From contig JACRJN010000144.1 of assembly GCA_016235675.1 (NCBI GenBank), positions 1 to 52,024 of the forward strand: 52,024 bases of DNA, written 5' to 3'. The position numbers and the translations under genes are program-made. The first letter of the stretch is position 1. Each line of letters starts with the position of its first letter. Source of the DNA: Candidatus Schekmanbacteria bacterium. Its GTDB lineage: Bacteria; SZUA-182. Positions 1-52,024 of this stretch are shown here, piece by piece. The notes under the pieces are model-generated. The model was not told where the DNA came from. It was given only the letters and a program-made list of their open reading frames with translations, and searched no databases.

Positions 1-111
1 AAAAAAGGTGTGTTCGTATGGAACGCGCCGAAAGTATTGAGAGTCATAATTGCAGGGCTAACGCCCTGAAGTTCAGCCCTGAAGGGCTGGGACTACGAAC
101 TACGAACTTCT

Positions 112-180
112 AAGGAACTTCAATGTGTACAAGGGAATGTAGGGGCGGGGTCTCCCCGCCCCTACAAGAAAGTTCCTTTT
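112..180. repeat. Nested inverted repeat: AAGGAACTT arms around gtaggggcgggg/ccccgcccctac hairpin
   Basis: aaggaacttc ... gtaggggcggggtctccccgcccctac ... aaagttcctt read directly. Confidence 0.8.
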
Positions 181-364
181 AAGTTTGACCCCGGTCCCTG
201 GGTGATTCGCTGTTTAGGGAAATAAATCAATATTCAAAATGATCCCAATGTAGTTGCCCAATTCATTGGGCAGAAAGAACCTGATAAACCTGTCCTCGTA
301 AAAACGGGGATCAGGTAACTACACTTTTGAACGCAACTTGGTATAACCCCTGCTTGGAGGAAGA

Positions 365-1825
365 ATGCTATTTTCATCCGCCGTCAAGACTATTGAAAAA
401 TATCAATTAATAAAACAAGATGACAGCATCGTTATCGCCATCTCCGGGGGAGCCGATTCCGTGGCTTTGTTCCATTTTTTAGCGGAACTCAAATCCTGTT
501 TGAATTTGCGGCTGCATGCCGCCCATCTTAATCATAAACTACGGGGCAAAGAATCGGATAATGACGCCGAATTCGTGCGACAATTGGCGCAACAGCACCA
601 AATTCCTTATACGCTTCATGCTGAAAATATCGCGGTAAAAAGTAAACAGAATAAGCTCTCGCTGCAAGCCGCCGCCCGTAAATATCGTTATCGTTTTTTG
701 CGGTTGGTGGCTCAGACGCAGAAAGCCAACAAGATCGCCTTAGCGCATAACGCCGAGGATCAGGCGGAAACGATGATTTTGCGCTTATTGCGCGGCAGCG
801 GCCCGGAAGGATTACGGGGAATCCAGCCCCAAAACGGTCTTTTGATTCGCCCCTTTTTGGAAACAACCCGGCGGGAAATCGAGGAATATCTGAACAAACA
901 GCATTATGTCTACAGAACCGATTCGTCAAACCAGGAAACCAAATACTTACGCAACAAGCTGCGCCATGAACTGATGCCGGTTTTGCTCAAAGATTACAAT
1001 CCCCGCCTGCAAACCAATTTAAAACAATTAGCCGATATTCTGTACGAAGAGGATTTGTTCTGGCGGGTATATACGAACAACCAATTGGTTATGGTATTGC
1101 TCTACCAGGATTCGGAGCATGTGATTTTAGACAGCCGGGTTCTGAGAACCTTGCCCGCGGCCCTCCAGCGCCGTCTTTGTCGACTGGCTATCGAGCGGCT
1201 GGCGGGACATCTACAGGCGGTCAGTTTTATCCATATCCGGCAAATTCTTGATTTGGTGCAAAAGGATGCCGGGGAAAAAATCATCCATCTGCCTCGCAAT
1301 ATTTATGTGATAAAGCAATACGAGACCCTGGAAATCCGGCAAAGCCGTCCGCAATCGGCACCTGGCGGCAATGAATATGCGTTGAGTGTTCCCGGAATAA
1401 GCGAATTGGGCGATCTGGGTTTGAAAATAGAGGCACAAATAGCAGCGGTCGGCGAATTAGCGCCCAATTTTACGCATAAAACTACCCCTAAGCTTTGTTA
1501 TTTGGATTATGATCAGATAAAGGAGCCGTTACTGATCCGCACCCGCTGTTTGGGGGATCGCTTTCAGCCTTTGGGTATGGATCAGGATAAAAAGCTGAAA
1601 AATTTCCTGATCGACAGTAAAGTACCGCAAAGCCAAAGAGATGGGATGCCGCTATTGGTAAGCGGCGGGGAAATTGTATGGGTGATCGGCTTTCGCATCA
1701 GCGAAAAATACAAGGTAACCGCAGACAGCAAAAGGATATTGTGTCTGAAGGTTACCGATACCGGCAATCGTCTGTATGACGTCTTGTCCCACAGGATTTA
1801 TCCTGTGCCGAATTTTCAGATTTAG
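365..1825 (+). CDS. tilS: tRNA(Ile)-lysidine synthase TilS
   Basis: N-terminal SGGADSVAL PP-loop, AHLNHKLRG, AHNAEDQAET, LRGSGPEGLRG motifs. Confidence 0.95.
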   Translation: MLFSSAVKTIEKYQLIKQDDSIVIAISGGADSVALFHFLAELKSCLNLRLHAAHLNHKLRGKESDNDAEFVRQLAQQHQIPYTLHAENIAVKSKQNKLSLQAAARKYRYRFLRLVAQTQKANKIALAHNAEDQAETMILRLLRGSGPEGLRGIQPQNGLLIRPFLETTRREIEEYLNKQHYVYRTDSSNQETKYLRNKLRHELMPVLLKDYNPRLQTNLKQLADILYEEDLFWRVYTNNQLVMVLLYQDSEHVILDSRVLRTLPAALQRRLCRLAIERLAGHLQAVSFIHIRQILDLVQKDAGEKIIHLPRNIYVIKQYETLEIRQSRPQSAPGGNEYALSVPGISELGDLGLKIEAQIAAVGELAPNFTHKTTPKLCYLDYDQIKEPLLIRTRCLGDRFQPLGMDQDKKLKNFLIDSKVPQSQRDGMPLLVSGGEIVWVIGFRISEKYKVTADSKRILCLKVTDTGNRLYDVLSHRIYPVPNFQI

Positions 1826-1829
1826 CGAA

Positions 1830-1950
1830 CTACCAAATGTCATTGCGAGGCAGCCTTATCGCCGAAGCAATCTCAGACGCTCGATACCAGAGATTGCTTC
1901 GCTCCGCTCGCAATGACGCTACGGGTCTCCTGTTGAGAACGCTACCAAAT
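1830..1950. repeat. GTCATTGCGAG-family palindromic repeat with GGTAGCGTTCTCAACAGGAGACCC-type right arm; flanked by direct repeat CTACCAAAT
   Basis: Core tcattgcgaggcagccttatcgccgaagcaatctc...gagattgcttcgct..cgcaatgacg; CTACCAAAT at 1830-1838 and 1942-1950. Confidence 0.85.
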
Positions 1951-1967
1951 TATTATCAGGTCGTTGC

Positions 1968-3140
1968 ATGAATCATCATCAAAATAACAACCCCTCGCCG
2001 GTTATTATGATAGTAGCCGGGGAGTTATCGGGAGAACATTACGGCGCTCATTTAGCCAAGGCATTGCGGGAAACCAATCCCCAGGTTAAACTTATCGGTG
2101 TCGGGGGGCGGGAAATGGCGGATAACGGGGTGGAACTGCTTTTCAACATCAGCGCCTTGTCTGTTGTTGGAGTCTGGGAGGTTGCCGCCGGATTAAAAAC
2201 GATCTATTCCGTATTCCGCGGGTTGTGTCGACAATTGGATGCTGCCCCGCCCGATTTATTGATTTTAATTGATTACCCCGATTTTAACTTGCGATTGGCT
2301 AAAGCGGCTAAAAAGCGCGGGATTAAGATTTTATACTATATCAGCCCGCAAGTGTGGGCCTGGCGTAAAGGGCGCACCAAATTAATAACTGAATTAGTCG
2401 ATAAAATCGCGGTAATTTTGCCTTTTGAGGCCGCTCTGTATCAAAAAGTCGGGGCGGCGGTGGAGTATGTCGGCCATCCCTTGCTGGAAACCATCCCATC
2501 CGCCCAATTTAAGGAGCGGATTGTCAACCACGGGGAAGGTCGAATTGTCGGGCTGCTGCCGGGAAGCCGCCGCAACGAAATACATTTTTTGCTGAAACCG
2601 ATGCTGGATGCGGCCAGGATTTTATGGGAACAGAATTCGGATTTGGAATTTATCCTGCCTGTCGCCCCCGGTCTTGATTTTGAGGAAATCGAGCGCATAA
2701 GCTTAAGCTATAAGTTGCCCTTGAAACTATTACACGGGCAGGCGCGGGAAGCGATGAAGGAAGCCGACCTGATTATCGTCGCTTCCGGTACGGCTACATT
2801 AGAAGGCGCTTTAATCGGCGTTCCCATGGTGGTTGTCTATAAAGTGGCCGGGTTGACCTATTTTTTAGGGCGCATGTTGATCGACACCCCGTTCATCGCC
2901 TTAGCCAACATCGCCGCGCAAAAGGCGGTCGTGCCGGAATTGATTCAAGATGCTGTAAACCCGGAGAACATCGCGGCTTGCGCCGGCAAATTATTGAACA
3001 ATCTTTCCGAACGGGTGCGGATGCAAACGGAATTGGTTAAGGTACGGGAAAAATTGGGAGAAAGCGGCGCTTCCCGTAAAGTGGCGGCCTTGGCCTGGAA
3101 GTTGATGGACAGTGGACAGTGGACAGTGGATAATGGATAA
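1968..3140 (+). CDS. lpxB: Lipid-A-disaccharide synthase LpxB
   Basis: VAGELSGEHYGA, YYISPQVWAWRKGR, LLPGSRRNEI, ASGTATLEGAL, PMVVVYKV motifs. Confidence 0.95.
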   Translation: MNHHQNNNPSPVIMIVAGELSGEHYGAHLAKALRETNPQVKLIGVGGREMADNGVELLFNISALSVVGVWEVAAGLKTIYSVFRGLCRQLDAAPPDLLILIDYPDFNLRLAKAAKKRGIKILYYISPQVWAWRKGRTKLITELVDKIAVILPFEAALYQKVGAAVEYVGHPLLETIPSAQFKERIVNHGEGRIVGLLPGSRRNEIHFLLKPMLDAARILWEQNSDLEFILPVAPGLDFEEIERISLSYKLPLKLLHGQAREAMKEADLIIVASGTATLEGALIGVPMVVVYKVAGLTYFLGRMLIDTPFIALANIAAQKAVVPELIQDAVNPENIAACAGKLLNNLSERVRMQTELVKVREKLGESGASRKVAALAWKLMDSGQWTVDNG

Positions 3141-3203
3141 TGAAAAAACTAATTATTGTCTATTATTCAATTATCCATTGTCCATTGTCAATTATCCATT
3201 ATC
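3104..3203. repeat. Inverted repeat of GGACAGT/GGATAATGGATAAT tandem arms between lpxB and yicC; overlaps lpxB 3' end
   Basis: gatggacagtggacagtggacagtggataatggataatg ... ttatccattgtccattgtcaattatccattatc. Confidence 0.85.
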
Positions 3204-3218
3204 AAACGAGGGAAATCA

Positions 3219-4094
3219 ATGATCAAAAGCATGACCGGATACGGACGAGGATGTGTAAAACTGGAAACCCTGGAAATCGAGGCGGAAGCGCGCTCGGTAA
3301 ATAATCGTTTCAGCAACGTCAATATAAAACTGCCCCGCCAGTTAAGCTCCCTGGAAAATCAGGCCTGGGGCTATGTCAACGGACGTTATCAGCGGGGAAA
3401 ACTGGATGTTTTCATAAATATCCGCTATTTTGGCGGAAACCAGACGATTCAGTTAGATGTCCCCCTGTCCCAGCAATATTATCAGGCTTTAAAACAATTG
3501 AAACAGGAGTTCAATCTGCCGCATGACGTCACCCTGGAATTAATGGCCAGAAATCCCAATATATTTGAAACCAGCGAAAGACAGCAGGAGGAAGAGATTT
3601 GGCCGGCGCTGGAGGGCGCTTTAAAAGAGTGCCTGGACAACCTGGACGCCATGCAGAAAACCGAAGGGGAAAATATCGCCCATGACATATTGAGCCGCTG
3701 CCGCTTTTTATCCGCTGGAATTACCAACCTGGAACCGCTGCTGGCCAAATTGCCCAATATCTACATGGAACGCCTCAAAACACGTTTGGCGGATAATCTG
3801 CCCGGAGTCAGTATCGGCGATGACCGGTTAATCCAGGAAATAGCCCTGTGTGCCACCCGCTGCGATGCCACGGAAGAGGTGGTGCGCTTCAAAAGTCATT
3901 TAAAGCAATTTCAGGACTGGATTGAAAAGGAAAGCGGCCCGGTAGGTAAAAAGCTGGATTTTCTGGTGCAGGAGATACACCGCGAGTTAAACACCATGTG
4001 TTCCAAGGTCAACGACAGCCAATTTGTTCAGGCGGCGGTAGGGCTAAAAAGCGAGTTGGAAAAAATTAAGGAACAGGTACAGAATATCGAGTAA
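3219..4094 (+). CDS. yicC: YicC family protein (internal start MIKSMTGYGRG)
   Basis: MIKSMTGYGRG N-terminus and VVRFKSHLKQF...GKKLDFLVQEIHRELNTMCSKVND C-terminus typical of YicC; upstream residues of the ORF are encoded by a repeat. Confidence 0.93.
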   Translation: MIKSMTGYGRGCVKLETLEIEAEARSVNNRFSNVNIKLPRQLSSLENQAWGYVNGRYQRGKLDVFINIRYFGGNQTIQLDVPLSQQYYQALKQLKQEFNLPHDVTLELMARNPNIFETSERQQEEEIWPALEGALKECLDNLDAMQKTEGENIAHDILSRCRFLSAGITNLEPLLAKLPNIYMERLKTRLADNLPGVSIGDDRLIQEIALCATRCDATEEVVRFKSHLKQFQDWIEKESGPVGKKLDFLVQEIHRELNTMCSKVNDSQFVQAAVGLKSELEKIKEQVQNIE

Positions 4095-4097
4095 ATC

Positions 4098-4694
4098 ATG
4101 ATCTATAGCGAATCCTTACAGGAATTAATCAAAGAATTCAAAAAGATGCCCGGTATCGGGGAAAAGAACGCACAGCGCCTTGCCTTTTATGTGCTGCAAA
4201 TCTCCAATGAGCAGGCGCAGAAACTCTCCATGGCGATTATCAATCTCAAAACCAGAATCCGCTATTGCTCAATATGCAGCAACCTGACCGAGGTCGATCC
4301 CTGCGCCATCTGCCACAATCCTTCCCGTGATCACAGCCTGATTTGCGTGGTGGAAGACCCCAAAGCCTTGATCGCCATCGAAAAAACCGGTCAATATAAA
4401 GGGGTGTACCATGTGCTGATGGGGACTCTCTCCCCGTTGGACAATATCGGCCCCGATGACATCCGGATTAAGGAATTGATGACACGGGTAGAGAAAAATG
4501 ACGTCAAAGAAGTAATCATGGGCACCAGCCCGAACATGGAGGGAGAAACCACCTCTCTGTATATCGCCAGGCTTCTGTCCCCGCTGGGAATTAAAATCAC
4601 CCGCCTAGCACGCGGCGTCCCTATCGGCACCGACATCGAATACGCCGATGAGATTACTCTGTTGAATGCTTTGGAGGGGCGGACTAAATTTTAG
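4098..4694 (+). CDS. recR: Recombination protein RecR
   Basis: MPGIGEKNAQRLAF HhH, CSICSNLTEVDPCAIC zinc finger, VVEDPKALIAIEKTGQYKGVYHVL TOPRIM. Confidence 0.97.
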   Translation: MIYSESLQELIKEFKKMPGIGEKNAQRLAFYVLQISNEQAQKLSMAIINLKTRIRYCSICSNLTEVDPCAICHNPSRDHSLICVVEDPKALIAIEKTGQYKGVYHVLMGTLSPLDNIGPDDIRIKELMTRVEKNDVKEVIMGTSPNMEGETTSLYIARLLSPLGIKITRLARGVPIGTDIEYADEITLLNALEGRTKF

Positions 4695-4713
4695 GGGTTT
4701 GTAATCCCAAATA

Positions 4714-5724
4714 CTACTTCGTCCCCAAAATATAATGGGTATGGTTAAAATGCTTCAAAAAACATGGAGGCATGACCTTTAGCACCGATTGGGTCAGGCT
4801 TGGCTGCAAGGATTCCACAAAGGGGATGATTTTATATTTTGTCCCGAAAGTCTGCCTGAGCATAGCGGTCAACTCCCCGTAAGATAAGGGTTTTATGTCA
4901 TCATAGGGGAATTTTTTAATCGCCAGGGACAGCTTGTGCGCTAAAGATTTAGGCATAAAGCCGATCAGCCGTAAATCGATATGCGGCTCAGGCGTAACCA
5001 TATTGTAGCGGTTAACCGAATCCCCCACAAAGTAGCCGCCGGGGGCTAAAATCCGCTGAATTTCCTCCAGGCTCTTCAACTGAATGTCGACATGTTCCAA
5101 TACCGCCTGGGAGTTGATCAGATCAAATGCGTTATCGGGAAAGGGCAAGGCGCTGGAAGAGGCCGCCAGAAAGGTAATGTTGTTAATTCCCTGATCCGCG
5201 CAATATTTTTTGGCGATAATAACCGAGGCCATATCCATGTCCAGGGCGTAAATTTGCTGATAGATTTTAGCGGCCATCACCGCCCACGGGCCGCGCCCGC
5301 AGCCGATGTCCAGGCAGGTTTCATGCCTGATCTGTCCCTTTGCATACCTGAGCAGGATATTGGTCACGTGTATCTGTTCCTGCCCGGCCTTGATAATGAC
5401 CTCCTGGCTGTAATTCTCCAGCCATTTTTGCTTTTCCGCCCCGCTCTTGTTTTCAAAACGCATCGTACGGCGCAATTCCCAAGGCAGGCTGTTTTTCTCC
5501 TTTTTGGAATCGGCATAGTTCAAAAATTCCTCGAAGCTCATCTTATCATATTGTTTTTCCAAATCCTCCAGTACCCGTTCCTCTCCGGGATAAATTTCCC
5601 CCGGCTTGAAATTGGGCACCCCGGCAAAAACGCGATATTGATGCCGACACTTGGGGCACTGATAATAGCCGGGTTTTTCCTCCAAAGGCTGGCGGCAATC
5701 GAGACAACAATAGGCTATGGGCAT
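4714..5724 (-). CDS. SAM-dependent methyltransferase with N-terminal zinc ribbon
   Basis: CCLDCRQPL...CPKCRHQY zinc ribbon; LDIGCGRGPWAVMAA motif I; FDLINSQAVLEHV. Confidence 0.85.
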   Translation of the reverse strand: MPIAYCCLDCRQPLEEKPGYYQCPKCRHQYRVFAGVPNFKPGEIYPGEERVLEDLEKQYDKMSFEEFLNYADSKKEKNSLPWELRRTMRFENKSGAEKQKWLENYSQEVIIKAGQEQIHVTNILLRYAKGQIRHETCLDIGCGRGPWAVMAAKIYQQIYALDMDMASVIIAKKYCADQGINNITFLAASSSALPFPDNAFDLINSQAVLEHVDIQLKSLEEIQRILAPGGYFVGDSVNRYNMVTPEPHIDLRLIGFMPKSLAHKLSLAIKKFPYDDIKPLSYGELTAMLRQTFGTKYKIIPFVESLQPSLTQSVLKVMPPCFLKHFNHTHYILGTK

Positions 5725-5991
5725 GGAGATTACCTCACAAATACAGGGTAAATATTGCTTTTCTCTCAGCGGATAATTGTTTATAATAACATTGGTTGCA
5801 CTGCTTGACAAGGTTAAGTTTGCTGCCTATACTGATTATATGTTAAAAAATCGATTACTAAAACAAATGAAGTTATCGGGAATCTGGTTTTAATTCAACA
5901 CCATATTCCCGATAAAGGCATTCGGGGATGACACCTTGGAAGGCGCTGAACAAACCTTAAAACTCAGAGCTATGCCTTGAGTGAACAGTAG

Positions 5992-6139
5992 TACACGATT
6001 TTATAAATAACTAAGATTATTTTTTAAGTGTCATTGCGAGCTTAAGCGAAGCAATCTCTACCCGTGCGTCCGAGATTGCTTCGGCGATAAGGCTGCTGAG
6101 CTATGACAGAATAAACTCAGTTATTTATAAAATCGTGTA
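5992..6139. repeat. MITE-like element: 21-bp perfect inverted repeats TACACGATTTTATAAATAACT around a GTCATTGCGAG-family core
   Basis: 5992-6012 tacacgattttataaataact; 6119-6139 agttatttataaaatcgtgta; core begins near 6030. Confidence 0.9.
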
Positions 6140-6241
6140 GTAGGGACTTTAACGCACGCTAACCCCCATGTCATCAGATGAGGCTAAAGCCTCTACTCCA
6201 GCAAATTATATTTTCGGGAAAATATAAAGGAGGAAGTTTTT

Positions 6242-7444
6242 ATGTCGAAATATATAGCAATCTTAACACTTTGCCTTTCCGTCGGTATCGTCAATCAGCT
6301 ACAGGCACAAACGCCGCCGCCAACCAGAATCCTCAAAGTACCGTCCGAATATCCCACCATCCAGGCCGGGATTGATGCGGCGCAAGCCGGGGATGAAGTC
6401 TTAGTTGCCGCGGGCACTTACAATGATCCGATTGTGCTTAAACCCTGGGTGAAAGTGTGCAGCGAAGGGACGGAAGAAGAGCATCTGAATCATACCGCCG
6501 CCCGGCGTACCATTATCGATATAAAGCAGGTATTAAAGCCTGTTGTAGAAGGAGCGGACGGAGCGGTGCTGGACGGTTTCACCCTTACCGGTCTGGGTAA
6601 AGTGGATCACCATAAACCGGCGCATCCCCATGGAATAAATTGCCGCGGTACATCTCCTATCATCATAAATAATATCGTTCATCATAACGGCAGCACCGGG
6701 ATCGGCAGTCACATGCAGCATGGGAAAGTCGCCGCGCCCTATATCGCCAACAATATCGTCTACGCCAATAACGGACTGGGTATCGGCAGCAATCATGATT
6801 CCGCCGCTACGATCATCAACAACATCATATATGATAATAAAGAATTGGGTATCGGCTCCAAAAACGGTGCGCATCCCCTGATCCAAGGGAATAAGGTCTA
6901 CAATAACGGGCAATCCGGCATCGGGGCTAAAGACGGCGGATTTCCTATCGTTCGCGCTAATGAGGTTTATAACAACGGCTCAGCCGAGGATTTCGATAAC
7001 GGCGGGGGGCTGGTGTTCAGCGATACTTATATCCCGGTGATCGAGGACAATAAGGTCTACAGTAATTTTACCATCGGTATCGGCTTGGGATATGATGTTA
7101 CCGCTTTGGTCAGGAATAACGAAAGCTATCAAAACCGTCTGGTGGGTATCGCTTTGGGGAATACCGCCGATGTTAAAATCACCCACAATAAAATACATCA
7201 TAACGATAAAGTTGGTATCGGTCTGGCCGGCCTGGCTCATGCCGAGATTACCAATAACGAGATTTATTCCAACATGTTCAACGCCTTCAGCCCCTACGAG
7301 GAAGGCAAGGGCAATCTGATAATCAAGGATAATATTTTAAAAGATAACAGTGTCCATTTCTCCGATTCCGCCAGCCCGCGGCGGCAAAGTTTGCCCGGTA
7401 TGCCGGATCAGCTCAACAGACCGGGGTTTATGAAGAGGCATTGA
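6242..7444 (+). CDS. Secreted right-handed parallel beta-helix repeat protein (DUF1565/NosD-like)
   Basis: Signal peptide; VPSEYPTIQAGIDAAQAGDEVLVAAGTY; repeated NNxVYxNxGxGIGS coils. Confidence 0.85.
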   Translation: MSKYIAILTLCLSVGIVNQLQAQTPPPTRILKVPSEYPTIQAGIDAAQAGDEVLVAAGTYNDPIVLKPWVKVCSEGTEEEHLNHTAARRTIIDIKQVLKPVVEGADGAVLDGFTLTGLGKVDHHKPAHPHGINCRGTSPIIINNIVHHNGSTGIGSHMQHGKVAAPYIANNIVYANNGLGIGSNHDSAATIINNIIYDNKELGIGSKNGAHPLIQGNKVYNNGQSGIGAKDGGFPIVRANEVYNNGSAEDFDNGGGLVFSDTYIPVIEDNKVYSNFTIGIGLGYDVTALVRNNESYQNRLVGIALGNTADVKITHNKIHHNDKVGIGLAGLAHAEITNNEIYSNMFNAFSPYEEGKGNLIIKDNILKDNSVHFSDSASPRRQSLPGMPDQLNRPGFMKRH

Positions 7445-7453
7445 TGTAAAAAT

Positions 7454-7661
7454 GTTGACAGTTGTCGGTTGTCGGTTTTAAAAATTTTTTAAGGGACTTA
7501 GAAGATATTAACATACCCCCCACTCTAACCCTCCCCCACAAGGGGGGAGGGAATTTATCCCCCTCCCCCTTGATGGGGGAGGGACGGGGTGGGGGTGATT
7601 ATCACGATTCAAAAACGGTATCCTTGAAAATTCCGAGTTCCTAACCGACAACCGTCAACCG
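7454..7661. repeat. Nested inverted repeat: GTTGTCGGTTGTCGGTT outer arms around cccccac...ccctccccc/gggggaggg...gtggggg inner hairpin
   Basis: Outer arms 7454-7476 and 7640-7661; inner about 7516-7595. Confidence 0.8.
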
Positions 7662-7755
7662 AATAAAATGGATTGCAATTCGTTACCGCCTTTGTTATAG
7701 TGAATCAACATATATTAGACCAAACAGATATTAAACATAATCAGAGGGAGCGCGC

Positions 7756-9315
7756 ATGAATCAAATAAAGAGGGCGCTGATTAGCGTATCCGATAAATCC
7801 GGCCTGGCAGAACTAGCCGCGGGACTGGAAGCGTTGGGGATCGAAATTATTTCTACCGGGGGAACGGCCTCTTTATTGCGTGAAAAAGGGATACCGGTTA
7901 AAGATGTCAGCGAGGTAACCCATTTTCCGGAAATGCTGGACGGGCGGGTAAAAACCCTGCATCCGGTGATACACGGCGGCTTGCTGGCCAAAAGGGATAA
8001 TCCGGCGCATCTGGAACAAATCAAAAAACACAATATAGCCACCATCGATATGGTGGTGGTCAATCTCTACCCGTTTGAAAAAACCATCTCCTCTCCGGGC
8101 AGCGATTTTGAGAAAATCATCGAAAATATCGACATCGGCGGCCCTACTATGTTGCGTTCTGCGGCCAAGAATTTTCAGGATGTGGCGGTAATAGTTGACC
8201 CGGCGGATTATTCCGCTGTTTTGACCGAACTGCAAGAAAATAACGGCAGCTTATCCCCGGAGCGGAAATTCGCCTTAGCCCAAAAGGTTTTCCGCCATAC
8301 CGCCGATTATGACGGGGTAATCGCCGATTATCTAAGCGGTATTACCGTCGGGACGGATCGCCTGCCGCTAAATAAAATAACGCCCTGTATCCACCCCAGC
8401 CTGGTCAAAGTCCAGGATTTACGCTACGGGGAAAATCCGCATCAACTGGCGGCTTTTTACCAATTACGGGGAACTGTCGGCTTGCCTTCAGCGGTGCAAT
8501 TGCAGGGCAAAGAATTATCCTTCAACAATATTTTGGATATAGACGCGGCTTTCCAGATTGCACGGGATTTTAACGATACGGTAGCGGTAATCATAAAGCA
8601 TAACAACCCTTGCGGTGTGGCCATAGGTGAAAGTTTAGCCGAGGCATATGTTAACGCCCGCGAAGCCGACCCGCTATCCGCTTTCGGCGGGGTATTGGGA
8701 TTTAACCGCAAAGTGGATTCGGAAACCGCCCTGGAGATTATCTCTACCTTTGTCGAAGCGATAATCGCCCCGGATTATGACCCGGAGGCTCTGAATATTT
8801 TCCAGACTAAAAAGAATCTGCGCTTGCTGCGGCTGGAAATGCTTGACGACCCGCAGGATAATCTTGATCTGAAAAAAGTGGCCGGCGGGATTTTGGTGCA
8901 GGAGCGGGATAACAAATCCCTGGATTGGTCAACCTGTCAGGTGGTTACCGAGCGCAAGCCTACCGATAAGGAAGGTAAAGCCTTGCGCTTTGCCTGGAAG
9001 GTAGTCAAGCATGTAAAATCCAATGCCATTGTTTTCGCCAATGAATGCAAGACCTTAGGAATCGGCGCCGGTCAAATGAGCCGGGTAGATTCCTCCAGAC
9101 TGGCGGTGATGAAGGCACGCAGCCCGTTAACCGGAAGCGCTTTGGCATCGGATGCTTTTTTCCCCTTCCGTGACGGAATAGACGCCGCGGCGGAGGCGGG
9201 AGCAACCGCCATCATTCAACCGGGCGGGTCTTTAAAGGATGACGAAGTCATCAATGCCGCCAACGAACAGCGCATGGCCATGATTTTTACCGGCATGAGG
9301 CATTTCAAGCATTAA
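7756..9315 (+). CDS. purH: Bifunctional AICAR formyltransferase/IMP cyclohydrolase PurH
   Basis: RALISVSDKSGLAELA, GTASLLREKGIPVKDVSEVT, DLRYGENPHQ, IIKHNNPCGVA, SDAFFPFRDGID. Confidence 0.97.
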   Translation: MNQIKRALISVSDKSGLAELAAGLEALGIEIISTGGTASLLREKGIPVKDVSEVTHFPEMLDGRVKTLHPVIHGGLLAKRDNPAHLEQIKKHNIATIDMVVVNLYPFEKTISSPGSDFEKIIENIDIGGPTMLRSAAKNFQDVAVIVDPADYSAVLTELQENNGSLSPERKFALAQKVFRHTADYDGVIADYLSGITVGTDRLPLNKITPCIHPSLVKVQDLRYGENPHQLAAFYQLRGTVGLPSAVQLQGKELSFNNILDIDAAFQIARDFNDTVAVIIKHNNPCGVAIGESLAEAYVNAREADPLSAFGGVLGFNRKVDSETALEIISTFVEAIIAPDYDPEALNIFQTKKNLRLLRLEMLDDPQDNLDLKKVAGGILVQERDNKSLDWSTCQVVTERKPTDKEGKALRFAWKVVKHVKSNAIVFANECKTLGIGAGQMSRVDSSRLAVMKARSPLTGSALASDAFFPFRDGIDAAAEAGATAIIQPGGSLKDDEVINAANEQRMAMIFTGMRHFKH

Positions 9316-9646
9316 ATAGTAGTAGCGTTGGGGTTTATCCCCAACGTAGCAGACGCAGGAACCTTGTATCCTGGAGATAGGCCAAAACATCAATTAATAT
9401 CATAGTCCCAGCCCTTTAGGGCTGATCTTCATGGCATAAAGCCATGCAATCACGAATCACAAATGGTTAACCCACTTCAGTATAAGTTCAGATATTTCCA
9501 GATGAACGTGCCTTTAGTTTCAGCCGAAGCTGAAAATGCGTGGCTAAAGCCACGGGACTACATCCCGGTTGATATTCGACTGGCATAAATATCAAATTTG
9601 GTGGGCACAGCCCACCCTACAAAAATAATATAAGGAGGCGCAGTAA

Positions 9647-11950
9647 ATGAACGCCGGCAATCGTTTTCGTTCTTTAGTTTTGGGTTTAGTTATCGGAGCT
9701 ATAGTACTATCAATTAATACGGCATCGGCAATAGTAAGCCAAGATAAAAGCGCCGCAAGTCTTTTAACGCAACAATTGGATGAATTATCCCGCGCTTTAA
9801 AAGATGGAAAAACTCTTGAGCAACACAAAATCAGCCTGAACAATATTCAAAAGCAATTTAAACTGGAGTTCGTTCAAAGCGAAAAATGGCTGAGGGAACA
9901 GTATAATTCTGAAGAGCTTAACATTTTGCTGAGCAGGCAAAAAGAAGCCGAACAAATAATCGACCAGCATTTTGCCCAATTAAATCAATCCCTGGCAGCG
10001 CTAAATGTTCAAGATTTGCAAAACCGGATACAACACCTTATAAATATTAAACATCAGTCACTAGACCCGAAAAATTTGCCGGTATCCGTTCTCAATTTAA
10101 CCCATCCTATATTGAATAAAAGCTGGCCGCAACTTCCCATTCAACCTCAGGCGGAAGACTTAGCGGCGGCTTTTGAAGCCCCGTTAAACCAGTCGCTAAA
10201 AGATTTGGCCGGGCAATTAAATAATGACCCGCAGCAAATCTTTCACTGGGTATATAACAACATTCAATATCGCCCCGGTTACGGTTCGTGGCAGGGCGCG
10301 CAAGTTACTTTAGACAGCAAAAGCGGCAACGCTTATGATCAATCGGCATTGCTGATCGCTTTATTACGTTCAGCGGAAATCCCCGCCCGTTATGTCTACG
10401 GAGAGCTTGAATTATCCGACAAGCAATTAACCGATTGGCTGGGGGTTACCGAAACAAAAGCCGCCTGTCAATTACTTGATCAGGCGGGAATGATTAAATC
10501 CGGCCACCTAATAGCACATGTTTGGATAAAGGCTTATAATCCTCAGGAAAAGCGCTGGCTGGATTTAGACCCTTCCCTGAAACAATACGAACAGGTAAGC
10601 GCTCCGGCTAGGGAGCAAGATAAGACCTGGATTCAGGGTTTATTGAAATTCGCCTTGCCGTCAGCGAGTTCCCCGATCTCTGTTTTGCCTGAGCAAGAGA
10701 CTGTTAATAAAGTTCGAATCATTCCTCTGGCAGATAAGAATTTTACCTATCATTATCAGGGCGAAGCCAGACAACTACCTTCCGCTTTAATCGCTAAACT
10801 GGAATTGTCGCTGGCTGATGCCGATTATTCCCTTCCCTTACAGGAAGCGGCAGGCCAATCGATTGCCATTGCCTACCTTCCCGCACAAAATATAGATGGC
10901 AATCTGATTAAAAAATTTGAAGAAAAATCAGAAAATTTACCCGCTTATCTGATTAAATTGCAGCCCTTTTTACTATTGGGAAATAAATATATCCAAATGG
11001 GAAAACCGGTCACTATGGGAACCCCTCAAACCTTGAGCATCAAGTTAACGATAGGAGAAAATATCAATACCGCCCGCCACCTGATTTTTGCCGGGATGAG
11101 CGCCTCCTGGGCTGGTAATTGGGGACAAAATTTAGCTTACAGCAAGGTGATCGCAAGCGGGATCGAAGAAAAATTCAATGCTTATGTAACCGACAGTATT
11201 CGTCAAAAACTTTATCTTAATCCTCTCAATGACATAACTCTGGCTTATCAGCAACAAAATCAGCGGCTGGGAGAAATTCTTGCCGATTATTCCTCTTACT
11301 ACTTTGCGCCGGGGTTTAGCGAATCTTTGGCGGCGACCAGCGCCGATGTGGATTTTGCCTTCACCGTCCCCATGAGCTTTTCCTTAAAAGGGGTACAACT
11401 GGATGTGCAAAAAGACCAGATGTTGCTTTCCGCAAGATTTAAAGATTTAGCCTCCGGTAAATATTTTCTGACGCTTAAAGGGTCTTTAGCTTCGGCCTTG
11501 GAACATGTCGTTTTGGAAGTAAAAGGTAACCCGATTAAAAAGCAGGACATGGAGGCGGTATCGGCAATAAAAGTGTTGACCTTGGCGCTGGACAGAAATA
11601 TTCCCCTGGTAACCTTAGATCGAACTAATTTTGAACAAACCGCCCATGATATGGACATCAGCCCGGCACTTTATCAGGATTTGCAAGGGTTGGTTCTGGC
11701 CGGTAAAACTATCGTCCTTCCGCGTCAAATGTTACAACTTGACGATTGGCGGGGAATTGGCTATATTGTACAAGATGGGGATAGCGGAAGCAGCGCCTTT
11801 ATGCTGAGCAGCGGCATCGGCGGAGGGGCTTCTCTGGGAGCTACTGCCGTCAGTACTTTCAATGTCCCGTTTCCGCAGAGTTCGCTTGGGAAAATAATCA
11901 TGGTCGCCATGATTTTAGGGACTCTGATCATAATCGCTTTGTCAGCATAG
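9647..11950 (+). CDS. Transglutaminase-like domain protein with N- and C-terminal membrane segments
   Basis: IFHWVYNNIQYRPGYGSWQGAQVTLDSKSGNAYDQSALLIALLRSAEIPARYVYG; AHVWIKAYNPQEKRWLDLDPS. Confidence 0.8.
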   Translation: MNAGNRFRSLVLGLVIGAIVLSINTASAIVSQDKSAASLLTQQLDELSRALKDGKTLEQHKISLNNIQKQFKLEFVQSEKWLREQYNSEELNILLSRQKEAEQIIDQHFAQLNQSLAALNVQDLQNRIQHLINIKHQSLDPKNLPVSVLNLTHPILNKSWPQLPIQPQAEDLAAAFEAPLNQSLKDLAGQLNNDPQQIFHWVYNNIQYRPGYGSWQGAQVTLDSKSGNAYDQSALLIALLRSAEIPARYVYGELELSDKQLTDWLGVTETKAACQLLDQAGMIKSGHLIAHVWIKAYNPQEKRWLDLDPSLKQYEQVSAPAREQDKTWIQGLLKFALPSASSPISVLPEQETVNKVRIIPLADKNFTYHYQGEARQLPSALIAKLELSLADADYSLPLQEAAGQSIAIAYLPAQNIDGNLIKKFEEKSENLPAYLIKLQPFLLLGNKYIQMGKPVTMGTPQTLSIKLTIGENINTARHLIFAGMSASWAGNWGQNLAYSKVIASGIEEKFNAYVTDSIRQKLYLNPLNDITLAYQQQNQRLGEILADYSSYYFAPGFSESLAATSADVDFAFTVPMSFSLKGVQLDVQKDQMLLSARFKDLASGKYFLTLKGSLASALEHVVLEVKGNPIKKQDMEAVSAIKVLTLALDRNIPLVTLDRTNFEQTAHDMDISPALYQDLQGLVLAGKTIVLPRQMLQLDDWRGIGYIVQDGDSGSSAFMLSSGIGGGASLGATAVSTFNVPFPQSSLGKIIMVAMILGTLIIIALSA

Positions 11951-12007
11951 TTGTCCTACCTCCGGTAGCACAGGCATCTTGCCTGTGACATGTGCTTCCG
12001 GTAGTTA

Positions 12008-12109
12008 GTAGGGTGGGCTGTGCCCACCATTTTAAACTATTCCTGGTTGATTTTTGACCGGCATAAATAATGTCAGGCCATCAAATTCGGTGGGCACAGC
12101 CCACCCTAC
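12008..12109. repeat. GTAGGGTGGGCTGTGCCCACC inverted-repeat element with shared internal sequence
   Basis: Terminal arms gtagggtgggctgtgcccacc / ggtgggcacagcccaccctac; interior matches reverse complement of 16220-16301. Confidence 0.85.
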
Positions 12110-12122
12110 AAAACTGAGAAAT

Positions 12123-12222
12123 GTCATTGCGAGCAAAAGCTACGCAATCTCAGACGCACGCATGGAGATTGCTTCGCTTCGCTCGCAATGACGCTACGGG
12201 CATTCTATTGAGAACGCTACCA
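12123..12222. repeat. GTCATTGCGAG-family palindromic repeat, right arm CGCTACGGG...TTGAGAACGCTACCAA as at 1830-1950
   Basis: Direct comparison with the 1830-1950 copy. Confidence 0.85.
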
Positions 12223-12242
12223 ATTTTTAGAAGGGGAATAAA

Positions 12243-12671
12243 ATGGCTTCCGGGATGATTGCAGGTTTAGTACGGGCTAATATGCCTCATTTATTGGGTT
12301 TAGCGATATATTGTTTAATCGCGATGGTTTTTTCGGTTATTTTTTACAAACTATTGATTAAAATTATTCCCCTTAATATCAGCTTTGATTCGTCTCCAAT
12401 GGAACATTTGGCGGCGACCCTGCTGGCAATCGGCGTCGCGATAAGCATCTCTTTAATTATTGCCTTGAACGCTACAGTACCGCCGCAACCCCCGCCTTTC
12501 CCGCGCAGCATATCGATTACCAAGGGGAATTCCGCATCGAAAACTGACTCAGGTTGTGATGGCGGGTGTTCGGCAAAAACCGGGCCGCAGCGTAAACCAC
12601 GGGCAAAAAAAGCGCAGGATGCCGGGGATAATGTGCCAAATACTGAGGCTGACGATAAAAAGATAAACTAA
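12243..12671 (+). CDS. Small membrane protein, two predicted TM segments, basic tail
   Basis: Intact ORF with upstream AAGGGGAATAAA; hydrophobic helices LGLAIYCLIAMVFSVIFY and TLLAIGVAISISLIIAL. Confidence 0.6.
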   Translation: MASGMIAGLVRANMPHLLGLAIYCLIAMVFSVIFYKLLIKIIPLNISFDSSPMEHLAATLLAIGVAISISLIIALNATVPPQPPPFPRSISITKGNSASKTDSGCDGGCSAKTGPQRKPRAKKAQDAGDNVPNTEADDKKIN

Positions 12672-12840
12672 GTTATCGCTGGTTATGTAGCGCAGACCTT
12701 TAGGTCTGCTACGGCATATGACCTAATGCCGCATCTGAGGGCAGGGTTAATGCCCTACGCTGCAACGGCATTGGGCCTTAGGCCGGGTGTTACGCTGTTT
12801 TCAAAAATAAATTTTAGCGCTATTTGAAAGAGAGGTTAAT

Positions 12841-13845
12841 ATGCCTGAATTGCGTAAGGACCCAATTATTGGCCGTTGGGTTATTATCGCAACCGATAGG
12901 AGTAAACGTCCGATGGATTTACAAGTGCCGGCTCCGGAAATCCGGGGCGGTTTCTGTCCTTTCTGTCCCGGCAATGAAGATAAAACCCCTCCGGAAATTA
13001 TGGCATACCGCAGAAATGGCGGCAAACCGGATAGCAGCGGCTGGCATTTACGGGTAGTCCCCAATAAATTCCCGGCTTTACAAATAGAAGGCGATTTGGA
13101 TCGGCGCGGAGAGGGAATGTTCGACAGAATGAACGGCTTGGGCGCGCATGAGGTCGTAATCGAATCCCCCGATCATACTAAATCGACAGCCGGATTGTCG
13201 GAAAAGGAATTGGAAGAGGTCTTGTGGGCCTATCGCGACCGGATGTTGGACTTAAAAAAGGACAAACGCTTCCGCTATATTTTAGTCTTTAAAAATCACG
13301 GCTCTGCTGCTGGCGCCTCTTTGGAGCACTCCCATTCCCAAATTATCGCTCTGCCCATCGTCCCTAAAAGAGTATCGGAGGAAATCGAGGGATCGAAGCG
13401 TTATTTTGCCTATAAGGAGCGTTGCGTTTATTGCGACATCGTACGCCAGGAATTGGAAAGCGGTGTCAGAGTCATCCAGGAAAACCGGCGTTTTATTGCG
13501 GTTTCGCCTTTTACCCCGCGCTTTCCCTTCGAAACCTGGCTTATGCCTAAAACGCATCAATCTAATTTTGAAGATATTCTCAAAGAAGAGATCGAACAAT
13601 TAGCCCAGATACTAAAAGATCTTCTATTGCGCATGGAAACGGTGTTAAACTGCCCGCCCTTTAATTTTTTGCTGCATACGGCACCGATAAATGACAAAGA
13701 CTCGGAATATTATCACTGGCATTTTGAAATCATCCCTAAATTGACTAAAGTGGCGGGATTTGAGTGGGGTACCGGTTTTTATATCAACCCCACCCCACCG
13801 GAAGAAGCCACAAAATTTTTACGTGAAGCGCAGATAATGCCGTAG
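12841..13845 (+). CDS. galT: Galactose-1-phosphate uridylyltransferase
   Basis: MPELRKDPIIGRWVIIATDRSKRP, FCPFCPGNE, ASLEHSHSQIIALP, YHWHFEIIPKL. Confidence 0.93.
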   Translation: MPELRKDPIIGRWVIIATDRSKRPMDLQVPAPEIRGGFCPFCPGNEDKTPPEIMAYRRNGGKPDSSGWHLRVVPNKFPALQIEGDLDRRGEGMFDRMNGLGAHEVVIESPDHTKSTAGLSEKELEEVLWAYRDRMLDLKKDKRFRYILVFKNHGSAAGASLEHSHSQIIALPIVPKRVSEEIEGSKRYFAYKERCVYCDIVRQELESGVRVIQENRRFIAVSPFTPRFPFETWLMPKTHQSNFEDILKEEIEQLAQILKDLLLRMETVLNCPPFNFLLHTAPINDKDSEYYHWHFEIIPKLTKVAGFEWGTGFYINPTPPEEATKFLREAQIMP

Positions 13846-13885
13846 GCTGGTTTAACCTTGAAATTATTTGGTATAAGGAGGAATT

Positions 13886-15367
13886 ATGTCCGACGACAAG
13901 CTGAAGATTTTGTTTGTATGTTCCGAAGTTGCCCCCTTTGCCAAAACCGGCGGAATGGCTGATGTAGCCGGCGCCCTGCCTTTGGCCATCCGGCGCAAAG
14001 GGCATGATGTATCTGTTTTCCTCCCCTATTATCAAATAGTTACCAAGGGGGGGTACGCCCCCAAAATGATTTTGCCCAAAGTCTCTATTCCGGTTGCCGG
14101 TAATATCGAAAGCTCCTCGGTACACTTGTTGGAAAGTGACGGGGTAAAATTTTATTTTCTGGAGCAAAACAGATATTATAACCGTGAATTTCTTTATGGC
14201 CCCCCTGCCGGAGATTATCCGGACAATGCGGAGCGTTTTATCTATTTCAATCGGGCTGTTTTGGAAGCGGTAAAGCAACTTGCATTTCGTCCGGATATAA
14301 TTCATTGTAATGATTGGCAAACCGCACTGATTCCCGTTTACCTGAAAAGCCTTTACAAAAACGACCCATTTTTCCATTGTGCCGCCAGTTTATTGACCAT
14401 TCACAATGTGGCTTATCAAGGTGATTTTTGGCATTGGGATCTTCATTTAACCGGCTTGGGCTGGGAATATTTTGTACCGAAATGGATTGAATTTTACGGC
14501 AGAATCAATTTGCTGAAAAGCGGAATCCTGCACGCCGATTTAGTCAATACCGTAAGCGAGCGATATGCCCAGGAAATTCAAACCAGTGACTACAGCCATG
14601 GTTTGGAGCGAGTATTGCAGGCACGCAAGGATTCATTAAGCGGGATAGTCAACGGGATAGATTATAATTTATTCAATCCTGCCCATGATAAATTCATCCC
14701 CCAGAAATATGACACCGATTCGGTAGAAAAAAAGATCACTAATAAAACCGCCTTGCAAAATCAGTTTAAACTAGCAAATATCCCGGATAAACCTGTTATC
14801 GGCATGGTGTCCCGTCTGGCGCAGCAAAAGGGAATAGACCTGGTGGTTTCAGCGGCGGAAGATTTATTGAAATTGGGAGTGCAATTAGTAATCTTAGGTA
14901 CCGGAGATGAGAATTATCATAACAAGTTGTTCAAATTAGCTAAAGCACATCCCCATCAAATTGGATTAAATTTGAGTCATGATGAAAAAATGGCGTCATT
15001 GATTTATGCCGGGAGCGATTTTTTCCTCATGCCTTCACGATATGAACCGTGTGGGTTGGGGCAAATGATTGCCATGCGTTACGGAACAATTCCCATCGTC
15101 AGATATACCGGAGGGTTAGCCGATACCGTAACGGAATTCGATCCGACTGCGAAAAGGGGTACCGGTTTCGGTTTTGAGGACTATAAAGCCGCGGAGTTGG
15201 TTAAAACCGTAAAACGGGCCTTAGCCGTTTATGGCCAACTGCAATTATGGCACGCTCTGTTGCGGAATGCCATGAACGCTGATTTTTCCTGGAATAACTC
15301 AGCCGCCAAATATGAGAAACTCTATCAACAGGCGCATCATATCAGTAAAGGCTGGCACAGCAAATAA
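13886..15367 (+). CDS. glgA: Glycogen synthase GlgA
   Basis: LFVCSEVAPFAKTGGMADVAGALP; HCNDWQTALIPVYLK; SRLAQQKGIDL; PSRYEPCGLGQMIAMRYGTIPIVRYTGGLADTV. Confidence 0.95.
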   Translation: MSDDKLKILFVCSEVAPFAKTGGMADVAGALPLAIRRKGHDVSVFLPYYQIVTKGGYAPKMILPKVSIPVAGNIESSSVHLLESDGVKFYFLEQNRYYNREFLYGPPAGDYPDNAERFIYFNRAVLEAVKQLAFRPDIIHCNDWQTALIPVYLKSLYKNDPFFHCAASLLTIHNVAYQGDFWHWDLHLTGLGWEYFVPKWIEFYGRINLLKSGILHADLVNTVSERYAQEIQTSDYSHGLERVLQARKDSLSGIVNGIDYNLFNPAHDKFIPQKYDTDSVEKKITNKTALQNQFKLANIPDKPVIGMVSRLAQQKGIDLVVSAAEDLLKLGVQLVILGTGDENYHNKLFKLAKAHPHQIGLNLSHDEKMASLIYAGSDFFLMPSRYEPCGLGQMIAMRYGTIPIVRYTGGLADTVTEFDPTAKRGTGFGFEDYKAAELVKTVKRALAVYGQLQLWHALLRNAMNADFSWNNSAAKYEKLYQQAHHISKGWHSK

Positions 15368-15393
15368 TAAAAGGAGTTTGGAGAGCAGTTTAA

Positions 15394-16200
15394 ATGGCAA
15401 AATTGGAAGGGCAAAAAGAATTAATAAGATACTATTGGAATAATCGTCCCTGCGGTACAAAAACATCGGATTCCCCCATAGGCAGCAAGCAGTTTTTTGA
15501 AGAGGTTGAAAAACAGCGCTATGAGATAGAATACTACCTGCCGCAAGCTGTCGATTTTACGAAATACAAAGGGAAAAACCTTCTGGAAATAGGCTGTGGG
15601 CTAGGAACGGACAGTCTCCGCTTCGCCCGAAACGGAAGCAACGTAACCGCGGTGGATTTAACCTTTAACGGCGTATCCTTAGCCAAAAAGCGCTTCGGAC
15701 TATATCAGCAAGCGGGGCGTTTCTCGGAAATGGATATGCAGAAATTAGCCTTCAAGGACAACACCTTCGATGTCGTCTATTCCTGCGGAGTGATCCATCA
15801 TACGCCGAATATCGGGAAAACCATCGACGAAATATACCGCGTGCTCAAACCCGGCGGCGAAATCGTGATTATGATTTATCATAAAAATTCCTATTACTAT
15901 TACGGCAGCATCATGTTTTTCAAGAAAATCGGATTCCGGCTTTTAGGCTGGGATATTGACGTGACCCCGGAAGAATGGCTGGCCTTCGGCACGGACGGCT
16001 TTGGAACGCCTTACTCTGAAGTGTTTACGCGTGATCAGGCAAAAGCTTTATTCAAAAAATTTAAAACTATAAAAACAAAAACCTTCGGCTTAAGCAGCAA
16101 AGACATTCCCCTGATTAACCGTTTTTTCCCACAATGGCTGGATTATCAATTGGCCAAATTATGGGGGTTTTGTCTGTTTGTTTATGCGGTTAAGGAATAA
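15394..16200 (+). CDS. Class I SAM-dependent methyltransferase
   Basis: LLEIGCGLGTDSLRFARNGSNVTAVDLTFNGV; IHHTPNIGKTIDEIYRVLKPGGEI. Confidence 0.88.
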   Translation: MAKLEGQKELIRYYWNNRPCGTKTSDSPIGSKQFFEEVEKQRYEIEYYLPQAVDFTKYKGKNLLEIGCGLGTDSLRFARNGSNVTAVDLTFNGVSLAKKRFGLYQQAGRFSEMDMQKLAFKDNTFDVVYSCGVIHHTPNIGKTIDEIYRVLKPGGEIVIMIYHKNSYYYYGSIMFFKKIGFRLLGWDIDVTPEEWLAFGTDGFGTPYSEVFTRDQAKALFKKFKTIKTKTFGLSSKDIPLINRFFPQWLDYQLAKLWGFCLFVYAVKE

Positions 16201-16219
16201 ACGGCCATAAAATTTCTTT

Positions 16220-16301
16220 GTAGGGTGGTGCCCATTGGCCTAACATTATTTATGCCGGTCAAATATAGCCAGGAATAGTTTAAAATGGTGGGCACAGCCC
16301 C
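16220..16301. repeat. Inverted-orientation copy of the 12008-12109 element
   Basis: Reverse complement contains ggctgtgcccaccattttaaactattcctgg...tttgaccggcataaataatgttaggcca. Confidence 0.8.
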
Positions 16302-16440
16302 AATGCTGTTGACTTAAGACATAGCGCAGGGCTTTAGCCCTGCCCAAACGCGGCATTTAACCCCTGTGGTCGTAGCAGACCTAAAGGTCTGCGCTACGTA
16401 AACGTCAAAACAAAATTCCTTAAGTCAACAACATTGGGGC
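16297..16440. repeat. Nested inverted repeat: GCCCCAATGYTGTTGACTTAAG outer arms around TAGCGCAGGGC.../...GTCTGCGCTA inner arms
   Basis: 16297-16318 and 16419-16440 are reverse complements with one mismatch. Confidence 0.85.
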
Positions 16441-16453
16441 AAAGCCCACCCTG

Positions 16454-19400
16454 CTATCTCAGGAAAAGCCTGCGGATGATCGGCTGGTAGCGGGGAGGGA
16501 TAATTTGGCGATCGCTGGGGTCTTGTGGCAGAATGTGCGCGGTTAAATTTACCTTTTCATAGGGAGTATGTGGGGTGGTGTCGGTAAAATTACCAAATTC
16601 CCCGGATTTCTCATCGATAGGGGTTTCGCCCCAAAGGTTCGTTTGCTTTTCGTCCCGGAAGGAAACGGTCTGGTTTGGATGCGGCGGTTCATTTTTAGCG
16701 CGGTCGTTTTTAGTGGATAATGGCCCTGACTCAGCGGGGGTCAGCTTCCAGCGTTCGGGCAGATTTTGCTCCTGGGTAACCTGTTTATTATCAAGACTGG
16801 ATGTGCTGATGGGATTTGTGCGCGGCAAGGGGGCATTAGCCCTTGATTTTGGCGCAGGGGAATCGGTCAGATTTTGACGCAAATTTTTCAAACGCTGCAC
16901 CACCTGGGCAAAAACCTCATCATCCGCTAAATTTTCCTGCCCGGCATAGGGGGTGGAAATTTGGTCTTTTTCTTTGGCCTGATCGCCGTTATTGGAGGAA
17001 GGCAAATTTTTGGCCGATTTGGCTTGCAGGGTTTCTTTTGAGTTTTTGGCTTTTTGTTCGTCGGTATCGGTGGCGTTATCCGCTTGCCTGTCATCCTGAG
17101 CCGATTGACGGCCTGGCTGAGGAACAGTTAGTTTCCCGGAAGATTTTTGGGAAATCTCCCCGGTTCGGCGGCGGCGGGAATCCAACTGTTCCTTGCTTTG
17201 CCAGGCTAGAGCAACGGCCTTCTCCTTCTCCAGATTTTGCGAAAATTCCTTTGACAGTTTATCGATATTTTCCAGCGTCTTGCGCTTTAAATCTTCCATG
17301 TCCCGCTGAATTTTTTCCCGCTCTTCGGCTTGCTGCTGCATGGTTAAAGTCTGGTAGTCCTGCACTTGTTGGTGTGATTTGGCCAGCCTTTTTTCCTCGT
17401 TTCTGATTTGCGCCAACTGCTGCGCCGATTGTTGCAGTTTTTGGCTCCAGTCCTGAGCGGGTTTAATCTCCTGGGCAAGCTGCGCCAATTGTTTGCTCAA
17501 TATTTGTAATTCCTGCTCCTGCGCTTGTTTCAGCAGGTTTTGATCGGATGGGTTTAATTTATCCGCCGGGGCGGTTAATTCCTGCGCCAGGTCGGTCAAC
17601 TGCTTTTTATTTTGTTCCAGTTTACGGTAACTGTTTTTTAAGTTTTTGGTTTGGTTTTGTAAAAATTGAGCCTCGTTTGTGTTGGACAAACCTCTGCCAT
17701 GACCTGCATTGGTTTGGTCACGCTGAGCTAATTCTTTCAATGGATTATTTTTGGATAATTGCCGTTCTGAATTTTTATCGTTTTCCTGCCTTAAATTATG
17801 TTCCATATGGTTTTGCTGGCTGAGAGCTTCCGCAGCGGATTTAAGATAACCTTTAAGTTCCGCTCTCAGGTTTTCATCCGCATTGTCCCGGTTTGATTGC
17901 GATAAACTGCGATTTTTGGGGACATCCTGGTTGTACTGGTCGCTTTCCGTGTTTTGCATTTGGCTTTTTGCTGCTAACTTTTGCATAATTTCACCCCCCC
18001 GGCGCTTTAAATCGGTATCGGCTGTGGAAGTCTCAGCGAATTGTTCTAAATTTTGCCACAAGTTCTGTAATTGTTGAACCGAATTTCCCCCTTCGCTCGC
18101 TTTTTTGTCCAACTGACGGATTAAATCCAGCGTTGGCTCTGATTTAGGCTGGCCGGTATCGGGATGCGCATTCTGTCGGCGGATATTTTTTTGAGCCTTT
18201 AAGTTGTTGTCGTTCGTTACATCTTGATTCTCATTCTGTTGACTGTATTCCCGATATTCCTGCGTTCGATTCATGGCATCCCGGAAATTCGGTTCATTAA
18301 TATTTCCCCGCAGATTCGACTGCTTTGGCATGGGATTGTCGGGATCATTCAGATTCATGTCTTTATAAAGGTTTTTGTCGGCCTTTAAATTACCTTCCTT
18401 CCTCAAATTATTCTGCTCGGCTTTATTTTGACTAGATTGCCGGTATTCTTGCATTTGATTCAGGGTTTGCTGCATAATTTTTTGTAAATCGGGGTCTAAT
18501 TTATTAATGCTCTCCTGCATATTGGCTTGAACTTGCGGATGGGAATGGTCTAATTTCAGGTCTTTGAGGAAATCGGTAAGTGTATTGCCGGGAGGGTTGT
18601 TTTCCCCCGGCTTTTGTGGCTGTTTACTGGCGCGGGAATCCAGATATTTTTGTTTTTGGAGGTCATTTTGCCAATCCGGATTGAGTGCTTGCTCTGCATT
18701 TTGCATTTTGTTTAAATCTTTCTGCCGATTTTGATCTGATGCCGCGTTTTCTGAATAAATGTCATTGCGAAGCAGTTTTCCCGCCGAAGCCAGTTCAGAG
18801 GCTGCAATCTTATCGGGATGGTTTAGGTACTTGGAAATTTCAATTATACCGTTTATGTCATTGCGAGCGACCGAAGGAAGCGAAGCAATCTCTGTCCGTG
18901 CGTCTGAGATTGCTTCGGCGATAAGACTGCCTCGCAATGACAATTCAGTATACGGTATTTTAATACGTTCCAAGTCCCTTAGCTGTTCCGGCCATAACCC
19001 CTGGTTTTCCCTGGCGGTTTGAGATTGTCGGTTTAGGCCCGCCCCTAAATTTTTTGGGTACCGGTTTAACCGCCGGTCAGAATTATTGCCGTTTCCGTTG
19101 ACATTATTGCCCGGCGCCGCCGGTTGGTAATTAAAACCCGGTTTATCGGCGGATAGCCTTTGGCCATCCGGCAACTGCCCGCCGCGGCTGTCCAATCCCC
19201 TTTTTGCCCCCAAACTGGCTTCGCCCGTACCTCGACCTTTAGCCGTACTGACTAGCGTCGCCGGGTTGGCCGGGCTGACTCCGTTGATCAGGGCTTGGGA
19301 GATAATTCCCGCTCTTTGCTCATCCGTTTCCGGGGGTGTGATTTCGCTTCTTTCCGTATCGATATTGATCACCTTTTTGTGATGCGGTTTGGCGCTATGC

Positions 19401-20959
19401 CCCGCCAGCCTTATTTTCCACTCATCGCCGTTGCTTTCCTCTTCAGCTTCTTTGTCTCCGGCAATAACCTGCGCCTGATTTCGTGATGCGCCGGTGCCGC
19501 CGATGACGGCGTCCTGGTGAGTCTCAACCTTGTTGCGGGCGGTTTCGATTTCCTGGATCATTTCCAGCAATTCATCCTGCTGCTTTTGAATCATGGCAGA
19601 GATTTTTTGCAGTTCTTTTCCGACGAAACCGGTTGTGGTCTTACCTCTGTCCATTAAAGGGGGGGCAACTGGTGTCTCCGGGACTATTGGCTGCTTGCCT
19701 GGGGAGAACGTTGGGGGTTGTTGTCCCATCCTCGACACCAGTTGCTGGGGTTCTGTATTGTCGGCAATATTTTTGGTTAAATAGCGCTGTAATAATTCTT
19801 CAATCGGCGGCCGCGGGGCGGTCTTTTCGCTTTTGGCGCTTTTACTCTCCTGCTCAGGATTGGCGGTGTTTAATGGTGGCTGTATTTCATTGGGATTGGG
19901 GGTGATAACCGGGTTTTGGCCAATTCCGAAAATAAGTTCGATCTGCCGACCTTGGTTGATTACCTGTTCCAATTCCTTTTTAATATCGTCAAGCTGCGCC
20001 AGTTGCTGCCCCAACAGCTTAATATCCCGATCGATTCGGTGCACATCAACGCTGTTGAGCTTTTTTCGTTCCAGCATACCGGTCAGGTTTCTGATCTCCC
20101 GCAGGTCAGCGCTGATTTTGTTTTCCTCCGCCCCGGCTTCAGGGAGCATCCTGATATTGAATCGGGTATTTCCTACGTAGCTGGAAACGGCATGCGGGAG
20201 GGAAAAACTTATCAATAATGCCGCTAGATTTATCATAACCACTTGTTTTACCAGCCTGTTGCGAGGCAGATAAAATCTGCGGCGGGGAAATAATTTCTGC
20301 ACCGGATTGATTTTCAATGTATCCGCTACATTTGCCACCAGATAAGCTTGTAATCCCCCTGCATTTGGCCCGAAGGTTTGATATGAGGTTATCAGGGCTT
20401 GTTTCATTCCCAGGCGGTCATCGATCAACTGCGCCGTGCGTGGTATCGAATAGCGGGATCCTACCAAAAACCGGATTTCGATCAGCAGGCAATACCCCAG
20501 AAAAGACCAAAGCAGGGCCGACATTAAAATCTGAGGCAAAGCGACATACGGGATAAACGCTATTTGCATCGAAACCAGCAACACCGCAACCAAAAGCAGG
20601 CGAAAGCCGATCTGCTTTAATGTCAGGAGGTTTAGCCGCCAACAGGCGTCTTTCAGGTAAGCTTGGATAACATTATGTTCCGCCGTCTTGTTCCGGTTAT
20701 AACGCCCGCGATTGATTGTTCCCAGGAACAGAAAAATCAAAATCGGTATCCCGATCCCCAGAAACATACCGTCGAATACCCAAGGCCAAAAGAATATGCT
20801 ATTATTGCCATCGCGCCAATAATTAACGCCTGTATGTAGAATAGTGTAGAATGTTCTATAAAATAACGGTGAACCCGGTATCAAAGGCCAATAAACCGCT
20901 AAACCGGCCATAACCACAGCCAGGCTGATAACGGCAATAAGTTGGTTTTTTTTATTCAT
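16454..20959 (-). CDS. Very large DUF4175-like membrane protein with Q/N/K-rich coiled-coil region; ORF extends to 21094
   Basis: N-terminal hydrophobic helices from MNKKNQLIAVISLAVVMAGLAVYW, then long Q/E/K/N-rich region; family call is by general architecture. Confidence 0.6.
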   Translation of the reverse strand: MNKKNQLIAVISLAVVMAGLAVYWPLIPGSPLFYRTFYTILHTGVNYWRDGNNSIFFWPWVFDGMFLGIGIPILIFLFLGTINRGRYNRNKTAEHNVIQAYLKDACWRLNLLTLKQIGFRLLLVAVLLVSMQIAFIPYVALPQILMSALLWSFLGYCLLIEIRFLVGSRYSIPRTAQLIDDRLGMKQALITSYQTFGPNAGGLQAYLVANVADTLKINPVQKLFPRRRFYLPRNRLVKQVVMINLAALLISFSLPHAVSSYVGNTRFNIRMLPEAGAEENKISADLREIRNLTGMLERKKLNSVDVHRIDRDIKLLGQQLAQLDDIKKELEQVINQGRQIELIFGIGQNPVITPNPNEIQPPLNTANPEQESKSAKSEKTAPRPPIEELLQRYLTKNIADNTEPQQLVSRMGQQPPTFSPGKQPIVPETPVAPPLMDRGKTTTGFVGKELQKISAMIQKQQDELLEMIQEIETARNKVETHQDAVIGGTGASRNQAQVIAGDKEAEEESNGDEWKIRLAGHSAKPHHKKVINIDTERSEITPPETDEQRAGIISQALINGVSPANPATLVSTAKGRGTGEASLGAKRGLDSRGGQLPDGQRLSADKPGFNYQPAAPGNNVNGNGNNSDRRLNRYPKNLGAGLNRQSQTARENQGLWPEQLRDLERIKIPYTELSLRGSLIAEAISDARTEIASLPSVARNDINGIIEISKYLNHPDKIAASELASAGKLLRNDIYSENAASDQNRQKDLNKMQNAEQALNPDWQNDLQKQKYLDSRASKQPQKPGENNPPGNTLTDFLKDLKLDHSHPQVQANMQESINKLDPDLQKIMQQTLNQMQEYRQSSQNKAEQNNLRKEGNLKADKNLYKDMNLNDPDNPMPKQSNLRGNINEPNFRDAMNRTQEYREYSQQNENQDVTNDNNLKAQKNIRRQNAHPDTGQPKSEPTLDLIRQLDKKASEGGNSVQQLQNLWQNLEQFAETSTADTDLKRRGGEIMQKLAAKSQMQNTESDQYNQDVPKNRSLSQSNRDNADENLRAELKGYLKSAAEALSQQNHMEHNLRQENDKNSERQLSKNNPLKELAQRDQTNAGHGRGLSNTNEAQFLQNQTKNLKNSYRKLEQNKKQLTDLAQELTAPADKLNPSDQNLLKQAQEQELQILSKQLAQLAQEIKPAQDWSQKLQQSAQQLAQIRNEEKRLAKSHQQVQDYQTLTMQQQAEEREKIQRDMEDLKRKTLENIDKLSKEFSQNLEKEKAVALAWQSKEQLDSRRRRTGEISQKSSGKLTVPQPGRQSAQDDRQADNATDTDEQKAKNSKETLQAKSAKNLPSSNNGDQAKEKDQISTPYAGQENLADDEVFAQVVQRLKNLRQNLTDSPAPKSRANAPLPRTNPISTSSLDNKQVTQEQNLPERWKLTPAESGPLSTKNDRAKNEPPHPNQTVSFRDEKQTNLWGETPIDEKSGEFGNFTDTTPHTPYEKVNLTAHILPQDPSDRQIIPPRYQPIIRRLFLR
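18757..18958. repeat. Two adjacent palindromic repeat units inserted in frame in the DUF4175-like CDS
   Basis: Unit 1 from 18761 (gtcattgcgaagcagttttcccgccgaag...); unit 2 core 18857-18941 (GTCATTGCGAG family) with outer ataccgt/acggtat at 18846 and 18952. Confidence 0.85.
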
Positions 20960-21104
20960 GATAAGCGCCGCCTGATTACGAACGTTGACAGTGGTATAAA
21001 CATTACTGTTTTGTACACGACATTGCTGGGCGATATAAAAATAATAAGCAAGATACGTGCCTGAGCTAGAAATTTGGTAATATATTTCTTCCATATGAAA
21101 TTAT

Positions 21105-21188
21105 CATTGCGAGGCAGTCTTATCGCCGAAGCAATCTCCAAACGCACGGGCAGAGATTGCTTCGGCGATAAAGCCGCCTCGCAATGAC
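21105..21188. repeat. GTCATTGCGAG-family palindromic repeat
   Basis: tcattgcgaggcagtcttatcgccgaagcaatctc...gagattgcttcggcgataaagccgcctcgcaatgac. Confidence 0.85.
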
Positions 21189-21347
21189 TTATTATCCCGT
21201 TCCATCATCACACTTCCTCATAAGGAGGGTATTTAATGCAAGTAAAATTGTAGTGCCCACCATAAAACAATGGGAATTTTTAGAGTATTCGTGAGTTTGA
21301 TTTAATGGTGGGCACAGCCCACCCTACTTTCCGGTGAAGGCCATAAA

Positions 21348-22952
21348 ATGCTTAAAATAAAATTATTAATATTGGGAATAATTATTTTTTACACGGCAAT
21401 TCCGGCCTCGGCCATAGAACCCAACGATCTGCTCATAATTTACAACAAAAATTACGAGCAAAGCAAAGAAGTTGCCGAATATTATGCCAAAAAAAGAGCG
21501 GTTCCGGCCATCAATCTAATCGGGGTGGATTTACCGGAAAAGGAAAAAATCAGCCGGGAAACATATGAAGAAGATTTGTATCCCCACATTTACAATGCTG
21601 CGGCTTCTTTAAAAAAAGCGGGGCGTAATCCGGCGCTATTATTAGTCTACGGGATGCCTTTGGTGGTGAGCAAGGCTGATTTTCCCGCAGTTCGGCAGCA
21701 TAAAAAACAGGTTATCGCTAAAATTGAGGAATTAACCTCGATTTTAGCTCAATTAAACGCACGCCTGGATGAATTAATCTCCAATCAAATTAAGCCCGTC
21801 AAAAAAAGTCAAGCAGAGGGTATGGATAATCTGCCGGATATGCTAAACAAAATCCAGCGCACCCTGGCCCAAACCTCCGAGTATCGGAAAAAATTCCCTC
21901 CCGAATCCCCACTGCCTAAAAACGTCGAGGAGATAGAATCGATCATAATTCGTATGGTCGGGCTGGCCCCTTTGGTTCAGGAAATAGAGAGGAAAGCCAA
22001 CGATAAAATGGATAATATCCTGAATCTGGGTGTGTTGATGGAAAATCAATTGTTGAGGGTGTTCTTTTTGGGAGCGACATTCGAAAATGCCCCCGAATTG
22101 GCTTCCACTATGCGGATTGCCCGCGGGTTGGCCGGTGAGGCTAAGTTCTGGTACAGCTTGAAGGATTTCGATCCGGGACAGGAAAGCTCCGCCTCGCTGG
22201 AGAGCGAGCTTTCCCTGATTTTGGCTGAGCCGTATGTTAAGGCTAAATGGCTTCCCAACCCGTTCCAAAAACAATTTGATAAGCTACACGGCATAGAACA
22301 AATCCGGGATAAAGTGCTGAAAGTGGCGCGCCTGGATGCTCCGACTCCGGCATCAGCCAGGCGTTTGGTGGATGATTCCCTGTGGGCGGAGGACAGGGGG
22401 CTGAAAGGGGTTTTTTATCTGGACGCCCGCGGGAATGGCGTAAAGAAAATGGCTAAGGCTTATCAGGTATATGACCAATATATCCAAAATCTGCATACAA
22501 TTCTTAAAGAGAAAACTCATCTTCCGGTAGTGATGGATAGCAATGCGGAAGTTTTTCCGGAAAATGCCTGCCCGGACACCGCCTTATATTGCGGCTGGTA
22601 TTCACGGGGCAAATACGTCGCCGCCTTTAAATGGCAAAGGGGAGCGGTCGGTTTCCATGTCGCCAGTTCGGAGGCCGCCACTCTAAAGGATAAAGACAGC
22701 CAGGTTTGGTGCAAGCGTATGCTTGAAGAGGGGATAGCCGCCACCTTAGGCCCGGTGCAGGAACCCTATCTGCACTCCTTTCCCCGTCCCGATCATTTTT
22801 TCCCCTTGCTGCTGAGCGGCAAAGCCCCGCTGATCGATGTCTATTACCGCACGATCCCTTTACTTTCCTGGCGGCAGGTACTGATCGGTGATCCGCTCTA
22901 TAATCCTTTTAAAAAACACCCGGCGATTGATTTGGAATCAGGGGAAAATTAA
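21348..22952 (+). CDS. TIGR03790-like protein
   Basis: Signal peptide; DLLIIYNKNYEQSKEVAEYYAKKRAVPAINLIGVDLPEKEKISRETYEEDLYPHI; LLLVYGMPLVV; AGWYSRGKY-like YCGWYSRGKYV. Confidence 0.7.
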   Translation: MLKIKLLILGIIIFYTAIPASAIEPNDLLIIYNKNYEQSKEVAEYYAKKRAVPAINLIGVDLPEKEKISRETYEEDLYPHIYNAAASLKKAGRNPALLLVYGMPLVVSKADFPAVRQHKKQVIAKIEELTSILAQLNARLDELISNQIKPVKKSQAEGMDNLPDMLNKIQRTLAQTSEYRKKFPPESPLPKNVEEIESIIIRMVGLAPLVQEIERKANDKMDNILNLGVLMENQLLRVFFLGATFENAPELASTMRIARGLAGEAKFWYSLKDFDPGQESSASLESELSLILAEPYVKAKWLPNPFQKQFDKLHGIEQIRDKVLKVARLDAPTPASARRLVDDSLWAEDRGLKGVFYLDARGNGVKKMAKAYQVYDQYIQNLHTILKEKTHLPVVMDSNAEVFPENACPDTALYCGWYSRGKYVAAFKWQRGAVGFHVASSEAATLKDKDSQVWCKRMLEEGIAATLGPVQEPYLHSFPRPDHFFPLLLSGKAPLIDVYYRTIPLLSWRQVLIGDPLYNPFKKHPAIDLESGEN

Positions 22953-23030
22953 ACCTTTTATTGACAAAACAGATATTGTCAGCATATAATTATGGCATAT
23001 TGATTTAGCATATTATGGAGGTTTAATTAT

Positions 23031-23243
23031 ATGCGGACTACTTTGAATATTGATAATGCCTTGGTAAATAAGCTGATGGAAATAACCCATGAGAAGTCTA
23101 AAACTAAAGCTATAACCATCGCCATTGAAGATTATTTGAAAAAAAAGAGTTTGCAAAAAATTCTTTCCTATCAAGGCAAATTGAATATTGAAAATAATTG
23201 GCAACAATTAGAAGAAGAAGAATTAAAAGAATATGGGAAATAA
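23031..23243 (+). CDS. vapB: VapB-type antitoxin (ribbon-helix-helix)
   Basis: MRTTLNIDNALVNKLMEITHEKSKTKAITIAIEDYLKKK; overlaps downstream PIN gene. Confidence 0.8.
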   Translation: MRTTLNIDNALVNKLMEITHEKSKTKAITIAIEDYLKKKSLQKILSYQGKLNIENNWQQLEEEELKEYGK

Positions 23244-23628
23244 ATCTAAGATTATAGCGGACACCTGTATTTGGATTGAATTCTTTCGCAGCAAATCCGA
23301 AATCTCAAATCAATTGATGGAATTGATTGCCGCAAATCGTATAGTCGGTAACGGAATAATAATGGCAGAGCTTTTACAAGGGGTTAAAACAAATAAAGAA
23401 CGGGAAATTATAATTGAAACTTTCAAAACCCTTGATTATATGGAAATCGATAAAGAAGTATGGTTAAAAGCAGGCATCTTGGCCGCTGAAATGCGGAGCA
23501 AAGGGAGAACCATTCCGCTTTCCGATATTTTACTGGCTTGTTGTGCCGAAAAATATAACTTGCAGATTTTTACTGTTGATAAACATTTTCAGGACATTCC
23601 CAATATTTCAATCTTTCCTTTAGGCTAA
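23233..23628 (+). CDS. vapC: VapC-type PIN-domain toxin
   Basis: IIADTCIWIEFFR, NGIIMAELLQG, PLSDILLACCAEKYNLQIFTVDKHF. Confidence 0.9.
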   Translation: MGNKSKIIADTCIWIEFFRSKSEISNQLMELIAANRIVGNGIIMAELLQGVKTNKEREIIIETFKTLDYMEIDKEVWLKAGILAAEMRSKGRTIPLSDILLACCAEKYNLQIFTVDKHFQDIPNISIFPLG

Positions 23629-24125
23629 CCCTCTTGGTTTAAAAGTGGTTTTATATGATCATCGGCCAAATACCGGCGCAAATCTTCCATGTTGATGTCG
23701 GGGCAAGTCTTGTCCTGATTTAATTCGTAATGGCCGAAAACGGCAGAAATGGGCAAATGAAAATTATCCAGCAATTCATTGACTAATTCCCGCAGGGTAT
23801 GAAACTGGCGGGAAGTGAAGCCGCTTTTCCCCCCAATCAGACAAATGCCGATGCTTTCCTGGTTGAAGCCGTATACATGTGCTCCTACCTCTTCCTCGGA
23901 CAGATAGGGATCGGTATCCAGGTTCCTGCCGCATTCTACCGTACCGTCCAGGAAATTCCAGGGTTTGCGGTTTTGATATTGGCGGCTGTCAGGATAGCCG
24001 TTGAGGATGACGAAGTGATAGCCGATCTTGCTAAAGCCGCGCTGTCTATGCCATTGATCGATCAAGGCAGCGTTGCCGAAGGCTGAATCGGAGCAATGAA
24101 TTACCAGGCGTTTTATGGGGTTCAT
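23625..24125 (-). CDS. N-acetylmuramoyl-L-alanine amidase (Amidase_2, endolysin-like)
   Basis: LVIHCSDS...RGFSKIGYHFVI...NQESIGICLIGG...GHYELNQDKTCPDINM. Confidence 0.9.
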   Translation of the reverse strand: MNPIKRLVIHCSDSAFGNAALIDQWHRQRGFSKIGYHFVILNGYPDSRQYQNRKPWNFLDGTVECGRNLDTDPYLSEEEVGAHVYGFNQESIGICLIGGKSGFTSRQFHTLRELVNELLDNFHLPISAVFGHYELNQDKTCPDINMEDLRRYLADDHIKPLLNQEG

Positions 24126-24143
24126 AATTACCTCTCTTTCTTT

Positions 24144-24301
24144 ACCACGAAGATCACGAAGTGCACGAAGAAAACCCTTAATCCGGACGAGCCGGAATTC
24201 GAATTAAGACAATGAAGAAACCACAGAAACACTGAAAAACTAAATACACGGAAAAAATTAAAGTTTTTGTCTTCTTCGTGCTCTTCGTGTGCTTCGTGGT
24301 T
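24144..24301. repeat. CCACGAAG/CACGAAG tandem-arm inverted repeat
   Basis: accacgaagatcacgaagtgcacgaag ... cttcgtgctcttcgtgtgcttcgtggt. Confidence 0.85.
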
Positions 24302-24316
24302 CAAAAATAGCTGGAA

Positions 24317-25507
24317 TTACCGACAAATCAAAATCACCGCCAAATCAGCCGCCCCATCGGCGATAGAATCAATATCAATGCTCACAATATCCCCCTCGGT
24401 CAAAGCGGTGACATCCGGTAAGCCGGATTCCGCTTTCTTGTCGGCGTCATTGTAGGCAAGACTGGGACGGTTACCCTGATTGGTAAAAATACTGGTTGAG
24501 TTTTTATTCACATCTACAACAGTATTGCCGGAGGCGCCGGTAGTCTTGCAATAGATATACACCTTTTCAATCGTCAAAGCCTGCGGTACGATCCAGACTC
24601 CGCCTTGTTCCACTCCCGTGTTGATAGTGCCGGAGATATACCAATTTTTACATTGCTTGGCCACCGACACATCCAGGTTGCCAGTTCCGTCGTTAAAGCG
24701 CGGCCGTTTTTTGCCGGCGACATCGTCAAACCAAAGCTGCCCGCGTACCGGTGAAGCCGGATCGCTGGTCAGCAAATGCAAACGCAGTTGCTGTAATTGC
24801 TTTTGGTTGCAATCCAAGTTATTCTTTAATAACCCAAACACATATAAATCATTGGTTAACAGAGCGCTCATTTCGCCGGGAGCAGGGCAATAGGCGGCGG
24901 CCTTGTCGCCCATATTAAGCATAGGCAACTGAATTTCTACCACCTTGGAAACTGTATCATTCGGCACGGTAATTCGGATAGATAAATTTATGCTGCTTAT
25001 GCTGGCTGCAATCGCTACCGCTTTTTCCCTCACGACCGCTGCCGGTTCGATCTGAGCGACGGTATCAAAATTGTTCGTCCCGTCGTTGATGCGCAATTGC
25101 ACCGCCAGATCAGGAGACTTAAGCCAGGCGGAAAAAGTCAGCGCCGAATTGGGAGGGATTAGCCCGCTGATCTTTAACTCCGGATATTTGGTTACTCCGG
25201 AACTGTTGCTGACAGTCAACTGGCATTTTTTGGCAAATCCCATAATTTCAGAGGTAAGCAGAGATTGGGCGATGGAACAGCCATCGGCGCTCAGCGTCCA
25301 CAATTCCGGGATGCCGTCGGTATTGGAATCCTTGGTAAACAGGCTGTGGGGGATGAAATTCACGCTGCCGGTGTCCTTTATATCCTGCTCGATATTGGAC
25401 AGCAGCGAATCCAGATTGATAAAGTTGTTGTTCATCCCGGTATGCCAGTTGATGTCATACTGCTGATAGTAACTGAAGCCGTAATTCGTGGTAGTTTGCT
25501 CGGACAT
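24317..25507 (-). CDS. Phage tail fibre/appendage-like protein
   Basis: Position at end of tail module; N-terminus YQQYDINWHTGMNNNFINLDSLLSNIEQD and central carbohydrate-binding-like segment. Confidence 0.5.
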   Translation of the reverse strand: MSEQTTTNYGFSYYQQYDINWHTGMNNNFINLDSLLSNIEQDIKDTGSVNFIPHSLFTKDSNTDGIPELWTLSADGCSIAQSLLTSEIMGFAKKCQLTVSNSSGVTKYPELKISGLIPPNSALTFSAWLKSPDLAVQLRINDGTNNFDTVAQIEPAAVVREKAVAIAASISSINLSIRITVPNDTVSKVVEIQLPMLNMGDKAAAYCPAPGEMSALLTNDLYVFGLLKNNLDCNQKQLQQLRLHLLTSDPASPVRGQLWFDDVAGKKRPRFNDGTGNLDVSVAKQCKNWYISGTINTGVEQGGVWIVPQALTIEKVYIYCKTTGASGNTVVDVNKNSTSIFTNQGNRPSLAYNDADKKAESGLPDVTALTEGDIVSIDIDSIADGAADLAVILICR

Positions 25508-25533
25508 GTTTTATACCTCCTTGGAAATAAAAA

Positions 25534-25668
25534 AGCCCGCCGGAGACTAAGCAGCGCCCCCCATTTGTCATTCCCGAATGAAGTTATCGGGAATCTAGTT
25601 TTTAGATTCCCGATAAAGGCATTCGGGAATGACATATTGAGAGGTTGCGGTTTAGTCTCCAGCGGGCT
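25534..25668 (-). terminator. Intrinsic terminator stem (AGCCCGCYGGAGACTAA, then U-tract) whose loop contains a GTCATTCCCGAATG hairpin repeat (25567-25633)
   Basis: Minus strand: AGCCCGCTGGAGACTAA...TTAGTCTCCGGCGGGCTTTTTTATTT. Confidence 0.85.
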
Positions 25669-25702
25669 CGATTTTCTCAACACCCGATTGGTTGCTTGCT
25701 AT

Positions 25703-25912
25703 CTATGCTATTGCCACTTCCTTTTCTTTCATTACACTGGAAAGAGAATTTAGGATAAAATCCTTGGCCTCCAGCACCTCCAAAAGAACTGGTTCACCGT
25801 TTTTAGTGAAATGAATAATCATCTGTCCTTCTTCTTGCGCATAATCAATAGGCTTATCGGAAAGCTCGATTAAAAGAATATCCTCGTCTTTACTGTATCT
25901 GATTTTTGTCAT
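25703..25912 (-). CDS. DUF2283-family small protein
   Basis: MTKIRYSKDEDILLIELSDKPIDYAQEEGQMIIHFTKNGEPVLLEVLEAKDFI. Confidence 0.8.
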   Translation of the reverse strand: MTKIRYSKDEDILLIELSDKPIDYAQEEGQMIIHFTKNGEPVLLEVLEAKDFILNSLSSVMKEKEVAIA

Positions 25913-25974
25913 ATCTTGATCTCCTTATTATCATTAACTTAACAGAACAAAAAAACTTTGTCAATAACAACTAT

Positions 25975-26114
25975 TTGGTAGCGTTCTCAACAGGAGACCC
26001 GAACCGTCATTGCGAGGCAGCCTTATCGCCGAAGCAATCTCAGACGTACGAGCGGAGATTGCTTCGCTTAAGCTCGCAATGACGCTTCAGGTCTCTGTGT
26101 TTCTACGCTACCAA
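25975..26114. repeat. Full-length GTCATTGCGAG-family element with outer arms TTGGTAGCGT...GAGACCYGAASC
   Basis: Both arms present; compare 1830-1950 and 12123-12222. Confidence 0.85.
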
Positions 26115-26554
26115 CTATTTATTCCCCGCACCGCCCCCAGAATCCTTTCCCTATTGGCGTCCAGATTCAGAATTTCCGGCCAGTCACCCTTGTTCTTATC
26201 CCGCCGGATGTGGACGTATTCGCCTTGCCCCAGATAAAGACCGACATGGTCGATTTGCTGATCCCGGCTGTATTCGCTGATCAGCAAAATATCGCCGCAG
26301 GATAAATCGGCCAGGGGCACCGGTTTTAGGCGGGTAGTGCGGATGAATTTGCGCAAGTAATCCTGTCGGATCAGCCGCCGTTTATTGTGGCCAATGTCTA
26401 AAGTTTTTACCCGCTCCAGGATTTGCGCAAATTCCGGCGAACAGGACGCCATAAGCTCCAGGACAAAGAGTACGCAGGCGGCTTGCGGATTTGAGCATTG
26501 GTAAGGTTTTCCCAGGTATGCGTTTAATTTGGTTCTTAATGATTCTTGTAGCAT
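26108..26554 (-). CDS. NlpC/P60-like phage tail peptidase
   Basis: AACVLFVLELM, CGDILLIS, IDHVGLYLGQGEYVHIRRDKNKG. Confidence 0.7.
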   Translation of the reverse strand: MLQESLRTKLNAYLGKPYQCSNPQAACVLFVLELMASCSPEFAQILERVKTLDIGHNKRRLIRQDYLRKFIRTTRLKPVPLADLSCGDILLISEYSRDQQIDHVGLYLGQGEYVHIRRDKNKGDWPEILNLDANRERILGAVRGINSW

Positions 26555-26571
26555 AATCCACCTATTTTTTT

Positions 26572-26822
26572 ACCACGAAGCACACGAAGATCACGAAGGA
26601 TTAGGGCTGATTATAGGGATATTTCGCCTGAAAGCAGACTTTCTTCATTGTAGGGGCGGGGACACGCTGATACTAATTCGCTATCAAAGAATAAAATGGA
26701 GTAGAGGCTTCAGCCTCGTTATTACGGGACTAAAGTCCCTACTCCTTTAATGTTTGATAGCGAATTGGTATGAAACAAAAAACATCAACTTTTTCTTCGT
26801 GCTCTTCGTGAGCTTCGTGGTT
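26572..26822. repeat. Three-level nested inverted repeat
   Basis: Outer CCACGAAG arms 26572/26822; middle ATACYAATTCGCTATCAAA arms 26670-26688/26753-26771; inner ggagtagaggc...gtccctactcc 26698-26745. Confidence 0.85.
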
Positions 26823-26842
26823 GATAAAGACAATGCCTGGTA

Positions 26843-28987
26843 TCACTCGCCCCAGGGCTGAACACCCCAGCGCCCGCCACCGTATCCGGCATGAGCATAG
26901 GGAGCAAGCACCGGGTAGAAGACCTCGCCGGGGGAAGCGTTAAAATCGCTCTTTTCCCCTTGAGCGGAAACGGTTACCAGCTTCAATTCATAATTGACAT
27001 AAGCCTCAGGCAGAGAGCACTTGACCACCCCCGAATCGTTTACCCCGATATATTCCCAAACATCCGAATAACCGGGACGCAGCCACAGTTCCACATGGTC
27101 AAATTTAGGGTTGCCGGTCGGTATGGTGTAATTGACGGCAATCCGTACCTGATAGCCGCCGGATAATGGTGTTACCTCCTGAGTTACCGCATCGATATAG
27201 ATCAGCGGTGGAGCGCTCAATCCGGGATCGGGCGGGACAAAGGCCGCCGGGTGCCAGGCGTTGAAATTCACCAATGGGTCGTAGACCTGTTCGTAATGTT
27301 CCAGGGCGAAAATCTCATAGCCGAAGTCCTCGTTTTCATCGATCTTGAGAATGCGGAATTTTTTGGCGCTAAATCCCAGATTAACTGAGGTGACGCTGAT
27401 AATATCCCCGATTTCCACCAAAGCATCCTTGAAGCCGATGGAGAATTTGATATAAGTCTCGATATATTTGGACTTCTTGAAAAAAACGTTGCCCAGTTCC
27501 GCCGCCAGCGTCATATTGGTCACCGAGGACAAATCCAGCACCTGCTCGCGCACATAGCCGTCGACGTCCACCTGAAGGTAATCCTCCAAAATCAAATCCT
27601 GCAAGGTGTAGTTTTCCGATTCATCCAGATATTTCACCCGCAGCCTGTTGAATTTATGCTCCTTGCCCAAAAATCCCCACTCCAATGTCCCCGGCAGGAT
27701 ATTATCGGCCTCATCGAAAGCGGCGGATACCGGGTTGTCTTCTTCGGGCAGGCATTTGTAGATACCGCCGCTGCGCACCAATAACAGACGCCCGGCATTC
27801 TTGATCAACTCGATGGCGTCCCCGTAGCTTATATCCAGCAAGGCGGTATTAACCTTGTAGCCCCTGGTCTGACACCAGGCGGCGGCGGCATCGAAAGAAT
27901 CGGCGTCGATTTCCGTACTGATATTGAGGCCGAAATAGCGATCCGCTAAAATAGTGCGCAAAGCCTGCGCCGGATTGTCTGATAACCCGCTGACCAGAAA
28001 ATTAAAGCGGAGGCTGGATGAGATACTGGCGGTTTTCACCAGATTGATCAGGCAATAGGCGGTATTGTGGTAACGGTAATTCATATCCACCCCGGAATCG
28101 TTGAGCAGTTCCACCGTATCCAGGGTAATCGCCCCGTCATTGGTGGCCTGGCTTACCTGTAAGGTGAAAACCCATTTCCCGGCATAAGGCAAGGAGGCGC
28201 TGCCGATCGTCTCCTGTACACCTTCCACGGGATCCTGATTCTGATGGGTGCCGCCATCGCAATCGTTGCTGGGTGTTTCATAACTGACGAACTTCTGAAA
28301 AAAACTGCTGCCGGAAGCTAAGGTATATTCCTCCATCTGATCCTGCTCCTTTCCCTTGATTGTCCAGGTTTGAGCGGAACCTTCCGAGGGAAAAACATGC
28401 TGCAAATAAAACCGTACCTCATCGCCCGCGCCTACCCCCAGAATATGGAGCGGATAGCTGTCCCGGCTTTCCCCGGCAAAGGCGGAAATCCCGATATATT
28501 TGCGCCCGGTATTGCTGATATTGATATTGCTTAGCTGTCCTGAATTGTAAAACTCATACCAGGAGGTATTGTTATCATCACCCCGCGCCGCGGCGAAATT
28601 ACTCAATTTATTGAACTCCCGGCCATCCAGATAGATTTGCTCCAGATTCAGCGTCCCCTCCCCCAGACCAATGGACGTCACCAGCCGTTTATTTCCCTCG
28701 CCCAAAAGAATCGCCGATAACATATTCCCGTGCAGCAGCGTCTTGCCGAATACGATGGGAACGGGTACCTGGGTGGAAAGGGTGGTCTGCGAAAAGCCGT
28801 CGATGACCGTACGCGTCCCTAAAGCGCCGGCAGGCAGGCCGGTACCGCCGCCGAAATTTCCTCCGAAGACCAGGTTCCCGGCTAAGGTGCCTAAACCGGC
28901 CCCAATCGACATGCCGACAGTGCCTCCCAGATATGCCCCCACTACCATTCCCGTGGCTGTTAAAGCCATTCGTCCGTATTGTCCCAT
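26843..28987 (-). CDS. gpJ/host-specificity-like phage tail protein (Phage-tail_3-like)
   Basis: Glycine-rich hydrophobic N-terminus; VPIVFGKTLLHGNML; NPAQALRTILADRYFG; YKCLPEEDNPVSAAFDEADNILPG; FnIII-like C-terminus. Confidence 0.8.
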   Translation of the reverse strand: MGQYGRMALTATGMVVGAYLGGTVGMSIGAGLGTLAGNLVFGGNFGGGTGLPAGALGTRTVIDGFSQTTLSTQVPVPIVFGKTLLHGNMLSAILLGEGNKRLVTSIGLGEGTLNLEQIYLDGREFNKLSNFAAARGDDNNTSWYEFYNSGQLSNINISNTGRKYIGISAFAGESRDSYPLHILGVGAGDEVRFYLQHVFPSEGSAQTWTIKGKEQDQMEEYTLASGSSFFQKFVSYETPSNDCDGGTHQNQDPVEGVQETIGSASLPYAGKWVFTLQVSQATNDGAITLDTVELLNDSGVDMNYRYHNTAYCLINLVKTASISSSLRFNFLVSGLSDNPAQALRTILADRYFGLNISTEIDADSFDAAAAWCQTRGYKVNTALLDISYGDAIELIKNAGRLLLVRSGGIYKCLPEEDNPVSAAFDEADNILPGTLEWGFLGKEHKFNRLRVKYLDESENYTLQDLILEDYLQVDVDGYVREQVLDLSSVTNMTLAAELGNVFFKKSKYIETYIKFSIGFKDALVEIGDIISVTSVNLGFSAKKFRILKIDENEDFGYEIFALEHYEQVYDPLVNFNAWHPAAFVPPDPGLSAPPLIYIDAVTQEVTPLSGGYQVRIAVNYTIPTGNPKFDHVELWLRPGYSDVWEYIGVNDSGVVKCSLPEAYVNYELKLVTVSAQGEKSDFNASPGEVFYPVLAPYAHAGYGGGRWGVQPWGE

Positions 28988-29008
28988 TGTGTTCCCCTCG
29001 CTCTTTTT

Positions 29009-32000
29009 TTACATTTTGATTAAAAACGGCACCGCCTCCACCTGCTTGGGATTAACCTCCACCTCCCCATCCTCATTTAACGTCACCAGCGGTACATAAT
29101 TACTCAGCGTTCCCCAGACATCCACCCAGCGCTCATCATTGATCAGCATCGGGGGATAACCGGCATAGCAGACATTAAAACCAGCTTGCAACAGCGTTTG
29201 CACCAATTGAATAATCTCATCAGCCGCCGGTGGATTCTCCTTGGGGAAAAGCCCCACCGTTACCAGCATTCGTTCCTTATACTGGGAAAAGCGCTCGATA
29301 AAATCATAGGCCGCCTTTATGCCGAAGCTGGAATAGCGGTAGTAAAGCCAGACAAACAACAAGTCACAAATATTCGCTTGCAATAAATCGGCATAGGGAG
29401 TGCCGTAGCGGTCGCAGGAAAAATTCAAAGTATCCACACAAACCCCATATGTGCCGGATTTCTTGGTATACGGCTCCCAGACCGGGGCGTCAGGCTGCTT
29501 GACCGGCAGGCAGTTTTGCACCTGGACATTGCAGCCGAAAAGCTTGTTGTGGCCGTGAGCGATGGCCGCTAAATTGGTCAGCATCTCTTTGATATAGTAG
29601 CTCTTAAACTCCCAAATCAGCGGGTCGTCAACCATGACGTAACCGGTAGCGACATCACGCGGCCAATCGGAGGCGGACGCTAACCCCTTGATATTCTGCC
29701 GCCACCAGTTATAAAGGGCAAAATCTTTGGTATCGAAGCTGTAGCCGTAGTATAGAAGTTCGGAAAGCAATATCCCCTCGCTATCATAGGTGCGGCAGAG
29801 ATAATCAATCCGGCGGCAGAGTAAGTCGTAGATGGTCGGATTTGCCAGGCCCCAATAAGCGGACGGTTTGACTACGCTCCAAAAAGCGGGGATGGTTTCG
29901 GTATAGTTGTAGCGGTAAATATAGCTTTTTCCATTTAATACAATTGGTTGATAATAAGCGGCCTGAAAATCGTTCCAGGGATGAGTGACTGCCGTATAAG
30001 CCCCATTCGCTTCCTGATAATACCAGGTGCGTTTGTATGCAAGATTACCTTTGTAATCCAAAGCCGCCTGCTCCTTGTGCCGCTTGATGTGGCTGTCGGC
30101 AAAGACCGATACTTCAAAGAAATAGCGGTGCCGGTTCAGATTTTGCCCTACTATGGATTCAGGATAGCCGCGGCGCAGAATCTGGCGGGAGGCGGAAAGA
30201 TAATTCACCCCGCTGTCACGCAATGCCCCGCTCCAGTTCCACCAGGCTTGCATATCCCGGTCATAGAGATGGTTCAGGCTTCCGGTAGCCATGATGGCAT
30301 TGGTAGCGTTGGCGCTGAAAAATAAGCGGCTGACCTGCTGCAAGTAATCAATGGGATTAGCGGCGACAGCTTCACCCCCGAAAGCCAGCATGGGGATGAG
30401 GTTATAATTCTTGGGCATCGGGGAAAGCGCCTCCTGGCGTGTATTCAGATACAATAAATCCGCCAAATCCAGCAGGTTTTGCGCTTCAGTATAAAGGGCG
30501 TCACCGCTTTTATTCAACCGCGGCTGATAAATAAACAGCCCCTCGGCCTGTTCATTGGAAGGATCGGAGAAAACATAAGTCGCATAAGCGGCCAATTGCG
30601 GGGAATCGTTGCTTATATCGGGATAATCCTGCACAATACTATGTACATCATGATTACTGGCGGACAAAAGCCAGGCGGGGCTATCGTCGGAACGTCCGGC
30701 AACGCTATAATCCACATAAACCTTTTGCCGGTCGTTTTCCAGCGTCCAGCTATCATAAGCCCACTTGATACACCACTGCCCGCGGGCGTTTTGCGCTAAA
30801 TCCCAATGGGCGGGATCGACGGTCTGTTTCCGGGCATAAGTGATGCGCAGCGTATCGGATAGCGCGTAGTTTTTGTTGCCGATGTCCACCGTGATTAAGT
30901 TGGCGGCGGATGAGATTATCGGATATTCCTCGTTTTGAGTGACGTTGCGTACCGCTACGGGATAGAGATAATTATTAATACCGGAAGCATTATATACTAG
31001 CTGGAAACAATTGTCATTCCATTGATTCCATATACTATCAATATATTGATTGCTGATTTGATAAACCTCATTTACGGTCTGTATATTCTGAAAGGTCAGC
31101 GGGACATATTCCCCATAGCCTTGCAGCCCGCCCACTATTACTACTGAAATCCGCTCGCCGGGGATGCGGTTTTGTACCGGATGATAAGCCCCTTGTACGC
31201 CGCGCAGGGTAAAAGTCCGGTTTAAACGCAGCCCTTGAGCCGGTAATCCCATTTTTAATTTTTCTTGTGTGCCGCTGCCTAAATCCTTATCCTGCCAGGC
31301 GACAATCCCAAAGCCGTCCAGCAGCCAGTCTATGGCCTGATTAGTCGTCCACTTGATGCCAATGGCCTTGATTTCATTAACGTTGGCGGGAATTTCCACC
31401 CCAAAGAAGGAATCATCCCATTGATTGAAACGTCCCCATGCTCCCAATGGATATTGATCATTGAAATCTACCAACATATTGATTTTACCAGTTTCCACCC
31501 AAGTATCATCAGGTTTTTGAAAGATCAGGCAGAATGCGCCATCTTCAATGGAATTATTATCCAGGGAAAGCGCCAGCATCTTCACCCCACCACCTGCGGC
31601 AATCTTAATATTTTGCGGGAAATTATAAATCAGCCGCAAACCGTTGGGATTGACGCTTTGCACACGGGCGCAGTTATGCAGGGAGGTATGCGCCAGATAG
31701 GAATGGTCGTAATCGGAATAGCTCACGCCGTCTTTCAAATATTTGACCGCCAGATCATGAACTTCGCCAGAGCCGGATAATTGTTCCAGCCGGATATACA
31801 GGTAATTATCGCCATAACCGCTGTTATCTTGCAGCGAATATGAGCCGTTGCTTGTAATATCCAGGCTTTGCGCTTCCTCATCGCAACTTATTGCATTACG
31901 AGATAAACCGTATTTAATCCGCAAACTGCCGGACAGATTTTGTACCGATAAATTCAGGGTGTGTATCCGGTCGGCGGGATAGGCGTTGTGACGGCACAGA

Positions 32001-32719
32001 TAGATATTGTCGCCGCCGCTTAAATTTAGCTGACGGTTGGAGCTGATCACAGGCTGACCGGCGTCAATCTGCCACTGTGCCTCGCTGAATCCGGGAGCAA
32101 GATTAGGATACAGACTGTTGCGGGCTAAGGATATGCCCAAACCGCTATCGGCACTCCAATTATCCAAGCTATTGAAACCTAATATATATTCATGAAAAGC
32201 AATATATTGTATTTCTGAATTATAAGCCACCGGAGCAAATCCCACATAGTTCATAAACACCACCGATTGCAGATTTTCCGCATTAGCGCCCTGCTTGCGG
32301 ATATTCAGCCGTACCCGTTTGATTAAAGATTGCCCGTCCGGGCTAAAATAATAGAGCAACTCCTGACTGTTAATCGCCCGGTCGCTGTTAATCTCCACCA
32401 CATCGCCGGACACCACCTTCACCACTTCCCGCGGACTATTGCCGAAAATATCCGCCTTGCCGAACAAATCTGTGCTTCCCATAGTAGTCTTGTAAGCGAT
32501 CCCATTGACATCCCCGCTCCAATACTCTTGTTCCTCAGCATAAACCCCGTGATAATCCCCGCCAAATGCTTTGTAGTAAAGATTCTCATCCAGCCGGTTA
32601 TACTCGGTCTTTATCGCGCTGCCGGATTGGTAATTCTTCAGCCAAATCCCGGAGAACCCGGCCTTGTTGCCGGGGAAGGTTACTTTGAGGTATTCGTTTT
32701 CTAAGATTAGTTCGGACAT
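29009..32719 (-). CDS. Very large tail-associated protein of unknown family; C-terminus suggestive of a glycoside-hydrolase-like fold (ORF extends to 32794)
   Basis: Intact ORF in tail module between gpJ-like and gpL-like genes; start MSELILENEYLKVTFPG. Confidence 0.6.
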   Translation of the reverse strand: MSELILENEYLKVTFPGNKAGFSGIWLKNYQSGSAIKTEYNRLDENLYYKAFGGDYHGVYAEEQEYWSGDVNGIAYKTTMGSTDLFGKADIFGNSPREVVKVVSGDVVEINSDRAINSQELLYYFSPDGQSLIKRVRLNIRKQGANAENLQSVVFMNYVGFAPVAYNSEIQYIAFHEYILGFNSLDNWSADSGLGISLARNSLYPNLAPGFSEAQWQIDAGQPVISSNRQLNLSGGDNIYLCRHNAYPADRIHTLNLSVQNLSGSLRIKYGLSRNAISCDEEAQSLDITSNGSYSLQDNSGYGDNYLYIRLEQLSGSGEVHDLAVKYLKDGVSYSDYDHSYLAHTSLHNCARVQSVNPNGLRLIYNFPQNIKIAAGGGVKMLALSLDNNSIEDGAFCLIFQKPDDTWVETGKINMLVDFNDQYPLGAWGRFNQWDDSFFGVEIPANVNEIKAIGIKWTTNQAIDWLLDGFGIVAWQDKDLGSGTQEKLKMGLPAQGLRLNRTFTLRGVQGAYHPVQNRIPGERISVVIVGGLQGYGEYVPLTFQNIQTVNEVYQISNQYIDSIWNQWNDNCFQLVYNASGINNYLYPVAVRNVTQNEEYPIISSAANLITVDIGNKNYALSDTLRITYARKQTVDPAHWDLAQNARGQWCIKWAYDSWTLENDRQKVYVDYSVAGRSDDSPAWLLSASNHDVHSIVQDYPDISNDSPQLAAYATYVFSDPSNEQAEGLFIYQPRLNKSGDALYTEAQNLLDLADLLYLNTRQEALSPMPKNYNLIPMLAFGGEAVAANPIDYLQQVSRLFFSANATNAIMATGSLNHLYDRDMQAWWNWSGALRDSGVNYLSASRQILRRGYPESIVGQNLNRHRYFFEVSVFADSHIKRHKEQAALDYKGNLAYKRTWYYQEANGAYTAVTHPWNDFQAAYYQPIVLNGKSYIYRYNYTETIPAFWSVVKPSAYWGLANPTIYDLLCRRIDYLCRTYDSEGILLSELLYYGYSFDTKDFALYNWWRQNIKGLASASDWPRDVATGYVMVDDPLIWEFKSYYIKEMLTNLAAIAHGHNKLFGCNVQVQNCLPVKQPDAPVWEPYTKKSGTYGVCVDTLNFSCDRYGTPYADLLQANICDLLFVWLYYRYSSFGIKAAYDFIERFSQYKERMLVTVGLFPKENPPAADEIIQLVQTLLQAGFNVCYAGYPPMLINDERWVDVWGTLSNYVPLVTLNEDGEVEVNPKQVEAVPFLIKM

Positions 32720-32767
32720 TGGTTTTCTCTTGGTGGCACAGGCTTCCAGCCTGTGATTCAAATAAAA

Positions 32768-32813
32768 AAGCCCTGTTGGATATTGAATCTCCATTCAATA
32801 TCCAACAGGGCTT
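32768..32813 (-). terminator. Perfect intrinsic terminator after the HEPN cassette
   Basis: Minus strand AAGCCCTGTTGGATATTGAATGGAGATTCAATATCCAACAGGGCTTTTTTATTT. Confidence 0.92.
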
Positions 32814-32847
32814 GATGTTCTCAATACCCAAAATAAATAAGTATTAT

Positions 32848-33273
32848 CTAATTTGATGTTTTTAATTCTATATGTTGTTTAACATTGGATAGAATTATTT
32901 TTTGCTCATCCTTATTTATTTTATTAAAATTATCTATTGCATTTTTTGCTTTTACAACAAGTAACTGGGTTTTATTTTTATCAAAACTTTGTATGCTCAT
33001 ATTATAGTCCGCACTATTTCTTTCTTTTCTCAGATTTTTTATTTGCTCACCTATAATTTGAGTTTTAGTCACATTAGAATGACTAAGATAATCAACTAGT
33101 TGTTTATGACCATCGGCACTTTCAGAAATATCAATTCCAGATTCAACAAAAAACTGCTTCAAATAATTATATGCCCCATAATAACACCTACTGATAGCAG
33201 TTCTCCTTTTGGCTTCCTTCTCAGAGGTTTTTAATTCATCCGCTAACTCTATAAAATCAATAGGGTTCATCAT
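32848..33273 (-). CDS. HEPN-domain protein (UPF0332-like)
   Basis: AISRCYYGAYNYLKQFF and LRKERNSADYNM. Confidence 0.7.
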   Translation of the reverse strand: MMNPIDFIELADELKTSEKEAKRRTAISRCYYGAYNYLKQFFVESGIDISESADGHKQLVDYLSHSNVTKTQIIGEQIKNLRKERNSADYNMSIQSFDKNKTQLLVVKAKNAIDNFNKINKDEQKIILSNVKQHIELKTSN

Positions 33274-33800
33274 AATAAAACATAATCTAATACAAAAAAA
33301 CAACGGTTTTCAGGAGAAACTAATTTAATAAGCTTTTTATAATAAAATTCTTCCGTTATCAAAATGTTTTCCAAAGTATCTTGCAATGTCAATGTAAAGC
33401 ATATTTGGGAATAATTAGAAATTTCCGGATCTTGTATGTAATTTACAGCAATACTTTTTTCTTGTTTAAAACATTCTTTTATTAATAAAAAAATAGTGCT
33501 TAAATCTTTAACTAATTTTTTTCCCAGGCAAAACCTAACCAATTGCCCTAACGCTTCTGAATAACTTGGCAAATGGGGCGCAAGATAATCAGGGAACTCA
33601 TTACCACGTGCTTTTGCTAATTCACCAATAGAATTTGCTAATTTCCTTACTTGCTGTACATTAATCTTTTGGAAATTAGTATTTAAGGTAATTTCTCTAA
33701 AAGAGGTTTCGGTATCAATAGCTTTATCTATTAAATATGGTATTTGTTGAGTTAAAGCAAAATACTTGCTGCTTTCAGTATTTGTTGAACTGGTATACAT
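33270..33800 (-). CDS. Unknown protein of the AT-rich cassette, overlaps HEPN gene
   Basis: Intact ORF, overlapping stop/start with downstream gene. Confidence 0.7.
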   Translation of the reverse strand: MYTSSTNTESSKYFALTQQIPYLIDKAIDTETSFREITLNTNFQKINVQQVRKLANSIGELAKARGNEFPDYLAPHLPSYSEALGQLVRFCLGKKLVKDLSTIFLLIKECFKQEKSIAVNYIQDPEISNYSQICFTLTLQDTLENILITEEFYYKKLIKLVSPENRCFFVLDYVLL

Positions 33801-33802
33801 CT

Positions 33803-34465
33803 CTATCCCTCTAAATTTGTTATAATGTTAATAATTTCTTGTGCTTGATTATACTTAATTGATATAGAATCTAAGTTTTCTAAAAAAGAAGATACATTAT
33901 TATTTTCATAATTAATATTTAATATTTTTTTAAACGGGTTTTCTTTTATGGCATTAATTCTAAGTTCGCCAAAAGTTTCTTCTGAAACAAATTTTATTGC
34001 ATAATCTCCCATCATGATATTTTTTAATTCTAACTTACTTTGAATAATGTTTTTATTTACAAATTGATTTTCAAAAATATCTATACTTTCATTACTATCA
34101 AAAGTAAGAAGATAATTAAAATTTATTCCTCCCATTGCTAACGGAGTATGTGGCAGAACCTCAAAATATTTTTTGGCAATATTAGCAATCACGCTTTCAT
34201 GCGGTAAAATCTTAGAAATATCTAAAATCTGAAACCTATGTTGTTCAACAGTTATATGGATATAATCATATTTTATCGTTGACAATAGAGGTGTTGCTAC
34301 AAATTCTGTAAATTGTTTACCTCCTTCATTTTTAATAAAGCGTTTAAAAGGGTCTTTTTCTATCGGTAAAATATTGTTATCTATTAAAAAATTGTGATTT
34401 AATATTAATGGGTTTAAATACCCTATAAATACAATACTAAAAAAATTCTGGTTAATTTCGATCAT
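33803..34465 (-). CDS. Unknown protein of the AT-rich cassette
   Basis: Intact ORF 2 bp from the next gene. Confidence 0.7.
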   Translation of the reverse strand: MIEINQNFFSIVFIGYLNPLILNHNFLIDNNILPIEKDPFKRFIKNEGGKQFTEFVATPLLSTIKYDYIHITVEQHRFQILDISKILPHESVIANIAKKYFEVLPHTPLAMGGINFNYLLTFDSNESIDIFENQFVNKNIIQSKLELKNIMMGDYAIKFVSEETFGELRINAIKENPFKKILNINYENNNVSSFLENLDSISIKYNQAQEIINIITNLEG

Positions 34466-34481
34466 CTAAATTAATCTCCGG

Positions 34482-34628
34482 TTAAATCATCTCTTTCAAT
34501 TTAAGATTCTCTTCCTGCTTAATATTTACAATTCTACCATTTTCAAAGCTGATAAGCAATTTACCATAAAAGTTATTTTCTGTCAATTTGCGGATGAATT
34601 TAAAAAATGCTTCCATTTCCTTAACCAT
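34482..34628 (-). CDS. 48-aa DUF2292/YezD-like small protein (absent from the ORF track)
   Basis: Translated by hand: MVKEMEAFFKFIRKLTENNFYGKLLISFENGRIVNIKQEENLKLKEMI. Confidence 0.65.
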   Translation of the reverse strand: MVKEMEAFFKFIRKLTENNFYGKLLISFENGRIVNIKQEENLKLKEMI

Positions 34629-34633
34629 CTTAA

Positions 34634-34783
34634 TTACTCCTCAAAATCCACCAGTTCCAAATCCAGGCTTGCGGAGTTGAAACGCAGGTGGGTACCGTCG
34701 GTAAGATACAGGTCGTAGACCTCGATTACTTCCGGTTGAGTTGATTTTTGTTCTGTTTGATAATCCTGGCTTAAGTTTTCCAT
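34634..34783 (-). CDS. Small acidic protein, start MENLSQ
   Basis: MENLSQDYQTEQKSTQPEVIEVYDLYLTDGTHLRFNSASLDLELVDFEE. Confidence 0.45.
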   Translation of the reverse strand: MENLSQDYQTEQKSTQPEVIEVYDLYLTDGTHLRFNSASLDLELVDFEE

Positions 34784-34997
34784 GTTTACCTCAGTTCCTG
34801 TAGGGTGGGTTGTGCCCACCAATTGGTGTTTCGGCGTGGGGACACACCGAAACATTGACTGGAGTAGAGGCTTTAGCCTCATTTGATGAGGTACGGCTGA
34901 ACGTGCGTCGGGACGGGACTAAAGTCCCTACTCCAACAAAAAGTTTAATCCTTACGGATTAATCACAGGCGGGACGCCTGTGCTACCAAACTGCGGA

Positions 34998-35636
34998 CTA
35001 AAACCTGGCGAACTGCAATCCCGGCAAATCGGGGAAACCGCCGAAGTGTTCCTGGTTGTTCAACTGACTACAGCGGGTTAGGGTTTTGTCGCACCAGGTT
35101 TCTGTTCCGTTATAGCCGCATTGAACGCTTTTAAAGACGAAGTTGCAGACTTTGGAGAACATGCGCTTGTTTAGCGGCCTTGACCAGTCGTAATAACGCT
35201 CGGCCACTTCAATTTGAATGTTGCCCTCATTAGCCGAAACCGCGCTAACATAACCGCGGAAAATCAGGCGATAGGATGACGCCAGCTCCAAATCCAAATC
35301 GGTCATAGTGCGCCGGACGATCAACTTAGCCCCTTTGATCAGCGCCGGATTGCCTAAAAATAACTGGCTGTTTTTAAACTGAATATCCCCCAGCGTTATT
35401 TGCAGCTTGTTAATCCTGTTCCCCTCGCCTTGAGACATCCGCCCGCGCTGAATCGGCAACGAATAATAAGTTTTTATTCCCATAGGTTCAATCCCCAAAA
35501 CCAGGCCGCCATTGCTTTCGTTCCAGGCAAAAACTTTAGCGGCGATTATTCCGTTTCCGGTTTGGTTACAGTCCAGATCACGCTGGACGTAATCGCTAAA
35601 CTGTAACATGCCTTGTTTGATGATGAAGGTGTACAC
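34998..35636 (-). CDS. gpL/DUF2163 (BR0599)-like tail hub protein
   Basis: RMFSKVCNFVFKSVQCGYNG...CDKTLTRCSQLNNQEHFGGFPDLPG Cys-rich C-terminus. Confidence 0.8.
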   Translation of the reverse strand: MYTFIIKQGMLQFSDYVQRDLDCNQTGNGIIAAKVFAWNESNGGLVLGIEPMGIKTYYSLPIQRGRMSQGEGNRINKLQITLGDIQFKNSQLFLGNPALIKGAKLIVRRTMTDLDLELASSYRLIFRGYVSAVSANEGNIQIEVAERYYDWSRPLNKRMFSKVCNFVFKSVQCGYNGTETWCDKTLTRCSQLNNQEHFGGFPDLPGLQFARF

Positions 35637-35652
35637 GTAAATTCCTTAAAGA

Positions 35653-35828
35653 GGCTTCAGGCTCCAGGCTTCGGGCTTCAGGCTAAAAATCGTCATTGCG
35701 AGGCAGCCTTATCGCCGAAGCAATCTCAGACGCACGATCTTTAGATTGCTTCGCTCCGCTCGCAATGCTTTCGGCCTGGGAACAGGCCGAAAGAAATCAA
35801 TTTGCCTGAAGCCCGTAGCCTAAAGCCT
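35653..35828. repeat. Nested repeat: GGCTTCAGGCT arms around a GTCATTGCGAG-family core
   Basis: ggcttcaggctccaggcttcgggcttcaggct ... gcctgaagcccgtagcctaaagcct; core from 35692. Confidence 0.8.
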
Positions 35829-36612
35829 AATTTATCACTTCAATCAAACTCACCCCGGTCGATTCCAGCAAATAAGCAAACAGCGTCCGGCTCATAATTT
35901 TATTGACGAAGCGGGCGATAAATTGCTGCCCGTTTCTGGGTGAAGTAAAGATAAAGGGTTTGAGTTGCCCCGCCTGCTGCAAATAAAAATTCCAAAGTAA
36001 ATCCATGTCGGAGGATGACAACACCCCAAATTTTAAATTGAACTGCCGCCGCGGGCTGGTCACCGTTGATATCCGCTGCTCCCGGCCATTGGGATATTGG
36101 GTGATTTTGACCCCCTCGTAGGTAATACTTTCTTCATAATCATAATCCGGGAGGATACCGGGAAATTCCGCCATTAAATCGTAGGCGATTTCATTTGAAT
36201 CAAGCTCCACCGGCTGCAATCCATCGCTGATAAGAAATGCCCGGAAAGTGATTCGATTCGGATTGACGTCGAAACCTGCGATATGAGCGGCTATCACTGA
36301 GGCTGGATTATGCTGAGTCACCGCCGCCGCCCAAATCGCTCCATCCCAGTAGTACCACTCCAGGCCGCCGTCTTTGCTCAATTGATATTCCACGCTGCCC
36401 TGATTGCCCGCCCCCAATATTTCGCTAAAACCACTCCAATCATCCACCCCGAACGGATTAAGAACCGCAACAGGCTGAATTGCAGGCTGGTCATCGGCAT
36501 AAACCTCGCCGCCCAAGTCTTTAAGCCGGGCGATTCCATTTGCTATCTCTATCTTGCCGGCATCAAAAATGTAATCGCCGGATATATCGTATGGATATTG
36601 TTGATTAGGCAT
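35827..36612 (-). CDS. Distal tail/DUF2460-like protein
   Basis: Position between gpL-like and tape measure; ISTVTSPRRQFNLKFGVLSSSDMDLLWNFYLQQAGQLKPFIFTSPRNGQQFIARF. Confidence 0.65.
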   Translation of the reverse strand: MPNQQYPYDISGDYIFDAGKIEIANGIARLKDLGGEVYADDQPAIQPVAVLNPFGVDDWSGFSEILGAGNQGSVEYQLSKDGGLEWYYWDGAIWAAAVTQHNPASVIAAHIAGFDVNPNRITFRAFLISDGLQPVELDSNEIAYDLMAEFPGILPDYDYEESITYEGVKITQYPNGREQRISTVTSPRRQFNLKFGVLSSSDMDLLWNFYLQQAGQLKPFIFTSPRNGQQFIARFVNKIMSRTLFAYLLESTGVSLIEVIN

Positions 36613-36763
36613 TGATTATTTCTCCGTTAATTACAGGGGCTAGGGGGTTATAAACACTAACTTAAACGTAGCGCAGGGCTTTAGCCCTGCTTTCGGACAC
36701 TCATCAAACCCGGTAGCCGGTAGCAGACCTAAAGGTCTGCGCTACTTCACCCTTCACCCTTTC

Positions 36764-37447
36764 CTATCGCATTCCCTTAATCGACTGATACGTCACCCCG
36801 CCCTGGCGGATGTCGTTGCCGATCATGTTGACGATGACCTGGCTCTTTTTGGCGATAGTATCGCTGACGACCGATTCGATCATCCCCTGATCCAGCACAT
36901 TGACTACGGTAATCGGCGGCTGATTCTGCGTTCCCTGCATTTCAACCGGGATACTGCGGTTATTAGGCAGGGGCACCACCGCCTCGGAATTTTTCCCCTC
37001 AGCCACCAATCCCAAAGTGGGGCGGGAAAAGACGCCGCCTGAAGCCATCGGTACAAATTGCCCCGGCATAATTCCCCCTTGTGCATAGGCGCTGCCGGAG
37101 ATTATGGAACCGATCAAATTCAGCGATCCCTTTGCGGCCTGGAAAGAAGCCGTCTGAGTAGTCATGCGCGACATATCGCGGATAAAATTCCGGGCGAAAT
37201 CACTGAGCGCCTCTTTAGCCGATTTAGCCCCGCGCCCGATGTCGTAAAAGGCATTTCCCAAATCATTGCTTAAAGCCTTTTCCGCCTTTTTGCTTAAACT
37301 GGATAACTCCTTAACAGATTTATCGAAATTAAGCACATTTTCCCAATCCAATTCGGCCAACTGGCGGGTACTTTCCCGACGCATCTGCACCCGTTCCCGC
37401 TCGAAACTCGCAAGTAATCTGCGGGTTTGATTTAAATCACTGCTCAT
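36764..37447 (-). CDS. Short phage tail tape measure protein
   Basis: N-terminal coiled coil; DFARNFIRDMSRMTTQTASFQAAKG; GGIMPGQFVPMASGGVFSRPTLGLVAEGKNSEAVVPLPNNRSIPV. Confidence 0.85.
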   Translation of the reverse strand: MSSDLNQTRRLLASFERERVQMRRESTRQLAELDWENVLNFDKSVKELSSLSKKAEKALSNDLGNAFYDIGRGAKSAKEALSDFARNFIRDMSRMTTQTASFQAAKGSLNLIGSIISGSAYAQGGIMPGQFVPMASGGVFSRPTLGLVAEGKNSEAVVPLPNNRSIPVEMQGTQNQPPITVVNVLDQGMIESVVSDTIAKKSQVIVNMIGNDIRQGGVTYQSIKGMR

Positions 37448-37745
37448 GGTTAACCTCGTTAAATGATCCTTGAATTATTTCCAGTGCCTGTAAAAATAGA
37501 TTACTCTGATCCAGAATCCCGCCGGTAACCGGTAAAAAACCCTGCCGGTAATATTGATAAAGCCTAATAGCCGACCAACTTAACCCGCTTACCAATTTAA
37601 GGGGGCAGCGGCGGTAAGCCTCAGCATCAATAACCCAACGTTCCGGAAGGGGGGAATCTTCCTCGCAACCTTTTTCTACCTTCATCGCCTTGGTACAGCG
37701 GCGGCAATCAAATTCAGCCTGGTTTAGTAAAACCGCGACCCCCAT
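37437..37745 (-). CDS. Small tail-assembly-region protein with CxxC
   Basis: Overlaps tape measure start; FDCRRCTKAMKVEKGC. Confidence 0.6.
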   Translation of the reverse strand: MGVAVLLNQAEFDCRRCTKAMKVEKGCEEDSPLPERWVIDAEAYRRCPLKLVSGLSWSAIRLYQYYRQGFLPVTGGILDQSNLFLQALEIIQGSFNEVNHEQ

Positions 37746-37747
37746 TT

Positions 37748-38104
37748 TTAGTTTTTTATTTCATCCTCGCACACTTCGCTTTCCCCGCGAATAACATACG
37801 CCAATTCCGTCCGATACTTGGCCGGGATGTAATCCAGATTCTGAACGCTAAAAGGGATGGCATTCCCCGCCTGATCCCTAAAATTCTCCCAACTGGTTAA
37901 ACCCATTTCCAAGGTCTGACGTTCCTGAGAGCCGACAAGCCATTTCTCGACGTCACCTTGCTTGGTAAACAGGCTGTTTTTGAGGATTTCCATCTCCCGG
38001 ACGGTCAGATTCCTGATTTTAAAAACCGTCTGCTCGCTGGAAGGCAATTTCCGTTCATCTTCGACGATGTAATCCTTAGGTATATTCGGGTCAAAACCGC
38101 GCAT
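37748..38104 (-). CDS. Tail assembly chaperone-like protein
   Basis: Position between tail tube and tape measure; VFKIRNLTVREMEILKNSL. Confidence 0.6.
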   Translation of the reverse strand: MRGFDPNIPKDYIVEDERKLPSSEQTVFKIRNLTVREMEILKNSLFTKQGDVEKWLVGSQERQTLEMGLTSWENFRDQAGNAIPFSVQNLDYIPAKYRTELAYVIRGESEVCEDEIKN

Positions 38105-38230
38105 AAATTCAATCTCCTTTTTAAAATTTTTTCCACCGCAGAGGCGCAGAGAACACAGAGAAAATGAAGGATGAAAAGTATTTTTTTAATTATTCTCTGC
38201 GCCCTTTGCGTCTCTGCGGTAAAATATTTC

Positions 38231-39160
38231 TCATTTAAACGTCAACCTAACCTCATCATCCCCGTTAGCGCTATACAATCCGAATGGAATGTCGTAAATC
38301 CGGATGCCGTTTCGTTCCCCCCAGGCGATGGATTCTTTTACACATCCGCCGGAAGCCGAATCGATTTGAACCTTGTTGCCGGCCAAAGCTCCCATCAGAC
38401 AGCTTAGGGTCGCCCCATTCGCGCCTTCCCAATTTGACCAGAAAGGATGCGTATTTTCACTCACCGCCTCAGGATTTATCGCCCCACCTGGAGTGCGTCC
38501 GACGATCTCTATGCCGGATACCCCATGCGGGGCGTTGACCGATTCATGACGCGCAATCTTATTATTCAGATTCAGCGATAATTGGGCAATCAAAGTGCTG
38601 TAACCGGCATAGCTGAAAGTAACTCCCTGGAAAACCAGTCCCTTTTGTCCGGCGTAGACCGCTCCGGCAGGGATTGCGACATCGACGGGAGTCTGATATA
38701 ACCCCTGAATTTTCCAATTGATGCGTACCGGTTCCCCGGCGGCGGCAATCAGTTCGAAACTGCCCCGGCAGCCGGTAATCTTGTGCAGCAGGCCGTCCAG
38801 ATAAACGTAGACGGTACAGCTTTCAAAATCATTGGAGACAGGCTGATACTGCACATCCACCCCGATATTTTGTACTTCCTCCATGCCGCAGGCGCGAAGC
38901 AGTGTAGAAATCTCCGGCGGATCGCCCAACGTTCCCGATCCCTTTAGTTCCGTTGAAAAACTCAATTCGACAAACTTTCTTCCGATAACATGCGGGACAT
39001 TGGATAACGTTGGCCGCACCATATCCCGCTCGAACCGCTCGGCATTAACCTTAACCTGCGGATCGCTGACCAGAACGGCATGATTGGCGGGGGTAGGATT
39101 GGCGTCCGCTCCGTAATTAGTCTCTATTTTGGCTAGTATCAAGCCTTTTTTGCTTAACAT
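38231..39160 (-). CDS. Tail tube protein
   Basis: MLSKKGLILAKIETNYGADANPTPANHAVLVSDPQV; FVELSFSTELKGSG; synteny. Confidence 0.75.
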   Translation of the reverse strand: MLSKKGLILAKIETNYGADANPTPANHAVLVSDPQVKVNAERFERDMVRPTLSNVPHVIGRKFVELSFSTELKGSGTLGDPPEISTLLRACGMEEVQNIGVDVQYQPVSNDFESCTVYVYLDGLLHKITGCRGSFELIAAAGEPVRINWKIQGLYQTPVDVAIPAGAVYAGQKGLVFQGVTFSYAGYSTLIAQLSLNLNNKIARHESVNAPHGVSGIEIVGRTPGGAINPEAVSENTHPFWSNWEGANGATLSCLMGALAGNKVQIDSASGGCVKESIAWGERNGIRIYDIPFGLYSANGDDEVRLTFK

Positions 39161-39176
39161 GATGACTCCTGTAATA

Positions 39177-39336
39177 GTTGTCGGTTGTTGGTTAAATTCT
39201 TTTGCTCATTTGAAAGCGTCATTGCGAGCGAAGCGAAGCAATCTCTACTCGTGCGGTTGAGATTGCTTCGGCGATACGGCTGCCTCGCAATGACATTATT
39301 TTACATAACCGACAACCGTCAACCGTCAACCGTCAA
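39177..39336. repeat. Nested repeat: GTTGTCGGTT arms around a GTCATTGCGAG-family core
   Basis: gttgtcggttgttggtt ... aaccgacaaccgtcaaccgtcaac; core about 39218-39294. Confidence 0.85.
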
Positions 39337-39343
39337 CAAAGTT

Positions 39344-40021
39344 TTATCTATACTTCCTCGGATGAATTAGGTAATCCCCGCCCCAGGAATAACTTACATC
39401 CCAATCCAGGGTTTGCCCTGCCGCCCTGGGGCTGTCCTCTTTTTTCCCCATAAAATCATGGTAGCGGCTAATCAACTCCTTAGTCCGCCGGGCGTATTCG
39501 TCAGATTTAGTACGGTAATTAACACTGTCCGCCTCAACCAAAGTATCAGAGGTCTGAGCATAATAGCGGGCAAGGGCTTCACAGCACAGAGCCGCCGCCA
39601 GTACACAGAAAATATCCTGATCCGCCAGAGGGATAGAATCAATGTCCGCCTGAGTGTAAGCGGTGGTATAGTTTAAACGGATACTTTCCCCAATCTGAGG
39701 GCTGAAACTGTAAAAGTGCAGCTTTAGCCCCTGCGGGGTTTTATAGACCGTGTAATCCCCCGATTCCAGGATAACCGGTAGTTGCCGGCCAGCCGGATAT
39801 TCCACGGAAATCAATCCGGAAAATCCTTCCAGCCAATTTTGCGGCAAATCATATTGATAACCGCCGTCACCTGCTATATCGGCAACTTTGTAAAAGGGAG
39901 CATCTTTGCTGTAATAGGACAAGGCTTCGGCGATAAAGGCTTCGATGTCTTCGTTGCTAAGCCTTCCCGCTTCATCCTGAATCAGTCGGCTTACCTTTTC
40001 CCGATACTCGCTTAATGACAT
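39344..40021 (-). CDS. Head-tail connector/adaptor-like protein (internal start MSLSEYRE)
   Basis: SLSEYREKVSRLIQDEAGRLSNEDIEAFIAEAL...RRTKELISRY; synteny. Confidence 0.55.
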   Translation of the reverse strand: MSLSEYREKVSRLIQDEAGRLSNEDIEAFIAEALSYYSKDAPFYKVADIAGDGGYQYDLPQNWLEGFSGLISVEYPAGRQLPVILESGDYTVYKTPQGLKLHFYSFSPQIGESIRLNYTTAYTQADIDSIPLADQDIFCVLAAALCCEALARYYAQTSDTLVEADSVNYRTKSDEYARRTKELISRYHDFMGKKEDSPRAAGQTLDWDVSYSWGGDYLIHPRKYR

Positions 40022-40022
40022 G

Positions 40023-40709
40023 TCAACCCCCAATCTCGTACAAACGCTGGATTTCCGCCAACGATAGCGCCCGGTTATAAATACGGGCATTGGAAATCTG
40101 GCCGTTAAAGTAATAAAGTGTGTTTAGTAAAGCACCAAGATACAGCTTTTTATTCGTCTCATTTTTGATGCCGGTTGCATTGCTTGATGATGTGGATTGT
40201 TTTCCGTCTAAAACATTATAAATCTGGCTTCCGTTCCAAACCCCTACAGCGTGGTGCCAATTACTATCCAAAACAGCTACATCATGAGCTTGCTGCACGG
40301 AGACGCCGTCTGATTTAGTTAGCGCGACAATAAGCTTGTCGTTGGAATTAAATTCCAATTTATAACCGTAGCTGTTCCAGGTAAATCTGGAAATAATGCC
40401 CTGCTGTTGCCCGTTTTGCCGTTTTTTTACCCACGCGCTCAGAGTAAAAGCGCTGTCCGGACGCAGAGTGAGGCTGTCCGGTATTTCCACATAATCACCG
40501 TTACCGTCGAAATCCAAAACCCAGCCGTTGGGGCCGCTCTTCCAGGAAGAGTTGCCATACAATGTCCCCTGATGGTTGTTTCCGGAAAGATCATATACCT
40601 GTTTCCCGCCTCCCCCCTGTAAAGGCAGGTAGAAAACCAAACCATCGTTGATCGGATGGGTTAAAGGGACACTAAAAGGCTGTGCCGGTGCATAAACTGA
40701 TGGCCACAT
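40023..40709 (-). CDS. LamG/concanavalin A-like domain protein in head-tail module
   Basis: GLVFYLPLQGGGGKQVYDLSGNNHQGTL...FTLSAWVKKR...WHHAVGVWNGSQ...GQISNARIYNRALSLAEIQRLY. Confidence 0.9.
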   Translation of the reverse strand: MWPSVYAPAQPFSVPLTHPINDGLVFYLPLQGGGGKQVYDLSGNNHQGTLYGNSSWKSGPNGWVLDFDGNGDYVEIPDSLTLRPDSAFTLSAWVKKRQNGQQQGIISRFTWNSYGYKLEFNSNDKLIVALTKSDGVSVQQAHDVAVLDSNWHHAVGVWNGSQIYNVLDGKQSTSSSNATGIKNETNKKLYLGALLNTLYYFNGQISNARIYNRALSLAEIQRLYEIGG

Positions 40710-40805
40710 GTTTTCAACTCCAAATTAAGAAGGCTCTGGGCTTTAGGCTTCGGGCTTCAGGCTAATACAAAAGATTTTAGCCCAAAGCCTAAAGCCTGTG
40801 GCCTG

Positions 40806-41027
40806 TTAGTTATTCATTAACTCATTCAACACCGCTTGCCGCTCCGCTTCTTCCTGCAAAAACTTAAGTGCGTGTGTTTCAATCCTTTGGAATAATACTT
40901 CCCTGGACTCAAGTCCCCGGTACCAAACCACGGAAACGGTTTGCCCGGCCAACTCTTCCACCATTGCCGTCACCGTTTCCCCCCGGTTATCACCGTTACT
41001 GCGAATATCAAGAATCATGATGGTCAT
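40806..41027 (-). CDS. Hypothetical small phage protein
   Basis: Intact ORF in operon context. Confidence 0.45.
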   Translation of the reverse strand: MTIMILDIRSNGDNRGETVTAMVEELAGQTVSVVWYRGLESREVLFQRIETHALKFLQEEAERQAVLNELMNN

Positions 41028-41124
41028 TGATAACTCCCTTTAGGCTCTGGGCTTCAGGCTTCAGGCTTCAGGCTAAATTCAAGAAATTCAGCCCGAAGCC
41101 CGGAGCCTAAAGCCCGGAGCCTAT

Positions 41125-41499
41125 TTAAAATCTTAAATCTTTGGTAAAAAATCCCCAAACCTGAACCGAACTGACGGTATCCGTATTGGTAATCTTCAAT
41201 TTGGCCTTGACCGGCGTGCCGGTAACCGGGCGGCTTTTGCGCACCGTTTGGCCGGCCAGATAAGTCAATTCCATCAGCGCATAATTTTCGGTGTCCGGGT
41301 TGTTGTCATCCGGAGCGGAAAACACTTCGACTTTAACATTCCCGTTGGGAGTGGCTCCGAATGTTGCACCGCTGCCAAAAACCAAGCCGCTGACCATATC
41401 CAGATTGATCAAAGAGCTTTCGGTGCTTTGCCCGGCGGTAAGTGTTTGTTTATTATCGGGATTGCCGATAACGTAGATAGTCTGTTTTGAGATAGGCAT
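41125..41499 (-). CDS. Hypothetical phage head-region protein
   Basis: Intact ORF immediately downstream of capsid gene. Confidence 0.6.
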   Translation of the reverse strand: MPISKQTIYVIGNPDNKQTLTAGQSTESSLINLDMVSGLVFGSGATFGATPNGNVKVEVFSAPDDNNPDTENYALMELTYLAGQTVRKSRPVTGTPVKAKLKITNTDTVSSVQVWGFFTKDLRF

Positions 41500-41643
41500 G
41501 ATAACTCCAATTGATAATTGATAATGGATAATGGATAACGGAGACAGAAGAGAGAATAATGTAGCTTAATTTATTCTGACTTCTGGCTCCTGACTCCTGA
41601 CTTCTATATCTTCATTGTCAATTGTCCATTATCCCTTAGTTCC

Positions 41644-43608
41644 TTACGCCACCACCGATTTATACATCCCGCGGTAATCCAGCACGCACACGCCGTAGAT
41701 AAAGCGAATCTTGTAAGTAATCTTGTCGGCGGAAAACAGGCTGCCTACGTTGGGCTGATCCTGAACGAACAGTTCCGGCTCCTCCTGCCCGTTGTAGAAA
41801 CCGACTTCGATGGTCGGGCAATCTGCCGGGTTGCAGATTAACGACCAATCGTTGGTGTCAGTCCAGAAAGGTACCTGGATGACTTCCAAACCGTAACTGG
41901 AATGGATGTTAGGTTCTGTCCCGGCGTTGTTGGGAGCGCCGACCATTGTACCGGAGGTGGTCAGTTTGTAAGCGGTATCCTGTAATTCAAACGGCGCCAA
42001 TAAATATCTGGGCGTCAAACCCAATATCTCAGAGGATGCGCCGTAAGCGGTCTGTTTTCCCATCGCCATTTTACCGGTCAACAGGGATGAAGCATCCAAT
42101 GCCCCCGAACCAAGGTTGTTGTGGTTGGCATGGAAAAGACTCACAGAATCATAAATAGTAACGTTGTCCTTGATCAAATTGAATACGGCGCGGGATAAGG
42201 TATTGCCTGCCGCTCTGGCCAAACGTATCGGGATACGCCGGATTGCCCCCGTATCGTCGTTGGCGATCATCTCCAAAGTGATTTCTTCCAGACCGCCCTT
42301 TTTGCTGATGCTGTAGGTTGCCTCTTCATCGCCGGGGCTGGTCAGATTTTGATAAGCGCCATTTTCCGCTACGCCTGGCAACTCTCCGTAGCCGCCCACT
42401 CTCATCCGGCGGTTGCTGCGAAAATCACGGGGTGCGGTGATGTCGGAAACGATCTTGCGCCAATTTTGCAAGCCGGGCATGTTATATTCATTTACCATGC
42501 GGCGGGTAATCGAATCCCCCAGAATCTCCGTCCAGGAGGATGTGGCAAGAGACTCAGCCAAACGGGTAAGATTCTTGGCCTCCCGCGTTTGGCCGGTCAA
42601 ATTAGCATCGCCGGTAATCTGTACATAAGCCTCGCGAAAAGAACGAAAGCGCGGCGTCCGGTTTATGTCCTGATTGGCGAAAAAGCCGTCCAGAGCGCTG
42701 GTCAGCCTGTGCGCCTCATCGTCTCCAACCTGCACCCGTCCGAAACCGCTGACCTTGCCGGACTCGCTCAGTTTGGCCAAATACTCCCGCTCTTCTCTGA
42801 TGGCCTCATTCAATTGCTGCGGGGCAAAGATTTGACCAAAAAAGCGTTTCTCTATCCGGGCATTGGCCAATTCCGGCAGTCTGGCTTCAGCCAGCTTCTC
42901 CCGCAATACCGCCTGAGCCTCCACTAACCCTAACCCTGTTTCCCCTTGCCCTGTCCCCACCAGGTTCAATACCTGATCCTCGCTGGCGTTGGCCGGATCG
43001 ATCTTCCGGTACAAATCCGGGGCTTTGCTCTCCAGCAATTGCAACAACTTTTGCATTCCTGCGTCCTCCTGTGGATGATTTTCAGGTCTTGGCAGTCCGG
43101 CGACCAGTTTTAGTACCTTGCCGCCCGCCGCCGGGTTGAGCACCACGTCAACGGTAAAGACCTGATTGATACTTTCTACATAGGTAACTACCTCATCGCC
43201 CTGCTTTTTCTTAAGCGCGCTCCCCTGCGCCACGATGGAAAAACCGACGATGTCCTTCTTTCCCTGCCGCCAGGCGTCCAGTAACAATAACCGCAGCCAT
43301 TCGGCGCATTCCGAAATATGAAACCTGGCGCTGATTTGATCGTTCTCAAAGCGCGGCTGATTAAACCAGCCCACGATATTTTTTACCGAACGGTTCATAT
43401 CCTGGGTGTGCTCCTCATCGGCCCGTGCCAGCGCCCGCACCCCCTCAAACAGCGGAACCGCTTTTTGCAAGACTTCCGCCGGATAATAAGTCGCGTTACC
43501 CGACAATCCGGCCCGGATAACCGCCACCTCCCATTCCGTCCCCTTACCGTCTTTGGCCTCGATCAACTGGGCTTGCTGCGGCAGGATGCTTTTCAACGTT
43601 GTCTCCAT
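41644..43608 (-). CDS. Prohead protease-major capsid fusion (Mu gpT-like capsid domain)
   Basis: N-terminal DEEHTQ...VGWF...DIVGFSIVAQG protease-like region; C-terminal DFRSNRRMRVGGYGELPGVAENGAYQ...EEITLEMIANDDTGAIRRIPIRLARAAGNTL. Confidence 0.8.
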   Translation of the reverse strand: METTLKSILPQQAQLIEAKDGKGTEWEVAVIRAGLSGNATYYPAEVLQKAVPLFEGVRALARADEEHTQDMNRSVKNIVGWFNQPRFENDQISARFHISECAEWLRLLLLDAWRQGKKDIVGFSIVAQGSALKKKQGDEVVTYVESINQVFTVDVVLNPAAGGKVLKLVAGLPRPENHPQEDAGMQKLLQLLESKAPDLYRKIDPANASEDQVLNLVGTGQGETGLGLVEAQAVLREKLAEARLPELANARIEKRFFGQIFAPQQLNEAIREEREYLAKLSESGKVSGFGRVQVGDDEAHRLTSALDGFFANQDINRTPRFRSFREAYVQITGDANLTGQTREAKNLTRLAESLATSSWTEILGDSITRRMVNEYNMPGLQNWRKIVSDITAPRDFRSNRRMRVGGYGELPGVAENGAYQNLTSPGDEEATYSISKKGGLEEITLEMIANDDTGAIRRIPIRLARAAGNTLSRAVFNLIKDNVTIYDSVSLFHANHNNLGSGALDASSLLTGKMAMGKQTAYGASSEILGLTPRYLLAPFELQDTAYKLTTSGTMVGAPNNAGTEPNIHSSYGLEVIQVPFWTDTNDWSLICNPADCPTIEVGFYNGQEEPELFVQDQPNVGSLFSADKITYKIRFIYGVCVLDYRGMYKSVVA

Positions 43609-43631
43609 TAATTTTTACCTCCGATGATGTG

Positions 43632-43722
43632 TTAGTAGGGTGGGCTGTGCCCACCAAATTGGCAGCCACAACCGGAAAACCACACCGAACATCTTAATTG
43701 GTGGGCACAGCCCACCCTACTT
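43632..43722. repeat. GTAGGGTGGGCTGTGCCCACC inverted-repeat element
   Basis: gtagggtgggctgtgcccacc ... ggtgggcacagcccaccctact. Confidence 0.85.
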
Positions 43723-43801
43723 AACCTATTGACCAAAAATTGATTTATTGTTATACTTTTTTATCATATGTCTAACTTTTTAAAATAAGGTTTAATAAAT
43801 T

Positions 43802-44029
43802 ATGGCTACCGTTAAAATACTTTCCAAGGGGCAGGTAGTAATTCCTGCTCAAATACGCAAGCGCTATAACATGAAAACCGGTTCCAAATTGCAGCTCATG
43901 GAATATCGCGGCATCATTTATTTAATCCCCCCTGTGGATAACCCAATTGAAGCAGCCTGCGGGATTTTGCCTGCTAAACCGTCCCTTTCCGCTAAGCTTT
44001 TGGAAGAGCGAAAGAAGGATTTTAAATAA
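43802..44029 (+). CDS. AbrB/MazE-type antitoxin
   Basis: VKILSKGQVVIPAQIRKRYNMKTGSKLQLME. Confidence 0.9.
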   Translation: MATVKILSKGQVVIPAQIRKRYNMKTGSKLQLMEYRGIIYLIPPVDNPIEAACGILPAKPSLSAKLLEERKKDFK

Positions 44030-44445
44030 TGCCTGATTTATTTAAAAAATCCGCTTATATTTTCGATAGCTTTTCCCTGCTGAGACTTTTTCAGAAGGAA
44101 CCGGGTTATGAAAAAATAATCAAATTGCTTAAACATATTGAAACTCATAGGCTATTTAAGTATCTGAATGCGATAAATATGGGCGAAATTATCTATATTT
44201 CTAAAAGGGAATTCGGCAATCAATATAAATTAGAAATCCTTGCCCAAATAGAACGTTTGGAATTTATTATCCTTCCGGTTACTAATGAATTGATTTTTCA
44301 AGCCGCCGAACTTAAAGCTGACTACAGTATTTCCTATGCCGATTGTTTTTTATTGGCTTCGGCAATACAAAATCAAGCTATTATTGTTACCGGCGATCCG
44401 GAATTTAAAAAAGTCGAATCACTGGCAGAAATCATTTGGGTGTAA
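44029..44445 (+). CDS. PIN-domain toxin
   Basis: AYIFDSFSLLRLFQKEPG; INMGEIIYISKRE; ADYSISYADCFLLASAIQNQAIIVTGDPEF; overlapping stop/start with antitoxin. Confidence 0.88.
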   Translation: MPDLFKKSAYIFDSFSLLRLFQKEPGYEKIIKLLKHIETHRLFKYLNAINMGEIIYISKREFGNQYKLEILAQIERLEFIILPVTNELIFQAAELKADYSISYADCFLLASAIQNQAIIVTGDPEFKKVESLAEIIWV

Positions 44446-44477
44446 CCCCACAATAAAATCTTAGGACATCCAATAAA

Positions 44478-45047
44478 ATGACACCTCAGCCGCTGACGCC
44501 GCCAACGCTTATCAAATTGCTGTATGTGGCTTCCACGCTGGCTTATCTTGTGATATTGACCATCGGCTTTTGTCTTTGTTTATTCGCACTTCGGTTTCTT
44601 CCCTCTCACCGTAAATATTCCGGCAAAGAGATTTTCGTCCTTGTCAAAAAATACGCCCGATGCGCCGTTCCCACTGTTATGTTTTTAAACTTCCTGTTTT
44701 GGCTTTACATTCTCGGCTACTTTTCCCCCTACCGATGGGAAGCCAAAAGACGCATTTACAATTTTCTCGAAGCCCTGAAAAAAGAAGACTATCAAACCGC
44801 ATTAAAATATTACGGTTCGAAAACGAAAAATATGAATTATTTAAAAAATTTTGTTTCACAGTTAACTCCGAATAAAATTCGTGATTTTGAAATAGTTTTT
44901 ATTTTTTATGATAGAGGGATTTCAACACCCCCTCATATTACAGTTTATGTAAAAATCAACGGCCAGGCACCTCCGGATGCGCTTTATGTGGATTTCATTG
45001 ATAATGACATATCGTTTGCCGCCGAAAATTTTTATATCCCGGAATAA
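44478..45047 (+). CDS. Membrane protein with extracytoplasmic C-terminal domain
   Basis: Two hydrophobic helices; soluble segment YNFLEALKKEDYQTALKYYG...; convergent with 45053-45757. Confidence 0.6.
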   Translation: MTPQPLTPPTLIKLLYVASTLAYLVILTIGFCLCLFALRFLPSHRKYSGKEIFVLVKKYARCAVPTVMFLNFLFWLYILGYFSPYRWEAKRRIYNFLEALKKEDYQTALKYYGSKTKNMNYLKNFVSQLTPNKIRDFEIVFIFYDRGISTPPHITVYVKINGQAPPDALYVDFIDNDISFAAENFYIPE

Positions 45048-45052
45048 ATTAC

Positions 45053-45757
45053 TTACGGGTCGTAGTAAACCTTTAATCTCATTTTCCCTTTATATTTGCT
45101 TATCCGCTTAAAGAAATCCTCTTCACGATACCCTAAATCTATACATCCTTTAGAGCCGGGTTTTCTACCGCCGTGAAAAAATAACCCCTTTCTATCGATT
45201 TTTTTGCTAAGTTGTTTTTCTATTGTCTCAGGAGTTCTAAAAACTTCAACCCGGCCTTTTCCCCAATCAGGGAATGGACTCCCCCAACTCAAAGGATTGT
45301 ACCACTCGAAATGTTCTATTTCGCCCGGATCAAAATCATAATCCCCTTCGGGAATCGGCCCGTAATCATTTATCCCTTGATCTTTAAAAGTCGACCCCGG
45401 CATCCCGGAAGTAGCCTCCCAGGAATCTTTAAGGAAGCCGTCTTTATCGAACAGTTGTACCGTATATCCATCATATGTTAAGTAATCGCCAAGTTCGGAC
45501 TGCATTGAAAAGGAGTCATCCGCCGCAAAATTTCCTTTTTCTCCTTCCGAAATCGGCCCATAATCCTCAATATCTCCCCAGGTAGACCCCGATTCTGTTG
45601 TAATCTCCCAGTTATCCTTCAAATCGTCTTCATCCAGAAGTGCAACCATATCGCCGTCAAGTTCTGAATAATCGTCTTCATCCAGAAGCGTAGCCGTATC
45701 GCCGTCAAATTCTAAATAATCGCCTTCGCTCGGTTCATCAGAAAAATCCCAGGGCAT
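45053..45757 (-). CDS. Tlde1/DUF2778-like L,D-transpeptidase-related protein with N-terminal repeats
   Basis: DYGPIPEGDYDF and LFFHGGRKPGSKGCIDLG catalytic-like motif. Confidence 0.7.
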   Translation of the reverse strand: MPWDFSDEPSEGDYLEFDGDTATLLDEDDYSELDGDMVALLDEDDLKDNWEITTESGSTWGDIEDYGPISEGEKGNFAADDSFSMQSELGDYLTYDGYTVQLFDKDGFLKDSWEATSGMPGSTFKDQGINDYGPIPEGDYDFDPGEIEHFEWYNPLSWGSPFPDWGKGRVEVFRTPETIEKQLSKKIDRKGLFFHGGRKPGSKGCIDLGYREEDFFKRISKYKGKMRLKVYYDP

Positions 45758-45772
45758 TTTGCAGCCTCCTGC

Positions 45773-46219
45773 TTAAATTTGAATACGCTCTTGTACCGCC
45801 AACTGAATATTACACACATGCACCAGCACCCCGCCGAAAGGCCGGGGGTAGACCTTGCTCACCTGGGGCGGCCCGGATTTTAGGCAGCTTGCGTTTAAAT
45901 CGTTATGGCTTCTCAGCACATCACAAACCGCTTCAATCAGGTTTTGGAAAGCCTTTTCGCTTTCCACCGCATCCTTCAAGCCGTAATAGCCTTTTATCAA
46001 AATTTGATGTGTGCGGATATTTGTCCCTACCGACTGATTATTTTCCGTGCTGACCGATCGGGTTATCGTCCAGCCGTTGATTTTATTGTCGGCGGTTTTG
46101 AAGAATTCCAAAAACTTCTGCCAATCAATAGTCCAGCGTTCGAAATCGTGAACCTTGCCGATACCGGGCACGGTTTCCAAAAGTGCTTTAATCTCGGTGC
46201 GAATGTTATTAAGCGACAT
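45773..46219 (-). CDS. Tail terminator/connector-like phage protein
   Basis: Intact ORF between portal and capsid cargo; HQILIKGYYGLKDAVESEKAFQNLIEAVCDVLR. Confidence 0.5.
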   Translation of the reverse strand: MSLNNIRTEIKALLETVPGIGKVHDFERWTIDWQKFLEFFKTADNKINGWTITRSVSTENNQSVGTNIRTHQILIKGYYGLKDAVESEKAFQNLIEAVCDVLRSHNDLNASCLKSGPPQVSKVYPRPFGGVLVHVCNIQLAVQERIQI

Positions 46220-46250
46220 GATTTCTCCATTATCCATTGTCAATTATCCA

Positions 46251-47582
46251 TTATTCATTAATTTCCACTCCCAACTGGGAGACCAGATTAGCGAACACCT
46301 TACGTGCGGCATCTGAGGTAATCCAGCCTTTTTCCTGAGCCGTGGATAATGAATTGGTCACCTGCTGCAAGGAACTGGAAAGCTTCAAGGTGTCTTTGAG
46401 CGAAATCTCCGGCATAATCAGCGAAAAGCCGCGGTTTATACCCTTGGGCAGCCGGCGGTGAATAATGGCCTGATCGATCACAAACCGGAAGATATGTTCC
46501 AGCATATAGCGAAAGTAACGCTGGCGGGAGCGCAGGTGCTTGATTACCGGCTCCCCCATTTCGGCAGCAGTCGCCCGGTTGACGTCTCCCCCTTCGGCAA
46601 ACCAATGAGGGGGCAAGCCGGCGCCGCCTAAAATATGACTTTTGATCAATTTGGCCTCGGTCTCCGCCTCGGCGGATTTCAAATCCGGGGATACCGCCTC
46701 CCACTTGACCCGCTCGTTATGCGCCCGGATGGAACCGGGCTTGGGAGCTTGATTCTGGCGTAGCCATTCCTGAATTTGCCTGCCGTCCATCCCCTCCAGG
46801 GTAATATCCCAGATGAAGGCGTTGAGCAGAGCCGCCCGGTCCAGACGGTTGAAAAGCAACTGATCGTAAGCATCGATCCAATCCGACAGGCAGAGCAGAT
46901 CGGAGCGCCCCCTGGTGGCGTTGGACACTTTATTGATGGCAAAGAAAAAAGAACCGGCAGCACCGGCATCTTGCCTGTGTCCTTTCGCGCCCGTCAAATA
47001 TCCATAGGTGGGACTCAGGGGATCTTCATCGGGGCTTATAATTGTGATTTCCTGCCCCGGAGATCCCCCTTGTCCCTTTAACCTTATTTTCTTTATCTCT
47101 TCCACATTCCCCTCATCGGGAACGACTTCGGCGATTTGCAGCGGGTCGATGTAGCCTAAGCGTACATGACCATTTACCTCGTTGACGAACACCGGATAGC
47201 ACTGCTCGCCGTATAAACCCAGTTCCAACGCCCGCTGATGCTGCTTCAAATCCCAGTGATTGACCGGGTCATACCAAAACTCGTCCAGCAACTCCTTGAC
47301 CCGCTTGTCTTGTGCCTGATAACCGATGCCCTCGCCGACCACAAAATCCTTGGTCATCTCGATAATGCGATGCGCCAGAGGATTGGTGTCATAAAGGTGG
47401 CTGGCAATCTTTAACATCCGCTCCTGAGTCAGCGGCGATAAATCCTTGTCCGCTTTTCCGGTCAGCTTGCGGTACTGCCAATCATCGCTATCCACCCCGA
47501 CCCCGTAGGAATAAGCTTCACGTACCTTGGTTTGAATCACATCCCCGAATAAGGCTTCCGCCAGTTTTTGTTTGAAGTTCAT
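46251..47582 (-). CDS. Phage portal protein
   Basis: YDTNPLAHRIIEMTKDFVVGEGIGYQ; DLLCLSDWIDAYDQLLFNRLDRAALLNAFIWDITLEG; GLPPHWFAEGGDVNRATAAEM. Confidence 0.88.
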   Translation of the reverse strand: MNFKQKLAEALFGDVIQTKVREAYSYGVGVDSDDWQYRKLTGKADKDLSPLTQERMLKIASHLYDTNPLAHRIIEMTKDFVVGEGIGYQAQDKRVKELLDEFWYDPVNHWDLKQHQRALELGLYGEQCYPVFVNEVNGHVRLGYIDPLQIAEVVPDEGNVEEIKKIRLKGQGGSPGQEITIISPDEDPLSPTYGYLTGAKGHRQDAGAAGSFFFAINKVSNATRGRSDLLCLSDWIDAYDQLLFNRLDRAALLNAFIWDITLEGMDGRQIQEWLRQNQAPKPGSIRAHNERVKWEAVSPDLKSAEAETEAKLIKSHILGGAGLPPHWFAEGGDVNRATAAEMGEPVIKHLRSRQRYFRYMLEHIFRFVIDQAIIHRRLPKGINRGFSLIMPEISLKDTLKLSSSLQQVTNSLSTAQEKGWITSDAARKVFANLVSQLGVEINE

Positions 47583-47674
47583 AGGTACTCCTATATATAT
47601 TGGTAGCACAGGCTTCTAGCCTGTGTTTGCAGTGTTTCAATATTTCAACCGATTTTGTGTGGGCGTTGCCCACA

Positions 47675-49198
47675 TCACAGGCAGGATGCCTGTGCTACCG
47701 ATCTCTTGCTCCGATACCAATCTTTATCCGCTTCCAGTCCCACACAAACCGCCGGTGCCGTATCGGCCAGACTTATTGCCCCCTCCAAAGCGTCCGGGCC
47801 GTCATCGTGGACGGTGGGAGAGGGGAAATAAAGCAACTGCTCCAGCAACACATCCTGATCAGTTTGCCCCTTTTGAAAGCGGATGATCCCGCGCTCTACC
47901 CAGGCTGACAAACGACCGATCCGGCCTTCTTTTGACGTATGGTGATTGATTCCCCGCAACGGCAAATGCTGCTGCCGCTCTTTCCCCAAGCTGTCGAATT
48001 CCCGCAAAAGCAGACTCTGAAAAACATTGCTTTCAATCCCGATAATCCGGGGCTGCAACTCCCGGTAACGGTTGTAAGTCACCCGCAACAGGCTGTCGAT
48101 ACTGGCCTTTTTGATATAAGCATCCAGCACGTAAATAATCCCCTCGTTATCGCGGCCTATGGTGACGACGGCCTTGTAATCGGCGCTTTCCCCCGATCCC
48201 GCCGACGGATCGATGAACATAAATACCGCCAACTGGCGTCCCGACAATTCCTGAGGATGGTAATAGCGCAGCCAATCCTCCCGGAAGATGCCTTCCTCGT
48301 CTCTGGGATCGTTTTGATACTCTTTGTTAAAACTCACCGAACCCATGACGGCCTTTTTCTGCTGCAAGCTCTCCAGGGAGTGGCGTTGCGGCCAGAGCGG
48401 GAGATTGTTTTCATCCAGTGCCCGGTAAATCCGTCCCCGCCAGACACCTTTAGCCGCTTGTTGCAGCAATTGCGCCAAAACCGACTTTTTCGCCAGAAGC
48501 GTGCCGATAACAAACAGCGAACCATGTTGATCGATGGCCGGATAAACCGCCTCGACAATCCATTTCAGCACCTTTTCAATCTGCCGGGGATGACGCACCG
48601 ATTGATCATTTTCGATGTCGTCCATCACCACCAAATCCGGGCGATATTGGCGATGCCGCAAGCCCCTGACCTTCTGCCCCTTGCCCCGCGCCAACACCTT
48701 CACCCCGTTCTTGGTGATAAACAACTCGTCAGACCACTGTTTGGCGGATTGGCGTAAATCGCCGAAATCCTGCCGGATGCGCTCGTTTTCCTCCAGTTCC
48801 AGGCGGATGAAACGCACGAAATCGGCGGCCTGATACTCGGTATCGGAAACAATGATGATAAAATGCCGCAGCCCGAAGCAAATCTGATGCAACGGATAGC
48901 CCAGCGTAACTATGGTGGACTTGGCGTGCTCCCTGGGCGCGGCCACTGCTGCCGGACGGTTTTTATCTGCCTTATCGTCCAGCAATTGCACCAATTCCTG
49001 ATGAAACCCGGCGGCAGGCAGATTAAAATAATGGGGCAAATAATTTTCAAAAAAATAAAATTTGTCTTCTTTCGCCCGTTCTTTGCGCTGCCTTTTAGCC
49101 TCATCGGAATCAGCGCTAAACGCCCCGGCTCTTTGGGCCGTTTGCGCCAGAAGCCGCTGCACCCGGCGGTCGAACTCCCGTAATGTAAATTTTTTCAT
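47675..49198 (-). CDS. Phage terminase large subunit
   Basis: AAPREHAKSTIVTLGYPLHQICFG Walker A region; VVMDDIEND; MFIDPSAGSGESADYKAVVTIG nuclease motif. Confidence 0.92.
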   Translation of the reverse strand: MKKFTLREFDRRVQRLLAQTAQRAGAFSADSDEAKRQRKERAKEDKFYFFENYLPHYFNLPAAGFHQELVQLLDDKADKNRPAAVAAPREHAKSTIVTLGYPLHQICFGLRHFIIIVSDTEYQAADFVRFIRLELEENERIRQDFGDLRQSAKQWSDELFITKNGVKVLARGKGQKVRGLRHRQYRPDLVVMDDIENDQSVRHPRQIEKVLKWIVEAVYPAIDQHGSLFVIGTLLAKKSVLAQLLQQAAKGVWRGRIYRALDENNLPLWPQRHSLESLQQKKAVMGSVSFNKEYQNDPRDEEGIFREDWLRYYHPQELSGRQLAVFMFIDPSAGSGESADYKAVVTIGRDNEGIIYVLDAYIKKASIDSLLRVTYNRYRELQPRIIGIESNVFQSLLLREFDSLGKERQQHLPLRGINHHTSKEGRIGRLSAWVERGIIRFQKGQTDQDVLLEQLLYFPSPTVHDDGPDALEGAISLADTAPAVCVGLEADKDWYRSKRSVAQASCL

Positions 49199-49312
49199 AA
49201 GAATTTTTTAACCACGGAAGGCACGGAAAACACGGATTTTTCAATTTTGCATTTTGCTTTTTTAATTTTTAATTTCTTTCTGTGGCCTTTCCGTGTATTC
49301 CGTGGTTATAAA

Positions 49313-49555
49313 CTATCCGTTATCCATTATTTCCTTGATCTGCTTGCGCAATTCCCGATACTTATCCAGTGCTTCCACCAGTTCCTTGAAATTTTGCTCC
49401 GCCAGCCCAATGTCGATGCTTTCTATCCCGTCGTATTTGAACAAGGCGTAATTGATCGATTTAGTCAGGCCGTCGATTTTAATTTCCAGGGCTTGCAGTT
49501 TTTCCTTGCTATCCTGCAAAAGCCCCTTTTTCAATAACGAAATCCTGTTATTCAT
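49313..49555 (-). CDS. Small phage-region protein
   Basis: Intact ORF overlapping the neighbouring 101-aa ORF. Confidence 0.5.
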   Translation of the reverse strand: MNNRISLLKKGLLQDSKEKLQALEIKIDGLTKSINYALFKYDGIESIDIGLAEQNFKELVEALDKYRELRKQIKEIMDNG

Positions 49556-49853
49556 AATCCGCCCTCATTTTGGCGAAAAATTCCGCCAGATGTTCCTCCA
49601 AACGCCCCTTCAGTTCCCGGTCACGCCCATCCAGAAAGATCAATAATTCCTCGATAACCGCGATGCTGGCCGCAAGCATCGGTCTTCCCCCCAATCTATC
49701 CCTCAGATTGGCCAGCTTGAGCAGGACATCTACATCTTTTGTAGTTAACTCCTCATTCAAACGGCTGGACAGATCGCTGACTTTTTGCTCCAACAAGCTA
49801 TGGATTTTTTCCTTCAGCGGCAGAACGCCGGATGATTTTTTCTGGCTTTTCAC
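49548..49853 (-). CDS. Small helical protein upstream of terminase, possible small-terminase candidate
   Basis: Position only; KEKIHSLLEQKVSDLSSRLNEELTTKDVDVLLKLANLRDRLG. Confidence 0.45.
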   Translation of the reverse strand: MKSQKKSSGVLPLKEKIHSLLEQKVSDLSSRLNEELTTKDVDVLLKLANLRDRLGGRPMLAASIAVIEELLIFLDGRDRELKGRLEEHLAEFFAKMRADYE

Positions 49854-50039
49854 CGGGAAATCTTCCTTAAATTAACCACGGAAACGCGGAATTACGGAAA
49901 CACTGAAAAAACAAATTTAAACATAGTAAAAGTGGTAAAATAAATATAATTTGAACCTTAATTTCTTTTCCGTGCTTCTTTTTTTCTGTGTTTCTGTGGT
50001 TATTATTGTCTTTATCCTTGGACGATTTGTTTGAAATTC

Positions 50040-50288
50040 TTACCTCGTCATCGCCAGCAACTTCAGAATCATCACCAGCATCCCCAAACCGGTACTGCCC
50101 AAAAGCCCCTGAATCCACCAAAGCTTATTCTCCACCCGTCCGATGCGGCTGCCAATCTGCCCGATATTTTCCTCGTGCCGCTGGTTCAACCCCTTCTGTT
50201 CACTGATCGACATCCTGATTACCGTTTCCAGATTTTTAATGTCTCCCCGTACCTGTTCCAATTCCAGCTTGATTTCATCGTTCGTCAT
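50040..50288 (-). CDS. XhlA-like membrane-anchored small protein
   Basis: Heptad-rich N-terminus, C-terminal TM WWIQGLLGSTGLGMLVMILKLLAM. Confidence 0.6.
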   Translation of the reverse strand: MTNDEIKLELEQVRGDIKNLETVIRMSISEQKGLNQRHEENIGQIGSRIGRVENKLWWIQGLLGSTGLGMLVMILKLLAMTR

Positions 50289-50328
50289 GTACTGCTCCGT
50301 TGTTATTTAGTGAATGGACTGTCATTGT

Positions 50329-50424
50329 TCAATTCTGTAACCATATCAACAAGGCAAATATCACAAACCAGGCAACAACGTTAAATAGAATTAAGCTTAC
50401 GCAACGTAATGAAAATACATTCAT
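50329..50424 (-). CDS. 31-aa single-TM micropeptide (absent from ORF track)
   Basis: Translated by hand: MNVFSLRCVSLILFNVVAWFVIFALLIWLQN; upstream AAGGAGGCGAGCAAAAATG gives a good ribosome-binding site. Confidence 0.6.
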   Translation of the reverse strand: MNVFSLRCVSLILFNVVAWFVIFALLIWLQN

Positions 50425-50493
50425 TTTTGCTCGCCTCCTTCCCTCAGCATCATGGTTATAATTATACACATTGTTGCAAAAATGTCAAAAATG

Positions 50494-50553
50494 GTTACAG
50501 CCTGTAACGGATAATGGCGGCCAGCTACAGGCGATTTTGTTACAATTTGTAAC
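50494..50553. promoter_or_regulatory. Two GTTACAnnnTGTAAC palindromes, putative operators
   Basis: GTTACAGCCTGTAAC 50494-50508; GTTACAATTTGTAAC 50539-50553. Confidence 0.6.
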
Positions 50554-50655
50554 GAGATGCTACTATTATCGTGAATTATCGGTAAATATTGCGATTTTTA
50601 ATGTGGGGGGAAGAAAAGGGTGAAGGGTGAAGGGTGAAAAAAGATGGATGCTGTA

Positions 50656-50830
50656 CTAGTACAGCGTCCATTTTATATTGACGGGTTGGGATAAAGATTT
50701 TATACTCTCCGTTTTGTCATTCCCGAATGATGTTATCGGGAATCTGGTTTTTTTAAACACCATATCCCCGATAAAGGCATTCGGGGATGACATGTTGGAA
50801 CCCGTCAACATTAAATGGACGGCGTACTAG
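50656..50830. repeat. MITE-like element: about 32-bp imperfect inverted repeats CTAGTACRSCGTCCATTTWATRTTGACGGGTT around a GTCATTCCCGAATG hairpin
   Basis: 50656-50687 and 50799-50830; inner 50716-50791. Confidence 0.88.
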
Positions 50831-52023
50831 CGGGCTTCTTCAATTTTTCTAAGCAAAGCAGTATAATTGGGGCAGGCGGCGAATTCGCTTTCGATGAATT
50901 TTTTCAGCTTCTCCAGGGCGGGCTTGTCTTTGACGCTTAAGAAATCTTCCATTTGTTTCTTTTGGCAGGTATCGAAATAGGAACATTTAACCTCTAAAAC
51001 GCTTACCCGGATTTTTTGATAATCCCGGAAGAATTTCAAATCATCCTCCATCAATTTTTCCACATCCATAATTCCTTGCCAGTTGCAGTCCTGGTAAGCC
51101 TTATAAAGGGATTTTTGGGCGCACTGGTAAAAGTATTGGATGAAGGCATCTTCTAATCCCGGTTCAATCCGCTCATATCCCGGACAATGGGTGATTTCCT
51201 CGATCTTGCTCATCTTTTTGAGATTTTGCAGTTGGTTATAATCGCAATCGTCTACAGCCTGTTCTAAATTTTTCGGAGTGCATCCGGTGAAATATACGCA
51301 TTCGGCTTCTTTTACTTTACCAAGCATGGCCGCCTTATTCGGATGATTGGCGAATTCCTGGTTGATTTTTTCTTCCACATTTTTGATTTGTTTCAAATTG
51401 CATTTGTCCCGCCCCTGTTGCAATTGGTTTTCTATACACTGTTGAAAATAATTATTCTCCGCCTGCTGGATTGATTTTACAAATTTTGCCTTGTCGGTAT
51501 CGCTGGAAATTCCCTTGTCGTAAAGCAATTTTTCCCAATTGAGGATACCATGCAGGTTGCAGCTTTGCACGGCACGGTCAAGAACTTGGTTAAAACAGCG
51601 CTCTACAATCTGAGGTTTATGGCTTTTGATGGTTTCCCCTAATTTATTTTGGGTCTGACAACCTTTTAAACTATCCTCCAGATGAAAAATCTCCCGTAAA
51701 TTACACTCCTTTTGCAGGCGTGATAATTCCTCCTGACCGCAACGATCCAGATAGTTACATTCCATCTGCTCAATCAGATCGTCCATCGCCTGATATTGAG
51801 CGGGATCGCAATTGCCCCATTTTTCCAGAGGCAGGGTATTGTCGATCCGCTGTAATTTGTCGGGCGCACAATCATCAGGAGCCATCTGGGCGATTATTTG
51901 GGATTGGCAATCTTTACCCAGATTGCACTTGGCCTGCAAAACCTTGCGCTCCATGATAGAAAAATTGGCACAATCTTTCATATCGGTTTTTAAGGTGGTG
52001 TCTATCTCCAGGATTTTGTGCAC
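50827..52023 (-). CDS. Cys-containing tandem-repeat protein, truncated by window edge
   Basis: Recurring AECNYxxxC...CNLxxIxxLE units. Confidence 0.65.
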   Translation of the reverse strand: MHKILEIDTTLKTDMKDCANFSIMERKVLQAKCNLGKDCQSQIIAQMAPDDCAPDKLQRIDNTLPLEKWGNCDPAQYQAMDDLIEQMECNYLDRCGQEELSRLQKECNLREIFHLEDSLKGCQTQNKLGETIKSHKPQIVERCFNQVLDRAVQSCNLHGILNWEKLLYDKGISSDTDKAKFVKSIQQAENNYFQQCIENQLQQGRDKCNLKQIKNVEEKINQEFANHPNKAAMLGKVKEAECVYFTGCTPKNLEQAVDDCDYNQLQNLKKMSKIEEITHCPGYERIEPGLEDAFIQYFYQCAQKSLYKAYQDCNWQGIMDVEKLMEDDLKFFRDYQKIRVSVLEVKCSYFDTCQKKQMEDFLSVKDKPALEKLKKFIESEFAACPNYTALLRKIEEAR

Positions 52024-52024
52024 A

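Follow-up and report, generated by a model that had tools for sequence, protein, structure and literature searches.

In Nostoc, Elhai and colleagues reportedly described, in 2008, very small repeats that sit inside heptamer arrays and minitransposons and show nested insertions. GTAG and CGTC REP dimers have been found within palindromes of A. variabilis, T. roseum and H. neapolitanus, the CGTC REPs being without a dedicated transposase (Di Nocera et al. 2013, PMC3733652). IS elements are known to insert into REP palindromes (Tobes and Pareja 2006, PMC1525189), REPINs and RAYTs have been characterized (Bertels and Rainey 2011, PMC3116915), and end consensuses are available for the IS4 and IS231 subgroups of the IS4 family (PMC2266710).

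The window, that is, the whole 52,024-nt stretch of Candidatus Schekmanbacteria DNA analysed, contains palindromes in which an outer inverted repeat encloses an unrelated inner hairpin ('dolls'). Most of these are probably miniature, transposase-less transposons carrying a separately dispersed hairpin as cargo, the two being amplified jointly (probability about 0.78).

Nested palindromes in the window and in the genome

An earlier note, made from the letters of the window, had reported different cores inside different outer arms at many loci. The arms and cores described were present in all nine stretches examined, both in the sequence and in the list of inverted repeats, and the central position of the cores does keep the pairing of the outer arms intact, as the note had stated. 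DNA folding of four of the stretches gave z scores of -7.3 to -12.1. Counts were made over 1.71 Mb of the 2.98-Mb genome, and pattern searches over the whole genome. The inverted-repeat search with tabulation of pairs that the note had proposed returned 147 nested outer/inner pairs, against 0 in a Markov control, and 938 inverted repeats scoring at least 13, against 15 in the control. Chance adjacency, which the note had allowed for, did not account for the outer/inner pairing (chi2 431, versus at most 178 across 500 shuffles). The 190 paired elements fell into 13 families, defined by named end consensuses picked by hand (single-linkage clustering of the arms merged all into one family); an interior hairpin scoring at least 8 was found in 96% of the elements, compared with 14% of shuffled sequences and 17% of segments taken at random.

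Several composite elements of the window lie on its forward strand. A family B element of the CTAG/TA type, with CTAGTACACGATTTTATAAATAACT ends (5988..6143), holds core1 at 6030-6107; this family has eight paired copies, with core1 in all eight. A family A element (TTGGTAGCGTTCTCAAnAGGAGACC ends; 25975..26114) also holds core1 (26006-26083), and a family G element (CTAGTACAGCGTCCATTTTATATTGACGGGTT ends; 50656..50830) holds core2 (50716-50791). The IS4-type mini-element D1, with CAATGCTGTTGACTTAAG ends (16301..16436), encloses core3, a GTAG-type REP dimer (16322-16397), and is bounded by an 11-bp target duplication (GGGCACAGCCC / GGGCAAAGCCC; 16290..16447) at the tip of a GGTGGGC..GCCCACC palindrome. 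The nested arms described earlier at 16297-16440 are present, but the outermost GCCC/GGGC letters belong to the palindromic 11-bp target duplication and not to the arm. The stretches starting at 5992, 16297, 25975 and 50656 are all members of dispersed composite families. On the reverse strand, core1 is accompanied by a single family A arm at 1839..1948 (a half element) and at 12123..12223, while at 21104..21188 it lacks outer arms and has single-copy flanks on both sides.

Two family J elements were found, both on the forward strand. That at 18825..18979 holds core1 (18857-18941); it sits in an open frame of the reverse strand (16454-21094), to which it adds no stop. The other (7492..7642) holds a C-rich hairpin (7517-7595), a combination with about nine more copies in the examined 1.71 Mb, and lies within inverted heptamer (GTCGGTT) arrays that form the outermost layer (7454..7661). 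Nesting was correctly recognized here, but there are three layers, and it is the J element, not the heptamer hairpin, that directly encloses the C-rich hairpin. Inverted GTCGGTT arrays also surround core1 (39218-39294) at 39177..39336, and inverted GGCTTCA arrays at 35653..35828 surround core1 (35692-35767) plus a second hairpin (CTTTCGGCCTG..CAGGCCGAAAG). A terminator-like stem with single-copy outer arms (25534..25668) carries core2 (25567-25633) in its loop, and reading of the sequence revealed a further doll at 112..178, in which a GTAG-type hairpin (GTAGGGGCGGGGTCTCCCCGCCCCTAC) is enclosed by AAGGAACTT/AAGTTCCTT arms.

Outer arms as probable ends of miniature transposons

Families A-J share with MITEs terminal inverted repeats, small size (interiors mostly 60-200 bp), a lack of coding capacity and many copies (190 pairs). 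In family A, 4-bp target duplications were seen over 36 pairs (identity 0.82, against 0.34 for the null), and the IS4-type D families showed duplications of 10-11 bp in 42 of 60 elements (null 3.4%). Duplications were short or unconvincing for B, C, E, F, G, H, I and J; we infer that the ends of B, C and E-J are transposon ends too.

In a Desulfobacteraceae genome (L217), the exact D1 end bounds a complete IS4-family element of 1.5 kb, which is flanked by an imperfect 11-bp duplication. Between its D1 ends lies a 451-aa IS4 transposase (NF033592, 175.7 bits; PF01609), which has the Y(2)R(3)E(6)K motif as YFRRWEVEGYYRDEK. The D1 and D2 ends (CAATGCTGTTGACTTAAG and CAATACTGTTCACTTAA) match the IS4-subgroup consensus -AATR--------WTW, and most pairs have repeats of 10-11 bp, within the 10-13 bp of that subgroup. 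The D3 end (CATAGGCGCTAACTTAA) matches the IS231-subgroup consensus CAT-------AA--TAA, and in 12 of 16 cases its duplications are 10 or 11 bp long, within the 10-12 bp of the IS231 subgroup.

A search of the genome itself (assembly about 90% complete) yielded no autonomous partner for any family. It contains four DDE_Tnp_1 genes, none near D-type ends, and the local D elements are therefore named transposase-less derivatives. Full IS copies with these ends were also sought in this genome, where only chance pairs around unrelated genes turned up. Families B, C and G have CTAG at their ends; in a comparison with IS630-type elements, the genome showed no DDE_3 gene (PF13358). None of the eight class relatives searched has family A ends.

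Cargo and its exchange between vehicles

The cargo comprises REP-type dimers, C-rich hairpins and heptamer hairpins. Among the cores, core1, core2 and core5 are CGTC-like and core3, core4 and core7 GTAG-like. Core1 and core2 carry the terminal CGTC/TGTC motif, the AT stem start and the head-to-head dimers (read as GTCATT..AATGAC) that define CGTC REPs, while the dimeric core3, core4 and core7 have a GTAG tag before a short hairpin, as in GTAG-CGCAGACC-TTTA-GGTCTGC. The search for a REP-associated tyrosine transposase suggested earlier revealed two genes above the RAYT cut-off, but GTCATT-type cores do not flank them. One (L004) is flanked by another GTAG repeat, GGTAGCACAGGC; core3 and core4 were not seen at a RAYT gene.

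The earlier claim that partners are exchanged and nesting is combinatorial held for D, G, H and J, each of which has at least two cargoes. D1 arms enclose core1, core2 or core3, D3 arms a C-rich hairpin or core3, and G arms core2 or core7. J arms hold at least four kinds of cargo (core1, C-rich hairpins, core7 and heptamer arrays) on a common subterminal backbone. Core1, for its part, occurs in A, B, C, D, H, J and heptamers, and reciprocal nesting indicates that the order of the layers can be reversed. In the 1.71 Mb examined, B and C always contained core1, and E, F and I core2; family A had core1 in 36 of its 38 paired copies. These six families are essentially fixed composites amplified as units. 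Interior length was nearly constant among copies of one outer/inner pair, pointing to few captures followed by amplification.

Excluding contig ends, 226 of 295 cores lay within or adjoining known end families, although only about 3% of the non-ORF sequence consists of the interiors of these families outside the cargo; about 58 of the 295 had no recognized outer arms. D1 is present in many phyla, where it encloses other hairpins. In the two hosts tested, Methylobacter and Syntrophobacteraceae, D1 cargo is mainly made of the host's own repeats: most matches to each cargo fall in the genome it came from (19 and 49 matches, respectively).

Discussion

A model consistent with these sequences can be outlined. 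The outer arms would be terminal inverted repeats recognized in trans by a transposase, in the D families an IS4-family DDE transposase. The interior, probably unneeded for movement, would be occupied mainly by REP-type dimers, C-rich hairpins and heptamer hairpins; the cargo was probably inserted into an existing vehicle, as opposed to the vehicle being assembled around the cargo. The core may be central because the centre is the dispensable part of a mini-transposon. With a hairpin inside, vehicle and cargo would be copied jointly, yielding many near-identical two-layer palindromes, and further layers would appear when such elements land in other repeats, as J elements may do in heptamer hairpins and core1. 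IS4-type elements prefer palindrome tips, although they do not land mainly there, and their 10-11-bp duplication lengthens the inverted repeat. One short pair of ends, enclosing a second, separately dispersed repeat, has thus acquired different hairpins in different bacteria. Much of the nested-palindrome pattern is explainable by known kinds of mobile DNA.

The mechanism proposed in the earlier note, the targeting of loops or tips, agrees with the behaviour of IS4-type elements (9 of 42 D insertions lay at palindrome tips, a position shared by 2.7% of intergenic points; p about 1e-6). As the general cause it is not supported, most outer arms being transposon ends. General loop targeting is only partly supported, because families A, B, C, E, F and I are essentially fixed composites and stray cores show little loop preference: outside transposon ends, 11 of 69 cores lay inside other hairpins, compared with 8.8% of random intergenic points. 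This last figure also makes it unlikely that a general process places hairpins at the tips of others, for instance when a cruciform-tip break is filled or templated by another hairpin. Such a process would account for cargoes that are nearly always hairpins of unrelated sequence, for the several cargoes that lie close to where the J backbone is symmetrical, for core2 in the single-copy terminator loop at 25534 and for the tips favoured by D elements; however, the near-constant interior lengths imply few captures, and the D preference is explained by an IS4-type target preference accompanied by duplications. Slightly less probable still is a cellular process, such as cruciform-tip break repair, that puts arbitrary resident hairpins in palindrome centres, transposons merely amplifying some. 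Selection of the hairpin as a bidirectional terminator or structured spacer, better tolerated or more mobile however it arrives, is a tentative possibility, and one compatible with the mini-transposon explanation. It is consistent with the hairpin cargo of almost every one of the 190 elements and of most D1 elements elsewhere, but such cargo is not required, since hairpin-free D1 elements exist and one of them (L197) has a perfect 11-bp duplication.

That outer arms never occur without their core, or with another, is true of B, C, E, F and I and nearly of A, as expected if every doll were one fixed composite repeat with no exchange. The several cargoes of D, G, H and J, the many settings of core1 and the reciprocal nesting make this very improbable, and as the whole story it was rejected for the cargo exchange in D, G, H and J. 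Homologous recombination between copies sharing a core probably explains little of the exchange: hybrids exist, such as one that joins the left end of J to the right end of A across core1 (L148:16701), yet crossovers give asymmetric hybrids, and the commoner symmetric exchange of both arms needs another cause. Outer arms that arose when the flanks were duplicated in inverted orientation and so grew outward, perhaps through template switching, would suit the single-copy arms at 25534, but hardly the identical arms at dozens of loci or the direct target duplications outside A and D elements, and are just as improbable as universal fixed composites.

The intergenic hairpins of many bacteria resemble an unordered mosaic, and reading their outer arms as mini-transposon ends, whose target duplications can be measured, turns them into layers that can be ordered. 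The D1 series, one 18-bp end with hairpins differing by host, is a natural experiment in how REP-type repeats spread; those for which no transposase is known, the CGTC class among them, could do so as passengers. The mini-transposon reading also makes the cargo-entry step testable.

Nesting in heptamer arrays and minitransposons is shared with the small dispersed repeats of Nostoc, but the cargo here consists of REP-type dimers and C-rich hairpins, and the vehicles are IS-derived, one of them extending across many phyla. REP dimers inside palindromes have been known since 2013; what the present analysis adds is the evidence from terminal inverted repeats, target duplications, cargo exchange and distribution across phyla. 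The palindromes of that study (PMC3733652) show one pairing per case and were not described as transposon ends, whereas the ends reported here have target duplications and several exchanged cargoes. The D elements resemble the IS4 family and its transposase-less derivatives (PMC2266710) in their ends, their duplications (10-13 or 10-12 bp) and the transposase of the full-length D1 element, but the vehicles measure about 110-400 bp and their passengers are hairpins rather than genes. Some insert at the tips of GTAG-type palindromes, like the IS elements that target REPs (PMC1525189), except that here the inserted element itself bears another REP dimer. Finally, as in REPINs (PMC3116915), the cores are hairpin-forming REP doublets, and one of the two RAYT genes is flanked by GTAG-type repeats; unlike REPINs, the commonest cores (CGTC-like) have no RAYT link and travel inside other elements.

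Nested palindromes and their inner cores

The earlier note had described outer inverted-repeat arms enclosing a different inner hairpin. Reading of the sequence, together with a list of inverted repeats, found the arms and cores as described in every stretch that it named. The genome comprises 2.98 Mb in 190 contigs, one of which (C108) is the window; the sample analysed consisted of the window plus 140 regions, 1.71 Mb in all. A Markov control gave 15 inverted repeats scoring 13 or more and no nested outer/inner pairs; the sample contained 938 and 147, respectively. For four example nested palindromes, single-stranded DNA folded far more stably than shuffled sequences (z from -7.3 to -12.1). 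Several of the nested palindromes are composites dispersed in the genome. The presence of REP dimers within palindromes was reported in 2013, without an analysis of ends, duplications or exchange (PMC3733652).

The inner hairpins core1 (163 copies), core2 (76) and core3 (69) are all near-palindromic dimers. When REP classes were assigned by published definitions, core1 and core2 showed the CGTC form (GTCATT..AATGAC), and core3, core4 and core7 the GTAG form. The surroundings of 295 cores were inspected, cores at contig ends being left out: both arms belonged to a known end family for 152 and one arm for 74, a further 11 lay within some other outer inverted repeat, and 58 had no outer arms. Throughout the genome there are also many inverted pairs of 7-bp tandem arrays (GGCTTCA, GTCGGTT, GGGTGAA, CGAGATA, GGATAAT), in many of which the loop holds none of the known cores.

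The outer arms of families A and D are transposon ends

Consensus arms were named by hand from recurring arms and then paired, which yielded 190 elements, assigned to 13 families; most interiors were 60–200 bp long. In elements with known ends, the interior that is not cargo amounts to about 3% of the non-ORF sequence. The arms of family A are flanked by direct repeats of 4 bp (identity 0.82 among 36 pairs, versus 0.34 in re-paired flanks), while a direct repeat of 10–11 bp lies outside the D arms in 42 of 60 elements (null expectation, 3.4%). These direct repeats are target-site duplications, and the A and D arms are therefore transposon ends. For families B, C and E–J, the flanking duplications were short or ambiguous, and searches of this genome revealed no matching transposase, so that their arms are read as putative transposon ends by analogy with A and D.

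Within the window, an element with J ends and core1 (18825-18979) lies inside an open frame of 1546 amino acids (16454-21094, minus strand) without creating a stop codon. The predicted protein had no Pfam match. Palindromic inserts are known in proteins of Rickettsia, which this arrangement resembles. Elsewhere in the window, at 26843-43608, REP and heptamer hairpins are interspersed among phage-like genes (tail protein, capsid, tail tube), which suggests an old or domesticated prophage.

Ends exchange their cargo, and the order of nesting is reversible

The exchange of partners between outer and inner repeats, also proposed from the sequence alone, was borne out for the D1, D3, G and J ends, each of which was found with at least two types of cargo. 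D1 ends enclose core3 (n = 9), core1 (n = 4) or core2 (n = 3); D3 ends, core3 (n = 7) or C-rich hairpins (n = 6); and G ends, core2 (n = 7) or core7 (n = 3). The J ends enclose C-rich hairpins (n = 9), core1 (n = 7), core7 (n = 3) or heptamer arrays of two kinds (n = 3), and a single subterminal backbone is common to J elements with different cargo. The order of nesting is reversible: J lies inside heptamers at 7454, and heptamers lie inside J at three other loci (L060, L092 and L102); likewise, core1 is found inside J elsewhere and J inside core1 at L043:6985.

The pairing of outer with inner repeats was strongly structured (chi-squared 431, versus at most 178 in shuffles), with 29 combinations observed against 55 expected, and the length of the interior was almost invariant within each outer/inner pair. 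This argues for few captures followed by amplification.

Two more complex arrangements were seen. L082:47-331 is a stack of four layers, in which J encloses a C-rich hairpin, this an IS231-like D3 element, and the latter a second C-rich hairpin. L148:16701-17002 is an asymmetric hybrid with a J left end, core1 and a family A right end, and looks like the product of recombination between cores.

Insertion at palindrome tips and in hairpin loops

The target sites of D elements were rebuilt by removing one copy of the duplication, and a site was counted as a palindrome tip when its palindrome score was at least 5. Tips accounted for 9 of the 42 sites, compared with 2.7% of intergenic points (p = 1.4e-6); such insertions add a third layer of nesting. 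In the clearest case (L068:12441), a perfect GTAGGGTGGGCTGTGCCCACCCTAC is split centrally, with an 11-bp duplication; the window element at 16301-16436 is likewise a tip insertion. REPs were already known as targets of insertion sequences (PMC1525189).

The broader proposal of a mechanism targeting hairpin loops has a good individual case, core2 within the loop of a single-copy terminator-like stem (25534-25668), but was not supported as a general pattern: among cores outside transposon ends, 11 of 69 lay within another inverted repeat, versus 8.8% of random intergenic points. The suggested search for a REP-associated tyrosine transposase (RAYT) did return two genes above the cut-off in the genome, at L002 and L004, but neither is flanked by core1 or core2. 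The gene at L004:1100-1960 has GTAG-type GGTAGCACAGGC repeats on both sides and is a typical REP-transposase locus.

The D1 end in other genomes and its relation to IS4

The D1 end was detected at no fewer than 80 loci in named genomes of many phyla. A genome of another family in the same class has an identical D1 end around a GTCATTCTGA hairpin, and in further genomes the interior holds C-rich, dRS3-like, heptad or other hairpins. Two D1 cargoes were tested and recurred mainly within their own host, although these matches will include some additional copies of D1.

In four D1-ended elements the interior measures 40–69 bp and lacks a clear hairpin (L197:4261, L199:3563, L233:1024 and L240:898); the first of these is flanked by a perfect 11-bp duplication. 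The elements L198:3877 and L206:2324 share host and ends, with a single hairpin in one and a dimer in the other, a difference that looks like a deletion between the dimer halves.

In a Desulfobacteraceae genome, a 1.5-kb element (L217) carries exact D1 ends on both sides and an IS4-family transposase. When compared with the end consensuses and direct-repeat lengths given for IS4 and IS231 (PMC2266710), D1 and D2 fit those of IS4, and D3 those of IS231.
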